Positions 1 through 64,000 of a stretch of 64,000 nucleotides of DNA are shown here, one piece after another. The stretch's first letter is position 1, and every line of letters starts with the position of its first letter. The translations under genes were made by a program, and so were the position numbers. This DNA comes from Bacteroidales bacterium. Lineage in GTDB: Bacteria > Bacteroidota > Bacteroidia > Bacteroidales > P3. Location: NCBI GenBank assembly GCA_017449975.1, contig JAFSYK010000034.1, positions 1-64,000 of the forward strand. The letters run 5' to 3'. Under the pieces are notes generated by a model that worked only from the letters and a program-made list of their open reading frames with translations, made no database searches and was not told the origin of the DNA.

Positions 1-19
1 AAAAATAAAGTAAAACGAA

Positions 20-152
20 GGGAAGTAAAAAAGGAAGTTAATCTTCGATGGAAGTTAAAATGGAAGTTATGTGCTTCGCACAGGACAATACAGATCATTT
101 GTCCTTTTTAACTCCCTCTTTAACTCCCATTTTAACTTCCATTTTAACTCCA
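20..152. repeat. 12-base repeat units in inverted arrangement with two small hairpins
   Basis: Units of the type GGAAGTTAAAAT lie on the plus strand at about 21-32, 33-44, 50-61 and 62-70. Four back-to-back 12-base units of the reverse complement (TTTTTAACTCCC type) lie at 105-152. The two arms can pair, for example 50-69 with 133-151. Between them are two small palindromes: GTGC-TTC-GCAC at 71-81, and AGGACAA at 82-88 pairing with TTGTCCT at 99-105. No coding sequence is apparent in 1-280. Confidence 0.85.
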
Positions 153-280
153 TAATCATTTCACCTTATTATTTTACTAGTACTTAATACAGAATCATCA
201 ATTGTAAGATATCACAAATAGCTGCCTCTGTCGGGCTTTTTTTTTTCAAAGGAAAGAAACACCGATTGCGCAATAATCAG

Positions 281-290
281 TATCTTTGCA
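281..290 (+). promoter_or_regulatory. Bacteroidetes -7 promoter element before rpoN (leaderless)
   Basis: TATCTTTGCA matches the TAnnTTTG -7 consensus. The ATG at 295 begins only six bases after the last G of the element, so transcription would start at or next to the start codon. No clear TTG -33 element is present at the usual distance. Confidence 0.65.
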
Positions 291-294
291 TTTG

Positions 295-2679
295 ATGATA
301 CGGCAGCAGCAGAAACTGAAACAGACGCTGAAATTGACTCCACAGCAGATACTGCTGATGAAGTTGATCCAGATGCCTGTCTCCGACCTGTCGCAGCATA
401 TCAAAGAGGAGGTCGTCAAAAACCCCCTTCTTGAGGAAGCCGCCACCCCCACCGTCGAGCTGCCCAACCCCACCAACGACGACAGCGACGACTGGGACGA
501 CGAGGACTACCGCTACCGCGAACAGTTGGAGCGCGACCGCAACGACCAGCGACGCGAGCGGATTTACACCGCCGAACAGTCGACCATCGAACGGTTGCTG
601 GAACAGTTGGACATGAAACCGCTCAGCGACCGCCAACGCGCCATTGCTCGTGAAATCGTGGGCAGCATCGACAACAACGGCTACCTGAGCCGCGACCTAT
701 CGCTGATCGTCAACGATATCGCCTTCCGGCAAGGGGTAGAGGTGACGCTGCAGGAGGCGGAGGCGGTACTGGCTATCGTACAACGCTGCGACCCCGTGGG
801 CATCGGTGCCCGCAACCTACAGGAGTGCTTGTCGGTACAACTGCACAATCTGGACCTCCACAGTCCGGCCCAGGACGACGCCATACGGGTGGTGGACCAC
901 CATTTCGACCTCTTCAGTCGCCACCAGTACGAGCGCATACAGGAGCGTAACGGTTGGGACAGCCAGCGGCTCGACAACGCTATACAGCTCATCCAGCAAC
1001 TCGACCCCAAGCCCGGCACCGACGACAGTCTCAGCGACAGCACTGCCCACTACATCGTCCCCGATTTCTACGTCACGACCCACGACGGCCAACTCAGCAT
1101 TGTGCCCAACGACAGCTGTCTGCCCACGCTGCAGATCAACCAATACTACGACGAACTGAATCGGCAACTGAGTGCGAGCACGCCCAAAGACGCCGGCGAA
1201 AAAGAGACGCTGAACTTTCTCCGTGCCAAGACCGAAGAGGCGCGTTCCTTCATCGAAACGCTGCAGCAGCGGAAACACACATTAGGACACATCGTCAACT
1301 ACATCGTGCGCTACCAGTCACGCTACTTCACCACCGGCGACCCCTGCGACCTGCTGCCGCTGCAGCAGAAAGAGGTGGCACAGGCCACCGGCTACGACAC
1401 CTCGACCATCTCGCGCGTGGTTAACAGCAAACACCTTCAAACGGACTTCGGCGTGGTGCCGCTCAAAGACTGTTTTACCAAGGCCGTGGAGACCGACAGC
1501 GGCGACACCGTAGGGGTCGAACATATCAAAGCGACGCTGCGTCATCTTGTCGACCACGAAGACAAGGCGCACCCGCTCACCGACGACGCGCTCACCGAGG
1601 CCATGCAACGCGAAGGCATCCCCATCGCCCGTCGCACCGTGGCCAAATATCGTGAAATGTTGGGCATCCCTGTGGGACGGCTGCGCCGACAGCTGATGGC
1701 TATCGTCATGCTGCTGGCCTGTCTGACATCCGGGACACTGCTGGCACAGGAGAACAACTACTACGACTCCATCATCAATGCCCAGCTTCGGCCACGGCAA
1801 GGCACATCGGCCAGCCAGCCGACACGCAACAGCGACAACACTCCCTATAAAAAACAGCAGAGCCAGCTGCGGCCCGTGCAGCCACCGACGCCGACGGCAC
1901 CTGTTATCGACACTGGCAACAACATGGCTGTCGGCGTGCTCTGGTACGGCAACTATTTCTCCACACACCGTGTGAAAGAGCGCACGCTACCACTCGACTC
2001 GCTGCCCGACGAGGTGAACCTGCGCCTGGTGAAGCACGACAGCGACTTCTGCTTCCCCGTGAAGAACATCATCACTTCGCCCTACGGCTGGCGGTGGGAA
2101 CGTGCCCACCGTGGCGTGGATATCCGTCTCAATGTGGGCACACCGGTCCACTGCATCTTTGCCGGCGTGGTGCGTGTGGCCTGTCCCATGGGTGCCTATG
2201 GCAACCTGGTGGTGGTGCGCCACTACAACGGCTTGGAGACTGCCTACGCCCACCTGTCGAAAATCAACGTCAAGCCGCGCCAGGTGCTACAGGCTGGCGA
2301 CGTGGTGGGACTGGGCGGCAGCACAGGCCGGTCGACAGGACCCCACCTGCACTTCGAGGTCCGTTTCATGTATGAGTCCATCGATCCCGAATGGCTGTTG
2401 GATTTTTCCAACTACACCCTGCGTACCAAACGGCTGCATCTGGACAAGAGCTACTTTGGCGTAACGCGTCCCAAGCGAGGCGAATCCATCGCCTACAAAG
2501 CCGACAAGAGCTATGTGAAGGAACAGCCTGTTTCGGACGGCAAACGCTACTACACCGCCAAAGAGGAGGACGACCTACAGCTTATCGCCATCAAATGCCG
2601 CACCACCGTGGCCAAGCTCAGAGAGCTGAACCCCGATATGAAAAAAGTGAAGCCCGGCATGAAACTGAGGGTGAAATAA
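295..2679 (+). CDS. rpoN: RNA polymerase sigma-54 factor fused in frame to a LysM/M23 peptidase
   Basis: Residues 1 to about 467 form a complete sigma-54 factor, which directs RNA polymerase to promoters opened by enhancer-binding ATPases. The glutamine-rich N-terminal activator region (RQQQKLKQTLKLTPQQ) is present, and the RpoN box ARRTVAKYRE lies near residue 446. The frame continues without a stop. At residue 468 (base 1696) an ATG opens a typical signal peptide (MAIVMLLACLTSGTLLAQ). A low-complexity linker follows, then an M23 endopeptidase domain with both zinc motifs (HRGVD near 605-609 and HLH near 684-686) and a C-terminal LysM-like domain (about 750-794). A cytoplasmic sigma factor joined to an exported peptidoglycan hydrolase is contradictory, so internal initiation at 1696 or 1708, or an indel at the junction, is likely. 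A TGA overlaps the ATG in the next frame (bases 1694-1696), as if the genes once overlapped as TGATG. ATG 295 is preferred to the TTG at 286. Confidence 0.85.
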   Translation: MIRQQQKLKQTLKLTPQQILLMKLIQMPVSDLSQHIKEEVVKNPLLEEAATPTVELPNPTNDDSDDWDDEDYRYREQLERDRNDQRRERIYTAEQSTIERLLEQLDMKPLSDRQRAIAREIVGSIDNNGYLSRDLSLIVNDIAFRQGVEVTLQEAEAVLAIVQRCDPVGIGARNLQECLSVQLHNLDLHSPAQDDAIRVVDHHFDLFSRHQYERIQERNGWDSQRLDNAIQLIQQLDPKPGTDDSLSDSTAHYIVPDFYVTTHDGQLSIVPNDSCLPTLQINQYYDELNRQLSASTPKDAGEKETLNFLRAKTEEARSFIETLQQRKHTLGHIVNYIVRYQSRYFTTGDPCDLLPLQQKEVAQATGYDTSTISRVVNSKHLQTDFGVVPLKDCFTKAVETDSGDTVGVEHIKATLRHLVDHEDKAHPLTDDALTEAMQREGIPIARRTVAKYREMLGIPVGRLRRQLMAIVMLLACLTSGTLLAQENNYYDSIINAQLRPRQGTSASQPTRNSDNTPYKKQQSQLRPVQPPTPTAPVIDTGNNMAVGVLWYGNYFSTHRVKERTLPLDSLPDEVNLRLVKHDSDFCFPVKNIITSPYGWRWERAHRGVDIRLNVGTPVHCIFAGVVRVACPMGAYGNLVVVRHYNGLETAYAHLSKINVKPRQVLQAGDVVGLGGSTGRSTGPHLHFEVRFMYESIDPEWLLDFSNYTLRTKRLHLDKSYFGVTRPKRGESIAYKADKSYVKEQPVSDGKRYYTAKEEDDLQLIAIKCRTTVAKLRELNPDMKKVKPGMKLRVK

Positions 2680-2689
2680 CCGATCTTAT

Positions 2690-2761
2690 GAAGTTAAAGT
2701 GGGAGTTAAAGTGGAAGTAAAAGTGGGAGTTAAAGTGGGAGTTAAAATGGAAGTTAAAAAT
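2690..2761. repeat. Tandem array of six 12-base units
   Basis: Six consecutive 12-base units (GAAGTTAAAGTG, GGAGTTAAAGTG, GAAGTAAAAGTG, GGAGTTAAAGTG, GGAGTTAAAATG, GAAGTTAAAAAT) fill almost the whole gap between the rpoN fusion gene and ribH. The motif is the one seen at 20-152, near 10900 and near 15780. Confidence 0.92.
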
Positions 2762-2770
2762 TGAATAATA

Positions 2771-3262
2771 ATGAAAAAGACCAATCTGTCAGACTACAAT
2801 CCCGAGGCGGTACCCGATGGCAGTCCCTACGCCATCGGCATCGTTGCCGCACTTTGGAACAGTGAGATAACCGACGCGTTGCTGGAAGGCGCGCGGACAA
2901 CGCTGCTCGAGCACGGCGTGCGTGAAGAAAATATGCATGTGTACCGTGTACCCGGTACTTTCGAGCTGCCCACGGCGGCACAGATGCTGCTGCGTCAACG
3001 CAAACTCGACGCCGTCATCTGCATCGGATGCGTCATACAGGGTGAGACGCGGCATTTCGACTTCATCTGCGACGCTGTGTCCAACGGCATCACCCGCGTA
3101 TCGCTCGACGAAGAGCGTCCCGTCATCTTCAGCGTGCTCACCACCAACAACATGGAGCAAGCACAGGAGCGCGCCGGCGGCCGTCACGGCAACAAAGGTG
3201 TCGAAGGGGCCGTCAGCGCACTGCAGATGTGTGCCTTGCAAAAGAGATTGATTGAAGACTAA
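2771..3262 (+). CDS. ribH: 6,7-dimethyl-8-ribityllumazine synthase
   Basis: This enzyme condenses 5-amino-6-ribitylaminouracil with dihydroxybutanone phosphate, the penultimate step of riboflavin synthesis, and normally assembles into cytoplasmic pentamers or capsids. The 163-residue length is typical. Family motifs are clear: the FELP strand after YRVPGT, GCVIQGETRHFDFI around the active site, and the C-terminal HGNKGVEGA. Its start follows the 12-base repeat array by nine bases, with fmt 18 bases downstream. The window also holds ribD (29.8-30.7 kb) and two flavin-related genes, apbE and an FMN-binding protein. No FMN riboswitch is visible upstream. Confidence 0.95.
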   Translation: MKKTNLSDYNPEAVPDGSPYAIGIVAALWNSEITDALLEGARTTLLEHGVREENMHVYRVPGTFELPTAAQMLLRQRKLDAVICIGCVIQGETRHFDFICDAVSNGITRVSLDEERPVIFSVLTTNNMEQAQERAGGRHGNKGVEGAVSALQMCALQKRLIED

Positions 3263-3280
3263 TTCTTGAGCTGAAGACAG

Positions 3281-4234
3281 ATGAACCCACGCATTGTATT
3301 TATGGGTACTCCCGACTTTGCGGTAGCCAGTCTGGATGCCATCGTCGCCGCTGGCTATGATGTCGCCGCCGTAGTCACCACGCCCGACCGTCCCGCCGGC
3401 CGCGGACAGAAGCTGGCGACGAGTGCCGTCAAGCAGTATGCCCTACAACACGACCTGCCGCTACTGCAGCCCGAGAAGCTGCGCGACCCCGCCTTTCTCG
3501 AGGCGCTGGCGGCGTTACAGGCCGACCTCTTCGTCGTCGTAGCGTTCCGAATGCTGCCGCAGTGCGTGTGGGCCATGCCGCCAATGGGCACCTTCAACCT
3601 GCACGCCTCGCTGCTGCCACGCTACCGTGGCGCCGCCCCCATCAACTGGGCCATCATCAATGGAGAAAAAGAAACAGGAGTGACCACCTTCCTGCTCAAC
3701 GAGCGTATCGACGAGGGATCCATCCTGCTGCAGGAGACCACCCCCATCCGCGAGGACGACAACGTGGAGACACTCCACGACCGGCTGGCCGAGATGGGAA
3801 AACAGCTGGTGGTACAAACCATCAAAGGACTGGCGGCAGGAGCGCTGGAGCCGAAGCCGCAAAACATCGAGGCAACCGACACACTGCCCAACGCGCCCAA
3901 GATATTCAAAGAGGACTGCCAGCTACACTGGAACCAACCCGCCCACGTCCTCCACAACTTTGTGCGGGGACTGAGCCCCTACCCTGCCGCATGGATGCGC
4001 ATCACCGATGCAAAAGGGCAGCCGCAACAGATCAAAATCTATGAGACGCGCCCCGAAAAGGGGCCCGAAAGTACCCCAGGAACCCTCTACAGCGATGGAA
4101 AAAAGAGTTTAAAAGTCGGAACTTGCGACGGTTTTCTCCACATAATCAGTCTTCAAATGAGCGGAAAACACAGAATTAGCGTAGAAGAGCTGCTCAGAGG
4201 ATACGATGTATCTACCTGGAAAACAGTGTATTGA
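3281..4234 (+). CDS. fmt: Methionyl-tRNA formyltransferase
   Basis: Fmt transfers a formyl group from 10-formyltetrahydrofolate to initiator methionyl-tRNA. The 317-residue protein has the N-terminal formyltransferase domain starting RIVFMGTPDFAV, the folate-site signature FNLHASLLPRYRGAAPINW near residue 106 with its catalytic Asn and His, and a C-terminal tRNA-binding domain (about 205-317). It lies 18 bases after ribH on the same strand and is probably co-transcribed. Nothing is unusual in sequence or length. Confidence 0.95.
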   Translation: MNPRIVFMGTPDFAVASLDAIVAAGYDVAAVVTTPDRPAGRGQKLATSAVKQYALQHDLPLLQPEKLRDPAFLEALAALQADLFVVVAFRMLPQCVWAMPPMGTFNLHASLLPRYRGAAPINWAIINGEKETGVTTFLLNERIDEGSILLQETTPIREDDNVETLHDRLAEMGKQLVVQTIKGLAAGALEPKPQNIEATDTLPNAPKIFKEDCQLHWNQPAHVLHNFVRGLSPYPAAWMRITDAKGQPQQIKIYETRPEKGPESTPGTLYSDGKKSLKVGTCDGFLHIISLQMSGKHRISVEELLRGYDVSTWKTVY

Positions 4235-4275
4235 AAAATTAATTAAAATTTACATGCAAATTTTCTTCTAAAAAG

Positions 4276-4307
4276 TTTGCTGCATATTATTTATTTACAT
4301 ACATTTG
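4276..4307 (+). promoter_or_regulatory. Promoter of the HU gene
   Basis: A -33 TTTG at 4276-4279 and a -7 TACATTTG at 4300-4307 are separated by 20 bases, a near-perfect Bacteroidetes housekeeping promoter. The untranslated leader to ATG 4340 would be about 28 bases. Confidence 0.85.
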
Positions 4308-4339
4308 CACTGTAAATAAACCTTATAAAACATCATCTT

Positions 4340-4603
4340 ATGAACAAAGCTGAATTAATTGCCGCAATGGCCGAGAACGCAGGTTTAACCAAAGTTGACG
4401 CTCACAAAGCTCTCGATGCTTTCATCGACGCTACCAAGAAAGAGTTGAAGGCTGGCAACAAGCTCACTCTCATTGGTTTTGGTACTTTCAGCGTGACAAA
4501 GCGCAAAGCTCGCACTGGTCTGAACCCCCGTACCAAGAAAGCCATCAAGATCCCCGCAAAGAAAGTTGTCAAGTTCAAAGCTGGCAAGGGTATGGCTCTC
4601 TAA
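4340..4603 (+). CDS. hup: HU-family DNA-binding protein
   Basis: This 87-residue nucleoid protein has the HU/IHF fold: an N-terminal helical dimerisation region (NKAELIAAMAENAG), the GFGTFSV strand, and the DNA-clasping arm with RTGLNPRTKKAIKIPAKK at about residues 57-74. It bends and compacts DNA as a dimer. Length and motif favour HU over IHF. It is a single-gene unit with its own strong promoter and a strong terminator directly downstream. Confidence 0.95.
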   Translation: MNKAELIAAMAENAGLTKVDAHKALDAFIDATKKELKAGNKLTLIGFGTFSVTKRKARTGLNPRTKKAIKIPAKKVVKFKAGKGMAL

Positions 4604-4625
4604 ACCAAACCTCTTAATCAGAAAA

Positions 4626-4654
4626 AAGCACCCAGAATTGGGTGCTTTTTTTTT
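4626..4654 (+). terminator. Rho-independent terminator after the HU gene
   Basis: AAGCACCC at 4626-4633 pairs with GGGTGCTT at 4640-4647 around a six-base loop, followed by a run of T. Confidence 0.92.
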
Positions 4655-4664
4655 GTTTTGGGTG

Positions 4665-4709
4665 TTCTAGATTTTCTAGATTATCTAGAATTTCTAGATT
4701 ATCTAGATT
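4665..4709. repeat. Tandem array of five 9-base TCTAGATT units
   Basis: Five exact 9-base steps (TTCTAGATT twice, ATCTAGAAT, TTCTAGATT, ATCTAGATT), each carrying the palindrome TCTAGA, followed by a long T run and eight G. They lie between the HU terminator and the 3' end of the minus-strand helicase gene. Confidence 0.92.
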
Positions 4710-4730
4710 TTTTTTTTTGGGGGGGGCTAT

Positions 4731-6185
4731 TTATTCTTTGTAAAACCTTTTGTCGAAGTTGAGGAGGTAGAGGTGGTGGGTGGAGCGGGTGAGGGCGGTG
4801 TAGAGCCAGCGCAGCCAGCTGACATCCAACATCTCGTCGGTCAGGTAACCCTGATCGACGATTACCGTCTTCCATTGTCCGCCCTGCGTCTTATGACAGG
4901 TCAGCGCGTAGGCAAACTTCACTTGCAGCGCATTGTAGTAAGGGTTTTCGTGAAGTGCCCGCATCCGCTCCGAGCGGGAAGGGATATCGGCATAGTCCTC
5001 CATCACCGCCTGGTAAAATCGTTGCGACTCGTCGGAAGTGAGCGACGGCGACTCGGATGTCAACGTCTCGAGCAACAGCTTGCATTCAATAGTGGGTGCG
5101 TCGGGATAGTCGACAAAGCGTAGCGAAGCGTTGACGAAATGGAACCCATAAAGTTCCTCATACTTGCGCACCGACAGCACCTCGGCCACGTCACCGTTGG
5201 CGATAAACCCCATCTCCGATTCCTCATCGACCCAATAGTAATTATTGTGTACCACCATTAGCAGGTCGCCCGCATTGAGGGCGCCTTCGCGGAACAGGAT
5301 GCGGCTGCGGATGGCTTCGTTGAACAGGTTGGCCCGTTTGTTGGAGCGTGTGACGACCACAACCTCCTCCGGACTGTTCTCGGAATAGAGTGCATGGAGC
5401 GTCTCCTCCAAGTCGGCGCCACTCAGCCGTATCACATCGGTGAAGCCGGAGAGCTGGAACTGCAACGCGCCCGCATCGACAAGCGGCTGCATGAGGGTCT
5501 GACGCACCAGCGTAGCGTTGTGCAGCATGCCTGAAGCGTTTTGCTGTCGCACCACCGTCGTCATCTCATACTGGTCGACATGCAAAGGCGACATCGACTC
5601 CAAATAATCGCTATCGAGTGCCGGACTTTCCGCCATACCTACAGGCGGCAGCTGTGCCGCGTCGCCTATCAGCATCAAACGGCAGTGGTTGCCTTCGACG
5701 ACATAATCAATGAGGTCCTCTAACAACGAGTGTCCCGTGCCCTGTGCAGGGGCGTCGATGCCAATCATCGAGGCCTCGTCGACAATAAACAGCGTATAGC
5801 TATGCTTGTTTCTGGCTCGCACCATACGGTGTACGCCCATGGCGTCGACCACCGTGACGTAAATCTTCTTGTGGATGGTATAGGCACGGCGTCCCGCGTA
5901 GGACGACAGCACCTTGGCGGCGCGTCCCGTAGGGGCCAGCAGCACCGTGTTGATGCGCAGTCGTGGCGCCACCCGTATCAGGGAAGCCACCAACGACGTC
6001 TTACCCGTTCCGGCATAGCCACGCAACAGAAACGCCCGATAGGCATCGGGCGAGTAGAGGAAACCGACCATGGCACGGCATGCCTGCCTCTGGTCGTCGG
6101 TGGGAGCATGTCCCAACGCTCCCAAGATGAGATTCTCAACCTGCTGTGCGGGGTTCATGGAGGTGTTATCGGATGGCCCCGACAA
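4731..6185 (-). CDS. RecD-like ATP-dependent DNA helicase
   Basis: This is a superfamily 1 helicase of the short RecD-like type common in Bacteroidetes. Walker A is GYAGTGKTS near residue 55-63, Walker B is IVDEASM, and motif III is LIGDAAQLPPVG. The C-terminal UvrD-like region has the CHKTQG motif and ends with LYTALTRSTHHLYLL. It probably acts in DNA repair or replication-fork processing; the substrate cannot be told from sequence. The start is ambiguous between 6185 and an ATG nine codons later at 6158, where the conserved part begins. It follows secG by 17 bases and is probably transcribed with it. Confidence 0.88.
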   Translation of the reverse strand: MSGPSDNTSMNPAQQVENLILGALGHAPTDDQRQACRAMVGFLYSPDAYRAFLLRGYAGTGKTSLVASLIRVAPRLRINTVLLAPTGRAAKVLSSYAGRRAYTIHKKIYVTVVDAMGVHRMVRARNKHSYTLFIVDEASMIGIDAPAQGTGHSLLEDLIDYVVEGNHCRLMLIGDAAQLPPVGMAESPALDSDYLESMSPLHVDQYEMTTVVRQQNASGMLHNATLVRQTLMQPLVDAGALQFQLSGFTDVIRLSGADLEETLHALYSENSPEEVVVVTRSNKRANLFNEAIRSRILFREGALNAGDLLMVVHNNYYWVDEESEMGFIANGDVAEVLSVRKYEELYGFHFVNASLRFVDYPDAPTIECKLLLETLTSESPSLTSDESQRFYQAVMEDYADIPSRSERMRALHENPYYNALQVKFAYALTCHKTQGGQWKTVIVDQGYLTDEMLDVSWLRWLYTALTRSTHHLYLLNFDKRFYKE

Positions 6186-6202
6186 GGGTGAGCAGGAAGC
6201 CG

Positions 6203-6541
6203 TTATTCGGCGGGCGTCGCGTCAGCAGCCTGAGCAGCGGGAGCCGCAGTGGTGGCAGCAACCGGGCTGACATTGTTGTCGACCGTCACCTCGCTCTCGA
6301 TAGCATCCTCGGCGTGGTGGTGCGGGATGGAAGCCGTAGCAGCCAAACTCAGCACAACGAGGATAATAGCGAGCCACCAAGTGGCCTTCTCCAGGAAGTC
6401 GGCGGTACGGCGGACACCCATGATCTGGTTAGGAGCGGAGAAATTGGCAGCCAATCCACCGCCTTTGGAGTTCTGGACCAAAACCACGATGGCCAACAAC
6501 ACACAGACAATCAGAATAAGAACTACGAGAAATGTGTACAT
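6203..6541 (-). CDS. secG: Preprotein translocase subunit SecG
   Basis: SecG is the small accessory subunit of the SecYEG channel in the inner membrane. The 112-residue protein has two transmembrane helices (about 2-22 and 53-70) separated by the conserved cytoplasmic loop VQNSKGGGLAANF and the FLEKATW stretch. The C-terminus is a low-complexity Ala/Thr/Pro tail, longer than in E. coli, as often seen in Bacteroidetes. It sits 12 bases downstream of the TPR gene and 17 bases upstream of the helicase gene, on the same strand. Confidence 0.93.
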   Translation of the reverse strand: MYTFLVVLILIVCVLLAIVVLVQNSKGGGLAANFSAPNQIMGVRRTADFLEKATWWLAIILVVLSLAATASIPHHHAEDAIESEVTVDNNVSPVAATTAAPAAQAADATPAE

Positions 6542-6553
6542 TTGTATTGAATA

Positions 6554-7144
6554 TTAGTTGTTTACTTCTTTTTGCAATGCCGCAATGCGGTTTGCAAAGG
6601 TAGCACTTTTTTCGGGATATTTTTGCATTAATCGTTGATAAACCGAAATTGCCTCCTCTTTTTTTCCTTGACCGACGAGGACAAGCGCCAAGGTCTCCGT
6701 GCAGATTTCGTCGTCGCGCAGGACACTTTTGCGGCCCAGATCCTCGACCGATTGTGCGTCTGTTTCCGCATCGGCAGAGAGATCCACGTCGGCCGTCTCG
6801 AGAAAATGGGAGAGGATCACGCTCTTGGGGGCAGTCTTGAACGACACCTCGTGATAGGCGTTGATTTCCTTCAGCACATCGACAGCGGCGGTAGCTTTCT
6901 TCGGTTCCGCGCGACGCAGCAGCGGCTGTTGCAGACGGCGGCAGTCGAGCAGATACAGTTCCGCGCGGATGCGCGCATCGTCGGCGACATTTCCCTCGTT
7001 CAGCAGCGCATTGGCCTGGAACGACAGCAGCTGCAACGGCGCACAATAGGGATAGCGACGGCAAGCATCGTCCACCTGCTGGCGAACCGTATCGCTCAGC
7101 GCGCAACCGCCTTGCAGCAACTCGGAAAACATCGTGACGTCCAT
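6554..7144 (-). CDS. Conserved TPR-containing protein upstream of secG
   Basis: This hypothetical protein of about 196 residues has no signal peptide or membrane helix. The C-terminal 50 residues form a recognisable TPR-like helical pair (LALVLVGQGKKEEAISVYQR followed by LMQKYPEKSATFANRI). The N-terminal part begins MFSELLQGGCALSD and is rich in Leu, Arg and Gln. ATG 7144 is preferred over a TTG nine codons upstream (7171). TPR proteins beside secG are familiar in Bacteroidales, but no function is assigned; protein-protein interaction is the only supported inference. Confidence 0.75.
   Translation of the reverse strand: MDVTMFSELLQGGCALSDTVRQQVDDACRRYPYCAPLQLLSFQANALLNEGNVADDARIRAELYLLDCRRLQQPLLRRAEPKKATAAVDVLKEINAYHEVSFKTAPKSVILSHFLETADVDLSADAETDAQSVEDLGRKSVLRDDEICTETLALVLVGQGKKEEAISVYQRLMQKYPEKSATFANRIAALQKEVNN
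6595..6602 (-). promoter_or_regulatory. Possible internal -7 element for secG
   Basis: On the minus strand this reads TACCTTTG followed by CA. It lies inside the 3' end of the TPR gene, about 53 bases upstream of the secG start. No clear -33 element is visible. Confidence 0.45.
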
Positions 7145-7180
7145 AAAGAGGCTGAACAGTTTTTTCAACAATTAAGGGTG

Positions 7181-7188
7181 CAAAATTA
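7181..7188 (-). promoter_or_regulatory. -7 element for the TPR-secG-helicase operon
   Basis: The minus strand reads TAATTTTG then CA, 36 bases upstream of ATG 7144. The -33 element is not clear. Confidence 0.55.
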
Positions 7189-7314
7189 CATCTTTTTTTT
7201 CACAAAACAGACATCTTGGCCTTTATAAAATCGTAAACGCATAATATATAGCTATTTGTAACTCACTTCAAAATATTATTTTTCAAAAAAGTATGGTGGA
7301 TAAAAAAAAATGCG

Positions 7315-7322
7315 TACCTTTG
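7315..7322 (+). promoter_or_regulatory. -7 element for rpmH
   Basis: TACCTTTG followed by CA, 22 bases upstream of the rpmH ATG, gives a very short leader. The -33 region is AT-rich without an obvious TTG. Confidence 0.65.
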
Positions 7323-7344
7323 CAACTCCAAAATTTGAGAAGTC

Positions 7345-7491
7345 ATGAAGAGAACATTCCAACCATCACGCAGAAAGAGAGTAAATAAGCACGGTTTCCG
7401 CAAGAGAATGTCTACTGCCAATGGTAGAAGAGTGCTGGCAGCCCGCCGTAGAAAAGGCAGAAAGAAACTCTCCGTCTCTGACGAGCGTTAA
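7345..7491 (+). CDS. rpmH: 50S ribosomal protein L34
   Basis: This short gene encodes 48 residues beginning [20 protein letters not shown], the hallmark of L34, and ending KKLSVSDER. The protein is extremely basic, as expected for this large-subunit rRNA-binding protein. It has its own promoter and terminator. In many bacteria rpmH lies beside rnpA and dnaA near the origin; here the neighbours are secG and rlmD, so that arrangement is not kept. Confidence 0.96.
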
Positions 7492-7546
7492 GCGTTATCC
7501 CGCATTCAGAATGGCTCACGCTGCATGAGGCCATTGCAAGAAGTTA

Positions 7547-7577
7547 AAGAAGTATTGGATCCAGTACTTCTTTTTTT
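7547..7577 (+). terminator. Rho-independent terminator after rpmH
   Basis: AAGAAGTA ending at 7554 pairs with TACTTCTT starting at 7565 around a ten-base loop, followed by seven T. Confidence 0.88.
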
Positions 7578-7598
7578 CTATTTCAATAACACCCCCTT

Positions 7599-9023
7599 AT
7601 GTCACGAAAAAAGAACCTGCCCTTGCTCAGCGACATCACCATTGAGGAGATAGGCGCTGAAGGCAACGCCATCGCACATGTCGACGGCATGGTGGTCTTT
7701 GTACCTTTTGTTGTACCGGGCGACGTGGTCGACATCCAGCTCACCCGCAAGAAAAAGAACTACGCCGAGGGACGTGTCACGGCCTTGAAGAAGCCGTCGG
7801 ATCGGCGTGTTGAGCCCGTGTGCCCTCACTTTGGCACCTGCGGCGGATGCCGGTGGCAGACCGTGCGATACGAAGAGCAGCTGGCCGCCAAGCAAAAGCA
7901 GGTACGCGACAATCTGGAACGACTGGGACATGTAGACTGCAGCGGTATGTTGCCCATCAGCGGGTCGGAGGAGATCTACCACTACCGCAACAAACTGGAG
8001 TTTACCTTCTCGACCAAACGCTGGCGGGAGCGCCCCGACGACAGTCTGCCCGAAGCGTGGGGCGCACTGGGATTCCATGTCCCGGGACTCTTCGACAAGG
8101 TGCTGGATATTGAGCACTGCGCCCTGCAGCGCGACCCCAGCAACGCCATCCGCAACGCCATCCGCACCTATGCAAGAGAGCATGAGCTGAGTTGCTACGA
8201 CATCCGCAACCATACGGGTTTCCTGCGCAACATTGTGGTGCGCTGCAGCAACACGGGACAGTGGATGGTCATCGTCATCGTGGCCGATCGAAAAGAAGAG
8301 GAACTCTATGCGCTGCTGGACTACCTCAGCGCCACCTTCCCCGAAATCACCTCGCTACAATACATCGTCAACGAGAAATTCAACGACAGCTACACCGACC
8401 TGCCCGTGGTCTGCTACCGCGGCGACGACCACCTTATCGAAGAGATGCCCCGCCATCGTGGCGACGGTGTGCTGCGTTATAAAATTACTCCCAAATCCTT
8501 TTTCCAGACCAATTCGCGACAGGCGCAACGGCTGTACAGCCACGTGGCCGACATTGCCGACCTGAAAGGTGACGAGACGGTCTATGACCTTTACACCGGC
8601 ACCGGCACCATTGCCCACTACCTGGCCCGCGAATGCCGCAAAGTGGTGGGCATCGAATATGTCGACGACGCCATCGCCGACGCCCGCACCAACGCCGAAC
8701 TCAACCACCACGACAACACCGTTTTTTATGCCGGTGACATGGCCAAAGTGTTCACCGAAGAACTGATTGCACAGAACGGGCGGCCCGATGTGGTGGTCAC
8801 CGACCCGCCCCGTGCCGGCATGCATGCCAGTGTCGTTGAACAGCTGCTACGCGCGGCGCCGCGCAAAATCGTCTATGTCAGCTGCAATCCCGCCACACAG
8901 GCCCGCGATTTGGAGATGCTGGCAGCACGCTACACGGTGCGACGCATCCAACCCGTCGACATGTTCCCGCACACGCAACATGTGGAAAACATCGCGGAAC
9001 TCATCTTGCGAGAAGAGGTATAG
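7599..9023 (+). CDS. rlmD: 23S rRNA (uracil-C5)-methyltransferase, RlmD/RumA family
   Basis: This SAM-dependent enzyme methylates C5 of a uracil in RNA. The 474-residue protein has an N-terminal TRAM domain (about 10-65), an iron-sulfur cluster site (CPHFGTCGGC near 75-84 plus a later Cys in EHCALQ), and a C-terminal Rossmann methyltransferase domain (YDLYTGTGTIA). TDPPRAG and the catalytic Cys429 in VSCNP are intact. Bacteroidetes usually carry one or two RlmD/TrmA-like paralogues, so U1939 of 23S rRNA is the likely but unproven target. It follows the rpmH terminator by about 20 bases. Confidence 0.88.
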   Translation: MSRKKNLPLLSDITIEEIGAEGNAIAHVDGMVVFVPFVVPGDVVDIQLTRKKKNYAEGRVTALKKPSDRRVEPVCPHFGTCGGCRWQTVRYEEQLAAKQKQVRDNLERLGHVDCSGMLPISGSEEIYHYRNKLEFTFSTKRWRERPDDSLPEAWGALGFHVPGLFDKVLDIEHCALQRDPSNAIRNAIRTYAREHELSCYDIRNHTGFLRNIVVRCSNTGQWMVIVIVADRKEEELYALLDYLSATFPEITSLQYIVNEKFNDSYTDLPVVCYRGDDHLIEEMPRHRGDGVLRYKITPKSFFQTNSRQAQRLYSHVADIADLKGDETVYDLYTGTGTIAHYLARECRKVVGIEYVDDAIADARTNAELNHHDNTVFYAGDMAKVFTEELIAQNGRPDVVVTDPPRAGMHASVVEQLLRAAPRKIVYVSCNPATQARDLEMLAARYTVRRIQPVDMFPHTQHVENIAELILREEV

Positions 9024-9034
9024 AAAACAGAAAC

Positions 9035-9065
9035 TTGAGTAATTAAAAAAAATATAGTATCTTTG
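9035..9065 (+). promoter_or_regulatory. Promoter of the first T9SS cargo gene
   Basis: TTG at 9035-9037, a 20-base spacer and TATCTTTG at 9058-9065. The leader to ATG 9155 would be about 85 bases. Confidence 0.8.
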
Positions 9066-9154
9066 CATATTGATGTTGTCCGCAAGGGATACCAAAATCA
9101 CCCATACAGAGCTAATCATCAATAAATTAGATAATAAACAAATAAATCATACAG

Positions 9155-10816
9155 ATGAAGAAATCACTATTCCTCTTGATCATGCTGGCGTTTGCATTTC
9201 CTTTCGCCATGCACGCGCAGAACGCTCCCAAGGCAGTCGTTGTTGACAGCATCACTGCCTGCGATTCACTGACTTGGATTGACGGTGTCAAATACACGGA
9301 AGACGCCAACGTGTTCTTTCCTACGGGTGACACAATGCATATCCTGGTATTGCACATCGCCAACAGCGCTGCCATCTCGGAAAATGTTGAGTTTGGCTGT
9401 TTCTACACTTGGCACGACAGCATCGTCGTCGAAAACGGCACCTATATCGACACGCTGACCACCGCGATGGGCTGCGACAGCATTGTCACCCTTGTGCTGA
9501 CGAAGAGCGGCGTCCATGCCGACACGCTGGCACCTGTGACCGCCTGCGGTTCCTACGAATGGATGGAGAACGAACTAACCGCAAGTGGCAACTACAGTGA
9601 TACCGTACACAGCGACCTGTATGACTGTGACAGCGTCACGGTGCTGCCGCTGACCATCGCCACCAGCATCAGCTTCCCCACCGACACTGTTGAGGCCTGT
9701 GGCCAGTACATTTGGCACGGTGAGACCTATACCGAGTCCGGCAACTACAACGTCATCCACAGCGCCACGGAAGTCGAGTGCGACTCCCTCTTCACGCTGG
9801 TGCTGACGTTGACCTCGTTGACCGACACGCTGCCCGAGCAGTCGTTCTGCGAAAAACTGGAATGGATCATGGGCAACGACACACTGCTCATCACCGACAG
9901 CGGTTTCTACAGCATGACCGTCGTCGACGGTGAAGGCTGCCCCACCACGACCTACCGTCAGGTGAACATCGTGGCGCTGCGTAGCGTCTTCGACACCATC
10001 GACACCGTCAAATGCGGCACCGTCACCTATCGTTTCGAGGGCGACGCCATCCGCGACCAGTATAAGATTTCGGTGGCCGACTCGACCATCTCGAAGCTGT
10101 TCCCGAACCGTACGGTCGGCGTCTGCCGCGACAGTCTCTCGGTGGTGCACTGCCATGCCAAACCGATTGCACAGCGTACCGACACCGTCGACGCTTGCGA
10201 CTTCTTCGCTTGGGAAGAGACCATCTACACCATCACCACCTTCGACTCGATTATCTATTCGAAACAAGCTGCCAACGGATGTGACAGCATCCAGCGTATG
10301 TTTATCCGCATCACCCCGTCGCCCGCCATCACCAGTGTCGGCGGCGACCTGCAGCTGGCACATGCCGGTGACGCCACCATCTATGCCACCAGCAACCAGA
10401 GCAATGCGGAATTCACTTGGGACGTCAACACCACGGGCGAAAGCTTTGAGGGCGACACCATCACGATTTACAATGTGACCGCCTCCACCGACATCCTGCT
10501 GACCGTCACCAACCCCGTTTCGGGCTGCTATACCGAACAGTGGGTGGCCGTGCTGGTTGGCGTGGGCATCGACGGAATGGAGAACACCACCCTCAACATC
10601 TATCCCAACCCGACGGCAGAGCGTCTCCATATCGAGAGCGAAGAGGCCGTCCGCGAGGCCACCATCTACAACAACCTTGGCCAGAGCGTGAGTCGCTACA
10701 ACATGGAAGGCCGCAACGAGGTTGAGGTGAGCGACCTTGCCAAAGGCGTCTACACGCTGCAGCTGCTGTTGCAGAACGGCGAGACCGTCACCCGCAAGTT
10801 TGTGGTCTCCAAGTAA
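9155..10816 (+). CDS. Secreted repeat protein with a type A T9SS sorting domain
   Basis: The signal peptide is MKKSLFLLIMLAFAFPFAMHAQ. The body consists of at least five diverged modules of about 45 residues, each with an early Cys before an aromatic strand, a central G-x-Y-x-D turn and a later CDS motif (for example TTAMGCDSIVTLVL and ECDSLFTLVLTL). Paired cysteines suggest disulfide-stabilised beta modules. The last 75 residues are a type A sorting signal (IYPNPT, then NNLGQ, then KGVYTLQL and a basic end) that directs export through the outer membrane and cleavage or attachment at the surface. An adhesin or surface-fibre role is an inference. It is a single-gene unit with promoter and terminator. 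Confidence 0.88.
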   Translation: MKKSLFLLIMLAFAFPFAMHAQNAPKAVVVDSITACDSLTWIDGVKYTEDANVFFPTGDTMHILVLHIANSAAISENVEFGCFYTWHDSIVVENGTYIDTLTTAMGCDSIVTLVLTKSGVHADTLAPVTACGSYEWMENELTASGNYSDTVHSDLYDCDSVTVLPLTIATSISFPTDTVEACGQYIWHGETYTESGNYNVIHSATEVECDSLFTLVLTLTSLTDTLPEQSFCEKLEWIMGNDTLLITDSGFYSMTVVDGEGCPTTTYRQVNIVALRSVFDTIDTVKCGTVTYRFEGDAIRDQYKISVADSTISKLFPNRTVGVCRDSLSVVHCHAKPIAQRTDTVDACDFFAWEETIYTITTFDSIIYSKQAANGCDSIQRMFIRITPSPAITSVGGDLQLAHAGDATIYATSNQSNAEFTWDVNTTGESFEGDTITIYNVTASTDILLTVTNPVSGCYTEQWVAVLVGVGIDGMENTTLNIYPNPTAERLHIESEEAVREATIYNNLGQSVSRYNMEGRNEVEVSDLAKGVYTLQLLLQNGETVTRKFVVSK

Positions 10817-10836
10817 TGTACACTATGACCCTATCG

Positions 10837-10871
10837 AGCGTTCGGCAGTGATGTCGAACGCTTTCTTTTTT
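10837..10871 (+). terminator. Rho-independent terminator after the T9SS cargo gene
   Basis: AGCGTTCG at 10837-10844 pairs with CGAACGCT at 10855-10862, followed by a T-rich tract to 10871. Confidence 0.88.
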
Positions 10872-10893
10872 AGTAACGATTAAAATCTTCGTT

Positions 10894-10983
10894 GGGAGTT
10901 AAAATGGAATTAAACTCGCTTCGCTCGTGGAAGTTAAAATGGAAGTTATGCGCTTCGCGCAGGACAATACTGGCGACTGTCCT
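10894..10983. repeat. 12-base repeat units plus two-hairpin element overlapping the apbE start
   Basis: GGAGTTAAAATG-type units at 10894-10907 are followed at 10928-10970 by a 43-base block that matches 49-91 except at two positions. The two differences are a paired change in the small stem: GTGC-TTC-GCAC there becomes GCGC-TTC-GCGC here (10950-10960). A second palindrome, AGGACA at 10961-10966 with TGTCCT at 10978-10983, is also shared. Here the element is translated as the N-terminus of ApbE. Confidence 0.85.
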
Positions 10984-11956
10984 CTTTGTGCTGGTTGCAG
11001 TCGGATGCCGGCGTACCGACCAACCCATCGCTATCCGTGGAGAGGCGCAGGGCAGCTATTACAGCATCCTCTACTACGATGCTGAAGGGCGCCATTTCGA
11101 CCCAGCCATCGACTCGCTGTTCAAGTCTTTCGACAACGAGGTATCGCTCTGGGTGGAGCACTCGCTGCTGCGTCGTGTCAACGACAACCGCGACAGCGTG
11201 GTGACGTCTCTCTTTGCCGACATCCTGCAGAAATCCATCGACATGAACCGCTATACCGACGGCGCCTTCGATTGCCGTATTGGACGGTTGGTGCAGATGT
11301 GGGGTTTCAGCTTCCGCCATCGCACCCTGGTCGACGCCGACTCGATGGCATTGCTGTTGGCCGCCGCACGGCAGCCCGTCACGCTGCGCAACGATGGCGA
11401 CAGATGGGTGCTGCAAAAGGCACCGGAGACAGAGCTGGACTTCAACGCCATCGCACAGGGCTATATGTCGGACCTCATCGGTGAATACCTGACGGCACAG
11501 GGCATCGAGAACTTCCTGGTGGATGTCGGTGGCGAGGTGCTAGCCCACGGCAGCAAGCCCGACGGCAGCGCTTGGCGGGTAGGCATAGAGCGACCGGCCG
11601 AAGAGCGCTACAGCCAACAGGAGGTAGCGCTGTCCATTGCGCTGCGCGACCGCTCGGTGGTGACCTCAGGCAGCTACCGCAAATTCTATGAACGCGATGG
11701 CGTGCGCTATTCCCACACCATCGACCCGACCACCGGGCATCCCGTCACACACAGTCTGCTCAGCGTATCGGTGGTAGACAGCACCGCCTGGCGTGCCGAC
11801 GCACTGGCCACCGCTTTCATGGTCATGGGAGTGGACAGCGCCCTGCGCTTCATCGCCCAGCATGAACCCACACTGCCGGTGCTGTTTATCTACGACGAGC
11901 AAGGCACGCAGCGCTGCCAGTCGACCCCATCCTTTGATTCACTGGTGATAGAATAA
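10904..11956 (+). CDS. apbE: FAD:protein FMN transferase (ApbE lipoprotein)
   Basis: ApbE attaches FMN covalently, through a phosphodiester, to a Thr or Ser of exported flavoproteins. A lipobox (LVAVGC) marks it as an outer-membrane or periplasmic lipoprotein. Family motifs follow: GEAQGSYYSI, a substrate loop at DFNAIAQGYMSDLI, FLVDVGGEV for FAD binding, and VVTSGSYRKF with SHTIDPTTGHP for metal and catalysis. The likely partner in this window is the FMN-binding protein at 39.2 kb. The first 20 or so residues (MELNSLRSWKLKWKLCASRR) are encoded by the dispersed repeat element, which also supplies the only ATG before the signal peptide. No promoter is apparent just upstream. Confidence 0.93.
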   Translation: MELNSLRSWKLKWKLCASRRTILATVLFVLVAVGCRRTDQPIAIRGEAQGSYYSILYYDAEGRHFDPAIDSLFKSFDNEVSLWVEHSLLRRVNDNRDSVVTSLFADILQKSIDMNRYTDGAFDCRIGRLVQMWGFSFRHRTLVDADSMALLLAAARQPVTLRNDGDRWVLQKAPETELDFNAIAQGYMSDLIGEYLTAQGIENFLVDVGGEVLAHGSKPDGSAWRVGIERPAEERYSQQEVALSIALRDRSVVTSGSYRKFYERDGVRYSHTIDPTTGHPVTHSLLSVSVVDSTAWRADALATAFMVMGVDSALRFIAQHEPTLPVLFIYDEQGTQRCQSTPSFDSLVIE

Positions 11957-11992
11957 AAGAAAAATAAGATACTAAGCAAATAGATACATACC

Positions 11993-12853
11993 ATGAAATC
12001 CATGACAGGCTTTGCCAAAGAGCAAAGCACCATTGGCGGCAAAACCGTCACCGTAGAAATCAAGACCCTCAACAGCAAAAACCTGGACTTGAATGTCAAA
12101 ATCCCCTCTACCTACTGGAGCAGTGAGATAGAGATCCGCCGCCGTCTGGCGCGCCTGCTGCGCGGCAAGGTGGACGTCTATATCCGCGAGGAGGAGAGCA
12201 CGGCAGAGGGCGTACTGTTAAACCGAGACCTGGTGATAGGCCAGTACCGCGCGCTGAAGTCACTGAGCGACGAACTGGGCTGCGACAGCAGCCGTCTGCT
12301 CGACACGCTGGTGTCGAAACCCGACGTATGGAAGGTTGACGACAGCGAGCAGGACGAGGCACAGCGCGAGCAGCTGTTGCAGCTGGTGGAACGGGCCATC
12401 GACACCGTAGAAGAGAGCCGTCAGCATGAGGGTGAGATATTGGAACGCGACATTATGTTGCACGTCGACATCATTGAGCAACGACTGGGAGAAATCAACC
12501 AGTACGAGTCGGAACGCATCACCACGGCACGCGAGCGTATCAAGAAATACTTCGAAGAGTTCGCCATCAAAGAAATCGACACGAACCGTTTTGAGCAGGA
12601 AATTATCTACTACCTGGAGAAGTTGGACATCACCGAAGAAAAGGTGCGTTTACAGAAGCATATCGACTACTTCCGCCAGACCGCTGTCGACGAGGTGGCC
12701 TGCGGAAAGAAGCTCGGCTTCATTGCCCAGGAGATGGGACGTGAAATCAACACCACCGGCTCCAAATCCAACCACGTGGAGATGCAAAAACTGGTGGTGA
12801 TGATGAAAGACGAGCTGGAGAAAATCAAAGAGCAGCTGGGGAATATTTTGTAA
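11993..12853 (+). CDS. YicC/YloC-family endoribonuclease
   Basis: The protein has 286 residues and starts with the family signature MKSMTGFAK. The conserved VEIKTLNSKNLD stretch and LRGKVDVYI are in the N-terminal half. The C-terminal DUF1732-type region has GKKLGFIAQEMGREINT followed by SNHVEMQKLVVMMKDELEKI. Characterised members are endoribonucleases involved in small-RNA turnover; here the target is unknown. In many bacteria yicC precedes gmk, but here it is followed directly by a two-way terminator, so it is probably monocistronic. Confidence 0.92.
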   Translation: MKSMTGFAKEQSTIGGKTVTVEIKTLNSKNLDLNVKIPSTYWSSEIEIRRRLARLLRGKVDVYIREEESTAEGVLLNRDLVIGQYRALKSLSDELGCDSSRLLDTLVSKPDVWKVDDSEQDEAQREQLLQLVERAIDTVEESRQHEGEILERDIMLHVDIIEQRLGEINQYESERITTARERIKKYFEEFAIKEIDTNRFEQEIIYYLEKLDITEEKVRLQKHIDYFRQTAVDEVACGKKLGFIAQEMGREINTTGSKSNHVEMQKLVVMMKDELEKIKEQLGNIL

Positions 12854-12862
12854 GACGAATAA

Positions 12863-12892
12863 GTCTAATTAGACCAATTGGACTAATTAGAC
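12863..12892. repeat. 9-base period palindromic array
   Basis: Steps of nine bases, GTCTAATTA, GACCAATTG and GACTAATTA then GAC. The first 12 bases are a perfect palindrome. The same motif recurs at 56255-56285. Confidence 0.8.
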
Positions 12893-12896
12893 AAAT

Positions 12897-12942
12897 AACA
12901 AACAAAGCGGGGGTTCCTTTCGGGACCCCCGCTTTGTTTGTT
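12897..12942. terminator. Strong bidirectional terminator between convergent genes
   Basis: An 18-base perfect stem (12897-12914 with 12925-12942) surrounds a ten-base loop. The GC-rich core GCGGGGGT/ACCCCCGC is flanked by A-rich and T-rich arms, so it works in both directions. It separates yicC (plus) from the T9SS cargo gene (minus). Confidence 0.95.
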
Positions 12943-12958
12943 TATCGTTTAGCTTAGA

Positions 12959-15496
12959 TTAGCGAACGATGAGGCGCTCGACCTTGGTGAAGTCGTTGTT
13001 GGTGATGCGGACGAAGTAGGCACCCTTGGCAAGACCGTTGAGGTTGATAACGTTCTCGGTCTCGGCATTGATGCGGCTGCTGCGAACCGTACGACCGCTC
13101 ATATCGAGGAGGTCGCAGTTGACATAACCGGTGACACCGGCGATGTTCAGTTTCACGTTGGAGGAAGCGGGATTCGGCTGGAGGTTCATCTTGACGCGGG
13201 CGGCCACATCGTCGATGCCCACTGCGAAGGAGACAGCAACCTGATGGTCGTCGGTGACATTGTTGAACTCATAGTAGTAAGCGGTGTAGGTTTCCTGGAT
13301 AATCTCGGTGGGCAGCGAGCTGACATCCACAGCAGTACCATCGACAGTCATCGTGAAGACGGTGTAATCGGTCTCGGGGATAACATAGATGCGGGTGCTG
13401 GAACCCTCGACGATGTTCATCGAAGAACCGCAGAGACCCGACAGGCTGGCGGAGTAGACACCACCGAGCTCCTCATCATCGTCCTCGAAAGCGCAGGTAA
13501 CGGAGATGCTCTTCGTAGCGTCGCGCGGACCAACGAGCAGACGAATCATGGGGAAGTAGGAGACATAACGGCCGGCCCAAGAATAACCCTCGATGGGGTT
13601 GTAGATCAGAGCATCGCTACCCTTGGCGAGCGAAGCGTTGCCATAGGTGAAGTTGTTGGCATACTTGGCCATCTGGGCGTTGTTGTAGAAGTAGTTGGCT
13701 TTGTAGCGCAGGTTCTCATCATCCCAAGTGGTGTAGTAGGTAGAAGCGGTGTGGGCAACTGCGAAGCGGGCATCCTCAACCAAGGAGTAACCGACATGAT
13801 ACTGCTGGTTGGGCATCAGTTCGGCCTGGATGGGGAAGTTGATGCGGACAGTGTTGTAACCATCGTCGGCAACATAGTAACCGGCATTACGCATCTCGAT
13901 AGGATCGTTGTACTCGGTAGCGGGATTGGTGGTGTAAGAAGAGATACCGGTGTTCACGCCGAGGAAACGGACATAACCGTCACCCGTGGAGCTATCGCGG
14001 ACAATCTCAGGAGCAATGGTAGCGGGAAGAGAGCTGACAACATCTTCGTCGACAGCCACAACATACTCAACACCGCGGATGACCCAAGGCTGACCAGCAC
14101 CGTCGGTGGGGATGGTGTTGCCCGTCTCATAAAGGACATAAATTGTGTTGCCCTGGTTCATGTAGTAGGGAGAGTTTTCAGTGACATAGTGGTGCGCACC
14201 TTCCTCGTCAGTGTAAGTGTTGGTGTCATAGCCAAAGAGGAACGAATGCTGGGCATTGAGCACGCCATTGTCACGACCCCAAGTGTAGGAACCCTCCTGA
14301 ACGTCGTTGACCTTGTAGAGAATCGTGTCGTAAGGACGAGCAGCGATGTTGTCGGAAGCCAGGGTCATGGTGATGAAGTTGTCACCCAAGTTGCTGGTCG
14401 GGAACGAAGCAGTGGTGGAGAGGTCGTAGATGGAATCCTGCTCAGACGGAATGGTGTTCAGGTTCCAAGTGTGGACGTTGGTAGCATTGCCGCTATAAAC
14501 GTTGTCCATCTTCAACTGGACGTTGGTCTGGTCGTTGGTACCAGCGTTGATGATCTGGGAAGCCCACTCGACGGGGAGCTGCATGCCCTGCGGCATCTGC
14601 TGATAGGCACCAGCCAGCCAGTACTCGTCGTTGATGGTGAAAGCGTCGGCGGGGTTCTTGGTGATGGCCACGTCATCGAGCATGCAGTAGTAGCCATAGC
14701 CACGGGTGTGGGTGCTCTTCAGACGGAGACGCAGCAGCACCGAGTTGCCAGCGGCAGCGGCCGAAGGCATCATGAAGCGAGCATAGCCCCAGTACTGGTC
14801 GTTGGACTGAACATTGGTGTTGATCTGCATGGTGTTCCAGGTAGCGCCGTTGTCGGTGCTGTAGTCGACGAACATGCTTTCACTGTAGCGATAGTAGAAC
14901 TCGAACATGCGGACAGAGAAGAGTTGCACATCGCTGGTGTTGACAGGGTCGAAAGCGATGTAGGCATTGATGCTACCCGAACCATCCTCGGCACCACCCC
15001 AGATATCCAACATCACCCAACCGTTGAGGGAAGAGCAATAGTCGGTATCCAAGCGGTTGCTGGCGCTGTGCAGGTAATAGGGATTGCCATAGACAAAGCC
15101 TACCTCAGGATAGACCGATTCCATGTTCTGGTTAACGAGCAGCGACACGGAGTCGACACCATACCAACGATGCCAGGTAGCACCGGCGTAGGGCTGCACG
15201 TGCTGAGGCTCGGCAGTACCTCCAATGGTTTCGTTAGCACCGATAACACCAAACGAATAGTTGGCGTTGTCATCATTGACGGGCATAGAGAAATCGAAGA
15301 GTGCAATGGTGTCATCTTTTGCAAAGATGGAACCCTTGTAGTTGACCGAAGCTCCGTTCTGAACCGAAGCCGTTACGTTCTGGCGAGCCACCTGACGATT
15401 GTCGTCAGCTTTGACCTGACCCACAACGCGGTTGGTTTGCGCAAAGGCGAAAGAAGCGCACAGTGCGAAACTGAGAACCATTAATGTTTTTTTCAT
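12959..15496 (-). CDS. Large secreted protein with a type A T9SS sorting domain
   Basis: This 845-residue protein starts with a clear signal peptide (MKKTLMVLSFALCASFAFAQ). It ends with a type A sorting domain (LQPNPASSNVKLNI, then LLDMSGRTV, then GLAKGAYFVRI and a final Arg-containing strand). The body is rich in Asn, Thr, Tyr and Asp. It contains a jelly-roll-like stretch near residues 150-280 (MLDIWGGAEDGSGS and a later MLDDVAIT) reminiscent of carbohydrate-binding or MAM-type domains. I do not recognise a catalytic domain. The expected location is the cell surface or the medium. It is transcribed alone from its own promoter and ends at the two-way terminator. Confidence 0.87.
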   Translation of the reverse strand: MKKTLMVLSFALCASFAFAQTNRVVGQVKADDNRQVARQNVTASVQNGASVNYKGSIFAKDDTIALFDFSMPVNDDNANYSFGVIGANETIGGTAEPQHVQPYAGATWHRWYGVDSVSLLVNQNMESVYPEVGFVYGNPYYLHSASNRLDTDYCSSLNGWVMLDIWGGAEDGSGSINAYIAFDPVNTSDVQLFSVRMFEFYYRYSESMFVDYSTDNGATWNTMQINTNVQSNDQYWGYARFMMPSAAAAGNSVLLRLRLKSTHTRGYGYYCMLDDVAITKNPADAFTINDEYWLAGAYQQMPQGMQLPVEWASQIINAGTNDQTNVQLKMDNVYSGNATNVHTWNLNTIPSEQDSIYDLSTTASFPTSNLGDNFITMTLASDNIAARPYDTILYKVNDVQEGSYTWGRDNGVLNAQHSFLFGYDTNTYTDEEGAHHYVTENSPYYMNQGNTIYVLYETGNTIPTDGAGQPWVIRGVEYVVAVDEDVVSSLPATIAPEIVRDSSTGDGYVRFLGVNTGISSYTTNPATEYNDPIEMRNAGYYVADDGYNTVRINFPIQAELMPNQQYHVGYSLVEDARFAVAHTASTYYTTWDDENLRYKANYFYNNAQMAKYANNFTYGNASLAKGSDALIYNPIEGYSWAGRYVSYFPMIRLLVGPRDATKSISVTCAFEDDDEELGGVYSASLSGLCGSSMNIVEGSSTRIYVIPETDYTVFTMTVDGTAVDVSSLPTEIIQETYTAYYYEFNNVTDDHQVAVSFAVGIDDVAARVKMNLQPNPASSNVKLNIAGVTGYVNCDLLDMSGRTVRSSRINAETENVINLNGLAKGAYFVRITNNDFTKVERLIVR

Positions 15497-15617
15497 TGTT
15501 GTGTGATTTTGATGGATTAAAAAATTATTTCATACACGTCAACCATAGCAAGCTTTTCAATGAAAGTCAGCAACTTAAATGTATCAACCCCCATTAAACA
15601 GTCCACTTTGGATAGTG

Positions 15618-15648
15618 CAAATATAGGGAAAAATTTTTTATAGGCAAA
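15618..15648 (-). promoter_or_regulatory. Promoter of the minus-strand T9SS cargo gene
   Basis: Read on the minus strand: TTTG (15648-15645), a 19-base spacer, then TATATTTG (15625-15618) followed by CA. The leader to ATG 15496 would be about 115 bases. Confidence 0.82.
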
Positions 15649-15652
15649 AAAA

Positions 15653-15724
15653 GGCATCGTTTTTAGTTTTATTACGAAACAATATAAATATACCTAACAG
15701 GCACAATAAAACAAAAAGGATGCC
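15653..15724. repeat. Imperfect 20-base inverted repeat
   Basis: An arm starting GGCATC at 15653 and ending TTTTATT at about 15673 pairs with 15705-15724 (AATAAAA to GGATGCC) with few mismatches and a loop of about 31 bases. It lies in the 311-base gap between the cargo gene and the TPR lipoprotein gene. It could be a terminator-like or protein-binding structure. Confidence 0.6.
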
Positions 15725-15750
15725 GTTAGATAGTATCTACTCAAGTTTCC

Positions 15751-15805
15751 GAGGTTAAAATTGGAGGAAGTCAAAATGGGAGTAAAAGTGGAAGTTAAAA
15801 TGGAC
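15751..15805. repeat. 12-base repeat units before the TPR lipoprotein gene
   Basis: Four or so imperfect units of the GGAAGTTAAAATG family (GAGGTTAAAATT, GGAAGTCAAAATG, GGAGTAAAAGTG, GAAGTTAAAATG) end three bases before ATG 15808. Confidence 0.8.
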
Positions 15806-15807
15806 AA

Positions 15808-17475
15808 ATGAAACGGATGAAACAATTCCCCTACATAATAATATGTGTAGTACTGCTTGCAGCGGTTGCAGCAGGCTGCAAGAGCCCCCAATCCACCAGT
15901 CAGGCGACAAAACGCATCGAACGACCTGTCGCCAAGGAGGTGAGCGATGCCACCCTGCAGACCGAAGCCCTGCTGATTGAAGCCAAGATGCAACAGGAAG
16001 CTGGCAACTTCGAACAGGCCATGGCCGGCTACCGACAAATTGTGAAGCGCGACAACGGCTGTGCCGCCGCGCACTACGAGCTGGCCGTCATGCTGCTGGA
16101 GACCGGTGCATCGGACAGTGCGCTATATCACAGCCAACTGGCCGCAACGCTGGTGCCTGAAAATATCTGGTACAAACTGCTGCTGGTTGACATCTACGAG
16201 CAACGCTATAACCGTAAAGCGGTGGCCAGCACCTGGGAATCCATTGTAGCCACCCAGCCCGACCACAAAGAATACTATCTCCAGCTGGCCAACGCCTATC
16301 TGCAGATTGGCGACGCCGACCATGCCATCGACGCCTTAAACCGCATGGAGAAGCGTTGGGGCATGAGTGAAGAGGTGACGCTGCAGAAACAAAAGATATG
16401 GAAGTCGGCAGGCAAACCCCAGAACGCCATACGCGAGTTGGAGAAACTGGCCAAAAGCATGCCCGAGGACACCCGCTACAGCGCCATGGTGGCGGAATCC
16501 TACATGCAGCAGAAGGACTACAAGAGTGCCAAGCCGTACTATGACAAGATTGCCCAGCAGCATCCCGATGACGAATACATCCACATCTCGCTGGCCAACT
16601 ACTACAAGCTGACGGGCGCACCGCAGCAGGCAATCAAGGAACTGTCCACGGGATTCCGCAACTCCGGCCTCAGCTGTATCGACAAAATACAGATACTGAC
16701 CTCGTTCTACACCAACGAAGAGTTCTACGACACCTATGCCCCTGCCACCTTCGACCTGGTGGACACCATTGTGCGCTACTGTGACGACAGCAGCAGCTAT
16801 GCGCTCTTCTATGCCGACATACTGATGCGCCGCGACCGTAGCGAGGAGGCGCTACCCTGGATACGGCTGTATCTGCGCAGCGACAGCAGTCAGTACGAAG
16901 CCTGGGAGGCGTTGCTGATCTGCGAATGGTCCGCTGACGACAGCGCCCTGGAGTACGACGCGACGCTGGTGAAGACGCTGTTCCCCTTCCACACCCTCCC
17001 CTACTATCTCCTGGCCGTGAAAGCGCACAACCGCAAGGATTACGACACCGTCATCACATTGATGGAGCGTTGCCAGAAGATGGGATTCCGCAACGGCTAT
17101 CTGGAAAGCGACTGCTATGAAATATTAGGCAGCGCTTACTACGAGACCGGACAGGTGGAAAAAGCGTGGAAATGCTTTGACCGCTGCCTGCAGCTGCAGC
17201 CCGACCAAATCTATGTGTTGAACAACTACGCCTACTATCTCAGCGAGCAACCCGACGTCACGCCCGAACAGTTGGCGAAAGCCGAGCAGATGTCGCGCAA
17301 GACCATCGAGAAAGAGCCCGACAACGCCACCTTCCTGGACACCTACGCCTGGATTCTGCACAAGATGCACCGCGACCGCGAAGCGCTGTCCTACATGAAA
17401 CGCGCCATCGAGAAAGACACCCAGCAGAGCGAGACGCTACAGAAACACTATCAAGTTATCCTCAGCAACCAATGA
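15808..17475 (+). CDS. Tetratricopeptide-repeat lipoprotein
   Basis: The N-terminus MKRMKQFPYIIICVVLLAAVAAGC is a lipoprotein signal with a canonical lipobox, so the mature protein is membrane anchored. The remaining 530 residues are almost entirely TPR-like helices, for example EQAMAGYRQIVKRDNGCAA and GQVEKAWKCFDRCLQLQPDQ. Proteins of this kind sit beside DUF4292 genes in Bacteroidetes, as here, where the DUF4292 gene overlaps its end by four bases. A scaffold role in envelope assembly is plausible but not shown. The start could also be the Met at codon 4. Confidence 0.88.
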   Translation: MKRMKQFPYIIICVVLLAAVAAGCKSPQSTSQATKRIERPVAKEVSDATLQTEALLIEAKMQQEAGNFEQAMAGYRQIVKRDNGCAAAHYELAVMLLETGASDSALYHSQLAATLVPENIWYKLLLVDIYEQRYNRKAVASTWESIVATQPDHKEYYLQLANAYLQIGDADHAIDALNRMEKRWGMSEEVTLQKQKIWKSAGKPQNAIRELEKLAKSMPEDTRYSAMVAESYMQQKDYKSAKPYYDKIAQQHPDDEYIHISLANYYKLTGAPQQAIKELSTGFRNSGLSCIDKIQILTSFYTNEEFYDTYAPATFDLVDTIVRYCDDSSSYALFYADILMRRDRSEEALPWIRLYLRSDSSQYEAWEALLICEWSADDSALEYDATLVKTLFPFHTLPYYLLAVKAHNRKDYDTVITLMERCQKMGFRNGYLESDCYEILGSAYYETGQVEKAWKCFDRCLQLQPDQIYVLNNYAYYLSEQPDVTPEQLAKAEQMSRKTIEKEPDNATFLDTYAWILHKMHRDREALSYMKRAIEKDTQQSETLQKHYQVILSNQ

Positions 17476-17999
17476 AGACCCGACTGTTCATAGCCTTGTC
17501 GCTCGTGCTTTTCGTCGGCTGTCGCAGCAGTCGAGAGCTGACGCAAACGGCCACGCCGGTCGCCGACAGTACCGCAGCCGTCACCGTTGAGAGTAAAATC
17601 TGCTTCGCCGCCAACTTCCACTGCGACCTGCGCAACGTGCGATTCAACGGCATGATGCGGATGCAGGAGGACAGCGTCCTGTGGGTAAGTGTAAGCAAGA
17701 TTGTCGAGCTGGGACGCGCCAAGCTGACACCCGACAGCCTGACGATCTATGCCCGCGCCACCCAGCAATATTTCCGTGGCGACTACGCCACAGCCTACGC
17801 CATGAGCGGCTACAAAGTTGACTTCGCCCAGCTGCAAGAGCTGTTCCTGACAGCCTTCCGCGAACAGAGACGCGACGTGGACGTCGTGCTGAAGAACGAC
17901 CGGCGTCAGGACACACTGCATCTGGTGTTCACGCATTACACCGCCATGCGCGAACAGACCTATCCACTGACGATACCCAACCGTGCCAGACCCCTATAG
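17472..17999 (+). CDS. DUF4292 lipoprotein
   Basis: The 175-residue protein has a short lipoprotein signal (LSLVLFVGC). Its FHCDLRNVRFNGMMRMQEDS strand is followed by VLWVSVSKIVELGRAKLTPD, typical of the DUF4292 family, whose predicted fold resembles LolA-type lipid-binding half barrels. ATG overlaps the stop of the TPR gene (ATGA), which implies translational coupling. It is shorter than many DUF4292 members, ending after one domain. Function is not established; an envelope lipid or lipoprotein role is inferred from fold and context. Confidence 0.8.
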   Translation: MKTRLFIALSLVLFVGCRSSRELTQTATPVADSTAAVTVESKICFAANFHCDLRNVRFNGMMRMQEDSVLWVSVSKIVELGRAKLTPDSLTIYARATQQYFRGDYATAYAMSGYKVDFAQLQELFLTAFREQRRDVDVVLKNDRRQDTLHLVFTHYTAMREQTYPLTIPNRARPL

Positions 18000-18003
18000 A
18001 CCC

Positions 18004-18765
18004 ATGCGACACACCACATACCTATTTCTGCTACTATGGCTGACGACACCCCTGTTCTCGATGGGACAGGCGGTCGTCGACGACGCAGAAGCAGAAGCCG
18101 CCGCCACGGTGGATGCCTTTCTGCACACCCTCAACCTGGAGGCGCGGAGCAGCGACAGCGTCCTGTTTGTGGAGAGCCATATCGTGCCACGTGGACAGAC
18201 GGACACACTCATCATGCGTCGCTGGGCTGGACAGCAGCACCGACGTCGCATCGAGGTGTGGTATGAGGGACGGCTGCAGATGTGTCTGTTCAGCGACGGC
18301 CATACCTATTTTGAAAGCTACCAGCGCGACGAGGGCTGGCGAAGCATCAACGACGAGAAATACTACGACGAGGAGCAGGCCTACAACATCTTCGGGCCGC
18401 TGTACCAATGGCAGCTGCGCGGCGAAGACCTACGTTACGAAGGGACGGCCTACCTAAACGACAAACCGGTGGTGCGCATCAGTGCCCGCAGCCCGTCACA
18501 CTACGACAGACACTACTATTTTGAGAAAGAGAGCAAGCTGATGTTTCTCTATACCGAGAGTGACAGCATCGCCGGCGAGGCGCTGCCGCTACGTACCCGC
18601 AACCGTGTGGACTGGCACGCCTACCACGAATACCAACCCTTGGGCGAGATACTGCTGCCCTCGGCAGAGAGCTATCAATATAAAAACAGCATCACGCTCA
18701 TCTTCCACAAGGCACGCTACGTAGCCAACGACGAGCGACTTTTCACAGAACGACAGATTCCATGA
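18004..18765 (+). CDS. Exported LolA-like protein (tentative)
   Basis: The 253-residue product has a signal peptide (MRHTTYLFLLLWLTTPLFSMGQ) and no lipobox. The body is predicted mostly beta: successive strands with alternating hydrophobic residues such as RIEVWYEGRLQMCLFSDG and HYYFEKESKLMFLYTESD, consistent with a LolA/LppX-like half barrel. I cannot name the family with confidence. The start at 18004 lies four bases after the DUF4292 stop and excludes seven upstream codons that would precede the signal peptide. The gene overlaps tadA by four bases, completing a tightly packed four-gene operon. Confidence 0.7.
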   Translation: MRHTTYLFLLLWLTTPLFSMGQAVVDDAEAEAAATVDAFLHTLNLEARSSDSVLFVESHIVPRGQTDTLIMRRWAGQQHRRRIEVWYEGRLQMCLFSDGHTYFESYQRDEGWRSINDEKYYDEEQAYNIFGPLYQWQLRGEDLRYEGTAYLNDKPVVRISARSPSHYDRHYYFEKESKLMFLYTESDSIAGEALPLRTRNRVDWHAYHEYQPLGEILLPSAESYQYKNSITLIFHKARYVANDERLFTERQIP

Positions 18766-19211
18766 GCCTTTTCGACAACCCCGACGAATACTTTATGCAA
18801 CAGGCCCTGCGCGAAGCACGGGCAGCGATGGCTGAGGGTGAGATTCCCGTCGGTGCCGTAGTGGTGAGCCAGGACAGCATACTGGCACGCTGCCACAACA
18901 ACACGGAACGGCTGCATGACGTCACCGCACACGCTGAGATGATGGCCATCACCGCCGCCACCGAGGTTCTCGGAGCCAAATACCTTACCGACTGCACGCT
19001 GTATGTCACCCTGGAGCCCTGCATCATGTGTGCCGGTGCACTGGGATGGGCACAGATCGGTCGCATCGTCTACGGTGCCGCCGACCCGCGCCGCGGCTTC
19101 ACACAGGTAAAAGGGACCGTGCTGCACCCCAAGACAGCGGTGAGTGGCGGCGTCATGGCGGAAGAGTGCGAAGCGTTGCTGAAGACGTTTTTCAAGGGGA
19201 AAAGAGGGTGA
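18762..19211 (+). CDS. tadA: tRNA-specific adenosine-34 deaminase
   Basis: TadA converts the wobble adenosine of tRNA-Arg(ACG) to inosine. The 149-residue protein has the zinc-dependent deaminase motifs: His57-Ala-Glu in TAHAEMMA and Pro86-Cys87-x-x-Cys90 in EPCIMCAGA, plus GEIPVGAVVV near the start and the ARG-type DPRRGF loop. ATGA overlap with the previous gene implies translational coupling, although the functions are unrelated. Its stop lies just before the 9-base GATAATGGG array. Confidence 0.95.
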   Translation: MSLFDNPDEYFMQQALREARAAMAEGEIPVGAVVVSQDSILARCHNNTERLHDVTAHAEMMAITAATEVLGAKYLTDCTLYVTLEPCIMCAGALGWAQIGRIVYGAADPRRGFTQVKGTVLHPKTAVSGGVMAEECEALLKTFFKGKRG

Positions 19212-19212
19212 G

Positions 19213-19257
19213 GATAATGGGGATAATGGGGATAATGGGCTTAATGGGTTTAATGGG
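19213..19257. repeat. Tandem array of five 9-base GATAATGGG units
   Basis: GATAATGGG three times, then CTTAATGGG and TTTAATGGG, in exact 9-base steps, start immediately after the tadA stop codon. Confidence 0.93.
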
Positions 19258-19325
19258 CAACTATAATCTAATTAATTCAATCACGATAATTCAATCAGGC
19301 AATAACACAATAAATAATATCATCT

Positions 19326-20216
19326 ATGAAACCTACTTTATTGGTTCTGGCTGCCGGCATGGGCAGCCGTTATGGCGGACTCAAACAGATGGACGGTGTG
19401 GGTCCTAACGGTGAAATCATCATGGACTACAGCATCCAGGACGCCATCCACGCCGGTTTTGGCAAAGTGGTGTTCGTCATCCGCCACTCCTTTGCCGAGG
19501 CGTTCAAACAGCACATCAACGCCGACCACTTCGGCAACCGTATCGCGGTGGAATATGTCTACCAGGAGCTGGACATGCTGCCTGCCGGCTTCAGCGTCCC
19601 CGAGGGTCGTGAGAAACCCTGGGGCACCAACCACGCCATCCTTATGGCCAAGGAGGCCATCCACGAACCTTTCGCCGTCATCAACGCCGACGACTTCTAC
19701 GGTCGCGACGCCTTTGTGGTGATGGCCGACTACTTGCGTGGCCTGGACGGCAAGAAGGGCGACTACTGCATGGTGGGCTACCGGCTGGAGAACACGCTCA
19801 GCGAGAACGGCACCGTGAGCCGCGGCGTCTGCGAGACCGACGCACAAGGACTGCTGGTCGGCATGACCGAGCGCACCAGCATCGGACGCACCGCCAACGG
19901 CATCGAATACAAGGAGGCCGACGGATCGATGCATCCCCTTGCCGCCGACGCCACGGTGAGCATGAACCTTTTCGGCTTCACGCCCGACTATTTCGTGGAG
20001 AGCGAGAAACTGTTTGTCGATTTCCTGAAGGAGCACGGCAGCGAGCTGAAGTCGGAATACTACATTCCCTTTGCCGTCAACACCTTTATCCATAGCGGCT
20101 ACGCCACCATGCGTGTGCTGAAGACCACGGCACAGTGGTTCGGTGTCACCTACAAAGAGGACCGCCCGATGGTAGTGGAACGGCTGCGCAAGTTGCATGC
20201 CGATGGCGTCTATTGA
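19326..20216 (+). CDS. Nucleotidyltransferase of the sugar-phosphate type
   Basis: The 296-residue protein begins MKPTLLVLAAGMGSRYGGLKQ, the nucleotide-binding signature of NTP-transferase-fold enzymes that activate sugar phosphates or choline phosphate. INADDFYGRDA carries the metal-binding Asp residues. Close relatives are conserved across Bacteroidetes, where the substrate is generally unassigned. A link to cell-envelope sugar metabolism is likely. The LicA-like kinase at 59 kb could supply a phosphorylated substrate, but that is speculative. A gap of about 115 bases, partly repeats, separates it from tadA. Confidence 0.82.
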   Translation: MKPTLLVLAAGMGSRYGGLKQMDGVGPNGEIIMDYSIQDAIHAGFGKVVFVIRHSFAEAFKQHINADHFGNRIAVEYVYQELDMLPAGFSVPEGREKPWGTNHAILMAKEAIHEPFAVINADDFYGRDAFVVMADYLRGLDGKKGDYCMVGYRLENTLSENGTVSRGVCETDAQGLLVGMTERTSIGRTANGIEYKEADGSMHPLAADATVSMNLFGFTPDYFVESEKLFVDFLKEHGSELKSEYYIPFAVNTFIHSGYATMRVLKTTAQWFGVTYKEDRPMVVERLRKLHADGVY

Positions 20217-20249
20217 TTTTAGGCTCCCGCTTTCGACGTAATTGGATTT

Positions 20250-21428
20250 ATGGATTTCGTGGAGCAGGAGACCCTGGACTTTGCCAGAGCGCATCGGAAC
20301 GAGGATACCGCGAGGCTGCTGCTAAGTGCTTCGCGGTATCCGCATATTGATATGCAGGCGGCGGTGCAGCAGATTGAGGGGCTACGGACTGCAGCGGAGA
20401 AATGGCCGTCGCTGCTGGAGCACCCGGACTATCTTTTTCCGCCGCACCTCAACCGCGAGCAGAGCAGCTCGGACGACACCGCCCGCTACAGAGCAGAGCA
20501 TTTGGTGCCCGTCGGGGCCGCGGTGGCCGACCTCACGGGCGGCATGGGCATCGACACGCTGTGGATGGCCCGTCGCGCGGCAAGCGTCACCTACATCGAG
20601 CAGGACGCCACGCTGTGCGCACTGATGCAACACAACCTGCAGGTGTTGGGTGTCGACAACGTGACATGCCAGCAGGCCGACAGCATGGCGTGGCTGCAAC
20701 AACAACAGCACTATGACCTATTATATATAGACCCCGCACGCCGCAAGCAGGGGCAGCGCGCCCATGCCTTTGAGGACTGCACCCCCAACCTGTTGGAGAA
20801 CCTCAACCTGCTGCGCACACACTGTGAGCGGCTGGTGGTGAAAGCCTCACCCATGATTGATCTGCGGTTGGCCGCACAGCAGTTGGGCTGCGTGGAGGAG
20901 ATATGGGTGCTGGCAGTGAAAGGTGAATGCAAAGAGGTGGTCTTTCTATGCGGCGAACCGCAAGGCGAGCCGCTCATCAGATGTGTGAGTCTGACGAGTC
21001 GGACCAGTACCTTCACCTTTACTTGGTCGGAGGAGCGTGATACGGCAGGGCGCTGCTGCGACAAGGTGGGGGGCTACCTCTACGAGCCCCATGCCGCACT
21101 GATGAAAGGCGGCGCCTACAAACTCATCGCACAGCGCTACGACTTGGCGCAACTCGACCCTAACAGTCACCTCTACACCGGTGACGACTGGAGGGCCGAC
21201 TTTCCCGGTCGCCAATTCAAAATCCTGCAAGAGGTGAAACTCGACAAAAAGAGCGTCGCCCCGCTGCTACCCGAACAGATGGCTCATGTGGTGACCCGCA
21301 ACTATCCTGTCGCCGCCGCCGACCTGCAGCGGAAGCTGGGGTTGCGCGAAGGAGGCGACCGCTACCTCCTCGCCACCACTTTGGCAGGGCAGCGCCGGGG
21401 CTTCCTGTGTGAACGGTTGGAGGCATAA
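20250..21428 (+). CDS. THUMP-like SAM-dependent methyltransferase family protein
   Basis: This 392-residue protein belongs to the Bacteroidetes family with a central class I methyltransferase fold (VADLTGGMGIDTLWMAR, then YIEQDATLCALM, then LLYIDPARR) and a C-terminal THUMP-like RNA-binding region. An RNA base target is inferred; the precise site is unknown. Near residues 245-255 the chain runs through two 9-base repeat units, giving SLTSRTST, which looks like an in-frame insertion in a loop between strands. It lies 33 bases after the nucleotidyltransferase gene and may be co-transcribed with it. Confidence 0.83.
   Translation: MDFVEQETLDFARAHRNEDTARLLLSASRYPHIDMQAAVQQIEGLRTAAEKWPSLLEHPDYLFPPHLNREQSSSDDTARYRAEHLVPVGAAVADLTGGMGIDTLWMARRAASVTYIEQDATLCALMQHNLQVLGVDNVTCQQADSMAWLQQQQHYDLLYIDPARRKQGQRAHAFEDCTPNLLENLNLLRTHCERLVVKASPMIDLRLAAQQLGCVEEIWVLAVKGECKEVVFLCGEPQGEPLIRCVSLTSRTSTFTFTWSEERDTAGRCCDKVGGYLYEPHAALMKGGAYKLIAQRYDLAQLDPNSHLYTGDDWRADFPGRQFKILQEVKLDKKSVAPLLPEQMAHVVTRNYPVAAADLQRKLGLREGGDRYLLATTLAGQRRGFLCERLEA
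20989..21006. repeat. Two in-frame 9-base GTCNGACNN units
   Basis: GTCTGACGA and GTCGGACCA in tandem inside the THUMP-like methyltransferase gene. The same motif occurs in the RNase H gene and prmC. Confidence 0.65.
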
Positions 21429-21462
21429 ATTGGCCTCTCTCAACAAAAAAGAATTCTCCAAA

Positions 21463-21494
21463 TTTTGTTGATAAAAAAAATGTTTGTAATTTTG
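21463..21494 (+). promoter_or_regulatory. Promoter of the rplM ribosomal operon
   Basis: TTTTG at 21463-21467, a 19-base spacer, and TAATTTTG at 21487-21494 followed by CA. The leader to rplM is about 140 bases, long enough to hold regulatory structure. Confidence 0.82.
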
Positions 21495-21637
21495 CACACT
21501 CTAAAATAGTGTGAATGCGAAGTCATTAACCCGTTCAACTTCCTTTACATTAGACAGATACAACTGCATAGGCAATCCGTCTGCCCCATGTGGAAGTGGA
21601 AGTCAGAGAAACAAAAACAGTACAATCGTTAGCAAAA

Positions 21638-22093
21638 ATGAATACATTAAGTTACAAAACCATTTCCGCCAACGCCAACACCGTACAGAAAGAATGGGTG
21701 CTGGTTGATGCCGAGAATCAAACTGTGGGACGTTTGGCCACGCGTGTTGCCAACATCCTCCGCGGCAAGACGAAGCCCTGCTTCACTCCGCATGTCGACT
21801 GCGGCGACAACGTAATTATCATCAACGCCGAGAAGGTTGTTTTCTCTGGCAAGAAAGAGTCTGACAAGATTTATCAGCGCTACACGGGTTACCCCGGCGG
21901 CCAGCGTGAGACCACGCCCGCCAAGGTGCGCGCCACCCATCCCGAGCGTATCCTCGAGCACGCCATCCGTGGCATGCTGCCGAAGAACCGCCTGGGTGCC
22001 GCTCTCTATCGCAACCTGCACATCTATGCCGGTCCCGAGCATCCGCACCAGGGTCAGAACCCGAAAGTCATCAATATTAATGATATTAGATAA
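21638..22093 (+). CDS. rplM: 50S ribosomal protein L13
   Basis: L13 is an early-assembly large-subunit protein. The 151-residue product has the expected motifs: WVLVDAENQTVGRLATRVANILRGK near the start, GDNVIIINAEKV, and the family hallmark ERILEHAIRGMLPKNRLG. ATG 21638 was chosen because upstream in-frame residues are not conserved in type. rpsI follows after eight bases, the usual L13-S9 pairing. Confidence 0.96.
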   Translation: MNTLSYKTISANANTVQKEWVLVDAENQTVGRLATRVANILRGKTKPCFTPHVDCGDNVIIINAEKVVFSGKKESDKIYQRYTGYPGGQRETTPAKVRATHPERILEHAIRGMLPKNRLGAALYRNLHIYAGPEHPHQGQNPKVININDIR

Positions 22094-22101
22094 CACAAGA
22101 T

Positions 22102-22488
22102 ATGGAAGTAATCAACACCATTGGTAGAAGAAAGACCGCTGTTGCTCGCGTCTATATGACCCCCGGTACGGGCAAAGTGATTGTCAACAACAGAGATTAC
22201 AAGGAGTATTTCCCCACCGGTCCGCTGCAGTACATCGTCAACCAGGCTTTCTTGGTTGCCAACGCTGAGGGCAAATGGGATGTCAAAGCCAATCTCGACG
22301 GTGGCGGATTCACCGGTCAGGCCCAGGCACTGCGTATGGCCATCGCCCGCGCACTTTGCGAGAACAACATCGAGGATCGCTCCGCTTTGAAGAAAGAAGG
22401 ATTCCTGATGCGTGACCCCCGTATGGTCGAGCGCAAGAAACCGGGTCAGCCCAAAGCCCGCAAGCGCTTCCAGTTCAGCAAGCGTTAG
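22102..22488 (+). CDS. rpsI: 30S ribosomal protein S9
   Basis: The 128-residue product carries the S9 signatures IGRRKTAVARVYMTPGTGK near the start and GGGFTGQAQALRMAIARAL in the middle. The C-terminus RKRFQFSKR is the basic tail that reaches the P-site tRNA; the final Lys-Arg is intact. It is part of the rplM-rpsI-rpsB-tsf operon. Confidence 0.97.
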   Translation: MEVINTIGRRKTAVARVYMTPGTGKVIVNNRDYKEYFPTGPLQYIVNQAFLVANAEGKWDVKANLDGGGFTGQAQALRMAIARALCENNIEDRSALKKEGFLMRDPRMVERKKPGQPKARKRFQFSKR

Positions 22489-22551
22489 TATTGCGATTGT
22501 TGCAACGCTGTTGCGACAGACTAAAATTGAACACCGTTTAGTATCCAAACG

Positions 22552-22627
22552 CTTGGGATGCTCCGCCGCGCTGACAGTTCGCGCTGCATAGGAAAGCCGA
22601 AAAACGCGGCCTCATGGACTACCCAAG
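22552..22627 (+). promoter_or_regulatory. Candidate structured RNA leader of rpsB
   Basis: In the 180-base gap before rpsB, nested pairings can form: CTTGGG (22552-22557) with CCCAAG (22622-22627), GCCGCG (22565-22570) with CGCGGC (22605-22610), and an alternative inner GCGC pairing (22568-22571 with 22581-22584). No -7 promoter element is seen in the gap. This resembles a ribosomal-protein leader that could let S2 control rpsB-tsf; it has not been compared with other genomes here. Confidence 0.5.
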
Positions 22628-22668
22628 GGTTGGCAAAGTTTAACAACAATAAAGGAAAGTAAACAAAC

Positions 22669-23508
22669 ATGACAGAACTGAAATTTGAAGAACTGTTGGA
22701 GGCTGGCTGTCACTTTGGCCACCTGAAAAGAAAATGGAATCCCAAGATGGCTCCCTATATCTTCAAGGAGCTCAACGGTATCCATGTCATCGACCTGCAG
22801 AAGACCATCGCCAAAGCCGACGAGGCTGCCGCCGCTCTGAAGCAGATTGCCCGTTCCGGCAAGAAAGTACTCTTCGTGGCCACCAAGAAGCAGGCCAAGG
22901 ACGTCGTTGCCGAGATGGTCAAGACCGTCGACATGCCGTTCGTGACCGAGCGTTGGCCCGGTGGTATGCTCACCAACTTCGCCACCATCCGCAAGGCTGT
23001 GAAGAAGATGAACAACCTCGACCAGCTGATGCACGACAAGGACTTCAACAACATCAGCAAGCGTGAGCGTCTGCAGGTGCAGCGCGAGCGTGCCAAGTTG
23101 GACAAGAACTTGGGTAGCATCGCCGACCTCACCCGTCTGCCGAGCGCTCTGTTTGTCATCGACATCAACAAGGAGCACATCGCCGTGGCTGAGGCCCGTC
23201 GTCTGAACATCCCCACCTTCGCCCTGGTTGACACCAACACCAACCCCGACCTGATTGACTTCCCCATTCCCGCTAACGATGATGCGTCGAAGTCGATTGC
23301 CGCTATCCTGAAGCACATGGTCGAGGCCATCCAGGAAGGTCTGAACGAGCGCATGCTCGACAAGGACGCCCGTAACGAGGAAGAGGCTGCCGAGGTCGAG
23401 AACGCCGAGGAGCGTCCCGCCGAGAAGCGCACCCGTCCGCGTCGCCCCCGCAAGAGCGAAGAGGCCCCCAAGGCTGAGGCTGAAGCCGAAGCTCCCAAGG
23501 CTGAATAA
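22669..23508 (+). CDS. rpsB: 30S ribosomal protein S2
   Basis: S2 joins the small subunit late and helps recruit S1. The 279-residue protein has the family signatures FEELLEAGCHFGHLKRKWNPKM and ERWPGGMLTNFATIR, and the FALVDTNTNPDLIDFPIPANDD region near residues 185-205. The last 45 or so residues form a charged, low-complexity tail (Glu/Ala/Lys/Pro with an Arg-Pro-Arg core) beyond the usual domain, a common Bacteroidetes feature. It is followed by tsf after 100 bases. Confidence 0.96.
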   Translation: MTELKFEELLEAGCHFGHLKRKWNPKMAPYIFKELNGIHVIDLQKTIAKADEAAAALKQIARSGKKVLFVATKKQAKDVVAEMVKTVDMPFVTERWPGGMLTNFATIRKAVKKMNNLDQLMHDKDFNNISKRERLQVQRERAKLDKNLGSIADLTRLPSALFVIDINKEHIAVAEARRLNIPTFALVDTNTNPDLIDFPIPANDDASKSIAAILKHMVEAIQEGLNERMLDKDARNEEEAAEVENAEERPAEKRTRPRRPRKSEEAPKAEAEAEAPKAE

Positions 23509-23523
23509 ATAATAAATCATAAG

Positions 23524-23573
23524 AAGCTCTAGGAAAACCTGGGATCTCCTAGGCCATCCTAGAGCTTCCTACA
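23524..23573. repeat. 10-base period array with an 11-base inverted repeat
   Basis: AAGCTCTAGGA at 23524-23534 is perfectly complementary to TCCTAGAGCTT at 23557-23567. The same stretch reads as 10-base steps (CCTGGGATCT, CCTAGGCCAT, CCTAGAGCTT, CCTACAATAA). It lies between rpsB and tsf without a T run, so it is not an obvious terminator; it may be an mRNA hairpin. Confidence 0.85.
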
Positions 23574-23608
23574 ATAATACACTAAATCAAATAGAAAGGA
23601 AACAAGAT

Positions 23609-24595
23609 ATGGCAATTACTGCTTCACAGGTTAATGAATTGCGCAGACTCACCGGCGTAGGTATGATGGACTGCAAGAAAGCCCTGGTCGAGACCGACGG
23701 CGACATGCAGAAAGCAATTGAGCTGCTGCGTCAGAAAGGTCAGAAAATGGCCGCCAAACGTGCCGACCGCGACGCCAACGAAGGCTGCGTGCTGGCCAAG
23801 ACCACCGGCAACTACGGTGCCCTTATCATGGTGAGCTGCGAGACCGACTTCGTGGCTACCAACGCCGACTTCGTCAAATTCACCCAGGACATCATCGACA
23901 ATGCTATGGCACAGCACCTGACCACCAAGGACCAGGTGTTGGAGATGAACCTCAACGGCAGCAAGGTGGCCGACGCCATCACCGACCAAATTGCCAAGAT
24001 CGGCGAGAAGATCGAGCTGGCTCACTTCGAGACCCTCGAAGCCGAGAAGGTGTACGCCTACATCCATCCGGGTAACCGTATGGCCTCCATCATTGGCCTC
24101 AACAAGGCTGGTTTTGACCAGGTAGGTCACGACCTCGCTATGCAGGTTGTCGCCATGCGTCCCGTCGCCCTCGACGCTGAGCATGTGGCTCAGGAGATCA
24201 AGGACCAGGAGCTGCGCGTCGCCGTCGAGAAGACCAAAGAGGAGCTCATCGGCAAGGCTGTTGACGCCGCTCTGAAGAAAGCCGGTATCAACCCCGCCCA
24301 CGTCGACAGCGAGGAGCACATGGCCTCCAACATGGGCAAAGGCTGGATCACCGAGGAGCAGGTCAATCAGGCCCGCCAGATCAAGGAGCAGGTGGCTGCC
24401 GAGAAGGCTGCAACGCTCAACGAGGCCCAGATCAACCAGATTGCCAACGGCCGCTTGAACAAGTACTTCCAGGAGAACACCCTCATGGAGCAGGAGTACA
24501 TCATGGAGAGCAAGGTGAAGGTGAAAGACTTCATCGCCAAGGCCGACAAGGAACTCCGTTGCACCGACTTCAAACGCCTCGAGCTCGGCGCATAA
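23609..24595 (+). CDS. tsf: Translation elongation factor Ts
   Basis: EF-Ts recycles EF-Tu by exchanging GDP for GTP. The 328-residue protein has the N-terminal UBA-like region (QVNELRRLTGVGMMDCKKALVE) and the TDFVATN motif of the core (MVSCETDFVATN). A dimerisation coiled-coil-like segment rich in Lys and Glu (about 240-290) follows. Length fits the Bacteroidetes form. It closes the ribosomal operon and is followed 24 bases later by a strong terminator. Confidence 0.96.
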   Translation: MAITASQVNELRRLTGVGMMDCKKALVETDGDMQKAIELLRQKGQKMAAKRADRDANEGCVLAKTTGNYGALIMVSCETDFVATNADFVKFTQDIIDNAMAQHLTTKDQVLEMNLNGSKVADAITDQIAKIGEKIELAHFETLEAEKVYAYIHPGNRMASIIGLNKAGFDQVGHDLAMQVVAMRPVALDAEHVAQEIKDQELRVAVEKTKEELIGKAVDAALKKAGINPAHVDSEEHMASNMGKGWITEEQVNQARQIKEQVAAEKAATLNEAQINQIANGRLNKYFQENTLMEQEYIMESKVKVKDFIAKADKELRCTDFKRLELGA

Positions 24596-24619
24596 GTCAT
24601 CCGCAACAACAAGTAAAAA

Positions 24620-24646
24620 GGGCAGCCGTGCGGCTGCCCTTTTTTT
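24620..24646 (+). terminator. Terminator of the ribosomal operon
   Basis: GGGCAGCCG (24620-24628) pairs with CGGCTGCCC (24631-24639) around TG, followed by seven T. It ends three bases before the -7 element of the next gene. Confidence 0.95.
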
Positions 24647-24648
24647 CG

Positions 24649-24656
24649 TACCTTTG
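24649..24656 (+). promoter_or_regulatory. -7 element of the RNase H gene (leaderless)
   Basis: TACCTTTG followed by CATT and then ATG 24661. Four bases separate the element from the start codon. The -33 region would fall inside the tsf terminator hairpin, so the two signals overlap. Confidence 0.7.
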
Positions 24657-24660
24657 CATT

Positions 24661-25329
24661 ATGGCGAAGAAGGAGAAATACTATGTCGTTTGGCAAGGGC
24701 GTGAGCCGGGCATCTACGACAACTGGCACGACTGCGAGAAGCAGGTGAAAGGGGTGGCGGCCCAGTTCAAGAGCTTTGAAAGTCGCGAAGAGGCGGAGGC
24801 TGCTTTCAAGCAGCCTTATAGCAGCGTGGTGGCCACGGCAAGCCGGACAGGTCAGACCAGTCGGACGGGTGTCCTTTTCGTCGACGAGAACGGCATGACC
24901 GCCATCAAACCCGGCACCGCCAATCCGCCGGTGCTGGACGCGCTGGCTGTCGACGCAGCCTGCAGCGGCAACCCCGGCGTGATGGAATACCAGGGAGTCT
25001 ATGTGGCCAGCCGCAAGCAGGTGTTCCACTACCGTGCAGAGAAAGGCACCAACAACATCGGCGAATTCCTGGCACTCGTGCATGGCCTCTCCTATCTGAA
25101 AAAACACAACCTAAACCAAATTCTCTACAGCGACTCGGTCAACGCCATCGGCTGGGTGCGACAGAAACAATGCAAGAGCAAGCTGCCGTTGACACCCGAC
25201 ACCGCCGAGCTGTGGGACTTTATCCACCGTGCCGAAAACTGGCTGCGCACCAACAGCTACACCACCGAGATACGCAAATGGGACACCGACCACTGGGGTG
25301 AGATACCTGCAGATTTTGGTCGCAAATAA
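24661..25329 (+). CDS. rnhA: Viroplasmin-domain ribonuclease HI
   Basis: The enzyme cuts the RNA strand of RNA-DNA hybrids. The 222-residue protein has an N-terminal viroplasmin/RNase H1 hybrid-binding domain (KKEKYYVVWQGREPGIYDNW, about 2-47) and a C-terminal RNase H domain whose acidic residues are visible: Asp in AVDAACSGNPG, Glu in NIGEFLALVHG, Asp in LYSDSVNAIGW and Asp in KWDTDHWGE. The linker at about 60-70 (SRTGQTSRTG) is encoded by three 9-base repeat units. The upstream in-frame codons are discarded because a promoter sits immediately before ATG 24661. Confidence 0.92.
   Translation: MAKKEKYYVVWQGREPGIYDNWHDCEKQVKGVAAQFKSFESREEAEAAFKQPYSSVVATASRTGQTSRTGVLFVDENGMTAIKPGTANPPVLDALAVDAACSGNPGVMEYQGVYVASRKQVFHYRAEKGTNNIGEFLALVHGLSYLKKHNLNQILYSDSVNAIGWVRQKQCKSKLPLTPDTAELWDFIHRAENWLRTNSYTTEIRKWDTDHWGEIPADFGRK
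24842..24868. repeat. Three in-frame 9-base GTCNGACNN units
   Basis: GCCGGACAG, GTCAGACCA and GTCGGACGG in tandem, coding for the linker between the two RNase H domains. Confidence 0.75.
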
Positions 25330-25360
25330 TCTCCTGCCTGCGGCGTAATCCATCAATCCA

Positions 25361-26269
25361 ATGAACACCGTCAACCTTCGCTTCAAATCTAATCGTGTGC
25401 GGGATATCATACAGCTCTTCCACGAGGAGCTGGATGCACCGTATGGAAGCGGCGAGGTGAGCGTGTTCTGCGCGATGCTTTTCGAGGCCTTTCTCGGCTG
25501 GGACAAGGTACGTCTGATGACGAGCCGCGAGGAGACCATCAACCAGAGCGACCTGCTGCGTTTCCACTGGGTGTTGGAGGACCTGAAACAGCACCGTCCC
25601 ATCCAACATATCATCGGCTACACCGATTTCTGCGGCTGCCGCATCGAGGTGAACCCCGACGTGCTCATCCCCCGTCCCGAGACGGAAGAGATGGTGGGGT
25701 GGCTGTGCGCCCAGCAAACAGAGAGCCCTACCACCGTGTTGGACCTCTGCACTGGAAGCGGCTGCATCGCCATCGCGCTGAAAAGAGCATTCCCGCTGTC
25801 AATGGTGACGGCTGTCGACCTGTCGGAGGCGGCACTGGCAACAGCCCGCCGCAATGCCCATAACAACGGTGTGGAGGTGCGTTTTGTGAAAGGGGATGTT
25901 TTGGGGATGGGGTCGGACTTGTCGGACCAGTCGGACGAGTCAGACTTGTCGGACTTGTCAGACACTTTTTCAATTATCATTAGCAATCCTCCTTATATCT
26001 GCGACAGGGAGCGGGTGGCGATGCGGCGCAATGTGCTGGACTATGAGCCGGAGATGGCGTTGTTTGTGCCAGACAACGACCCGCTGCGATTCTACAAGGC
26101 GATAGCATCCATCGCACGGCAACGGCTACAGCGCGACGGACTGCTGGTTGTGGAAATCAACGAAGCCCTCTCCGAAGAGGTCTGTGCCCTGTTTCGGGAG
26201 CAGGGACTGCAACCGCAGCTGCACGAAGACTTCCGTGGCAAGTCGCGGTGGGTCAGCGCCAGCCGTTAG
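25361..26269 (+). CDS. prmC: Release factor N5-glutamine methyltransferase
   Basis: PrmC methylates the Gln of the GGQ loop in release factors RF1 and RF2. The 302-residue protein has an N-terminal helical substrate domain, DVLIPRPETEEMV, the SAM-binding motif VLDLCTGSGCIAIAL and the catalytic NPPY (Asn209 in ISNPPYICDRE). Between the SAM-binding core and NPPY the chain carries a run of Ser-Asp triplets (SDLSDQSDESDLSDLSD) encoded by six 9-base repeat units, an apparent insertion near residues 184-202. Its last four bases overlap the convergent dtd gene. Confidence 0.94.
   Translation: MNTVNLRFKSNRVRDIIQLFHEELDAPYGSGEVSVFCAMLFEAFLGWDKVRLMTSREETINQSDLLRFHWVLEDLKQHRPIQHIIGYTDFCGCRIEVNPDVLIPRPETEEMVGWLCAQQTESPTTVLDLCTGSGCIAIALKRAFPLSMVTAVDLSEAALATARRNAHNNGVEVRFVKGDVLGMGSDLSDQSDESDLSDLSDTFSIIISNPPYICDRERVAMRRNVLDYEPEMALFVPDNDPLRFYKAIASIARQRLQRDGLLVVEINEALSEEVCALFREQGLQPQLHEDFRGKSRWVSASR
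25912..25965. repeat. Six in-frame 9-base GTCGGACNN units in prmC
   Basis: GTCGGACTT, GTCGGACCA, GTCGGACGA, GTCAGACTT, GTCGGACTT and GTCAGACAC in exact 9-base steps, translated as repeating Ser-Asp-x. Confidence 0.95.
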
Positions 26270-26727
26270 AACAGCTCGCGCTGTTGCGAATCCATGATAA
26301 TGGTGACGGGGCCGTCGTTGACGAGCGACACCTGCATATCGGCACCAAAAACACCCGTCTTGACCTCCTTGCCTAACAGCTCCTGCAACTTGGCGATAAA
26401 CTTTTCATACATCGGCACGGCGAACTCGGGTCGCGAAGCACGGATGTAGCTAGGACGGTTGCCCTTGCGCGTGCTGGCCATCAGCGTGAACTGGCTCACC
26501 AGCAGGATGTCGGCATCCGGCATATCGGCAATGGCAACATTCATCACGCCGTCGGCGTCGTCGAAGATGCGCATGGCCACCACCTTGCGGCAGAGCCAGT
26601 CGATATCGGCGTCGGTGTCGGCATCCTCGATGCCCAGCAGCACCAACATGCCGCCACCGATGTCGGCATGACAGCGTCCGTCGATGGCGACCGACGCCTC
26701 TTTTACCCGTTGGATGACAATTCTCAT
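26266..26727 (-). CDS. dtd: D-aminoacyl-tRNA deacylase
   Basis: DTD removes D-amino acids mischarged to tRNA. The 153-residue protein starts MRIVIQRVKEASVAIDG and has the two signature motifs, SQFTLMASTRKGNRPS (cross-subunit SQ-T motif) and NDGPVTIIMDS carrying the chiral-proofreading Gly-Pro. It overlaps the uvrD end by four bases and converges on prmC with a four-base overlap, so the reading frames are packed without gaps. Confidence 0.95.
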   Translation of the reverse strand: MRIVIQRVKEASVAIDGRCHADIGGGMLVLLGIEDADTDADIDWLCRKVVAMRIFDDADGVMNVAIADMPDADILLVSQFTLMASTRKGNRPSYIRASRPEFAVPMYEKFIAKLQELLGKEVKTGVFGADMQVSLVNDGPVTIIMDSQQRELF

Positions 26728-29030
26728 TCTACCAATGTCAGTTTAGCAAATTTCAGCACCAGCCGTTTCTCGCCGGCCTGGTCGAAGAATATGACCGCCT
26801 GCGGTGCGTCGGCAGGACCGTCGATGGCGGTGATGCGGCCGATGCCAAAGAGTTTGTGCGACACCTTGCAGCCCACCCGGAACTGGCTCATCGTCTCCCT
26901 GCTGTTGGGCTGCGAAGGGCCATTGACCTTGTTGGTCGGCGTAAGCGGCCGCAGGTTGCGCCTGGCGGGAGCAGGACGGCCGGCGGTGAAGAAGGCCGAC
27001 GGCAGCTCGCCCGGCGGCGGGAAAGCGCTGCGTTTGCGCGGCTGCTGGATATAGCGTTCGTCAATCTCCTCCACAAAACGGCTCATCTCCTGTGTCGAGT
27101 TGGAGCCGTACTGGTAGCGTGTGGCGGCGTAGGAGAGCGTAAGCTGCTGCTCGGCACGGGTGACGGCGACATAGAAAAGGCGGCGTTCCTCTTCGAGCTC
27201 CTGACGGGACGAGAGCGAGAGCAGCGAAGGGAAGAGATTCTCCTCCATGCCCACCACATAGACATGCGGAAACTCAAGACCTTTGGCGGAGTGGATGGTC
27301 ATCAGCGACACCTTGTCGGCATCCTTGTCTTCACCCTTGTCCTCGGAGGTGAGCAGCAAGACCTGCTGCAGAAACTGGTCCAGCGTCTTAAGTTGAGAGC
27401 TGGTCGTTGCGAGCTGGTCGTTTTCGTCTTCAACGAACTGTTCATCCTCCTTCTCACAGAACTCCTTGATACCGTTGAGCAACTCCTCGATATTTTCAAT
27501 GCGGTTGGCATTCTCGGGGTCGTCATCCTCCTGCAGGGCGCGTATCAGACCCGACGACTTGACCACCTGATCGGCGATGGTGTAGGCGTCGGTCGTCGCC
27601 ACCTCGGCAGAGAAACGTTTGATCATCAGCAGGAACTGGTTGATGCGGGCGGCGATGCCGCCGTTGATGCCCAGATTGAAACTGTCGAGGTTCTCCAACA
27701 CTGTGCAGACCGACACCTCGTTCTCGGCGGCGGCCAGCCGGATGCGGTCCATGGTGGTCTGTCCGATGCCGCGCGACGGGTTGTTGATGATGCGCAGCAG
27801 CGCCTCGTCGTCATGGTTGTTGATGACCAGACGCAGGTAGGCCAGCACATCCTTCACCTCCTTGCGGCCGTAGAACGACAGGCCCTGGTAGACACGGTAG
27901 GGCACCGCAGCACGGCGCAACGCCTCTTCGATGGCACGCGACTGGATGTTGGTGCGGTAGAGGATGGCGAAATCGCTGTAGTTGAGGTTGCAGTCGAGTC
28001 GTGCGTTACGGATGGAGGCAGCCACCTGGTTGCCCTCGTCACGTTCGTCAGCGGCCCGCAGCAGGCGTATCTTGTTGCCCTCGTCGTTATCGGTCCAGAT
28101 CTCTTTCTGTATCTGCTCCTTGTTGTTGGCGATGACCGAGTTGGCAGCGTTGACGATGACTTGCGTAGAACGGTAGTTCTGCTCCAGCTTGAAGAGGTTC
28201 AGCTTCGGGTAGTCGCGCTTGAAGTTGAAAATATTCTGTATGTTGGCGCCACGGAAAGCGTAGATGCTCTGCGCATCGTCGCCCACGACGCAGATATTCT
28301 GATAGCGTGCCGCCAGCTTTTTGACAATAAGGTACTGCGCATAGTTGGTGTCCTGGTACTCGTCGACCAAGATATAGCGGAAGCGCTCCTGATACTTCAG
28401 TAGCACCTCGGGAAAGTCGCGCAGCAGCACATTCATGTTGAACAGCAGGTCGTCGAAATCCATGGCGTTGGCGTTGCGCAGCCGCTGATTGTAGAGCCTG
28501 TATATCTCGCCCATCATGGGCTTGCGTGCCGTCTGGTCGGTCTGCTGCAACTCGGGATTGTTGGCATAGTCGTCGGGCGATATCAGGCTGCTCTTGGCCA
28601 TGGATATGCGGCTCGTCACCGTCGAAGGGCTGTAGACCTTGGGGTCGAGGTTGCGCTCCTTGACGATATGCTTGACGAGCGACTTCGTGTCGTCGGTGTC
28701 ATAGATGGTGAACGACGAGGTGTAGCCCAGCCGTGTGGCCTCGGTGCGCAACACACGGGCAAAGACCGAGTGGAAGGTGCCCATCCACAGGTTGCGGGCT
28801 TCGCTGCCGACGAGCTTCATGATACGCTCCTTCATCTCATTGGCGGCCTTGTTGGTGAAGGTCAACGCCAGAATGTGGAACGGGTCGACGCCTTGGCTGA
28901 TAAGATGGGCGATGCGGTAGGTCAGCGTGCGTGTCTTGCCCGATCCGGCGCCTGCGATAATCATCACAGGACCTTCGGTACAGGCGGCAGCATCACGCTG
29001 CGCATCATTGAGTTGGGAAAGGATATCCAT
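26724..29030 (-). CDS. uvrD: UvrD/PcrA-type DNA helicase
   Basis: This superfamily 1A 3'-5' helicase acts in nucleotide excision and mismatch repair. The 768-residue protein has LNDAQRDAAACTEGP and Walker A GAGSGKTRTL near the N-terminus, Walker B ILVDEYQDTN, motif III VVGDDAQSIYAFRGA, motif IV LEQNYRST, motif V MTIHSAKGLEFPHVYV and motif VI RRLFYVAVTRA. A C-terminal Tudor-like PcrA domain follows (VGCKVSHKLFGIGRITAI). It is followed by dtd with a four-base overlap and preceded by yigZ across an 8-base repeat array. Confidence 0.95.
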   Translation of the reverse strand: MDILSQLNDAQRDAAACTEGPVMIIAGAGSGKTRTLTYRIAHLISQGVDPFHILALTFTNKAANEMKERIMKLVGSEARNLWMGTFHSVFARVLRTEATRLGYTSSFTIYDTDDTKSLVKHIVKERNLDPKVYSPSTVTSRISMAKSSLISPDDYANNPELQQTDQTARKPMMGEIYRLYNQRLRNANAMDFDDLLFNMNVLLRDFPEVLLKYQERFRYILVDEYQDTNYAQYLIVKKLAARYQNICVVGDDAQSIYAFRGANIQNIFNFKRDYPKLNLFKLEQNYRSTQVIVNAANSVIANNKEQIQKEIWTDNDEGNKIRLLRAADERDEGNQVAASIRNARLDCNLNYSDFAILYRTNIQSRAIEEALRRAAVPYRVYQGLSFYGRKEVKDVLAYLRLVINNHDDEALLRIINNPSRGIGQTTMDRIRLAAAENEVSVCTVLENLDSFNLGINGGIAARINQFLLMIKRFSAEVATTDAYTIADQVVKSSGLIRALQEDDDPENANRIENIEELLNGIKEFCEKEDEQFVEDENDQLATTSSQLKTLDQFLQQVLLLTSEDKGEDKDADKVSLMTIHSAKGLEFPHVYVVGMEENLFPSLLSLSSRQELEEERRLFYVAVTRAEQQLTLSYAATRYQYGSNSTQEMSRFVEEIDERYIQQPRKRSAFPPPGELPSAFFTAGRPAPARRNLRPLTPTNKVNGPSQPNSRETMSQFRVGCKVSHKLFGIGRITAIDGPADAPQAVIFFDQAGEKRLVLKFAKLTLVE

Positions 29031-29031
29031 G

Positions 29032-29087
29032 GGGAGTGCGTTATTGTGGGAGTGCGTTAGTGTGTTAATGTGGGAGTGGGTGGGAGT
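29032..29087. repeat. 8-base period array between yigZ and uvrD
   Basis: Seven 8-base steps: GGGAGTGC, GTTATTGT, GGGAGTGC, GTTAGTGT, GTTAATGT, GGGAGTGG, GTGGGAGT. It fills the whole gap between the uvrD start and the yigZ stop. Confidence 0.87.
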
Positions 29088-29090
29088 TTG

Positions 29091-29693
29091 TTAGATAAAT
29101 TCGATGCGGACAGTGCGGAGGTCGGCGATGCGGTCGTAGAACGGGACGGAGAGACTCTGACGGACGGAGACCTCGAGGGCGCAGTCCATGTCGAACTGCT
29201 GGTTTTCGGGCTTGAGGTCGAAGTCCTTCAGGATACGCATCACATCGTTCATCGTGACATATTCGAACTGCAAACGGTAGCGCATGTCGATGGTCTTCTC
29301 GATGATGGTGGCGTGGTCGATGGCGTCGCGGGCTGCCGTCTTGTAGGCGTTGGCGAGGCCGCTGGCGCCGAGCAGGATGCCGCCGAAATAGCGCACCACT
29401 ACGACGAGGGTGTCGGTGAGGTCGGCAGAAAGCAGCTGTCCGTGGATGGGACGGCCGCCAGTGCCGCTGGGCTCGCCGTCGTCGTTGGCGCGGAAGGCGT
29501 CCTTGCGAGGCCCCAGGATGTAGGCATAGCAGTGGTGCCGCGCGTCGAAATAGTCCTTACGCAGCTGTTCCAGGTGTGCCTTCACCTCGTCGAGAGTACG
29601 CACCGGATAGGCGAAAGCCAGAAACTTGGAGCCTTTCTCTTTATAAAGACCCTCAGCCGGAGCCGCAAGAGTTTTATAGGTATCGTCAAACAT
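29091..29693 (-). CDS. yigZ: YigZ/IMPACT family protein
   Basis: The 200-residue protein belongs to the YigZ family, related to eukaryotic IMPACT. The N-terminal domain carries KEKGSKFLAFAYPV, then HHCYAYILG, DDGEPSGTGGRPI and VVVVRYFGGILLGASGL, all diagnostic. A C-terminal DUF1949-type ferredoxin-like domain covers about residues 135-200. Some E. coli work suggests a link to translation, but the biochemical role is unknown. It lies in a minus-strand run with ribD upstream and uvrD downstream. Confidence 0.92.
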   Translation of the reverse strand: MFDDTYKTLAAPAEGLYKEKGSKFLAFAYPVRTLDEVKAHLEQLRKDYFDARHHCYAYILGPRKDAFRANDDGEPSGTGGRPIHGQLLSADLTDTLVVVVRYFGGILLGASGLANAYKTAARDAIDHATIIEKTIDMRYRLQFEYVTMNDVMRILKDFDLKPENQQFDMDCALEVSVRQSLSVPFYDRIADLRTVRIEFI

Positions 29694-29759
29694 TTTTATT
29701 ATTAGGCGAAAGGTGATTCGCCACTACAGTATTATTTACAGATGCATACAGCAGCCACC

Positions 29760-30731
29760 TCATGGCTCTACAATGATTAGGCGGTTGGGGGCGATGGGTG
29801 GTATCTCTGGCGCGGGGAGGCCGGTGCCGAGGGTTTGGGGGCTGCGGAGGATGCGCACCTCGTCGTAGAGGCCGCTGGCGATGAAGGTGTCGAGAATCTG
29901 ACGACCACCCTCGACGATGACGCTTTGCAGCTTGCGCTCGTAGAGGGCCTGCAGCGTCTCTTCGACGGTCTGGCAATGCAGATGGAGCCAGTGGGCAGGC
30001 ACGTCGTTCAGGCGGCCGCGGCGGTCGAGCACGACGGGCTGCGGTGCAGTGCCGAGGTAATGGCGGGGTGTGAGGCTGGGATGATCCTGCAGGTAGGTCT
30101 CGCTGCCCACGAGGATGGCGGCCTCTTCGGTACGCCAACGGTGGTTGAGGCGGTTTTGCCGCTGGGTGCTCAGCCAATAGAGGCCTGCTGTGGCGGGAGC
30201 CATGAAACCGTCGGCGCTCTCGGCCCATTTCAGGATGACGTAGGGGCGCCGTTGCTCCATGAAGGTAAAGAAGCGACGGTTGAGTTCCCTACCCTCTTCC
30301 TCCAGCACATGGCGCACCACCTCGATGCCAGCGGCCTCCAGCTTGCGGAAACCATTGCCCGCTACCAAAGGGTTGGGGTCGTCGTTGCAGCAGACCACAC
30401 GCCGGATGCCCTTCTCGATGATGAGGTCGGCGCAGGGCGGCGTCTTGCCGTAGTGCGAGCAAGGCTCGAGGTTGACGTATAATGTTGCCCCTTCGTAGGG
30501 GCACACCCCTGTGTGCACCCTGTCAGTCTTGCGCAGCAGGGCATTCCTTTCGGCGTGGTTGTGTCCGTATTGCTGGTGGAATCCTTCGCTGACAATTTCG
30601 GGCGTACACTGGGGTACATCCCTACGGGAATCGACAATGACACAACCGACCAACGGATTGGGACGCGTGCGTCCCAATCCGTTGGCTGCCAGCTGCAAGC
30701 AGCGGCGCATATAGTGTTCGTCGGTAGACAA
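29760..30731 (-). CDS. ribD: Bifunctional riboflavin deaminase/reductase
   Basis: RibD deaminates and then reduces the pyrimidine intermediate in riboflavin synthesis. The 323-residue protein has the zinc deaminase domain (HAE in NHAERNAL, then LEPCSHYGKTPPCADLI) and a C-terminal reductase domain (YVILKWAESADGFMA, VEGGRQILDTFI). Two loops of the deaminase domain are longer than usual and are coded by two copies of a 26-base palindromic element in opposite orientation: SRRDVPQCTPE between VGCVIVD and EGFH, and a stretch around DRVHTGVCPYEG before the LEPC motif. Catalytic residues are unaffected. The stop of asnS lies directly at its start. Confidence 0.93.
   Translation of the reverse strand: MSTDEHYMRRCLQLAANGLGRTRPNPLVGCVIVDSRRDVPQCTPEIVSEGFHQQYGHNHAERNALLRKTDRVHTGVCPYEGATLYVNLEPCSHYGKTPPCADLIIEKGIRRVVCCNDDPNPLVAGNGFRKLEAAGIEVVRHVLEEEGRELNRRFFTFMEQRRPYVILKWAESADGFMAPATAGLYWLSTQRQNRLNHRWRTEEAAILVGSETYLQDHPSLTPRHYLGTAPQPVVLDRRGRLNDVPAHWLHLHCQTVEETLQALYERKLQSVIVEGGRQILDTFIASGLYDEVRILRSPQTLGTGLPAPEIPPIAPNRLIIVEP
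30495..30520. repeat. 26-base palindromic element, copy 1 (inside ribD)
   Basis: On the plus strand it begins GTAGGGGCACACCCC and has an internal hairpin, GCACAC-CCCT-GTGTGC. It matches copy 2 (opposite strand) at 19 of 26 positions. Confidence 0.8.
30600..30625. repeat. 26-base palindromic element, copy 2, inverted (inside ribD)
   Basis: On the minus strand it begins GTAGGGATGTACCCC; the internal stem is GTAC-CCCAGT-GTAC. It lies 79 bases from copy 1, and the intervening bases encode conserved RibD sequence including the HAE zinc motif. Confidence 0.75.
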
Positions 30732-32135
30732 TTAGAACTCGGCGGTCTTGGGGGTTCTGGGGAAAGGGATGACGTCGCGGATGTTGGCCATACCGGTGAC
30801 GAAAAGCATGAGACGCTCGAAGCCGAGACCGAAGCCGGCATGCGGGCAAGAACCATAGCGACGGGTGTCGAGGTACCACCACATGTCCTTCATCGGGATG
30901 TTGAGCTCGTTGATGCGGGTCATCAGCTTGGAGTAGCTCTCTTCACGCACGCTGCCGCCGATAATCTCGCCAATCTGCGGGAAGAGCACGTCGGTACCCT
31001 GCACCGTCTTGCCATCGTCGTTTTGCTTCATATAGAAAGCCTTGATAGCCTTCGGGTAGTCGATCATGATGACCGGCTTCTTGAAGTGATGCTCCACGAG
31101 GTAGCGTTCGTGCTCGGAAGCCAGGTCGACACCCCAGCTGACGGGGAACTCGAACTTGTGGCCCTTGGCGACGGCCTCCTCCAGAATCTTGATACCCTCG
31201 GTGTAGGGCAGACGGACAAACTCGGTGTCGATGACGCTGCGCAGACGCTCGATGAGACCGTTGTCGATCATCTTGTTGAGGAACTCGAGGTCATCCATGC
31301 AGTGGTCGAGCGCCCACTTGACCAGATACTTGATGAACTCCTCTTCCAACGCCGTGAGGCTGTCGAGGTCGTAGAATGCCATCTCGGGTTCAATCATCCA
31401 GAACTCGGCCAGGTGGCGCGGCGTGTTGCTGTTCTCGGCGCGGAAAGTGGGTCCGAAGGTGTAGATCTTGCCCAGCGATGTGGCGCCGAGCTCGCCTTCG
31501 AGCTGTCCGCTGACGGTGAGGGCAGTGAACTTGCCGAAGAAGTCCTGCTCCCAGTCGATGGTGCCGTCCTCTTTGCGCGGCGGGTTCTCGGGGTCGAGCG
31601 TCGAGACATGGAACATCTCGCCGGCACCTTCGCAGTCGCTGGCGGTGATAAGCGGCGTGTGGAAATAGAAGAATCCGCGCTCATGGAAGAAGGTGTGGAT
31701 AGCCATAGCCATGTTGTGACGCAGACGCATGACGGCGCCGAAGGTGTTGGTGCGCAGACGCAGGTGGCCGATCTCGCGGAGGAACTCCATCGAGTGGCCC
31801 TTCTTCTGGAGGGGGTAGGTGTTGGGGTCGGCCTCGCCGTAGACAACGATTCTTTCGGCCTGCACCTCAACGGCCTGGCCGCTACCCTGGCTCTCCACCA
31901 GCTTACCTTCCACGCCGATGCAGGCACCCGTGGTGATATGTTTCAGCTCCTCTTCGAACTGGTTGGGGTCGGCGACGACCTGGATATTGTGGATGATGGA
32001 ACCGTCGTTGACGGCCAGGAAAGCGACATTCTTGTTGCCGCGTTTGGTGCGCACCCAGCCTTTGACACAAATAGTGGTTCCGATGAGGGTGCTAACATCT
32101 TCTTTTAGCAGATACTTAATCTCGTAGCGTTTCAT
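30732..32135 (-). CDS. asnS: Asparagine-tRNA ligase
   Basis: This class II aminoacyl-tRNA synthetase charges tRNA-Asn. The 467-residue protein has an N-terminal OB-fold anticodon-binding domain ([18 protein letters not shown], about 20-110). Class II catalytic motifs follow: motif 1 around [16 protein letters not shown], motif 2 [19 protein letters not shown], and motif 3 [14 protein letters not shown] near the C-terminus. Length and the AsnRS-type motif 2 favour asparagine over aspartate. It is upstream of ribD with no intergenic bases. Confidence 0.95.
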
Positions 32136-32160
32136 TATAATAGTTTGTTATGTTTATTTT

Positions 32161-33246
32161 TCACTTTTTCCCGATGAGGTTGCTCAGCTCCACGTCGGAG
32201 GCGAACTTGAAGAGCTGGTCTTCACTTTGGCGACGGCATATCAGCAGTGTGTCACGGCTGGCGGCAACGATGAAACCATCCAGTCCCTCGAGGACGGCAT
32301 TCTTGCCATCCGGCACCGCGACCACACAATTCTTGGTGTTATAGGTCAACACATTGCCGTTGACAATGGCATTCTCGTTTTTATCGTGGCGGAACACGTC
32401 GTACAGCGACTCCCAGGTCTCCACATCGCTCCAGCCAAACGAGGCCTCCAAGACATGGACATTGCTGACCTTCTCCATGATGCCGTGGTCGATGGAGACC
32501 GTCTCGCTCTGCGAGTAGACGCGCTCCAGCTCTTCGCGCGGCGTGTCGGCATCGAGGGCAAAGAAGTTGGTGGCGACGGCAGGCAGGTGACGATCATAGG
32601 CGTCGCGCATCACCGACAGTCTGGACACCAGGATACCGGCGTTCCAGAAAAACTCGCCGCTGGCGATAAACTGGCGTGCGATCTCCACCGGCGGCTTCTC
32701 GGTAAAAGTAACCACCTCGTGCAGGTTCTGATTGTCGGGCAACGAGGGCTCCTCGCGGAACTGGATGTAGCCATAGCTCGTGTCGGGCTGCACCGGCTGT
32801 ACACCCAAGGTGATAATCCAATCGTAGCGTTGCACCGTGTCGACAGCCTGCATCAGGTCGTTGACAAATCGGTCGCGACGAAACACGGCATGGTCCGACG
32901 GCGAGACAATGATGGTGGCTTCGGGGTCGAGGTGTGCGATCACCGACGCGGCATAGGCGACACACGGTGCCGTGTTGCGTCGCAGCGGCTCGCCCAGCAC
33001 CTGGTAGGGCTGCAGACCGGGAACCTGTGCATGGACACGGTCGACATAGGCTTCGCCCGTGACCACGACGATATGGTTGCGCTGACAGAGGCGCTCAAAC
33101 CGCTCGAAAGTGAGCTGCAGCATGGAGCGTCCCACGCCGATGACGTCGATAAACTGCTTGGGGCAGTCGACGCCGCTCACCGGCCAGAAGCGGCTACCCA
33201 AGCCGCCAGCCATGATGATGGTCCAAAGATGTTCGTTCGTCTTCAA
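32161..33246 (-). CDS. manC: Mannose-1-phosphate guanylyltransferase
   Basis: The enzyme makes GDP-mannose for surface glycans. The 361-residue protein has the signature IMAGGLGSRFWPVSGVDCPKQF, the SPSDHAVF metal-binding motif, GYIQFREE, FTEKPP and FFWNAGILV. The usual Ser-Arg before the Pro-Lys-Gln-Phe stretch is Ser-Gly here. The type II isomerase domain found in long ManC proteins is absent, as in most Bacteroidetes versions. It follows thyA after 25 bases that include 7-base repeat units. Confidence 0.92.
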   Translation of the reverse strand: MKTNEHLWTIIMAGGLGSRFWPVSGVDCPKQFIDVIGVGRSMLQLTFERFERLCQRNHIVVVTGEAYVDRVHAQVPGLQPYQVLGEPLRRNTAPCVAYAASVIAHLDPEATIIVSPSDHAVFRRDRFVNDLMQAVDTVQRYDWIITLGVQPVQPDTSYGYIQFREEPSLPDNQNLHEVVTFTEKPPVEIARQFIASGEFFWNAGILVSRLSVMRDAYDRHLPAVATNFFALDADTPREELERVYSQSETVSIDHGIMEKVSNVHVLEASFGWSDVETWESLYDVFRHDKNENAIVNGNVLTYNTKNCVVAVPDGKNAVLEGLDGFIVAASRDTLLICRRQSEDQLFKFASDVELSNLIGKK

Positions 33247-33271
33247 GATTCAAGATTCAAATAATTCGACA

Positions 33272-34120
33272 TTAAACAGCCACCTCACCTTTGATGTGTG
33301 GATGCGGGTTGTAATTCTCCAGCGTGAAGTCTTCGTATTGGAAACCGAAGATGTCCTTCACTGCAGGGTTGATGCGCATGGTAGGCAGCGGCCGCGGGTC
33401 GCGCGTAAGCTGCAGGCGGCACTGCTCGACATGGTTGCTGTAGATGTGGGCGTCGCCCAGCGTGTGGATGAAATCGCCCGGCTCCAGATTGCAAACCTGT
33501 GCCACCATCATCGTCAGCAGCGAATAGCTGGCGATGTTGAACGGCACACCGAGAAAGATGTCGGCGCTACGCTGGTAGAGCTGACAGGAGAGCCTGCCTT
33601 TAGCAGGCAATTCTGAATTTTGAATTCTGAATTCTGAATCTGCCGAGGCCGGCGGCTCCACATAGAACTGGAAGAGGCAGTGGCAGGGTGGCAACGCCAT
33701 CTCGGCCATCTCGGCGGGGTTCCAGGCCGTCACCATCAGTCGACGGCTGTCGGGGTTGGCCTTGATCTGCTGTACGAGCTGCGCAATCTGGTCGATGCTG
33801 CCGCCGTGGCCGTCGGGCCACGAGCGCCACTGGCTGCCGTATACAGGCCCCAGGTCGCCGTTGGCGTCGGCCCACTCGTCCCAGATGGAGACGCCGTGGT
33901 CCTTCAGATATTTGATATTCGTGTCACCCCGCAGGAACCACAGCAGCTCATAGATGATGGAGCGCAGGTGCAGCTTCTTGGTAGTGAGCAGCGGGAAGCC
34001 GTCGCTCAACGGGAAGCGCATCTGATATCCAAACGTGCTGATGGTGCCCGTCCCCGTGCGGTCGCACTTGGTGGTACCCGTTTCGAGGACATGTTGGAGC
34101 AGGTTGAGATATTGTTGCAT
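33272..34120 (-). CDS. thyA: Thymidylate synthase
   Basis: ThyA methylates dUMP to dTMP with methylenetetrahydrofolate. The 282-residue protein has all core motifs: [28 protein letters not shown]-type ([11 protein letters not shown]), the active-site Cys in [12 protein letters not shown], and [22 protein letters not shown]. It is about 18 residues longer than the 264-residue norm. The excess lies between FQFYV and LSCQLYQRS, where the usual short turn is replaced by [20 protein letters not shown], partly encoded by four 7-base repeats. ATG 34120 was chosen as it starts the conserved sequence and sits 12 bases after a -7 element. Confidence 0.95.
33610..33637. repeat. Four 7-base ATTCTGA units inside thyA
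   Basis: ATTCTGA, ATTTTGA, ATTCTGA and ATTCTGA in exact 7-base steps, in the thyA loop insertion. A related 7-base motif (GATTCAA twice, 33247-33260) straddles the manC start and the thyA-manC gap. Confidence 0.92.
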
Positions 34121-34132
34121 AATGAGGGTATA

Positions 34133-34140
34133 CAAAGGTA
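34133..34140 (-). promoter_or_regulatory. -7 element of the thyA operon
   Basis: On the minus strand TACCTTTG, 12 bases upstream of ATG 34120. The -33 element is not clear. Confidence 0.6.
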
Positions 34141-34200
34141 TGTCTACAATAAACGCAAAAGAAAGAATAATATTATACAAAAGATTATCCAAAAGAAAAA

Positions 34201-34232
34201 TTTGCTCGAATACAATAATCTTCGTACTTTTG
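34201..34232 (+). promoter_or_regulatory. Promoter of rimP-nusA-infB
   Basis: TTTG at 34201-34204, a 20-base spacer and TACTTTTG at 34225-34232 followed by CA. Confidence 0.85.
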
Positions 34233-34250
34233 CATCCTGAAACAGCATGA

Positions 34251-34275
34251 GGGGACGTGAGTCCCCTTCTTTATT
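34251..34275 (+). terminator. Attenuator-like hairpin in the rimP leader
   Basis: GGGGAC (34251-34256), loop GTGA, GTCCCC (34261-34266), then TTCTTTATT. It lies between the promoter and rimP, so it could terminate early transcripts of the nusA operon. The T tract is interrupted, so strength is uncertain. Confidence 0.5.
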
Positions 34276-34282
34276 GCCCATT

Positions 34283-34726
34283 ATGATTGACAAACTGCAC
34301 ATATTGGAAATCGTCGACAACGAGTTGTCGAAAAGTGAAGACAAATTTGTTGTCGGCCTGAAAGTCACCTCCGACAATCGTATCTTCGTAGACATCGACG
34401 GTGACAACGGCATCAACATCGACGACTGCATCGCGTTGAGCCGTGCCGTCGAGAGTCAGCTGGACCGCGAGACGGAGGATTTCGAGTTGAACGTCAGTTC
34501 GGCCGGTGCCGACAGTCCGCTGAAGATGCCGCGCCAGTACCGCCGCCACATCGGACGCGAGCTGGCCGTGGTGATGCCCGACGGCGAACGGCTGCAGGGC
34601 GAGCTCACCGAAGCCGACGACACCCACTTCGTCATCCATATCAAAGGCACCAAGAAAGTGCCGCCGGAGGACCACCGTATCGCCTACCGCGACATCAAGT
34701 CGGCGCAGGTGGTGCTGCAATTTTAG
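34283..34726 (+). CDS. rimP: Ribosome maturation factor RimP
   Basis: RimP assists 30S subunit assembly. The 147-residue protein has the family motifs NRIFVDIDGDNGINIDDCIA-like (RIFVDIDGDNGINIDDCIAL) and ELNVSSAGADSPL, the latter the Bacteroidetes version of the VSSPG loop. ATG 34283 begins the conserved sequence; the upstream in-frame codons overlap the leader hairpin and are excluded. It leads the rimP-nusA-infB operon, a very common arrangement. Confidence 0.92.
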   Translation: MIDKLHILEIVDNELSKSEDKFVVGLKVTSDNRIFVDIDGDNGINIDDCIALSRAVESQLDRETEDFELNVSSAGADSPLKMPRQYRRHIGRELAVVMPDGERLQGELTEADDTHFVIHIKGTKKVPPEDHRIAYRDIKSAQVVLQF

Positions 34727-34756
34727 GAATAGAAAACAACAACATATCGTATAACA

Positions 34757-36022
34757 ATGAAGACGCAAGACAAAGCGCAAGACAAGACGCAGACCCTGAT
34801 TGATTCCTTCAAGGATTTCAAGGAGTACAAGAACATTGACCGCGAGACACTGATGCACATTTTGGAAGAGGTGTTTCGTTCGGCGTTGGTGAAACGCTAC
34901 GGCAGTGAGGACAACTTCGACATCATTGTCAACATCGACAAAGGTGACCTGGAGATTTTCCGCAACCGTCTGATTGTCGAAGACGGCCATGTCGAAGACC
35001 CGCAGCGCGAGATTGCCTACAGCGATGCCATCAAGATTGAGGACGACTTCGAGGTGGGCGAAGAGCTGTCGGAGCCCGTCTACATGTCCGACTTCGGTCG
35101 CCGTGAGATTCTTAGCATCCGTCAGAACCTGGTGGGCAAAATCCAGGACTACGAGAAGTCGCTCATCTTCCAGAAATACAAGGAGAAAGTTGGCGAAATC
35201 GTGGTTGGCGAGGTCTACCAGCCCTGGAACAAGGAGACGCTGGTGCTCGACGAAGAGAAGATCGAGCTGGTGCTGCCCAAGAGCGAGCAGATACCCAACG
35301 ACCACTTCCGCAAAGGCGACACGCTGCGTGCCGTCGTGCTGAAGGTGGAGTTGAAGAACAACAACCCCGTCATCATCCTCTCGCGCACGTCGCCCATCTT
35401 CCTGGAGCGCTTGCTGGAGGCCGAGGTGCCGGAGATTTACGACGGTCTCATCGTCATCAAGAACATCGTCCGTGTACCGGGTGAGCGTGCCAAAGTGGCG
35501 GTGGAGTCGTATGACGACCGCATCGACCCCGTGGGTTCCTGCGTCGGCGTGAAAGGCAGCCGCATCCACGGCATCGTGCGTGAGCTGCGCAACGAGAGCA
35601 TCGACGTCATCAACTACACCTCCCGCATCGACATCATGATTCAGCGTGCGCTGAACCCCGCCAAAATCTCCTCCATCAAAATCAACGAGGAAGAGAAGAA
35701 GGCCGACGTCTTCATGGCGCCCGACCAGGTGTCGCTGGCCATCGGCAAGGGTGGCTGCAACATCAAGCTGGCATCGAAGCTGATAGGCTATGAGATCGAT
35801 GTCTACCGCGACAGCGACGAGGACTACGACGATGTGGCATTGCAGGAGTTCGACGACGAAATCGAGCAGTGGATCATCGACGAGCTGGTACGTATCGGCT
35901 GCGACACCGCCAAGAGCGTGCTCGCGCTGACCAAAGAGGAGTTGCTCACGCGCACCGACCTCGAAGAGGAGACCATCGACGATGTGCTGCGCATCCTGAA
36001 CGCAGAATTTGAAGAAGAGTAA
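34757..36022 (+). CDS. nusA: Transcription termination/antitermination factor NusA
   Basis: NusA binds RNA polymerase and nascent RNA. The 421-residue protein has an N-terminal polymerase-binding domain (about 1-130), an S1 domain (VGEIVVGEVYQP onward), and two KH domains (YDDRIDPVGSCVGVKGSRIH and KKADVFMAPDQVSLAIGKGG). The C-terminus has a short helix-hairpin-helix region rather than the full acidic repeats of E. coli, as in other Bacteroidetes. It sits 30 bases after rimP. Confidence 0.95.
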   Translation: MKTQDKAQDKTQTLIDSFKDFKEYKNIDRETLMHILEEVFRSALVKRYGSEDNFDIIVNIDKGDLEIFRNRLIVEDGHVEDPQREIAYSDAIKIEDDFEVGEELSEPVYMSDFGRREILSIRQNLVGKIQDYEKSLIFQKYKEKVGEIVVGEVYQPWNKETLVLDEEKIELVLPKSEQIPNDHFRKGDTLRAVVLKVELKNNNPVIILSRTSPIFLERLLEAEVPEIYDGLIVIKNIVRVPGERAKVAVESYDDRIDPVGSCVGVKGSRIHGIVRELRNESIDVINYTSRIDIMIQRALNPAKISSIKINEEEKKADVFMAPDQVSLAIGKGGCNIKLASKLIGYEIDVYRDSDEDYDDVALQEFDDEIEQWIIDELVRIGCDTAKSVLALTKEELLTRTDLEEETIDDVLRILNAEFEEE

Positions 36023-36103
36023 ATTCCGGATACCACGGGCTGAGGCACCGGGAAAGAGCCTCAAACTAGCAGAACAATCATCAATCACGAAAGGAGCGGA
36101 ACT

Positions 36104-38971
36104 ATGGCAGACGAAGTAAAAAGCATCCGACTTAACAAAGCCGCCAAGGAGCTGAACGTAGGTATTGAGAGCCTCGTTGAGCATCTGGCCAAGAACGGCC
36201 ACCAGGTGGAAAAGAACCCCAATACCAAACTGACCCCCGAGCAGTACGACCTGCTGTCGAAGGCGTTCCAGGCGGAGCGTGCCGTCAAGGAGCAGGCCGA
36301 CAAGATTGAGATTACGCCCAGTTCCAACAGCGTCGTGATTGAAGCCAACACGATGGCCGACCAGACGCCCAGCCACGATGAGGAGCTGATCATCAAGACG
36401 GTGAGCATGAAACCCATCGTTGCCGCACCGGCCAAAGAAGAGCCGAAGAAAGCAGAGGCCGAGGAGCCCGTCGTGGAGGAGCCTGCTGTCGTCGAGACAG
36501 CGGAGCCGGAACCCGAGCCGGAGGTGGAAGTGGAAGCGCCTGCCGCCACAATGCCTGAACCCGAACCGGCACCGGAGCCGGAACCCGCAACGAAAGCGGA
36601 GAGTGTCAGCACCGAAGGTGGATTGAAGATTGTCGACAAGATTGACCTGAGTGCCATCAACACCAAGATACGTCCCGACAAGAAGCCCAAAAACAAGAAG
36701 ACTGCGGAGAAAGCCGCCGAGAAGGAGGCCAAACCCAAGAAAGAGAAACCGGCAGCCGCTCCCCTGCCCGTCGCTCCCATACCGCAGCCGGAGGCAAAGC
36801 CCGAAGCGAAAGCCGCTCCCGCCAAGCCTGCTCCCGAATTCATCGAGACCCAGTACACCAAGCTGGAAGGTCCGAAAGTGGTCAGCAAGATTGACCTGAG
36901 TCAGTTCGAGAAACCCAAGACAGAATCGAGCGAGAAAAAGAAACGCAAACGTATCAAGAAAGAGGGCGTCAAAGTCAGCGACGCCGCCATCAAGGGCATC
37001 ACCAGCGGCAGCGCCACGGTGAAGAGCAAATCGCAGAAGAACAAGGCTGCCAAAAAGCCCGAGATTGACGACAACGAGATTGAGAAGCAGATCCGCGACA
37101 CTCTGGCCCGCCTGGGTACCATGGGCAAGTCGAAGACCTCGAAGCACAACCGTGAGAAACGTCAGAAGGTGCAGAAGCGTATCGAGGAGGAACAAATCAA
37201 CGAGATGCAGAGCCAGAAGACGTTGCAGGTGACGGAGTTCGTCACCGCCAACGAGTTGGCCACCATGATGAACACCCCCGTCACGCAGATCATCAGCACC
37301 TGCATGTCGGTGGGTATCTTCGTCAGCATCAACCAGCGACTGGATGCCGAGACCATCAAACTTATCGCCGACGAATTCGGCTATGAAATCAACTTTGCCA
37401 GCGCCGACGTCGTCGACGAGCTGAACCGCATCGAAGAGGAAGACCGTCCCGAAGACATGGTGCTGCGCAACCCCATCATCACCGTCATGGGTCATGTCGA
37501 CCACGGTAAGACATCGCTGCTCGACTACATCCGCAAGACCAACGTCATCGCTGGCGAGGCGGGTGGTATCACCCAGCACATCGGTGCTTACGAGGTGAGC
37601 ACCGCCGACGGGCGTAAGATTACCTTCCTCGACACCCCCGGCCACGAGGCTTTCACCGCCATGCGTGCCCGTGGTGCCAAGGTGACTGATATCGCCATCA
37701 TCGTCATCGCCGCCGACGACAAAATCATGCCGCAGACCGTTGAGGCCATCAACCACGCACAGGCTGCCGGCGTGCCCATCGTCTTTGCCATCAACAAAAT
37801 CGACAAACCCGGCGCCGACCCCGACCGCATCAAGACGGAGCTGGCCAACATGAACCTGCTCGTCGAGGAGTGGGGCGGCAAATACCAGAGCCAGGACATC
37901 AGCGCCAAGAAAGGTATCGGCGTGGAAGAGCTGCTGGAGAAGGTGCTGTTGCAGGCCGACATCATGGAACTGAAAGGCAACCCCAAGAAACGTGCCAAAG
38001 GTACGGTGCTGGAGAGCTCACTCGACAAAGGTCGCGGCTATATCGCCAAACTGCTGGTCGAGGACGGCACCATCCGCAAGGGCGACCCCATTGTGGCTGG
38101 CGCCATCAGCGGACGTGTTCGCGCCATGTACAACGAACGCAACCAGGAAGTCCTGGCCGCCGGCCCGTCGCAGCCCGTGCTGCTGCTGGGTCTCACCGGT
38201 GCCTGCCAGGCTGGCGACACCTTCAACATCACCGAGAACGAGAAGGAGGCTAAAGATATCGCCGCCAAGCGTACCCAGCTACAGCGCGAGATGGGTCTCC
38301 GCACCCAGACGCACCTCACCCTCGAGGAGATTGGCCGCCGTCGTGCTTTGGGCAACTTCAAGGAGTTGAACATCATCGTCAAGGGCGACGTGGACGGTTC
38401 TGTCGAAGCTTTGAGCGATTCGCTGCTCAAGCTCAGCAACGAGGAGGTGCAGGTCAACGTCATCCACAAAGCCGTGGGTCAAATCTCCGAGAACGATGTG
38501 CTGCTGGCCGAATCGTCGGACGCCATCATCATCGGCTTCCAGGTGCGTCCCTCCGTGGGTGCCCGCAAGATGGCCGAGACCGAACATATCGACATCCGTC
38601 TCTACAGCATCATCTACGATGCCATCAACGAGTTGAAGGACGCCATCGAGGGTATGTTGGCCCCCGAGACGCAAGAGAAGATCGTGGCCAACCTCGAGAT
38701 CCGCGAGACCTTCAAGATCACCAAGGTCGGCACCATCGCCGGCTGTATGTGTCTGGATGGCAAGATTACCCGCAGCCACAACGTGCGTATCATCCGCGAC
38801 GGTATTGTGGTCTACACCGGCAAGCTGGCATCGCTCAAACGCTTCAAGGATGATGTGAAGGAGGTGGTCAGCGGTCAAGAGTGCGGCTTGAACATCGAGA
38901 ACTTCAACGACATCAAGGTCGGCGACATCGTCGAAGCCTACGAGGTGATTGAGATCAAGAGGAAATTATGA
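36104..38971 (+). CDS. infB: Translation initiation factor IF-2
   Basis: IF-2 brings initiator tRNA to the 30S subunit. The 955-residue protein has an N-terminal IF2_N helical domain ([20 protein letters not shown]) and a long, highly charged linker rich in Pro, Glu, Ala and Lys (about 85-380). The GTPase domain starts [16 protein letters not shown] near residue 462, with DTPGHEAF and NKIDKP; domains II to IV follow to the C-terminus. Its stop codon TGA is the first three bases of an 8-base tandem repeat array. Confidence 0.96.
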
Positions 38972-39073
38972 TTGCTTGAATGTTTGATTGCATGAATGCA
39001 TGAGTGGCTGTCGCATCAAATACTCAAACAATCAAACATTCACACAATCACACAATCAAGCAACCACAATCAA
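38969..39073. repeat. 8-base period array with inverted second half
   Basis: Five 8-base steps on one strand (TGATTGCT, TGAATGTT, TGATTGCA, TGAATGCA, TGAGTGGC) are followed from 39018 by steps of the complementary type (AAATACTC, AAACAATC, AAACATTC, ACACAATC twice, AAGCAACC). The halves can form a long imperfect hairpin downstream of infB. The array starts in the infB stop codon and ends at the tRNA-Arg gene. Confidence 0.9.
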
Positions 39074-39074
39074 G

Positions 39075-39146
39075 GCTCCTGTAGTTCAATGGATAGAATA
39101 GAGGTTTCCTAAACCTTTGATCAGGGTTCGATTCCCTGCGGGAGTA
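39075..39146 (+). tRNA. tRNA-Arg (anticodon CCT)
   Basis: A full cloverleaf folds: acceptor 39075-39081 with 39139-39145 (two G-U pairs), T arm CAGGG/CCCTG with loop TTCGATT, and anticodon loop TTCCTAA with CCT at 39108-39110. It decodes AGG. CCA is not encoded. No promoter is seen, so it may be transcribed from the infB operon. Confidence 0.92.
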
Positions 39147-39211
39147 CTAATGACGCACGGCGACCGCTGCAATAAAAGCTTGCCTTGCGGTACAAAACAA
39201 AAACAAAACAC

Positions 39212-39862
39212 ATGGTTATGAAACAGATTATCCGTATAACGCTGGCCACCCTGCTCACGATGAGTGTGAGCGCCCTTTATGCCCAGCAGCCCGAGAAACA
39301 GCAAAAGCAGAACAACGAGAAGCCCTCGACCGAGAAGGCGGAGAAGAAGATTGTCAAAAAGAACAGCGACACCCGCGCCAGAGAGATGCGTCAGATGGGC
39401 ATGACCACCGGCAAGACACAGAAGATGCCGGCCAGCACCAAGAAGATGGAGGTGAGCAAAGGTCGGAACGAAGGTGTCGACCCCATGATCGCCAAGTTTT
39501 TCCCCAATGCGGAGAAGGTGGTAGAAGAGAAGGTGTGGAACAACGTGATGGACAAAGATGGCACTTTGATAGGCTATGTTGTCTATTCCTCCCCCGCCAG
39601 CGACGAAATCAAGGGTTATGCCGGCCCCACCCCGCTGCTCATCGCCCTTGATGCTAAGAAAAACATCATTGCGGTGCGTATGCTGCCCAACAAAGAGACG
39701 CCGAGATTCTGCAAGACTGTAGAGGACAATGGTTTATTGGACAGTTGGAATGGACTGAGCATCAAGGATGCCAAGAAGAAAAAAGTGGATGCCGTCAGCG
39801 GTGCCACCTTCACCTCGAACAGCATCATCGAGTCGCTCCACGCCATTTTGAAGAAACTGTAA
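39212..39862 (+). CDS. Exported FMN-binding protein (RnfG/NqrC type domain)
   Basis: The 216-residue protein starts with a signal peptide (MKQIIRITLATLLTMSVSALYAQ after a short MV extension). A Lys/Glu/Gln-rich spacer of about 80 residues follows, then an FMN_bind domain. The motif VSGATFTSNSI near the C-terminus matches the S-G-A-T site where ApbE enzymes attach FMN to Thr, so the apbE product at 10.9-12 kb is the likely modifier. It stands alone, not inside an rnf or nqr operon, so its redox partner is unknown. ATG 39218 is an equally possible start. Confidence 0.85.
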   Translation: MVMKQIIRITLATLLTMSVSALYAQQPEKQQKQNNEKPSTEKAEKKIVKKNSDTRAREMRQMGMTTGKTQKMPASTKKMEVSKGRNEGVDPMIAKFFPNAEKVVEEKVWNNVMDKDGTLIGYVVYSSPASDEIKGYAGPTPLLIALDAKKNIIAVRMLPNKETPRFCKTVEDNGLLDSWNGLSIKDAKKKKVDAVSGATFTSNSIIESLHAILKKL

Positions 39863-39903
39863 AACCTGATTATTAAGCAATTCCAAACAGTACTGCGAAT
39901 AAA

Positions 39904-39935
39904 TTTTGCAGAATGGCAAAAAAGTAGTACCTTTG
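39904..39935 (+). promoter_or_regulatory. Promoter of tRNA-His
   Basis: TTTTG at 39904-39908, a 19-base spacer and TACCTTTG at 39928-39935 followed by CA, 33 bases upstream of the tRNA. Confidence 0.85.
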
Positions 39936-39969
39936 CACCAGTTTTCCCTCCTGAGAGGGGACTCAGACG

Positions 39970-40043
39970 GTGGGCGTAGTTCAGCTGGTTAGAGCGCCAG
40001 ATTGTGGATCTGGAGGTCGTGGGTTCGAGCCCCACCTCCCACC
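39970..40043 (+). tRNA. tRNA-His (anticodon GTG)
   Basis: Cloverleaf with anticodon GTG at 40004-40006 in loop TTGTGGA, T arm GTGGG/CCCAC and D arm GTTC/GAGC. G at 39969 can serve as the G-1 that pairs with C73 (40043), a histidine-tRNA feature. One acceptor pair appears mismatched (C at position 6 against T at 67). Confidence 0.93.
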
Positions 40044-40053
40044 CGAGGAAACC

Positions 40054-40079
40054 GAAAGCAGGGCGAGAGCCCTGCTTTC
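40054..40079 (+). terminator. Hairpin terminator after tRNA-His
   Basis: GAAAGCAGGGC (40054-40064) pairs with GCCCTGCTTTC (40069-40079) around GAGA. Only a short T stretch is present in the 3' arm. Confidence 0.75.
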
Positions 40080-40089
40080 GTTGTAATAT

Positions 40090-40445
40090 GGTATTTTGAT
40101 TTAGTAGTTAAGTAGGTATGTAGTTAAGTAGTTAAGGCAAATGATAGAATTGGTTATGGGTTAGGGGTTATTGGTTATTGAAATTTAGTAATTAAGTAGA
40201 CAGTAGTTAAGTAGTTAAGGCAAATGATAGAATTGGTTATGGGTTAGGGGTTATTGGTTATTGAAATTTAGTAGTTAAGTAGACAGTAGTTAAGTAGTTA
40301 AGGCAAATGATAGAATTGGTTATGGGTTAGGGGTTATTGGTTATTGAAATTTAGTAATTAAGTAGACAGTAGTTAAGTAGTTAAGGCAAATGATAGAATT
40401 GGTTATTGGTTAGGGGTTATTGAGATTTAGTAGTTAAGACAATAC
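40090..40445. repeat. 83-base direct repeats built from 7- and 8-base units
   Basis: An 83-base unit starts at 40141, 40224, 40307 and (partly) 40390, with very few differences. Each unit contains a heptamer run (GGTTATG, GGTTAGG, GGTTATT, GGTTATT) and an octamer run (TAGTTAAG types). This fills the 370-base gap between tRNA-His and the methyltransferase gene; no gene is seen in it. The unit is not a multiple of three and has stops in all frames. Confidence 0.95.
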
Positions 40446-40451
40446 ACAACA

Positions 40452-41195
40452 ATGTTATCGAAAGGACAACTGAAGGAGCTACGCAGATTCCGCCAGAGCA
40501 AGTGCTGCAAGGAGGAGGGTCTGTTTGTGGTGGAAGGCGAGAAGATGGCTGCCGAGGCACTGGCTTCGGGCTGGCCCATCCGCACCGTCTGCGCCACCGA
40601 GGCATGGATGTCCTCGCACCTCCATACGACAAGCTGCGACCAGTGGTGGACGGTGAGCGACAGCGAGCTGGAACAGCTAAGTCTGATGCGCACACCCAAC
40701 GCCGTATGGATGCTGGTGAAACGCAGCACTGCCGACGTCAGTCGTCTTAAATCGGTAGACATCACGCTGGTGCTGGACCACATCCAAGATCCCGGCAACA
40801 TGGGCACGCTTATCCGCACTGCCGACTGGTTCGGAATACGGCATATCGTCTGTAGCCACGACACCGTGGACTGCTACAACCCCAAGGTGGTGCAGTCGAC
40901 GATGGGCGGCATCTTCCGTACCAAGGTGACCTATACCGACATCACGGAGTGGCTGTCGCACTGCGGCACGCCTGTCTACGGTGCCGTACTGGGTGGCGAA
41001 AACCTCACCCGACAGACCCTGCTGACAAAACCCTGCGCCCTGGTCATCGGCAACGAGTCGAAAGGCATCTGTCCCACCGTAGCACAGCAGCTGACACAAC
41101 AGCTGACGATACCCAATATCGGCGGCACCGCCGAATCGCTCAACGCCGCGTCGGCCGCCGCCATATTGATGGGATTAATGGTTATTGGTGATTGA
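40452..41195 (+). CDS. TrmH/SpoU-family RNA 2'-O-methyltransferase
   Basis: This SPOUT enzyme methylates ribose 2'-OH in rRNA or tRNA. The 247-residue protein has an N-terminal substrate-binding domain (LKELRRFRQSKCCKEEGLFV) and the three SpoU motifs DHIQDPGNMGTLIRTADWFG, LVIGNESKGI and NIGGTAESLNAASAAAI, forming the trefoil knot. The specific target is unclear (RlmB-like or an rRNA paralogue). The gene sits between repeat tracts, and its final codons (MGLMVIGD and stop) run into the downstream repeat, which may supply the stop codon. Confidence 0.9.
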   Translation: MLSKGQLKELRRFRQSKCCKEEGLFVVEGEKMAAEALASGWPIRTVCATEAWMSSHLHTTSCDQWWTVSDSELEQLSLMRTPNAVWMLVKRSTADVSRLKSVDITLVLDHIQDPGNMGTLIRTADWFGIRHIVCSHDTVDCYNPKVVQSTMGGIFRTKVTYTDITEWLSHCGTPVYGAVLGGENLTRQTLLTKPCALVIGNESKGICPTVAQQLTQQLTIPNIGGTAESLNAASAAAILMGLMVIGD

Positions 41196-41330
41196 GATTT
41201 AGTAGTTAAGTAGTTATGTAGTTAAGGCAAATGTATAAAAATGGTTATGGGTTAGGGGTTATTGAGAAAAGGTTATTGGTTAGGGGTTATTGGTTATTGA
41301 GATTTGGTTAGGGGTTATTGAGAATAATTG
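41196..41330. repeat. Degenerate copies of the 7/8-base repeats
   Basis: TAGTTAAG-type octamers at about 41200-41228, then several GGTTATG/GGTTAGG/GGTTATT heptamer runs to about 41320. They are the same motifs as at 40090-40445, on the other side of the methyltransferase gene. Confidence 0.85.
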
Positions 41331-41395
41331 CATCGCGAAAATATACACAATCTATAGATTGCTGCCGAGCGTAGCGAGGCGAAGGAGATTAAAAC

Positions 41396-42442
41396 ATGGA
41401 AAACATCGAATATCAAGAAGGCCGGACCGAGTTGGCCGCACTGGGCAAGTTTGCCCTCATAGACCGTTTGACGAGCGGCTTCACACCCAAACAGAAGAGC
41501 ACCGCCAAAGGTGTGGGCGACGACTGCGCCGTGCTGGGCAGCGGTAAAACCAAGACATTGGTCACCACCTCCACCCTGGTGGAAGGTGTGACTTTCGATA
41601 TGATGTATACGCCTCTGCGCCACCTGGGCTATAAAGCGGTGGCGGTGAGCCTGTCGAACATCGCCGCCATGAACGGCACGCCGCGGCAGGTGCTGGTCAG
41701 CCTGGCTGTCAGCAACCGCTACTCTGTTGAAGCGCTGGAGGAGATCTACGCCGGCATCCGGCTCTGCTGCGACCGCTACGATGTGGACCTCATCGGTGGC
41801 GACACCACCAGCACACGTGCCGGCATGGTCATCAACGTCACCGCCATCGGTGAGGTGGAGAGCAGCCGCATCTGCTACCGCAGCGGCGCGGGGCTCCACG
41901 ACCTCATCTGTGTGAGCGGCGACCTGGGCAGCGCCTACAGTGGCCTGCTCATCCTCGAACGAGAACGACTGACCTATCAGGCCAACCCCAACGCCCAGCC
42001 CGATTTGGCGGGCTATGACTATGTGCTGGAACGTTTCTTGAAGCCCGAGCCACGCCTCGACATCGTCCAACTGCTGCGTGAGAAAGAGGTGATACCCACC
42101 GCCATGATAGACGTCAGCGACGGCCTGGCCAGCGAACTGCTGCACATCTGCAAGCAGTCGCACTGTGGCTGCGACGTCTATGAGGAACGCATCCCCATCG
42201 ACTACCAGACGACACGTGTGTGTAGCGAGATGAGCAAGAACCTGCTGCCCGTCAGCAACGCACTGAACGGAGGCAAGGACTATGAGCTGCTCTTCACCGT
42301 GAAGACCGACGACTATGAGAAGCTGAAGGACTGCGAGGCCATCCACATCATCGGTCACATCACCGACGGCGCACCCGTCATGGTGACGCCGCAGAACACC
42401 ACCATCGAACTCCGCGGACAAGGATGGACACCGCAACAATAA
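41396..42442 (+). CDS. thiL: Thiamine-monophosphate kinase
   Basis: ThiL phosphorylates thiamine phosphate to the coenzyme thiamine diphosphate. The 348-residue protein shows the AIR-synthase-like fold: GVGDDCAVL with metal-binding Asp residues, LVEGVTFDMMYTPLRHLGYKA, GGDTTSTRAGMVI, and AMIDVSDGLASEL near the C-terminal half. The coenzyme it makes is required by IorA encoded 2 kb downstream. No TPP riboswitch is visible in the leader, which consists of repeats and a short GC-rich palindrome (41366-41385). pcm follows after 32 bases. Confidence 0.93.
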   Translation: MENIEYQEGRTELAALGKFALIDRLTSGFTPKQKSTAKGVGDDCAVLGSGKTKTLVTTSTLVEGVTFDMMYTPLRHLGYKAVAVSLSNIAAMNGTPRQVLVSLAVSNRYSVEALEEIYAGIRLCCDRYDVDLIGGDTTSTRAGMVINVTAIGEVESSRICYRSGAGLHDLICVSGDLGSAYSGLLILERERLTYQANPNAQPDLAGYDYVLERFLKPEPRLDIVQLLREKEVIPTAMIDVSDGLASELLHICKQSHCGCDVYEERIPIDYQTTRVCSEMSKNLLPVSNALNGGKDYELLFTVKTDDYEKLKDCEAIHIIGHITDGAPVMVTPQNTTIELRGQGWTPQQ

Positions 42443-42474
42443 ACCACTGACTTTCGAATTCTGCCTCCCCCGCA

Positions 42475-43188
42475 ATGAGAACCGACACCTACCGTCACCA
42501 AGGACTCCGCGAAGCCATGTGCAAGGCGCTGCAGCAGAAAGGCATCAGCGACCAGCGTGTGCTCTCCGCCATGCGTCGTGTACCCCGCCACTGGTTTCTC
42601 GACATGGCACTGGACAACCTGGCCTACGAAGACCGCGCCCTCTCTATCGGCTGCGACCAGACCATCTCGCGGCCTTCCACCGTCGCCATGCAGAGCCAGC
42701 TGCTCTCAGTGGAGCCGGGAATGAAAGTGCTGGAGATTGGCACCGGCAGCGGCTACCAGACATCGGTGCTCTGTGAGATGGGGGCGAAGGTCTACACCAT
42801 CGAACGGCAGCAGGAACTCTTTGCCCGCACCAAGAAACTGATCTACGACCTTCGCTACAACGCCAAATGCTACCTGGGCGACGGCTACAGCGGTCTCACC
42901 GAGATCGAGCTGCGTCCCACTGCACGCATACAGGCGGAGGGCAAGGAGAAAATCAACTACAACTTCTTCGACCGCGTCATCATCACCTGCGGGGCGCCCT
43001 ATATCCCCGAGCCGCTGGTGCACCAGCTGAAGGCGGGCGGCATCATGGTCATCCCTGTCGAAGCGGGCGAGGGTTCGCAGCTACAGATGCTGCGGGTGAC
43101 AAAGAAAGGCGAGGAGCGCGACAGTTGGCAGGTGGAGCGTTTCGGCGACTACCAGTTTGTGCCCATGCTGGGCGGATTGCAGTTTTAA
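42475..43188 (+). CDS. pcm: Protein-L-isoaspartate O-methyltransferase
   Basis: The enzyme repairs isomerised aspartate in ageing proteins. The 237-residue product has the family motifs SDQRVLSAMRRVPRHWF, SIGCDQTISRPSTVAMQSQL and the SAM-binding VLEIGTGSGYQTSVL, followed by FDRVIITCGAPYIPEPLVHQ. It is slightly longer than E. coli Pcm because of a 15-residue loop around ELRPTARIQAEGKEKI, typical of Bacteroidetes members. Its stop abuts the convergent minus-strand gene without a gap. Confidence 0.92.
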   Translation: MRTDTYRHQGLREAMCKALQQKGISDQRVLSAMRRVPRHWFLDMALDNLAYEDRALSIGCDQTISRPSTVAMQSQLLSVEPGMKVLEIGTGSGYQTSVLCEMGAKVYTIERQQELFARTKKLIYDLRYNAKCYLGDGYSGLTEIELRPTARIQAEGKEKINYNFFDRVIITCGAPYIPEPLVHQLKAGGIMVIPVEAGEGSQLQMLRVTKKGEERDSWQVERFGDYQFVPMLGGLQF

Positions 43189-43587
43189 TCAGCGCAACAG
43201 GAACTGTTGCGGCAACAGATGTGGATTGTGGAGCACAATGCCCACATCGAACATATCGATGGCGATATTGTAATCGGTATAGGCGCATAGCTGCCGCCAT
43301 TGCGCTTCGGCCTGCTTTGACCGGTGCGGTCGGCACACCACCACAGCCTTTTTGACGGACTGCGTACCTACGAGCGTCGTCGTGTCGTCGGTCGCCTCCA
43401 CCGTCTTCAGGGAGCAGTAGTCCGACAACATGTAGACCATGTCGCGGTAGCGTCGGTCACGCCGCGGAACGGCACCCCTCTCCCCCTCCAGACGGGCCAC
43501 CAACACCCTGTCGTAGAGGTCGAACAGGAACGGCGAATGAAGGTTGTAGCGTGTGCGGGCGTGAAGCCAGTATTGAAATCGATTCAC
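43189..43587 (-). CDS. Core-less relative of a class I methyltransferase
   Basis: The 132-residue protein starts at a GTG (43587-43585) four bases after a -7 element. Its N-terminus, RYNLHSPFLFDLYDRVL, and C-terminus, IAIDMFDVGIVLHNPHLLPQQFLLR taken in parts, match the ends of a Bacteroidetes class I methyltransferase family of about 250 residues. The middle, which should hold the SAM-binding Rossmann core and its Gly-rich motif, is missing or shrunk to about 60 residues. It therefore looks like an internally deleted enzyme that is still expressed. Longer upstream reading to 43767 crosses the gldD gene and is unlikely. Function unknown. Confidence 0.65.
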   Translation of the reverse strand: MNRFQYWLHARTRYNLHSPFLFDLYDRVLVARLEGERGAVPRRDRRYRDMVYMLSDYCSLKTVEATDDTTTLVGTQSVKKAVVVCRPHRSKQAEAQWRQLCAYTDYNIAIDMFDVGIVLHNPHLLPQQFLLR

Positions 43588-43591
43588 CCGA

Positions 43592-43618
43592 CAAAAATAC
43601 GAAAAAATCGTATATTTG
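43592..43618. promoter_or_regulatory. Divergent, overlapping -7 elements in a palindrome
   Basis: Minus strand TATTTTTG (43599-43592) and plus strand TATATTTG (43611-43618) face away from each other only 11 bases apart. The sequence between them contains TACGA and TCGTA as an inverted repeat. Each element is four bases from a start codon (GTG 43587 minus, ATG 43623 plus). Two polymerases could not occupy both at once. Confidence 0.7.
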
Positions 43619-43622
43619 CAGA

Positions 43623-44210
43623 ATGAAACACTTACTGACCCTTTCGGTTGTCCTCGCCGCCCTGCTGATGGGCGGTTGCGGCGGCAAAGACTACACGCCG
43701 AAACCCACCGCCTACCTGCGCATCGACCTGCCCGAGAAGCACTACACCGTCTTCGACACCGCGGCACTGCCTTTCGCCTTCGAGAAGGGTGGCGACTGCG
43801 AAGTGGTGTGGAAGCGCGACAACCGCAACGAGAAATGGATTGACCTCTACTACCCGCGTCTGCGCAGCGTGGTGTACCTCAGCTACAAGTCCATCCACGG
43901 CGTCGACGACATGCGGGCACAGATCGACACCTCCTACAAATTTCTCTCCATGCACTTCGACCACTCGTCGGGCATCGACGAACGGCAGTTTTTCAACCCC
44001 GACAACCACGTCTACGCCTCCACCAGCCGACTGCGCGGGACGCATGTCGCCTCCACCTACCAATTCTGGGCCACCGACAGCAGCCGACACTTCCTGCGGG
44101 GCTCGCTATACCTCGACTACACCCCCAACAACGACTCGCTGGCGCCCGTCATCGAATACCTGCAGGACGACATCGACCACCTGATAGAAACGTTGCGATG
44201 GCGACACTGA
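43623..44210 (+). CDS. gldD: Gliding-motility lipoprotein GldD
   Basis: GldD is an envelope lipoprotein genetically linked to gliding and the type IX secretion apparatus in Bacteroidetes. The 195-residue product has a lipobox (LAALLMGGC) and the family hallmark YTPKPTAYLRIDLPEKHY directly after the anchor; the FFNPDNHVYASTSRLRGTHVAS stretch near residue 120 is also conserved. ATG 43623 is chosen because a -7 element lies four bases upstream. It supports the view that the T9SS cargo genes of this window are exported by a working system. Confidence 0.87.
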   Translation: MKHLLTLSVVLAALLMGGCGGKDYTPKPTAYLRIDLPEKHYTVFDTAALPFAFEKGGDCEVVWKRDNRNEKWIDLYYPRLRSVVYLSYKSIHGVDDMRAQIDTSYKFLSMHFDHSSGIDERQFFNPDNHVYASTSRLRGTHVASTYQFWATDSSRHFLRGSLYLDYTPNNDSLAPVIEYLQDDIDHLIETLRWRH

Positions 44211-44217
44211 GGCAACA

Positions 44218-44249
44218 TTTGCTATTTCCACAAAATATTACTACCTTTG
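44218..44249 (+). promoter_or_regulatory. Promoter of iorA
   Basis: TTTG at 44218-44221, a 20-base spacer and TACCTTTG at 44242-44249 followed by CA. The leader to ATG 44318 is about 60 bases and is mostly an 8-base repeat array. Confidence 0.87.
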
Positions 44250-44276
44250 CAATTCATCATTTACTTGCGCAATAGC

Positions 44277-44316
44277 AATAACGCAATAACACATTAACAC
44301 ATTAACGCAATTATAT
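44277..44316. repeat. 8-base period array in the iorA leader
   Basis: AATAACGC, AATAACAC, ATTAACAC, ATTAACGC, AATTATAT in exact 8-base steps, ending one base before ATG 44318. Confidence 0.88.
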
Positions 44317-44317
44317 T

Positions 44318-45904
44318 ATGTCAAAACTTCTCTTATTAGGTGACGAGGCTATCGCACAGGCATTTATCGATGCCGGTGGTAGCGCCATCAACAGCTACCC
44401 GGGAACCCCGTCGACCCAGATTACCGAATACGTGATGAAGAGCAAACAGGCTAAGGAACAGGGTGTTGTCGCCAACTGGTGCGCCAATGAAAAGACCGCT
44501 CTTGAAGCCTCACTCGGTGTGGCCTATGCCGGCAAGCGAGCCATGACCTGCATGAAGCATGTGGGCTTGAACGTCTGTGGCGACCCCTTCATGAATGCCG
44601 CCATCATCGGCACCAAGGGCGTCATCATCGTCGTGGCCGACGACCCCAGCATGTTCTCCAGCCAGGACGAGCAGGACAGCCGCTACTACGGCCACTGGGC
44701 CATGATTCCCATGCTCGAGCCCAGCAACCAGCAGGAGGCTTACGACATGGTCTTCTTTGGCTACGACCTCAGTGAGAAACTGGGTACGCCCATCCTGATG
44801 CGCATCCCCACCCGTTTGGCCCACAGCCGTGCCGGCGTGGAGCGCAAGCCCGTGCGTGCACAGAACCCCATCACCAGCCCCAGCGATCCCAAGAGTTTCG
44901 TGCTGCTGCCCGTCAACGCCAAGCGTCTCTATCGCGACCTCATCGACAAGCAGCCTGCCTTCACCAAGAGCAGTGAGGAAAGCGGCTTCAACCATTATAT
45001 CCCCGGCACCGACAAGAAGCGCGGTATCATCACCACCGGCATCGCCTACAACTACCTGCAGGAGAATTTTCCTAATGGCAAGTGTCCCTACCCCGTAGTG
45101 AAAATCACCCAGTATCCGCTTCCCTTCAACATGCTGAACAAGCTCTATGACGAGGTGGAGGAGATCCTCGTGCTCGAGGACGGCCAGCCCTTCGTCGAGG
45201 AGCACATCAAAGGCTTCTTGGGCAAAGGCAAGCCCGTGCACGGTCGTTTGGACGAGACCATCCGTCGCGATGGTGAACTCAACGCCGAAAAGGTGGCTAT
45301 CGCCCTGGGCAACCCCATGCCCAAAGGTCCTGCCGTGCCCGAGGTGGTCACCAACCGTCCGCCGGCGCTCTGCGTGGGTTGCCCCCACATCGACAGTTAC
45401 GAGGCCGTGGTCGAGGTGATGAAGAAATATCCCAACGGTCGTGTCTTCGGCGACATCGGATGCTACACCCTCGGTTTCAACATGGGTGCCATCAACACCA
45501 CCGTCTGCATGGGTGCGTCGGTCACCATGGCCAAGGGTGCCGCTGAGATGGGTATCTTCCCCAGCATCGGCGTCATCGGCGACGGTACCTTCGGCCACAG
45601 CGGCATGACGGGTCTGCTGGACTGCGTCAACGAGAAAGCCAACGTCATCATCATGATTCTCGACAACGACATCACCGCCATGACGGGCGGACAGCCGTCG
45701 AGCGCCAACCAGAAGCTCTTCAATATCTGCAAGGGCCTCGGTGTCGACCCCGACCACATCCGCACCATTGTGCCGCTGAAGAAGAACCACGAAGAGTTCA
45801 TGAAGATTCTCGAAGAGGAGATCGCCTACAACGGTGTCAGCGTCATCATCCCGCAGCGCGTCTGCATCGTCGAGAACAAAAAGAGAATTGCAGCGAATAA
45901 GTAA
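44318..45904 (+). CDS. iorA: Indolepyruvate:ferredoxin oxidoreductase, alpha subunit
   Basis: IorAB oxidatively decarboxylates arylpyruvates from aromatic amino acids to acyl-CoA, passing electrons to ferredoxin. The 528-residue protein has the N-terminal pyrimidine-binding region (INSYPGTPSTQI, NEKTALEASLGVAYAGKRAM), a central domain, and a C-terminal TPP-binding domain with GDIGCYTLG and GDGTFGHSGMTGLL. It ends after IPQRVCIVENKKRIAANK and lacks the C-terminal two-cluster ferredoxin domain of archaeal IorA, so electrons must leave through a separate protein. iorB follows after a repeat-filled gap of 158 bases. Confidence 0.93.
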   Translation: MSKLLLLGDEAIAQAFIDAGGSAINSYPGTPSTQITEYVMKSKQAKEQGVVANWCANEKTALEASLGVAYAGKRAMTCMKHVGLNVCGDPFMNAAIIGTKGVIIVVADDPSMFSSQDEQDSRYYGHWAMIPMLEPSNQQEAYDMVFFGYDLSEKLGTPILMRIPTRLAHSRAGVERKPVRAQNPITSPSDPKSFVLLPVNAKRLYRDLIDKQPAFTKSSEESGFNHYIPGTDKKRGIITTGIAYNYLQENFPNGKCPYPVVKITQYPLPFNMLNKLYDEVEEILVLEDGQPFVEEHIKGFLGKGKPVHGRLDETIRRDGELNAEKVAIALGNPMPKGPAVPEVVTNRPPALCVGCPHIDSYEAVVEVMKKYPNGRVFGDIGCYTLGFNMGAINTTVCMGASVTMAKGAAEMGIFPSIGVIGDGTFGHSGMTGLLDCVNEKANVIIMILDNDITAMTGGQPSSANQKLFNICKGLGVDPDHIRTIVPLKKNHEEFMKILEEEIAYNGVSVIIPQRVCIVENKKRIAANK

Positions 45905-46050
45905 TGATTAACCAAGTAGTTAAGTAGACAGTAGTTAAGTAATTAAGACAATATAACCACTGCAGCAAACCCGCGACAGGTGCATTTGTCTTAACTACTG
46001 CCCGCAGGGCGAGTGAAGCGATAACTACCTACCTACTTACCTACCTAAAA
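45905..46050. repeat. Octamer repeats with inverted copies between iorA and iorB
   Basis: TAGTTAAG-type octamers at 45915-45945 (CAGTAGTTAAG, then TAATTAAGACAA) are followed by the inverted form TTGTCTTAACTACTG at about 45988-46002 and TACC/TACT tracts to about 46047. The halves can pair. The motif is shared with 40090-40445. Confidence 0.85.
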
Positions 46051-46062
46051 CAAAGAAACAAT

Positions 46063-46626
46063 ATGAAAAAGGACATCATACTTTGTGGCGTAGGCGGTGA
46101 CGGTATCGTCTCCGTCGCCAAGATCATCAGCGACGCCGCCCTCAACCTGGGCATGAACGTCAAGCAGAGCGAGATTCACGGCATGAGCCAGCGTGGCGGC
46201 AGCGTCTTCTCGCACCTGCGCATCAGCAGTGAGCCCATCTTTGCCGACGTCATCCCCGAAGGCAAGGCTGACATCATCCTCAGCTCGGAGCCTATGGAGG
46301 CGCTGCGCTATCTGCCCTTCCTGGCCCCCGACGGTGTGGTCATCACCAACAGCGACCCCTTCGTCAACATCACCAACTATCCCGATATGGATAAGGTGAA
46401 CGCCGAGCTGGGCAAGCTGAAGAAATGCGTCAGCTTCAACGCCAACGCCATTGCCAAAGAGCTCAACGCCCGTGGCAACATGGTGCTGCTGGGTGCCGCC
46501 GCTCCCTACCTCGAGATTGCATTCGAGGAGCTGGAGAAAGCCATCAAGAGCATCTTCGGTCGCAAGGGCGACGCCGTGGTGGAGACCAACATCAAGGCCA
46601 TCCACGCCGGTCGCGACGCCAAATAA
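46063..46626 (+). CDS. iorB: Indolepyruvate oxidoreductase, beta subunit
   Basis: This is the gamma-type catalytic partner of IorA. The 187-residue protein starts KKDIILCGVGGDGIVSVAKI, the Gly-rich fold common to the POR/IOR gamma family, and has VKQSEIHGMSQRGGSVFSHLRI, the diagnostic HGMSQRGG motif. It follows iorA in the same orientation, and the two should be co-expressed and form a cytoplasmic heterotetramer. The intergenic repeats with inverted halves might adjust the ratio of the two subunits, which is only a guess. Confidence 0.93.
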   Translation: MKKDIILCGVGGDGIVSVAKIISDAALNLGMNVKQSEIHGMSQRGGSVFSHLRISSEPIFADVIPEGKADIILSSEPMEALRYLPFLAPDGVVITNSDPFVNITNYPDMDKVNAELGKLKKCVSFNANAIAKELNARGNMVLLGAAAPYLEIAFEELEKAIKSIFGRKGDAVVETNIKAIHAGRDAK

Positions 46627-46759
46627 GTACAAGCGATTCCAAGAAACAAAACAGGGGGCGGTTGCCATGGCAACTGTCCCCTGTCTATATGAAACACAAA
46701 ACGTTTGCAAAACTCAACTATTTTAACGTAATTTGCAAAATAGTTTCGTAAATATCAGC

Positions 46760-49180
46760 ATGATGGCTATCAAGAGAATTCTGACACTGGCCTTACTGTT
46801 CCTTCTCACAGGGAATATAATGGCACAAGGGACGACGGATTTTTCGTGCCGAAGCTCCATCAGTTCGGGACGTGACTTTTGGGTGGGACTAATAAAAAAC
46901 GGAGGAGCTTATGAATATCGTCACATAACACTTACCGCCACAGGAGACACTTCTTGTACCATCACCGTCACCAATCCCCTAACCTCCTGGCAGCAGACCG
47001 CAACCCTCACAGCAGGTTCCAGTGCCAACATCGTTCTTCCCTATTCAGCCTTCCCCACACAATACTCTGTCACAGAAGACAAAGGATTCCACATCACCTC
47101 CACAGCCAATATCCAACTCATTATCCAATGTGTCAGACGTCTCTCCCCTGGAGCCACCAGTATCTTACCCACAGATGCCCTTGGCACCCGATACCTTGTC
47201 CTCGACTACCCTACTGACCCCACACGCAATAACGATACAACTGGCGCCACCGTCACCATCGTCGCCACCCAGCCCAACACCACCATACACTACACCCCAC
47301 CCTGCCCACTCAGCAACGCACCCGCCTCCATTGTTGGAACGCCGGTCCAGCACACTTTCACCCTTGCAGGACAGACACTCACACTTATGGCCAACGATGC
47401 CAATACCAGCCTGAGTGGTATGGAAATCACAGCGGACCACCCCATCGCAGTGTTTCAGGGAAACCAACTCGCCAGTGTACCCCAATCTTCCCCAAACAGC
47501 GGGGATTTGATGTACGAACAAGCTTCCCCAGTGGAACATTGGGGCAAGGAATTTGTATTGATACCCACGATAAACCGATCAGCGGGCGACCGAGTTCGCG
47601 TGGTAGCGGACACAGCCTGTACCTTCACACTCAGCACAGGCGGTACCTATACGCTGACTGCAGGCGGTGTCGTAGAGTTTGACCTCCCAGCCTATGCAGC
47701 CAGCATCCTCACCGCCACAAAACCTGTCAGTGTAGGAATCCTCTGCAGAAGCTCTATTTGGGGTAGTGAACTTGGCGATGCATCACTACTAATGGTTCCA
47801 CCAACAAGCCGCGGAGTCTGTCGCGCCAGCTTTGTAACCCTCGCAACAGAGCAAATTAATGCATGGTATATCGCCGTGGCCACTGACAATCCCAGCGGCA
47901 TGACTCTCGACGGAAACAATATCTCTTCCTCGTTTCAGCCTATCGGCTCCTCGCCTTACAGCTATGCACGCATCAATATCGGAAGCGGAACGCACACGCT
48001 GGACAACACAGGGGGTACCTTTACTGCCTGGACTTATGGCGTCGGCAATGTGGAAAGCTATATGTACAACCTTGGCTATGCTGTACGTCCACCCGTCCAG
48101 ATTATCCAACGCGACACCCTGTTCTACAACGACAGCATCTGTCAGGGCCATAACTACAACGGATATGGATTCAACATCAACGTCCGTCAGACACAGAACC
48201 CCGGTACGTATGTGTTTGCCGACTCCACCGTCGACGACTACTTGATTCACTACCAGATGCTGACGCTCACCGTGCTGCCCAATATAGAAAGTAGTGAGAC
48301 ACGCAGCATCGTCTGTGGCGATACGCTGTTCTATCATGGCGACACGCTGACCCTTGCCGGAGACTATCCCTATCTGTTCACCGCCTCGAACGGCTGCGAT
48401 TCTGTGGTGACGCTCCATCTGGTGTATGAGACCATCGGGCTGCGCACCAGTGCCACCACTGTCTGCTCCAACGAAGAGGTGACCCTTACCGCCACAGGAA
48501 CACAGGTATTCCGCTGGGCCTCGCTGCCTCACGACGCCTCTCTCGACACTCAGCAATATCGCAACCCCGTCACCGTACACCCCGCCACAACCACCATCTA
48601 CAAACTCCTCGACGAATCGGGCTTCCCCGTTGCCACGGTGGCGGTGAGCGTTGAATCTGAGCCGATGGTGTGCTGGAACCTGTCGCGCCCCTACATCGAC
48701 TACGACAACCCTGTCGTCATCTTCACCGACTGCACCTACAACGCCGCATCGAGCGATTGGACCTTCTCCGACGGTGTCACCGCAAACACCCAACGGGTCA
48801 TGCGGCAATTCCAATACCCGCTGCCCGACAGTGTGACCGTCACCCTTACCAGCTGCACTCCGCTGGGATGCTGCGTCGACACCACCTTCTCTGTGCCGAC
48901 GAAGCTGCGGTCCATCTGGTTCCCCAACGTCTTCACGCCCAACGAAAGCACCAACAATCTCTTTGGCGGCTACACCTCGATAGAGATTGCCGAATACCAT
49001 CTCAGCGTCTTCAACCGCTGGGGATTAGAGCTATGGAACGGCCACAACATCAACGATTTTTGGGACGGCACACACGAGGGTGAACCCATGCCACAGGACG
49101 CCTACGTCTACCAGTGGGAGCTCAAGGATATCTACGGCCAACTGCAAAACGGCATAGGCACCATTCTTCTGCTGCGGTAG
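46760..49180 (+). CDS. Secreted IgGFc-binding-like protein with a type B T9SS sorting domain
   Basis: The 806-residue protein has a signal peptide (MMAIKRILTLALLFLLTGNIMAQ). The first 420 residues resemble the N-terminal domain of IgGFc-binding proteins (RDFWVGLIKNGGAYEYRH, then TSILPTDALGTRYLVLDYPT). Ig-like or polycystin-like modules with a CDS motif follow (NGCDSVVTLHLVYE), and a C-terminal type B sorting domain ends the chain (IWFPNVFTPNE, FNRWGLELWNG, GTILLLR). A surface adhesin or mucin-binding role is inferred. The ATG at 46763 is equally possible; a weak TTTGC-containing -7-like stretch lies 25 bases upstream. Confidence 0.85.
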   Translation: MMAIKRILTLALLFLLTGNIMAQGTTDFSCRSSISSGRDFWVGLIKNGGAYEYRHITLTATGDTSCTITVTNPLTSWQQTATLTAGSSANIVLPYSAFPTQYSVTEDKGFHITSTANIQLIIQCVRRLSPGATSILPTDALGTRYLVLDYPTDPTRNNDTTGATVTIVATQPNTTIHYTPPCPLSNAPASIVGTPVQHTFTLAGQTLTLMANDANTSLSGMEITADHPIAVFQGNQLASVPQSSPNSGDLMYEQASPVEHWGKEFVLIPTINRSAGDRVRVVADTACTFTLSTGGTYTLTAGGVVEFDLPAYAASILTATKPVSVGILCRSSIWGSELGDASLLMVPPTSRGVCRASFVTLATEQINAWYIAVATDNPSGMTLDGNNISSSFQPIGSSPYSYARINIGSGTHTLDNTGGTFTAWTYGVGNVESYMYNLGYAVRPPVQIIQRDTLFYNDSICQGHNYNGYGFNINVRQTQNPGTYVFADSTVDDYLIHYQMLTLTVLPNIESSETRSIVCGDTLFYHGDTLTLAGDYPYLFTASNGCDSVVTLHLVYETIGLRTSATTVCSNEEVTLTATGTQVFRWASLPHDASLDTQQYRNPVTVHPATTTIYKLLDESGFPVATVAVSVESEPMVCWNLSRPYIDYDNPVVIFTDCTYNAASSDWTFSDGVTANTQRVMRQFQYPLPDSVTVTLTSCTPLGCCVDTTFSVPTKLRSIWFPNVFTPNESTNNLFGGYTSIEIAEYHLSVFNRWGLELWNGHNINDFWDGTHEGEPMPQDAYVYQWELKDIYGQLQNGIGTILLLR

Positions 49181-49181
49181 G

Positions 49182-49189
49182 TATATTTG
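49182..49189 (+). promoter_or_regulatory. -7 element before the surface-polymer locus
   Basis: TATATTTG followed by CA, 52 bases upstream of ATG 49242. No clear -33 TTG. A second TTTGC stretch (49214-49218) is less like the consensus. Confidence 0.6.
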
Positions 49190-49241
49190 CACAGCTCAAC
49201 ATTTTTGACGAAATTTGCAAAAACATAAAATCAGCACACCA

Positions 49242-49931
49242 ATGAAAAACATTGCAGTCATATTGGCCGGAGGTGTAGGCAGCCGCATGGGCGGTTCGCT
49301 ACCCAAGCAGTTTCTGCCATTAGACGGCCGGACGGTGATAGCACACTCTATAGAGACCTTCGACCGTCATCCTGCCATCGACGAGGTGGCGGTGGTGATG
49401 CATCCCGACTGGCGCAGCCAGATGGAATCGATTGCCGCTGCAGGTGGCTGGACAAAACTGAAAAAGATTATCGATGGCGGCAGCGAACGTTACATGTCGA
49501 GCATCAACGCTGTGATGGCTTTTATCGACGAGCCCGACGACACCAATCTGTTGCTGCACGATGCGGCGAGGCCGTGGATAACGGCAGCCGTCATCGACCG
49601 TGTGGTCGAAGCCCTGCAACGTCACGAGGCGGTGGGTGTGGCGGTACCCAGCACCGACACCGTGTGGGAGGTGCATCCCGATTTCAATGCGAAAGAGGTG
49701 GGTCGTTTTGTTGCCCGCATCCCCGAACGCAGACTGATGTGGCGGGCACAGACCCCGCAGGCCTTCCGTCTGCCCTTGATACGCGACGCCTACCAGCGCG
49801 CGCTGCAAGACCCACAGTTCCAAGCTACCGACGACTGCGGCGTAGTGCGAAAATACATGCCCGGAAGCAAAATCACCGTAGTGGAGGGTTCGGAGCAGAA
49901 CAAGAAGATTACCTATGCAGAAGATATTTAA
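49242..49931 (+). CDS. ispD: IspD/TarI-family cytidylyltransferase
   Basis: The 229-residue protein has the nucleotide-binding motif VILAGGVGSRMGGSLPKQFL, LHDAARPWITAAVID and AQTPQAFRLPLI, all shared by 2-C-methylerythritol-4-phosphate cytidylyltransferase (IspD) and ribitol-5-phosphate cytidylyltransferase (TarI). Sequence alone does not decide. The MEP pathway needs IspD, but the neighbours favour a CDP-polyol role: a glycerol-phosphate-type cytidylyltransferase follows 22 bases later and a TagF-like polymerase is in the same run. GC content is as high as in the core genome, unlike the next four genes. Confidence 0.85.
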   Translation: MKNIAVILAGGVGSRMGGSLPKQFLPLDGRTVIAHSIETFDRHPAIDEVAVVMHPDWRSQMESIAAAGGWTKLKKIIDGGSERYMSSINAVMAFIDEPDDTNLLLHDAARPWITAAVIDRVVEALQRHEAVGVAVPSTDTVWEVHPDFNAKEVGRFVARIPERRLMWRAQTPQAFRLPLIRDAYQRALQDPQFQATDDCGVVRKYMPGSKITVVEGSEQNKKITYAEDI

Positions 49932-49953
49932 AGTCTAAGAAAACACTAGTATT

Positions 49954-50388
49954 ATGATAATAGGATATACAACCGGTGTTTATGATCTTTTCCATATTGG
50001 ACACCTCAATCTTTTAAAGAACGCCAAAGGCATGTGTGACAAGCTTATTGTTGGCGTTACTGTGGACGAATTAGTAGCCTATAAAGGGAAAAAGGCGCTC
50101 ATACCCTTCGAGGACCGTCTGGAGGTGGTACGCAGTTGTAAATATGTTGATGCAGCAGTACCACAATACGACATGGACAAACTTGCAGCTTGTAAAAAAC
50201 TGGGAGCAAGTTATCTTTTTGTTGGCGATGACTGGTATGGTACAGAGAAATGGCAAAAATATGAGGAAGAATTTGCCAAAGAGGGTATAAAGATTGTATA
50301 CTTCCCGTATACACAGGGCGTCTCGTCGACACAGATTCGTCGCGCACTTGACACCATCAGGGTCGATAATCTGGAAGATGTGAAATGA
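49954..50388 (+). CDS. TagD-like cytidylyltransferase
   Basis: The 144-residue protein is of the nucleotidyltransferase type with the HIGH motif (His14 to His17 in YDLFHIGHLNLL) and the C-terminal VSSTQIRRAL, equivalent to the RTxGISTT motif of glycerol-3-phosphate cytidylyltransferase. It would make CDP-glycerol or another CDP-polyol. FEDRLEVVRSCKYVDAAVPQ fits the family. It overlaps the next gene by four bases (ATGA). Base composition drops here compared with flanking genes (one 60-base line at 50161 has about 38% GC). Confidence 0.87.
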   Translation: MIIGYTTGVYDLFHIGHLNLLKNAKGMCDKLIVGVTVDELVAYKGKKALIPFEDRLEVVRSCKYVDAAVPQYDMDKLAACKKLGASYLFVGDDWYGTEKWQKYEEEFAKEGIKIVYFPYTQGVSSTQIRRALDTIRVDNLEDVK

Positions 50389-51455
50389 AAATGGGCAAGA
50401 TTGCGGATAAAGAATTCTGCATGAGCAGTTGGCTCATGTACCGAACCGTAGTTGACAGCAACAAGTGTTTTGTCGAAGGGATAAAGGATTTTCATGTCTT
50501 CCCACCAGAAGGGCGATGCCGTGTGACCGACAGTTTTGAACTTGAAGCCGCATTGAGAAAGGAGATGTCGGCTTCGGTGGAGAGCGGACATACTGCCGTA
50601 GCCTTAAGTGGAGGTATTGACTCCGCCATCTTGGCCAAAATGATGCCACGAGGAAGTGTAGCATACACTTTTAAATGCATCGTTCCGGGAATAGATGTTG
50701 TCGACGAGACAGTACAAGCGAAACGGTATGCAGAGGAATGCGGGCTGGAACACCGAATTGTTGAAGTATACTGGGAGGACATGGAAAAGTTAGCACCGAT
50801 ACTGATGCGACACAAAGGCTCTCCATGTCATTCCATCGAGGTACAGATATACAAAGCTTCGCTCAAAGCCATTGAGGATGGCTTTGACTCAATAGTATTC
50901 GGGGAAAGCGCCGATATCGTGTATGGAGGAATGAGCGGATTAATGTCGAAAGACTGGACCTTTGGAGAATTTGTAGACCGTTATTCGTATGTACTTCCAT
51001 ACAAAGTACTGAAACAACCACAACTGATTACCCACCCATACGAAAAGTGGACAACAGATGGATATGTCGATGCACATGCTTTCCTAAACGAAACCATGTA
51101 CGAAGAGGCTATCAACTCGTACGAAGATGCCTGTGCAACAGCAGGAATCAAGCTCCACATGCCGTATTCCAAGACCGTAATGGGTGTCCCATTAGACTAC
51201 GATAGAATCCGAAACAAGGGAGAAAACAAATACATGGTGCGTGAAATATTTGAGCGCCTGTATCCAGGCTGGGAAATGCCTGTAAAAACACCCATGCCAC
51301 GGCCATTGAACGAATGGATGAAAAACTGGGGCGGTCCCAAACGAGACGAGTTTTGGCCGCACTGCACAGATACGATGACCGGTGACCAAAAATGGTACGT
51401 CTACGCATTAGAACAGTTCTTAAACATGATTGACAATGGAAATTACACCAAATAA
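50385..51455 (+). CDS. Asparagine-synthase-like ATP-dependent ligase
   Basis: The 356-residue protein has the ATP-pyrophosphatase P-loop Ser75-Gly-Gly-Ile-Asp-Ser80 (AVALSGGIDSAILAKM) and a later GESADIVYGG, as in asparagine synthase domain proteins. The N-terminal glutaminase domain is missing: there is no Cys2, and residues 1-60 do not resemble it. It may therefore adenylate a carboxyl or phosphate group and transfer ammonia or an amine, perhaps to decorate a sugar or polyol. Substrate unknown. It is translationally coupled to the TagD-like gene by ATGA overlap. Confidence 0.78.
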   Translation: MKMGKIADKEFCMSSWLMYRTVVDSNKCFVEGIKDFHVFPPEGRCRVTDSFELEAALRKEMSASVESGHTAVALSGGIDSAILAKMMPRGSVAYTFKCIVPGIDVVDETVQAKRYAEECGLEHRIVEVYWEDMEKLAPILMRHKGSPCHSIEVQIYKASLKAIEDGFDSIVFGESADIVYGGMSGLMSKDWTFGEFVDRYSYVLPYKVLKQPQLITHPYEKWTTDGYVDAHAFLNETMYEEAINSYEDACATAGIKLHMPYSKTVMGVPLDYDRIRNKGENKYMVREIFERLYPGWEMPVKTPMPRPLNEWMKNWGGPKRDEFWPHCTDTMTGDQKWYVYALEQFLNMIDNGNYTK

Positions 51456-52656
51456 GAAAGCAGTGGCAATAGCCTCGGCCGACAGCTATCGTCCGATGCA
51501 GGTAAAAAAAGCGTTGGACAGCATATTCCTCTCTCTTGGATTGAATCCTGAAAATCCCTTTGAGGGCTATATCAAACCCGGAATGCGGGTATTTATCAAA
51601 CCCAACTGGGTGGCTTCGCGGTGGCGCAAATCGTGTGACCACACGGATTGCCTTTATTGTGTCATCACCCATCCCGCTGTCATCGAGGGCGTGGCTGACC
51701 GTGTTGCACAAGCCCTTTGCGGAAAAGGTGAAATCATCATTGCTGACAATCCCTCAATTGACGCCGACTTTGAGGAGTTGATGGAATTCACAGGAATACG
51801 CCGACTGGAGAACAAATACGATGTACCCTGCCATATATATGACCTGCGTCCGCTGGTCTGCAAGGACTTGAAAGATTACGGAAAAAAGGACAAAATGGCA
51901 CACCAGCCGGGTGACCCCAACGGAGAGGTGGAACTCAATCTTGGAAAGAACAGCCTCCTGTATGATGTGGACTCGACGCTCTTCAGAGGCGTGTTTGACG
52001 AGCGGGAAGAGACGGTTGCCGCCCACACTGGAGAGACCCAATTGTACACGATGTCAAAGAGTCTTTACGACTCGGATGTTTACATATCCATACCCAAACT
52101 GAAAACACACCAAAAGGTGGGTGCCACGCTGAACCTAAAGGGACAAGTGGGTGCGATGACACGAAAAAACCAGTTGGTGCATTGGCGTATCGGCAGCCCT
52201 GAAACGGGCGGAGATGAATATCCAGACCATGAGAGCTGGGAACGCGCTCAACATGCGAAAGTCACCCATAGAGGTGCACATCCCGGCAATGACACTATTT
52301 GGAGGATGGTGGTAGACCTCTATAAAAGCCTACTTACAAAAGAAAGAAAATACTTCACTATCATCGACGGCATCATGGCCGGAGAAGGACAGGGTCCGTT
52401 CTGCCCCACATCGAAACATGCAAACGTACTAATCGGTGGCTTTGACTTCCTTCTGACCGACATTGCCGCCGTAAGGTATATGGGCATCAATCCAGAGAAG
52501 ATTAAATATCTGGATTACTTCATTCAACAGATGTCGGCAGACTATCGAAGCAATCCAGTTTTTCTGAATGGTGAAATGCGGAACGACTACTTCACTTGCA
52601 ACACGCGATATGCCGATTTCGAGGTACCTTTTGCCTGGCGTAATATTAAGTGCTAA
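51436..52656 (+). CDS. DUF362 domain protein
   Basis: The 406-residue protein belongs to DUF362. Conserved stretches include RVFIKPNWVA near residue 50, CVITHPAVIEGVAD, SDVYISIPKLKTH and GIMAGEGQGP. No ferredoxin-type Cys clusters are seen, so it is the cluster-less form. Biochemistry of the family is unknown; members occur in some polysaccharide loci. ATG 51436 overlaps the end of the preceding gene by 20 bases, so translation is coupled. It could act with the asparagine-synthase-like ligase on one modification step. Confidence 0.8.
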   Translation: MEITPNKKAVAIASADSYRPMQVKKALDSIFLSLGLNPENPFEGYIKPGMRVFIKPNWVASRWRKSCDHTDCLYCVITHPAVIEGVADRVAQALCGKGEIIIADNPSIDADFEELMEFTGIRRLENKYDVPCHIYDLRPLVCKDLKDYGKKDKMAHQPGDPNGEVELNLGKNSLLYDVDSTLFRGVFDEREETVAAHTGETQLYTMSKSLYDSDVYISIPKLKTHQKVGATLNLKGQVGAMTRKNQLVHWRIGSPETGGDEYPDHESWERAQHAKVTHRGAHPGNDTIWRMVVDLYKSLLTKERKYFTIIDGIMAGEGQGPFCPTSKHANVLIGGFDFLLTDIAAVRYMGINPEKIKYLDYFIQQMSADYRSNPVFLNGEMRNDYFTCNTRYADFEVPFAWRNIKC

Positions 52657-52659
52657 CGC

Positions 52660-53970
52660 ATGAAGAACCCAGATAAATCTTTTGGCTACAAGTTGAGGCT
52701 TATGCTTGCGCATCGCGATGTGTTGCGAAGCAAGATTCCGTTCATTACAAAACGATACATAAAAAAGTTTCGCCAGTCTCAGCTTTTGGCAGCGCAACGG
52801 CTAAAGGGCAAAGACCGCATTGAAGTTGCCTTCTTCTTGACCATACCCGGCATGTGGAAAAGCGATTATCTTTTCCGCGCCATGCAAGACAACCCCAGGT
52901 TTCATCCTTACATTGTAATATATCCATACTCGCAATACAAAGGTTTCAGCAAAAAAGAGGTAAAAGATACCATCCAACGTACAAAAGAATTTGTCGAGCA
53001 ACGCGGTTTCGAGTATGTAATACCCTACAATCAAAAAAAACAGAAATGGGAAGATGTAAAGAAAACTTTGAATCCTGACATCATTTTCTTCTCATCGCCC
53101 TACAAAGACCATCTTCCCCAATATTTTATCTATCATTACCAGGACAAGCTCACCTGCTACATACCCTACGGCTTCACCAACTTCAGCTATATGTATGAGA
53201 ACAATTACAACTTACTGTTCCATAATTTGGTGGGCTGCTACTTCCTGGAGACAGAACTCCATCTGAAACTCTTTTCGGAGCATTCACGCTGCAAGGGTTT
53301 AAGCGGTATAGTTACAGGCCATCCCGGAACAGAAGTGTTCCTGCACAAGGACTATCATCCCAATGACGTGTGGAAGCCACAATCCAAGCAAAAGAAACGA
53401 GTTATTTGGGCTCCGCATCACTCCATCGAAGAAGGCTTTGCACTCTCTTCTTTTCTGTTGATTTGCGATGACATGTTACGGCTGGCAGACAAATATGCCG
53501 ATTCTATCCAGTTCGCCTTCAAGCCCCACCAACTACTCAAATTCAAACTGCAAGGTATTTGGGGCAAAGAAAGAACCGACGAATATTATGCTGAGTGGGA
53601 GAAACGAGAGAACACACAATTGGAAGAGTCGTCATACATTGACCTTTTCCTCACTTCAGACGCAATGATCCACGACTCCGGTTCATTCACCACGGATTAT
53701 ATCTTCACGAGGAAACCCGTTCTTTTCACTGTTCGCAGTCAAGAGGTGCGTTCTCGTTATTCTCCATTTGGAGAGAAAATGTTTGATGCACACTATCACT
53801 CCCATGATGTCTCTGAAATAGACAAGTTCCTTGAAGATGTCGTACTGGAGGGCAACGACCCGATGGCTTCTGTTCGTCAGTCGGCATACGAAGCCTATCT
53901 ACAACCGATTGAAGGGATGATGCCTTCGGAGAGAATCATCTACGAAATAGAAAAACTAATCAACAACTGA
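52660..53970 (+). CDS. TagF-like CDP-glycerol glycerophosphotransferase family protein
   Basis: The 436-residue protein has the two-lobe GT-B-like layout of the Glyphos_transf family. The C-terminal half shows KKRVIWAPHHSI, FKPHQLLKFKL and SDAMIHDSGSFTTDYIFTRK followed by PVLFT, which correspond to the His, His-Pro and Asp-Ser-Ser/Asp-Tyr motifs of teichoic acid polymerases. The family joins polyol phosphates into polymers at the cytoplasmic membrane. It lies three bases after DUF362 and one base before the GT2 gene. Sampled lines show 38-50% GC, below the genome norm. Confidence 0.83.
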   Translation: MKNPDKSFGYKLRLMLAHRDVLRSKIPFITKRYIKKFRQSQLLAAQRLKGKDRIEVAFFLTIPGMWKSDYLFRAMQDNPRFHPYIVIYPYSQYKGFSKKEVKDTIQRTKEFVEQRGFEYVIPYNQKKQKWEDVKKTLNPDIIFFSSPYKDHLPQYFIYHYQDKLTCYIPYGFTNFSYMYENNYNLLFHNLVGCYFLETELHLKLFSEHSRCKGLSGIVTGHPGTEVFLHKDYHPNDVWKPQSKQKKRVIWAPHHSIEEGFALSSFLLICDDMLRLADKYADSIQFAFKPHQLLKFKLQGIWGKERTDEYYAEWEKRENTQLEESSYIDLFLTSDAMIHDSGSFTTDYIFTRKPVLFTVRSQEVRSRYSPFGEKMFDAHYHSHDVSEIDKFLEDVVLEGNDPMASVRQSAYEAYLQPIEGMMPSERIIYEIEKLINN

Positions 53971-53971
53971 T

Positions 53972-54982
53972 ATGGTAAAAGTATCCGTCATTCTGCCTGT
54001 TTATGGCGTTGCTGAATATATTGTAAAATGCACCGAGAGCTTGCTGGAGCAGACGCTCGATGAGATGGAATTCCTCTTTGTCGACGACCACGGTCCCGAC
54101 AACAGCATTGAGCTGCTGCGTCAGACCATTGCCGGACATCCGCGCGAGGGGCAGTTCCGTATTCTGCGTCCTGAACACAACCTGGGTGCCGGTATGGCAC
54201 GCAACTTCTCCATTCCTGAAGCCCAAGGCGAATACATCGCTTTTGTGGACAGCGACGACAGCATTGACCCGCAGATGTTCGAGCGCCTTTACAACGAGGC
54301 GGTGCGCAGCGATAGCGACCTCTGCTGTTGCCAAATGCAGAAATACTATCCTGACGGAAGCCGTGGTGCCATATTGGAAAATCCACATGTGGAACCCGGC
54401 ATACTGGATCACGAAAAACGTGCCTATATTCTGACACACTACGTGTCGCTTTTTGCATCGATTCTGTTTCGCCGTTCACTGGTGGAACAGTACCAACTGC
54501 GTTTCCCTGAAGACCGTTCGGCCGACGACAGTTTCTTCGTCAGTGGCGCCTGGATGACAGCTCGCAGCGTGAGCTATGTTGACGAACCCTTCTACCACTA
54601 CCTCATTCGTCCTGGCTCAGTCTGCACCACCAAAGACAGCAACAAATACAAGAAACGGCTGCGCGTGTTCGAGAAACTGATGGCTTTTGCCCGTGAGAAA
54701 GGCGTCTACGACGAATATGCCGCCGAACTGGACTTCATGTATTTCAAGAAAGGATACATCATCTCCGTTGTCAACTACGTCACCAATGCCCTGGAGCCTC
54801 GTCCCGAGACCATTCGTGAAATTGCCCGCCAAAGTCTGGAGCAGATTCCCAACTACCGCAGCAATCCCTACTTACGGAAGAAAATCGGACTACGCGCGAT
54901 GGACTGGCTTATCCGCCACTGCCCGAGACTGTCCGTTGTCGTGTTGCGACAGTATGCAAAACGGAAACAGGTGGTTTGCTAA
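53972..54982 (+). CDS. Family 2 glycosyltransferase
   Basis: The 336-residue GT-A enzyme starts MVKVSVILPVYGVAEYIVKC, with VDDHGPDNSIE and the metal-binding Asp-Ser-Asp-Asp in AFVDSDDSIDP near residue 95. FPEDRSADDSFFVSGAW supplies the acceptor-side ED motif. Donor and acceptor are unknown. It ends the plus-strand run of the locus and converges with the minus-strand flavoprotein gene 12 bases away. Base composition returns to the high-GC norm in this gene. Confidence 0.9.
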   Translation: MVKVSVILPVYGVAEYIVKCTESLLEQTLDEMEFLFVDDHGPDNSIELLRQTIAGHPREGQFRILRPEHNLGAGMARNFSIPEAQGEYIAFVDSDDSIDPQMFERLYNEAVRSDSDLCCCQMQKYYPDGSRGAILENPHVEPGILDHEKRAYILTHYVSLFASILFRRSLVEQYQLRFPEDRSADDSFFVSGAWMTARSVSYVDEPFYHYLIRPGSVCTTKDSNKYKKRLRVFEKLMAFAREKGVYDEYAAELDFMYFKKGYIISVVNYVTNALEPRPETIREIARQSLEQIPNYRSNPYLRKKIGLRAMDWLIRHCPRLSVVVLRQYAKRKQVVC

Positions 54983-54994
54983 ACCAACTGCTTA

Positions 54995-56233
54995 TTATTT
55001 CAAACGCTCTGCCAGCTGGAAGGCATCGTTGAGGTTATCCTCCAACGAACAATACTTCCAAGCACCGTATCGCCCGATGGAATAAACATCGTGCTGTGCC
55101 AATAGTGCCATCTTGGCTGCCTTGTCAACCTCAGACTGCTGGGTGATGTGCACATAGGCGGGATCCATCACCAACTCCTGATGCGCCACCAACTGCTGCG
55201 TGGTCAACACCCCCACCTGGCGCAAATCATCCAAGGTGCGCTGCAGCAACATCTGCGTGTCGGGAATCTCCGCATCATGGGAGAAGCCTATTTCAACATA
55301 CAGCGACATTTTGTCTTGACCTAAAATATTGTCATAGAAACCCACACGGTAGAACACTAAACTGCGGTCAGGGTAGTAAATCCAGTTGTTGACCCGCTCA
55401 GGTCCTTTGCTGTCGAATCCGAGGTTGAACACCAGCACCTTGTTGCAGCTGTAGACTGACTTGTCGTAGTCGACATGGCACAACGAAAGCAGTGTAGGGA
55501 ACGGTATGGTAGAAATCAGTCGATCGTAATGAATGGTACGGCGGTCCGTAACAGCTGTATGCTGCGTCAGGTCAACCTCCAGCAACTTCTCTTCCAGCGA
55601 AAGACAGCTGTCATCCACATGCGAAGCCACCGACTCAATGATGCGGATGCATCCACGCTTGGGATAGAGGAACGAGGCGTTGTAGGAGTGGGTGTCGCGG
55701 TTACGGAAATTACGTACAATCTGTTCTTTGTCGGCAAAAGGGAAGAATCGTCCCATAGCGTCGACATCCAACCTGTCGAGGTCGGTAGCGTAGAGTTTGC
55801 TATTGTAGGGGATGAGGAACTTCTCGGCGATGGACCGACCAAATTTGGCATAAAGCATCTGCTTGAACGATGTCACCTCGGCCGAATCCGGTGCTGTGAA
55901 CAGGTCGTAGAGACAATCGATGAACTCCTCCTGTTCCAGCTGGTGTATATTCATCTGGAAGGGAAAATCAATATGGCGACCGTTGTAGTATATCTGCGTA
56001 TGCTTCTGCACCTGCAACACCTCCGACGGATCGATGCGTTCCATTACATAGTCGCGCAATGCCGGACGCAAAAAATGAAAAAAATGACCGGAATAATCCC
56101 ACACGTAATCACCGTTATAGATGGTCTTGCAGTAGCCACCGATTTCCTTATCGCGTTCTACAATCAGATAGGGATTGTGGGTTGCTGCAGCATAACCCAA
56201 ACCCGAAATTCCTGCGCCAATAATCAGATCCAT
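54995..56233 (-). CDS. FAD-dependent oxidoreductase of the mutase/protoporphyrinogen oxidase type
   Basis: The 412-residue protein begins LIIGAGISGLGYAA, the FAD dinucleotide-binding motif, followed by IVERDKEIGGYCKT and YSGHFFHFLRP. The latter recalls UDP-galactopyranose mutase and related LPS-biosynthesis amine-oxidase-like enzymes. FPFADKEQIVRNF and the C-terminal YSIGRYGAWKYCSLEDNL (a second FAD contact) support this. A sugar ring-contracting or redox step for surface glycan is likely, but the substrate is not determined. It is transcribed opposite to the polymer genes, with YfhO upstream. Confidence 0.78.
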   Translation of the reverse strand: MDLIIGAGISGLGYAAATHNPYLIVERDKEIGGYCKTIYNGDYVWDYSGHFFHFLRPALRDYVMERIDPSEVLQVQKHTQIYYNGRHIDFPFQMNIHQLEQEEFIDCLYDLFTAPDSAEVTSFKQMLYAKFGRSIAEKFLIPYNSKLYATDLDRLDVDAMGRFFPFADKEQIVRNFRNRDTHSYNASFLYPKRGCIRIIESVASHVDDSCLSLEEKLLEVDLTQHTAVTDRRTIHYDRLISTIPFPTLLSLCHVDYDKSVYSCNKVLVFNLGFDSKGPERVNNWIYYPDRSLVFYRVGFYDNILGQDKMSLYVEIGFSHDAEIPDTQMLLQRTLDDLRQVGVLTTQQLVAHQELVMDPAYVHITQQSEVDKAAKMALLAQHDVYSIGRYGAWKYCSLEDNLNDAFQLAERLK

Positions 56234-56254
56234 TTTTTCTGAGAAATAAAAGAT

Positions 56255-56285
56255 AAGTCCAGTTAGACTGATTCGTCCAATTAGT
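56255..56285. repeat. 9-base period array
   Basis: AGTCCAGTT, AGACTGATT, CGTCCAATT in 9-base steps, then AGTTT. The motif is that of 12863-12892, more than 43 kb away. Confidence 0.72.
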
Positions 56286-56300
56286 TTACACCCTTTTTAG

Positions 56301-58829
56301 TTACTTGTTTTCCTTTCTCCTTCTAACACAATACAACGTCACTACACAGGCAATCAGGATTACGAAACCGATGGAGCAGAGCAGCGTGATGCGGTCACCG
56401 CGGTGGAGCGTGGGTGCCTCGTTGCGGAACTCGATGACGTGGTCGCCAGCTGGCACTACGACGGCACGCAGCACGTAGTCGGCACGCAGGTAGTCCGCAG
56501 GCTCGTTGTCGATATAGACACGCCAGTCGGGCTCATAATAGATTTCACTGAGCACCGCCAACCGCTCGTGGGCGGTATGAGTGCGGTAACGACGCAGGTC
56601 GGAATTGGGCGTGGTGGGCAACTCCAGCTCGATGCGGTCGGCACTGTCAGCCTGATAGCGGGTGTCGCTCATTGCGAAGCGCGAGCCGTCGACGAAGGCC
56701 ACCTGTGCCGGATTCCAATTGTCGCCGCCCAGCGCCAATATCTCGGCGTTGGCATCGGCCACCACATGCAGACTATCGACCAACCAGCAGTTGCCCAACG
56801 CTCCGGGGTTGGTCTGCACCTGGCCACCGCTCACCACCACATAGCGGGTGTTGAGCATATTGAGCACATTGGGGTTGATGCGACCGCTCAGATAGAAGTC
56901 GATGATATCCTGGTAGCGGCGCAACTTCACCGCACTGTAGCCGCCAATCTGGTTGTGGAACGCCGACGGCTTGGAATCGTTGAAGGTGTTGACCGCCAAG
57001 TTGAGTACACGGTAGTCACGCACACCGTCGCGCAGTGCCATCTGATCGATGGTGGCATCCCATGCATCGGGACGTAACTCCAGCTGACGTGCCGTGAAGA
57101 AATTCTTCTCGTCCAAATAGCGACGATCCACTCCCCACAGGTCGACAATCACCAGCAGCGTCAGCACAGCGACCATCCAGCCGACTTTCTTCAGCTTGTC
57201 GTTGATATATAACCACACCGCCGTGGCAGCGAGCAGCACAAAAATCAATGAACGCCAGGAATCACTTACAAACAACGCCTTGCGGTCGCGGATGAAAATC
57301 TCCTGTATCGACGGCCACTGGCTTCCGTATTGTCCTGCCATCTGGGTGTCAGAGGCTCCTGCAAACGAAAATCCGCCGCAAAGCAGCAGTCCCAGCAGGA
57401 TGATACCGCCGGTGACACCCGTGGCGATATAGAGCGCGCGGTTTTGACTACGCAACAGCTGCGTCGCGTTTTTCTCACGCTTGGCGTTGACCAAAGCCTG
57501 AAGACCCAACGCCGCCACAATGACCAGGCAGACATTGGCCAGCACCAGACTCATGGAAGGCGTGCGGAACTTGTTGTAGAGCGGCAGATGGTCGAACATC
57601 CACTGGTTAAACGAGAGGAAGTTGCCACCCCACGAAAGCAGGATAGCAAATACCGATGCGATGAGTATCCACCAGCGGTCGGGTCCCTTGGCCACCAGCA
57701 TACCCAGCAAAGCCAACAGCATCACCACAGCACCAAAATAGACAGGGCCGCTGGTGAAAGGCTGGTCGCCCCAATAGAGCGGAGCCTGTTCGATACGGAA
57801 ATTCTGGTAGGAGGCACTCTCGCGGTCCACCCGCTCACCGCTGCCGCCACCCATGGCGCCCGGCACCAAAAGCGTGTAGGTTTCGCCGATACCGTAGCTC
57901 CAGCTGAAAGCATAATTGATGTCCAAACCTTTTTCCGTCTCCTTCTCCACCTGCGCTGCCGTCTCCCCACCTTGGTTGTAGAGATCGGCGGGCGTCACGG
58001 TAATCTCCTTGCCACCACGCATGGTTTGTTTTACATACTCCTGGTTGACCATCAGCAGACGGCTGTTGCAGGCCAATGCCAGCACAGCGCCCAGCAGCAG
58101 GATGCCCACACTGCCGAAGAAATATTTAACGGCACGTTTCCGCAGCGCAGCAACCAGATAGACAATGCCCATGAGGATGCCTGCTATAGCGGTGTAATAG
58201 GTAATCTGGATATGGTTGAACGTCAACTGCAGACCCAATGCCGCGGCGAAGAGAATACCGCCCAGCAAGCGGTTACGCCAGCGGCGGACGCCCTGCACGC
58301 TGTCGTCGGGACGACGCAGACAGAGCACCATGCCCGCCAGGATGGGTGCCATCATGCCCATCGCCCAGGCCTTGGAGATATGGCCCGCCTCGATGATGAT
58401 GATATTGTAGCTCCCCAGTCCGAAAGCCAACGCGCCCAACAAAGCAATCCACCAACTGCAGCCAAAGGCCAGCAAAGCAACGTAGAAGCCAATGAGGTAG
58501 AGAAACAGCACACCGATATCACGTGAAAAACCGGTATCGTCGCCACGGAAGAAACGGAGTGTCAACAAATATTTGACCGGTGTAAAAACAGACTGCTGCT
58601 GTGACACAGCGGTATGGTAGCCCGGCATGCCGCTGAACATCGAGCCGTTCCAGTTGGGTATCTGTCCCGACTGTTCACTTTCCATTTTCTGCTGGTGTGC
58701 CATGGCCTCACCCTTCTCGATGTCACCCTGGCGAATCATCTTGCCACTCAACGCCGGCGACATGTAGACCGCAGCGACAAGAAGGCAAAACAGCACCACT
58801 CCCACATGTATCAAAATATTCTTTTTCAT
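56301..58829 (-). CDS. YfhO-family polytopic membrane protein
   Basis: The 842-residue protein has about a dozen hydrophobic helices, starting MKKNILIHVGVVLFCLLVAAVYMSPALSG, with WIALLGALAFGLGSYNIII, LLLGAVLALACNSRLLM, and a last helix at the C-terminus before a basic tail (RRRKENK). A large soluble C-terminal domain (about 590-805) precedes that helix. YfhO proteins are GT-C-like; a Gram-positive member glycosylates lipoteichoic acid. That fits the teichoic-acid-like genes here, but the role in Bacteroidetes is unproven. It has its own promoter and lies upstream of the flavoprotein gene. Confidence 0.86.
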   Translation of the reverse strand: MKKNILIHVGVVLFCLLVAAVYMSPALSGKMIRQGDIEKGEAMAHQQKMESEQSGQIPNWNGSMFSGMPGYHTAVSQQQSVFTPVKYLLTLRFFRGDDTGFSRDIGVLFLYLIGFYVALLAFGCSWWIALLGALAFGLGSYNIIIIEAGHISKAWAMGMMAPILAGMVLCLRRPDDSVQGVRRWRNRLLGGILFAAALGLQLTFNHIQITYYTAIAGILMGIVYLVAALRKRAVKYFFGSVGILLLGAVLALACNSRLLMVNQEYVKQTMRGGKEITVTPADLYNQGGETAAQVEKETEKGLDINYAFSWSYGIGETYTLLVPGAMGGGSGERVDRESASYQNFRIEQAPLYWGDQPFTSGPVYFGAVVMLLALLGMLVAKGPDRWWILIASVFAILLSWGGNFLSFNQWMFDHLPLYNKFRTPSMSLVLANVCLVIVAALGLQALVNAKREKNATQLLRSQNRALYIATGVTGGIILLGLLLCGGFSFAGASDTQMAGQYGSQWPSIQEIFIRDRKALFVSDSWRSLIFVLLAATAVWLYINDKLKKVGWMVAVLTLLVIVDLWGVDRRYLDEKNFFTARQLELRPDAWDATIDQMALRDGVRDYRVLNLAVNTFNDSKPSAFHNQIGGYSAVKLRRYQDIIDFYLSGRINPNVLNMLNTRYVVVSGGQVQTNPGALGNCWLVDSLHVVADANAEILALGGDNWNPAQVAFVDGSRFAMSDTRYQADSADRIELELPTTPNSDLRRYRTHTAHERLAVLSEIYYEPDWRVYIDNEPADYLRADYVLRAVVVPAGDHVIEFRNEAPTLHRGDRITLLCSIGFVILIACVVTLYCVRRRKENK

Positions 58830-58864
58830 ATCGGTAGATAATTGTGTTACAAGAATTAAAAAAT

Positions 58865-58896
58865 CAAAATTACGAAAAAATACAGAAACGACAAAA
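58865..58896 (-). promoter_or_regulatory. Promoter of the YfhO gene
   Basis: Read on the minus strand: TTTTG (58896-58892), a 19-base spacer, and TAATTTTG (58872-58865). The leader to ATG 58829 is about 30 bases. Confidence 0.78.
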
Positions 58897-58900
58897 TTCG

Positions 58901-58908
58901 TATCTTTG
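58901..58908 (+). promoter_or_regulatory. -7 element of the LicA-like kinase gene
   Basis: TATCTTTG followed by CA. It is divergent from the YfhO promoter, with the two -7 elements 28 bases apart. The leader to ATG 58990 is about 78 bases. Confidence 0.72.
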
Positions 58909-58989
58909 CAACGGTTTTTGGGGATACGTCGCTACGTTGACCCACTAGCATGAACACATTTACGCATTCAAACAATAACGTACTATACC

Positions 58990-59859
58990 ATGAATATTGA
59001 AGATTATATCATCGCACGTGTCAACGCATTGTTGCACAGCGACAACGCTCGTATCGTTAAACGACTGGAGGGCGGCATGAGCAACTACACCTATGTGGTG
59101 GAGAGATTGGGAAAGAAATACACCTACCGCGTGCCTGGCAAGTTCGCCGAACGCTTTGTAGACCGCGACGATGAGTGGTACAACATCCAGCAGGTTGACA
59201 CGCTGGGTCTGAACAACAAAACGACCTATATGGAGCTGCTCAGCGGCGAGAAGCTGGCCGAATACGTGGAGGGCACCATCATGTCGGAGACCGACGTAGT
59301 GAGCTACAACGCCATGTCTGTCGCCGCCCTGAAGAAGCTGCACCAATCGGGTCTGCAGCTGAAGGACTACAACGCCTTCGGCCGTCTGGCCGACGACGAG
59401 CGCTACTGCGTTGAGATGGGCTTCCAGCATCCCGAAGAGTACCGCACCCTGCGTGCCGACCTCGACAAGATGCACGAACAATACAAGCAGGTCAAGCAGG
59501 TGCCCTGCCACTGCGACTACCAACCCACCAACCTGGTTATCGACGGCGACAAGCTCTATGTCCTCGACTGGGAATTCGCCGGCATGAACGACCCCATCTA
59601 CGACATCGCCTGCTACGGCAACGCCGGTTTCGACAAGGCACTGGCACTGCTGGAGGCTTATGTCGGACACAAGCCCGAGCGCGAGGAGCTGCAACGCCTC
59701 TATTTCCACCGCGCCTTCCAGTGCCTGCAGTGGTACAATGTGGCCATCTTCAAAGACCGTGTCGGACTGAGCCGCGACCTGAACATGGACTTCAACGCCG
59801 TGGCACTGATGTTCCTGGGCATGGCCAAGGACCTCATCGACACCTACAACAGCCTCTAA
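58990..59859 (+). CDS. LicA-like choline/ethanolamine kinase family protein
   Basis: The 289-residue protein has the aminoglycoside phosphotransferase/choline kinase fold: RLEGGMSNYTYVV (P-loop-like), the catalytic His174-x-Asp176 with Asn in CHCDYQPTNLVID, and LDWEFAGMNDPIYDIACY binding metal. The DWE-type spacing is that of LicA-like choline kinases rather than antibiotic kinases. It could phosphorylate choline or ethanolamine for decoration of the surface polymer, but no LicC or LicD gene is adjacent. Another small alcohol substrate is possible. Confidence 0.8.
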   Translation: MNIEDYIIARVNALLHSDNARIVKRLEGGMSNYTYVVERLGKKYTYRVPGKFAERFVDRDDEWYNIQQVDTLGLNNKTTYMELLSGEKLAEYVEGTIMSETDVVSYNAMSVAALKKLHQSGLQLKDYNAFGRLADDERYCVEMGFQHPEEYRTLRADLDKMHEQYKQVKQVPCHCDYQPTNLVIDGDKLYVLDWEFAGMNDPIYDIACYGNAGFDKALALLEAYVGHKPEREELQRLYFHRAFQCLQWYNVAIFKDRVGLSRDLNMDFNAVALMFLGMAKDLIDTYNSL

Positions 59860-59867
59860 TACAATCG

Positions 59868-59899
59868 TAATAACGTTATCACGTAATTACGTTATCACG
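59868..59899. repeat. 8-base period array between the kinase gene and rbfA
   Basis: TAATAACG, TTATCACG, TAATTACG, TTATCACG in exact 8-base steps, ending 14 bases before rbfA. Confidence 0.9.
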
Positions 59900-59913
59900 A
59901 AAAAAAAGAAGCC

Positions 59914-60258
59914 ATGCAGACCACCCGACAGAACAAGATTTCCCGTCTCATCCAGACCGACCTCGGCGACATCTTCGTCCGCGAAATGAAGTCGACGTTG
60001 GGCCAGTCGCTGATTACCGTCACCAAGGTCACCATCACCTCCGACCTCTCCATCGCCCGCATCTATGTGAGCATCATGCCGCTGGGCGGCGCCACCAAAG
60101 AGACGGTCATGCAGGCCATCGCCGACAACATCGGCGACATCCGTCGCCGGCTGGGACTGCGCGAGGGCAAGCAGCTGCGCATCATCCCGCATCTGGAGTT
60201 CTACCTCGACGACTCGCTCGACTACATCGAGAATATCGAACGACTGCTGAAAAACTAA
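59914..60258 (+). CDS. rbfA: Ribosome-binding factor A
   Basis: RbfA binds 30S precursors during late maturation of 16S rRNA. The 114-residue protein has the KH-like fold with RQNKISRLIQTDLGDIFVRE, VTITSDLSIARIYVSIMP and RIIPHLEFYLDDSLDYIENI, where the last motif is diagnostic. It precedes the permease gene by six bases, a Bacteroidetes-typical pair. Confidence 0.93.
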   Translation: MQTTRQNKISRLIQTDLGDIFVREMKSTLGQSLITVTKVTITSDLSIARIYVSIMPLGGATKETVMQAIADNIGDIRRRLGLREGKQLRIIPHLEFYLDDSLDYIENIERLLKN

Positions 60259-60264
60259 CCCGCC

Positions 60265-61503
60265 GTGCGCTACCGACTGCTCATAGCATGGCGCTATTTC
60301 TTTGCGCGTCGGCACCGGTCGGTGGTCAACATCATCTCACGTGTCTCGCTGGGCGGCATCATCGTGTGTGCATTCTCGCTCATCGTGGTGCTGTCCGTCT
60401 ACAACGGCATTGGCCAGCTGACACAGCAACTCTTCAATGTCTTCGACCCTGAACTGCTGGTGGAGTCCACCGAAGGCAAGCAGTTCCACTGCAGCGACGC
60501 CGTGCTGGCACAGCTGCGTGCAGCCGACGGGGTCGACGACGTGGCTCCCATCATTGAGGAGAAAGCCTGGGCCACCTATCGCGGCCACCAGGCCATTGTG
60601 CAGCTGCGCGGCATCGACAGCCACTACACACGCCAGACGGGAATGGACACCCTGCTGACCGACGGCTATTGGCCGCTGGGACGGCCCAGCCACGGCGAAA
60701 TGCCGTATATTGTACTGGGCGGCGAGCTCTACTATCATTTAGGCATCAGCCGTTACAGCAACAGCGCCATCCAGCTGCTCATCCCACGCCGCAGCGTCGC
60801 ACTGGGCACCACCCTGGAGGAGGCGTTCAACAGCAGCATGGCCTACCCCACCGGCTACTTCGTCATCCAACAGGACATCGACAGCCGCTATGCGGTATGC
60901 GACATCGCCCTCACGCGGCGGCTGCTCGACTATGCCGACGACGAATACACCGCCCTCTCCGTATCGTTGCAGCCGAAAGCCAACGCAAAAAAGACACGGG
61001 AGGCGATTACTGACATCTTAGCCAGGGCCTATCATGACGTGCATTTCCAGTGCCGCGACCGGATGGAGCAGCAACCGCTCTACTACAAAGTATACCAGAG
61101 TGAGCGACTGGCCATCTACCTCATCCTGTCGCTCATCACGCTGGTGGCCTCGCTGACGCTCGTGGCCTCCATGCGCCTGCTGGTCCTCGACAAGCGCGAC
61201 AGCAGCCATGTGCTGCAGGCGCTGGGACTGACCGAGCGCGATGTGCGCGGCGTGTACATCTGGCAGGGCATGATGATTGTCGCCACAGGCTGTGTGGTAG
61301 GACTGCTGGCAGGCTTTATCGTCTGCCTGCTGCAGCAGCACTATGGTATCGTAAAAATGGGTGAGAACTTCGTCACCGAGGCATTCCCCGTCGCCATGCG
61401 GGCCCTCGACTTCCTGTATGTCTTCCTTATCGTGATGGCCATCGGCACCTTGGCCGTTGTCACCACCGTCAGACAGACACCTGTTTTTCGCACTCGTCCC
61501 TGA
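60265..61503 (+). CDS. LolC/LolE-like ABC transporter permease
   Basis: The 412-residue protein starts at GTG 60265, six bases after rbfA. It has the MacB/LolCE topology: an N-terminal helix (SVVNIISRVSLGGIIVCAFSL), a periplasmic domain of about 220 residues, then three C-terminal helices in the FtsX-like part (AIYLILSLITLVASLTLVAS, MMIVATGCVVGLLAGFIVCL, ALDFLYVFLIVMAIGTLAVV). Family members release lipoproteins from the inner membrane. No ATPase or LolD partner is adjacent, so the pairing is unknown. The 3' end overlaps the convergent gene by 35 bases. Confidence 0.87.
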   Translation: MRYRLLIAWRYFFARRHRSVVNIISRVSLGGIIVCAFSLIVVLSVYNGIGQLTQQLFNVFDPELLVESTEGKQFHCSDAVLAQLRAADGVDDVAPIIEEKAWATYRGHQAIVQLRGIDSHYTRQTGMDTLLTDGYWPLGRPSHGEMPYIVLGGELYYHLGISRYSNSAIQLLIPRRSVALGTTLEEAFNSSMAYPTGYFVIQQDIDSRYAVCDIALTRRLLDYADDEYTALSVSLQPKANAKKTREAITDILARAYHDVHFQCRDRMEQQPLYYKVYQSERLAIYLILSLITLVASLTLVASMRLLVLDKRDSSHVLQALGLTERDVRGVYIWQGMMIVATGCVVGLLAGFIVCLLQQHYGIVKMGENFVTEAFPVAMRALDFLYVFLIVMAIGTLAVVTTVRQTPVFRTRP

Positions 61504-62014
61504 GGAACTCCAGCGCCGACTGGACCGCCGACTGCTTGTGGTTGGCCTCAAAGATGGCCGCGGCCAGCGTGGTGGGGTCGGCATCGACCGACAGCGAGAC
61601 GGCGGCACTGTTGACCATGTTCACCATCTCTTCCTTTGCCTCGCGGATATGCGCCCAGGCCTCTGACGAGAGATAGACCTGCTGACTGAGGTTGTGCTCC
61701 CACTCGTCGCGGATATTCTTGGTGAGCACATTCTGCAGCAGCTTCAAATCCATACCGGGCTGGTAGCAGCGCAGGATAAGACTCTCCGGACTGATACGCT
61801 CGAGGAAGAGCGCCATACGTTCGTAGGCCTGCAGCCGCAAGGGTGCGGACACCTGCAGCATCGCGCGCCGCTCCTCGGCATGGGCGGCCAGCAACTGCTG
61901 CTTCTGCTGGTTGTCGAAATAACGCTTCGCCACCAGATAAAAGACATAGCCCATCACCGCCACGGTAGCCAGCACAGTGAGGACAATCAGGAGAATCAAA
62001 AGATAAAGTTTCAT
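61469..62014 (-). CDS. Conserved single-span membrane protein
   Basis: The 181-residue protein starts MKLYLLILLIVLTVLATVAV and continues MGYVFYLVAKRYFDN, one N-terminal helix facing a cytoplasmic soluble domain of about 150 residues. A typical stretch is LRLQAYERMALFLERISPES, followed by RDEWEHNLSQQVYLSSEAW. The pattern is familiar in Bacteroidetes genomes as an uncharacterised family; I cannot assign a role. ATG 62014 is preferred over an upstream Met at 62053, because the sequence upstream lacks the hydrophobic start. Confidence 0.72.
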   Translation of the reverse strand: MKLYLLILLIVLTVLATVAVMGYVFYLVAKRYFDNQQKQQLLAAHAEERRAMLQVSAPLRLQAYERMALFLERISPESLILRCYQPGMDLKLLQNVLTKNIRDEWEHNLSQQVYLSSEAWAHIREAKEEMVNMVNSAAVSLSVDADPTTLAAAIFEANHKQSAVQSALEFLRDECEKQVSV

Positions 62015-62042
62015 TTTTGCTTTTCGGATAAAGGGTTCATGT

Positions 62043-62078
62043 AATCGGAGCAATCAGAGCACTCCGAGTATTCAGAAA
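62043..62078. repeat. 9-base period array between lepA and the membrane-protein gene
   Basis: AATCGGAGC, AATCAGAGC, ACTCCGAGT, ATTCAGAAA in 9-base steps. The second half is partly the complement of the first (GGAGC and ACTCC). Confidence 0.75.
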
Positions 62079-62092
62079 CTAATGTCTCATCA

Positions 62093-63868
62093 CTAATCCA
62101 ATTTCAGCACTGCGAGGAAGGCGCTCTGCGGCACTTCGACGTTGCCCACCTGACGCATGCGTTTCTTGCCCTCTTTCTGTTTCTCGAGCAGTTTGCGCTT
62201 ACGGGTGATATCGCCGCCGTAGCACTTCGCCGTCACATCCTTGCGCACCTGTCGCACCGTCTCGCGGGCGATAATCTTGCTGCCGATGGCGGCCTGAATG
62301 GCCACGTCAAACTGCTGGCGCGGTATCAGGTCTTTCAGCTTCTCGCACATCTTGCGGCCGATAGGATAGGCGTTGTCGACGTAGGTCAGCGTGGAGAGGG
62401 CGTCGACGGGGTCGCCGTTGAGCAGAATCTCCAGCTTCACCAGCTTGGAGGGCTGGTAGCCGTTGAGGTAATAATCGAGTGAGGCATAGCCCTTCGACAC
62501 CGATTTCAGTCGGTCGTAGAAATCGAACACCACCTCGCCCAGCGGCAGGTCGAACGTAATCTCGATGCGGTCGGTGGTGAGGTAGGTCTGGTTCTTGAGA
62601 ATGCCGCGCTTGTCCATGCAGAGCTTGATGACGGGACCGATGTACTCGGCCTTGGTGATAATCTGCGCATGGATGTAAGGTTCCAGCACCTCCTTGATGT
62701 TGTTCGGCTCAGGCATACCCGACGGGTTGTAGACGTCGATCTCCTCGCCGTTGGTCAGATGCACCTTGTACTGCACATTGGGCACCGTGGTGATGACATC
62801 CATGTTGAACTCGCGCGTCAGGCGTTCCTGCACAATCTCCATGTGGAGCAGTCCCAAGAAACCGCAACGGAAGCCGAAGCCCAGCGCCAGCGAACTCTCA
62901 GGTTCGAACGTCAGCGAGGCGTCGTTGAGCTGCAACTTCTCAATCGAGGCACGCAGCTCCTCGTAGTCGTCGGTATCGACCGGGTAGACACCGGCAAAGA
63001 CCATCGGCTTCACCGCCTCGAAGCCCTCAATCGGCTTATCGCAGGGGTTCTGCACATGGGTGATGGTGTCGCCCACGCGCACCTCCTTCGAGCTCTTTAT
63101 GCCACTGATGATGTAGCCCACATTGCCCGCCGAAAGCTGCTTGCAGGGTTCCATGTTCAGGCGCAGCACACCCACCTCGTCGGCGTTGTACTCCTTGCCT
63201 GTGGAGAAAAACTTCACGTGGTCGCCCGTGCGCAGCGTGCCGTTCATGATGCGGAAATAGGAGATGATGCCGCGGAAGGGGTTGAACACCGAGTCGAAGA
63301 CCAGTGCCTGCAGCGGTGCAGAGGCATCGCCCTTGGGCGCGGGGATACGGTCGACGATGGCATCCAGCAACTCCGGCACGCCCAGTCCCGTTTTGGCGCT
63401 GCACGAGATGATGCTCTCGCGCGGACAGCCCAGCAGGTCGACAATCTCGTCGGCCACCTCCTCGGGCATGGCACTGTCGAGGTCTATCTTGTTCATCACA
63501 GGGATAATCTCCAGGTCGTTCTCCAACGCCAGATAGAGGTTGGAGATGGTCTGCGCCTGGATGCCCTGTGTGGCGTCAACCACCAGCAGCGCACCTTCGC
63601 AGGCGGCAATGGAGCGGCTCACCTCGTAGCTGAAGTCCACATGACCCGGGGTGTCGATGAGATTCAGCGTATAGTCCTTGTAGCGCATCTGGATGGCGTG
63701 GCTCTTGATGGTGATGCCGCGCTCCTTTTCCAGATCCATATCGTCGAGCACCTGATCCTGCATATCGCGCTGCGACACCGTTTGCGTCTGTTCCAGCAGT
63801 CGGTCGGCCAGGGTACTCTTGCCGTGGTCAATATGAGCTATGATACAAAAATTACGGATAAAGTTCAT
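62093..63868 (-). CDS. lepA: Elongation factor 4 (LepA)
   Basis: LepA is a ribosomal GTPase that aids translation under stress and initiation complex assembly. The 591-residue protein starts [20 protein letters not shown] with the P-loop, and has the GTPase motifs [12 protein letters not shown] and NKIDLD. The unique C-terminal domain contains [20 protein letters not shown], diagnostic for LepA over EF-G. ATG 63868 was chosen because the -7 element of its promoter lies only four bases upstream and the usual N-terminus begins there. Confidence 0.96.
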
Positions 63869-63872
63869 GTTG

Positions 63873-63880
63873 CAAAGATA
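63873..63880 (-). promoter_or_regulatory. -7 element of lepA (leaderless)
   Basis: On the minus strand TATCTTTG, then four bases (CAAC), then ATG 63868. No TTG -33 element is obvious. Confidence 0.7.
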
Positions 63881-63914
63881 CAAAAATGAGTGGGAAAGAT
63901 TGCTATTTTTTTCG

Positions 63915-63922
63915 TATCTTTG
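63915..63922 (+). promoter_or_regulatory. -7 element of the rightmost gene
   Basis: TATCTTTG followed by CA, 35 bases upstream of ATG 63958. It is divergent from the lepA promoter. Confidence 0.65.
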
Positions 63923-63957
63923 CAAGTTGCGATATCATAATCGCACTAAACAATAGC

Positions 63958-64000
63958 ATGTCTCCCTCCAGAGGGGACCCATTTGACGTTATCATCATAG
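63958..64000 (+). CDS. N-terminal fragment of a flavoprotein, possibly MnmG
   Basis: Only the first 14 codons lie in the window: MSPSRGDPFDVIII. The FDVIII strand is typical of the FAD-binding N-terminus of MnmG (GidA) and related flavoproteins, but the Gly-rich loop that would settle it lies beyond the end. The first codons are encoded by a small palindrome (CCCTCCAGAGGGG, 63962-63975), similar in style to the repeats elsewhere. Confidence 0.4.
   Translation, partial: MSPSRGDPFDVIII

What the first reader, a model, noticed from the sequence alone, without database searches (positions are those of the whole stretch)
1..64000. Short-period tandem arrays, each with its own motif and unit length, across the window
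At least fifteen gaps between genes and several coding loops hold imperfect arrays with unit lengths of 7 (33610, 40141), 8 (29032, 38969, 40090, 44277, 45915, 59868), 9 (4665, 12863, 19213, 25912, 56255, 62043), 10 (23524) or 12 bases (20, 2690, 10894, 15751). Units are often palindromic or appear in inverted halves. Sequence and period differ from site to site, although some motifs recur far apart. Ordinary slippage would not explain the inverted halves or the recurrence. A process that writes short repeats, or a regulatory code in mRNA ends, are two possible explanations; neither is shown.
Basis: seen in the sequence. Interest (0 to 1): 0.8.

Follow-up and report, generated by a model that had tools for sequence, protein, structure and literature searches.

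The report
Repeat-armed mobile elements with one gene
The odd short repeats between the genes of this bacterium look like the arms, mostly left behind without their gene, of many small families of DNA insertions that carry one small protein gene between two mirror-image repeat arrays; the same design is seen in other Bacteroidota and on cyanobacterial plasmids, and would explain a long-puzzling kind of bacterial repeat.

Summary
The arrays are real: 209 in 152 kb of gaps of this Bacteroidota genome (813 kb sampled) against 1 in shuffled gaps. They are not independent microsatellites. In same-genus genomes, genes for four-helix-bundle proteins (S23/IVP, PF05635) are flanked by matching inverted arrays: 56 of 72 loci, against 2.7% for mismatched flanks and 21 of 805 ordinary genes. 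The repeat motif follows the protein's phylogeny (Mantel r 0.42, 0 of 2000 permutations). Unit length follows protein class: mostly 7/8 nt for short S23, 9/10 nt for the long 'suffix' variant. GxxExxY/PDDEXK_3 genes have such arms too (17 of 25). 167 of the genome's 209 arrays match arrays beside S23 genes of other genomes, against 33 with permuted units. Some sites are empty in sister species. The window site at 38972 is a gene-less pair of arms where relatives carry the full element. Cyanobacterial plasmid S23 genes have heptamer arms (11 of 17). A reverse transcriptase is not needed. Most likely these are foldback-type, IVS-like mobile elements with motif-specific arms; how they move is inferred, not shown.

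The parts
26..172 (.). Arms-only element of the 12-nt family (GGAAGTTAAAAT ... ATTTTAACTCCC) with inner GGACAATA ... TTTGTCC; left array 48-69, right array 103-149
   Evidence: arrays and inverted arms 48-69/121-142; RNA fold z -8.8; motif of S23 locus L109
2692..2759 (.). 12-nt array AGTTAAAGTGGG just after the stop codon at 2679
   Evidence: matches flank of S23 locus L109
4665..4709 (.). 9-nt array TCTAGATTT in a convergent gap
   Evidence: matches flank of long-S23 locus L257
10928..10948. weak 12-nt array of the GGAAGTTAAAAT family followed by GGACAATAC (sequence read)
   Evidence: weak
12867..12896 (.). 9-nt array of the AATTAGACC family, beside a separate terminator-like hairpin 12897-12942
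15769..15804 (.). weak 12-nt array ending 3 bp before the gene at 15808
   Evidence: weak
19212..19257 (.). 9-nt array GGATAATGG directly after the stop codon at 19211
   Evidence: matches flank of long-S23 locus L269
23520..23571 (.). imperfect 10-nt CCTAGG-type inverted stretch
   Evidence: sequence; inverted score 12.5; CCTAGG 10-nt arrays flank long-S23 locus L250; weak
25912..25963 (.). 9-nt array GTCGGACTT inside called gene 25361-26269
29032..29072 (.). 8-nt array (GGGAGTGCGTTAGTGT)
33609..33639 (.). 7-nt array AATTCTG inside called gene 33272-34135
38965..39070 (.). Arms-only element between IF-2 and tRNA-Arg: left arm 38969-39003 (TTGATTGC type), core GAGTGGCTGTCGCATCAAATACTC, right arm 39016-39058; relatives have a full S23 element at this site
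   Evidence: inverted arms 38965-39006/39029-39070; orthologous series; core family; RNA fold z -3.9
40099..40422 (.). Nearly four copies (97%) of an 83-bp block that holds an 8-nt AGTAGTTA and a 7-nt GGTTATTG array
   Evidence: motifs match flanks of S23 loci L136, L113 and L120
41201..41324 (.). AGTAGTTA array followed by GGTTATTG-type arrays
   Evidence: L113 and L120
44275..44306 (.). 8-nt array GCAATAAC 11 bp before the start codon at 44318; absent in the orthologous gap of G031
45915..46047 (.). Arms-only element of the AGTAGTTA family with inner AAGACAATA ... TTTGTCTT; absent in the orthologous gap of G031
   Evidence: RNA fold of 45911-46045 z -4.7; S23 locus L113
59866..59899 (.). 8-nt array CGTAATAACGTTATCA, as beside own S23-like gene L102 (CGTTATAACGTAATAACG)
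62043..62076 (.). 9-nt array of TCGGAGCAA type
   Evidence: weak

Best explanation
The arrays are arms of a large set of small foldback-type mobile elements. SHOWN: a complete element is one small gene, most often for an S23/IVP four-helix-bundle protein, between two inverted arrays of about 4-5 copies of a 7-12 nt unit. Each element has its own motif but its two arms match. Motif and unit length go with the lineage and class of the protein. Arrays of the same motifs, as gene-less pairs or single arms, are scattered through gaps. The same gap is filled in one species and bare, or filled by another element, in a sister species. INFERRED: the encoded protein recognises the repeat unit of its own arms, perhaps one unit per subunit of the five-membered ring known for this fold; it folds, protects or recruits host functions to the element's hairpin in DNA or RNA so that full and gene-less copies spread; arms stay alike through copying across the hairpin, and internal deletion leaves arms only; insertion between co-transcribed genes is tolerated because the left arm brings stop codons and the right arm a G-poor leader. 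The chemistry of movement is unknown; a reverse transcriptase is not needed.
For: 56 of 72 genus S23 loci have inverted arms (score >=14) against 2.7% of mismatched pairs and 21 of 805 ordinary genes, five of the 21 being S23-type by my reading. Left arm G>C in 53 of 56. Protein identity against arm similarity: r 0.42 over 1320 pairs, highest of 2000 permutations 0.118. Period by class: short S23 111 of 7/8/14/15 and 26 of 9/10, long S23 4 and 52. 167 of 209 own arrays match S23-flanking arrays of other genomes, permuted units 33; equal-size libraries of other gap arrays match 17.7%, S23 libraries 46-65%. Post-IF-2 series full / cut short / arms only / none. A 728-bp element of G021 is absent from G028 (5-bp gap); a 596-bp element of G027 and G028 is absent from G017 (45 bp). 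Arms-only family with conserved core in several genomes. Phylum: 14 of 30. Cyanobacterial plasmids: 11 of 17 at score >=12. GxxExxY: 17 of 25.
Against: 16 of 72 S23 loci have no arms above threshold, and 16 of 30 in the phylum set. Most array-bearing gaps are not clean inverted pairs: 23 of 321 gaps. 42 of 209 own arrays stay unassigned at score 16. The own genome has 32 AGTAGTTAAGTAGTTA sites but none of its seven PF05635 hits is of the subfamily that carries this motif in relatives. No target-site duplication was seen at the filled/empty sites, which differ by 5-20%. G018's 'empty' 120 bp at the L123 site holds TGTTGATA-like remnants. GxxExxY elements have the opposite arm polarity, so one protein cannot be the common mover. 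No movement, binding or expression was observed.
Confidence: 0.7

Rival explanations
1. Regulatory RNA system: S23-type proteins are RNA-binding regulators with cognate repeat sites in many mRNAs; the arrays around the S23 gene are its autoregulatory site and the dispersed arrays its regulon or transcript-processing sites. Gains and losses are regulon turnover.
For: Arrays lie against stop and start codons with a polarity in co-directional gaps (22 and 22 against 10 and 8); left arms close all three frames in 30 of 53 loci against 15.4 expected; three window stretches fold with z -3.9 to -8.8; motif goes with protein; the fold is a ring and paired arms have about 4-5 units.
Against: Arm mismatches show no wobble preference (56 against 68, p 0.32; phylum set 19 against 19). 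Whole elements are present or absent at orthologous gaps. Own genome keeps many AGTAGTTA arrays without an S23 of that subfamily. GxxExxY genes, of a nuclease superfamily, have such arms as well.
Confidence: 0.15
2. Hairpin arrays are made by the host (slippage plus hairpin template switching), and S23 and GxxExxY genes merely insert into, or are tolerated in, the loops of existing hairpins, as IVSs do in rRNA helices.
For: IVSs replace small loops of rRNA helices (PMC4990558, Introduction). Arms-only cores recur with three different arm motifs, so arms may be rewritten independently of what they flank.
Against: Motif and unit length go with protein lineage and class, which needs homing to a cognate array if the arms are only the target. 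At two sites the sister species has a bare gap, not a hairpin.
Confidence: 0.1
3. Independent microsatellites grown by slipped-strand mispairing.
For: Arrays are imperfect and of variable copy number; the 83-bp block at 40099-40422 is a plain tandem duplication.
Against: Recurrent motifs, matching inverted arms around one gene family, motif tied to protein, filled and empty sites.
Confidence: 0.03
4. Template-copying by a reverse transcriptase, as in diversity-generating retroelements.
For: S23 proteins hit the DGR accessory protein models weakly: NF033474 34.7 bits (cut-off 80) and PF22296 34.1 bits (cut-off 40) for P0001.
Against: No PF00078 match in 25 of 41 genomes, among them G002 with 18 S23 matches.
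Confidence: 0.02

Closest known systems
Intervening sequences (IVS) of bacterial rRNA genes with an S23p ORF (PMC4990558: abstract and Introduction read)
   Same: An S23/IVP gene bordered by complementary sequences that form a stem; sporadic distribution; described there as parasitic/selfish
   Different: Known IVSs sit in rRNA helices; these sit between protein genes, have arms of short tandem repeats, fall into motif-specific families with gene-less copies, and a second gene family (GxxExxY) shows the same layout
Short tandem (heptamer) repeats of Cyanobacteria, Beggiatoaceae and some Bacteroidetes (PMC4679880: abstract, section 10 and passages; PMC4692102: abstract and passages; the name STRR and its first description are recalled)
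   Same: Intergenic arrays of 7-nt units, several motifs per genome, patchy distribution, differences between close relatives
   Different: There read as regulatory sites or G-quadruplexes; here they are inverted pairs around S23-type genes, with 8-12 nt units as well
REP sequences with RAYT transposases (recalled)
   Same: A gene flanked by inverted copies of repeats that are also scattered between genes, with several cognate gene/repeat pairs
   Different: REPs are single palindromes and RAYTs are Y1 transposases; here tandem arrays and a protein without known catalysis. A search for Y1 transposases was not made
Foldback elements of eukaryotes (recalled)
   Same: Long inverted termini built of short tandem repeats; copies with and without an inner gene
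   Different: Bacterial, far smaller, other cargo, motif differs from element to element

Membership tests
rRNA intervening sequence (IVS) | ORF of the S23/IVP family | tested here: met
   PF05635 and TIGR02436 over cut-off for the short variants; the long variant is below the PF05635 cut-off but over that of TIGR02436
rRNA intervening sequence (IVS) | Complementary sequences at both ends | tested here: met
   56 of 72 genus loci
rRNA intervening sequence (IVS) | Lies in a 16S or 23S rRNA gene | tested here: not met
   Loci examined lie between protein genes or beside a tRNA; all 72 were not checked one by one for rRNA, but the window has no rRNA
rRNA intervening sequence (IVS) | Excised by RNase III | not testable with these tools
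   Only predicted folds
Heptamer short tandem repeats | Intergenic tandem arrays of 7-nt units | tested here: met
   72 of 209 own arrays have period 7; the 8-, 9-, 12-nt families go beyond the definition
REP/RAYT | Y1 (HUH) transposase gene with cognate repeats | not tested
   No search for PF01797 was made; the flanked genes are PF05635 or PF13366
MITE or insertion sequence | Target-site duplication at the insertion | tested here: inconclusive
   No duplication seen by eye; the sequences compared are only about 79-93% identical
Diversity-generating retroelement | Reverse transcriptase | tested here: not met
   No PF00078 match in 25 of 41 genomes

The most novel reading that the evidence does not exclude
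The scattered short tandem repeats of Bacteroidota and Cyanobacteria are one superfamily of motif-specific mobile elements and their remnants, spread by proteins without known transposase chemistry (S23/IVP four-helix-bundle rings, GxxExxY/PDDEXK_3 proteins), each of which reads its own repeat unit. rRNA intervening sequences would be the special case that landed in rRNA, and DGR Avd a domesticated cousin. Arms around a fixed core can be rewritten to a new motif.
Probability: 0.4. Interest if true: 0.92.

Novelty: new variant of a known kind. Interest (0 to 1): 0.85.

Why it matters
It gives a testable origin for tandem repeats that fill gaps of many bacterial genomes and have been read as regulatory sites or G-quadruplexes. 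It gives a first context-based role, as reader or spreader of a cognate repeat, to the widespread S23/IVP and GxxExxY families, whose function is unknown. It also offers dozens of natural protein-motif pairs for finding out how a four-helix-bundle ring reads nucleic acid, including the related Avd of diversity-generating retroelements.

Tried and rejected
Reverse transcriptase as the writer: not supported. HIP1-type repeat GCGATCGC: no site in the window. Known RNA families: only two tRNAs in the window. Slippage alone: rejected. Palindromic units as a general rule: true mainly of the 9-10 nt families. RNA-pairing selection through G-U wobbles: no signal. Clean inverted pairs as the rule in array-bearing gaps: only 23 of 321 gaps. 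The core pattern GAGTGGCTGNCGCA as a genus-wide marker: 36 places against 23 for the backward control, so only its context is informative. Two early versions of the S23 flank test lost loci through wrong orientation and are superseded; one search used gene calls that missed many S23 genes. The first gene caller was poor and was replaced. The L112 stretch folded (z -0.33) was badly chosen and does not hold both arms for certain. Ten paper searches of the open-licence PMC library listed no paper that I could see to link these repeats with S23 or GxxExxY genes; I looked at passages of eleven papers only, and subscription journals and preprints were not searched.

Rows left out before counts: four S23 hits with internal stops (L144, L147, L148, L150); L251 (stops) and L247 (short flank); L288 (stop) and the fragments L296-L299; plasmid locus L239 (unannotated), for which 18 of 29 plasmid records had been fetched. 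One search examined 72 of the more than 150 rows that one search listed (a capped list), the best-scoring ones; the 30 loci returned from 148 genomes. Matches per genome are lower bounds, since at most 40 candidate stretches per genome were scored.
Full report
WHAT THE WINDOW IS. The window is most of contig C102 of an unnamed 2.31-Mb genome in 103 contigs. It is a Bacteroidota genome: type IX secretion sorting domains; the closest named records for one protein are MAGs titled uncultured Bacteroidetes or Bacteroidales, some of them from rumen, at 48-58% identity. Forty other species of the same genus were searched.

THE OBSERVATION. Tandem Repeats Finder confirms 15 of 19 listed sites. With my own detector (self-match at lags 5-15) the own-genome sample of 813 kb holds 209 arrays in 152 kb of gaps, against 1 in a dinucleotide shuffle of the same gaps, and 80 in 660 kb of genes, against 0. 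150 of 495 gaps carry at least one. Periods of 7, 8 and 9 dominate. The vocabulary is limited: exact AGTAGTTAAGTAGTTA occurs 32 times in the genome, in 10 of 36 other same-genus genomes, and in none of 24 genomes of other families. The stretches sampled were partly chosen from contigs already known to hold arrays or S23 genes, so the density is not an unbiased estimate for the genome.

ARRAYS TURN OVER. In the closest relative found, G031, which keeps the gene order over window 29-46.6 kb, the orthologous gaps lack the window's arrays at 38.97, 40.1, 41.2, 44.3 and 45.9 kb, although promoter-like stretches and tRNAs are conserved; at 45.9 kb G031 has, by eye, a different short GTCAGAC-like repeat. 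In co-directional gaps G>C arrays lie nearer the stop codon and C>G arrays nearer the start codon: 22 and 22 against 8 and 10 placed the other way, 3 undecided. This suggested inverted pairs across a gap.

THE KEY: A GENE BETWEEN INVERTED ARRAYS. After IF-2, where the window has an arms-only array pair, several relatives have an S23/IVP four-helix-bundle gene between a GT-rich and a CA-rich array. I then took S23 genes (PF05635) of 41 genomes of the genus and aligned the 300 bp upstream with the reverse complement of the 300 bp downstream. 56 of 72 loci score >=14; mismatched up/down pairs do so in 2.7%. Ordinary called genes of the same genomes do so in 21 of 805, and five of those 21 are themselves S23-type (my reading of the listed proteins). 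Arms differ from locus to locus, for example TAGTGGG, GTAGTTAA, TTGAGAA, TGTTGATA, GGTTATA or GGGAGTGAGA, but match within a locus. The left arm, relative to the gene, is G>C in 53 of 56, C>G in 1, equal in 2. A vertical S23 paralogue (L099 type) has no arms, and 16 of 72 loci are below threshold.

MOTIF AND UNIT LENGTH GO WITH THE PROTEIN. Over 1320 pairs from different genomes with less than 85% protein identity, protein identity and arm similarity correlate (r 0.42; highest of 2000 permutations 0.118). The long variant with the TIGR04258 suffix domain has 9- or 10-nt palindromic arrays (TCTAGA, GATAGA, CCTAGG, ACTAGT, CCCATTAGAC); 13 of 28 loci have them as inverted pairs, against 6.5% of mismatched pairs. 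Counting all arrays beside the genes, short S23 have 111 of period 7/8/14/15 and 26 of 9/10; long ones 4 and 52.

THE GENOME'S ARRAYS ARE THE SAME FAMILIES. 167 of 209 own arrays match (score >=16) an array beside an S23-type gene of another genome; with unit columns permuted, 33 do. Because arrays abound in gaps anyway, I compared libraries of equal size: 45 arrays from gaps of 20 relatives' stretches match 17.7% of own arrays, S23-flanking subsets 46-65%. Of the 14 window arrays above threshold 12 match; the other two (39016, 44275) score only 10.5 and 11.5, and 39016 has the motif of own S23 locus L098, which was left out of that library.

FULL, CUT, ARMS-ONLY AND EMPTY SITES. After IF-2: full S23 element in G021, G027, G018 and G002, and by coordinates in G004, G064 and G035; in G033 the S23 gene is cut short by the right array; in G014 only CA-type arrays; in the window arms only; in G034 a bare 17-bp stretch to the tRNA. 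A 728-bp S23 element of G021 is missing in G028 (5-bp gap); G017 has 31 bp there, G018 120 bp with TGTTGATA-like remnants, and G027 1.8 kb that I did not analyse. A 596-bp S23 element of G027, shared by G028, is missing in G017 (45 bp) and G018 (136 bp without that family); in G021 the same gap holds an arms-only element of another family. That element and the window's share the core GAGTGGCTGNCGCA. In 34 of 40 occurrences in 30 loci (overlapping loci count more than once) the core lies beside arrays, and it occurs with three different arm motifs. As a bare pattern the core is found at only 36 places against 23 for its backward control, so the context, not the count, is the evidence. Array copy number differs between lineages: the L130 query has 114, 167, 101, 26 and 3 matches in G027, G028, G021, G017 and G018, flanks included and as lower bounds.

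BEYOND THE GENUS AND BEYOND S23. Of 30 S23 loci returned from 148 genomes of the phylum, 14 have arms (mismatched 1.0%). On plasmids, S23 relatives are mostly cyanobacterial (29 records). At 11 of 17 loci examined the flanks are inverted (score >=12; mismatched 9.9%), with heptamers such as GGGAGTA, GGGAACA, AGGTGAC and GCTAAAA. Some of these genes sit inside operons, between cas6 and cas4 in two genera and between cas10/cmr2 and a cmr3-family gene. The control scan also turned up a GxxExxY gene. Tested as a family (TIGR04256; PF13366, PD-(D/E)XK nuclease superfamily), 17 of 25 loci have arms (mismatched 5%), with the left arm C>G in 12, G>C in 3, equal in 2, opposite to S23.

HOW IT MAY WORK. 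Shown: gene plus matching inverted arrays, motif tied to protein, presence and absence at orthologous gaps, gene-less copies. Not shown: movement, binding, expression. The solved relatives are 2gsc and 2rld; the fold is a toroidal homopentamer (stated for the Xanthomonas protein in the Introduction of PMC4990558). Paired short-S23 arms have a median of 4.3 units, 26 of 47 between 4 and 5; the score threshold sets a lower bound on arm length, so this is weak. One unit per subunit is my guess, not a result. Left arms close all three reading frames in 30 of 53 cases against 15.4 expected from shuffles, right arms in 14 of 53; this could make insertion after a stop codon harmless. Predicted hairpins are stable at three window sites (z -3.9, -4.7, -8.8; a fourth stretch, from L112, -0.33). 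Mismatches between arms show no wobble preference (56 against 68; phylum set 19 against 19), while left A facing right-arm A is commoner than T facing T (73 against 28 in the aligned letters), a strand bias I cannot explain. So selection on the RNA stem is not supported, and copying across a DNA hairpin is as likely. Reverse transcriptases have no match in 25 of 41 genomes.

COMPARISON WITH WHAT IS KNOWN. The nearest kind is the rRNA intervening sequence with S23p ORF, bordered by complementary sequences and called parasitic (PMC4990558, abstract and Introduction). The location criterion fails here, so I say 'IVS-like'. Heptamer repeats are known from Beggiatoaceae, Cyanobacteria and some Bacteroidetes (PMC4679880, abstract and section 10), and from Xanthomonas and Nostoc (PMC4692102, abstract and passages). 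These discuss regulation or G-quadruplexes, and PMC4692102 says that they generally did not find the repeats associated with mobile elements. PMC10053308 (passages) notes that PF05635 resembles DGR Avd. REP/RAYT and eukaryotic foldback elements are recalled analogies. Ten searches of the open library gave no paper that I saw to join these repeats with S23 or GxxExxY genes.

LIMITS. One genus supplies most of the data; loci were the best-scoring hits; gene calls come from a home-made caller; presence and absence is between species, not strains; no target-site duplication was seen; 42 of 209 own arrays, and the 11-nt hairpin arrays of G029 and others, have no assigned gene.

Noticed in passing
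L090 (G029) 10782-10874 and 19616-19708: Two copies of a near-perfect hairpin of 11-nt arrays (TGTTCTTCGATT x4 facing AATCGAAGAACA x4); period-11 arrays also in stretches of G024, G012, G015 and others. No cargo gene identified.
   Followed up: no
L224, L225, L230: Cyanobacterial plasmid S23 genes with heptamer arms sit between cas6 and cas4 (Pseudanabaena, Anabaena sp. 90) and between cas10/cmr2 and a cmr3-family gene (Picosynechococcus).
   Followed up: partly
L039 6777-7056, L040 3589-3794, L209 3962-4145 and other own stretches: A separate repeated element: inverted AGAAGCTGTTTAAATTTGATT arms with a 122-nt spacing in several gaps of the own genome.
   Followed up: no
window 40099-40422: Nearly four tandem copies (97%) of an 83-bp block made of two different arrays, AGTAGTTA and GGTTATTG; composite arrays can be amplified as a block.
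   Followed up: no
L332, L340, L345 (G002 C3) and L327 (G023): The core GAGTGGCTGNCGCA keeps its sequence next to 7-nt arms of other motifs than the usual TTGATTGC arms: arms look rewritten or swapped around a fixed core.
   Followed up: partly
L138 (G010 C1:12635-12952): An S23 match inside an open frame of 553 aa, perhaps a fusion.
   Followed up: no
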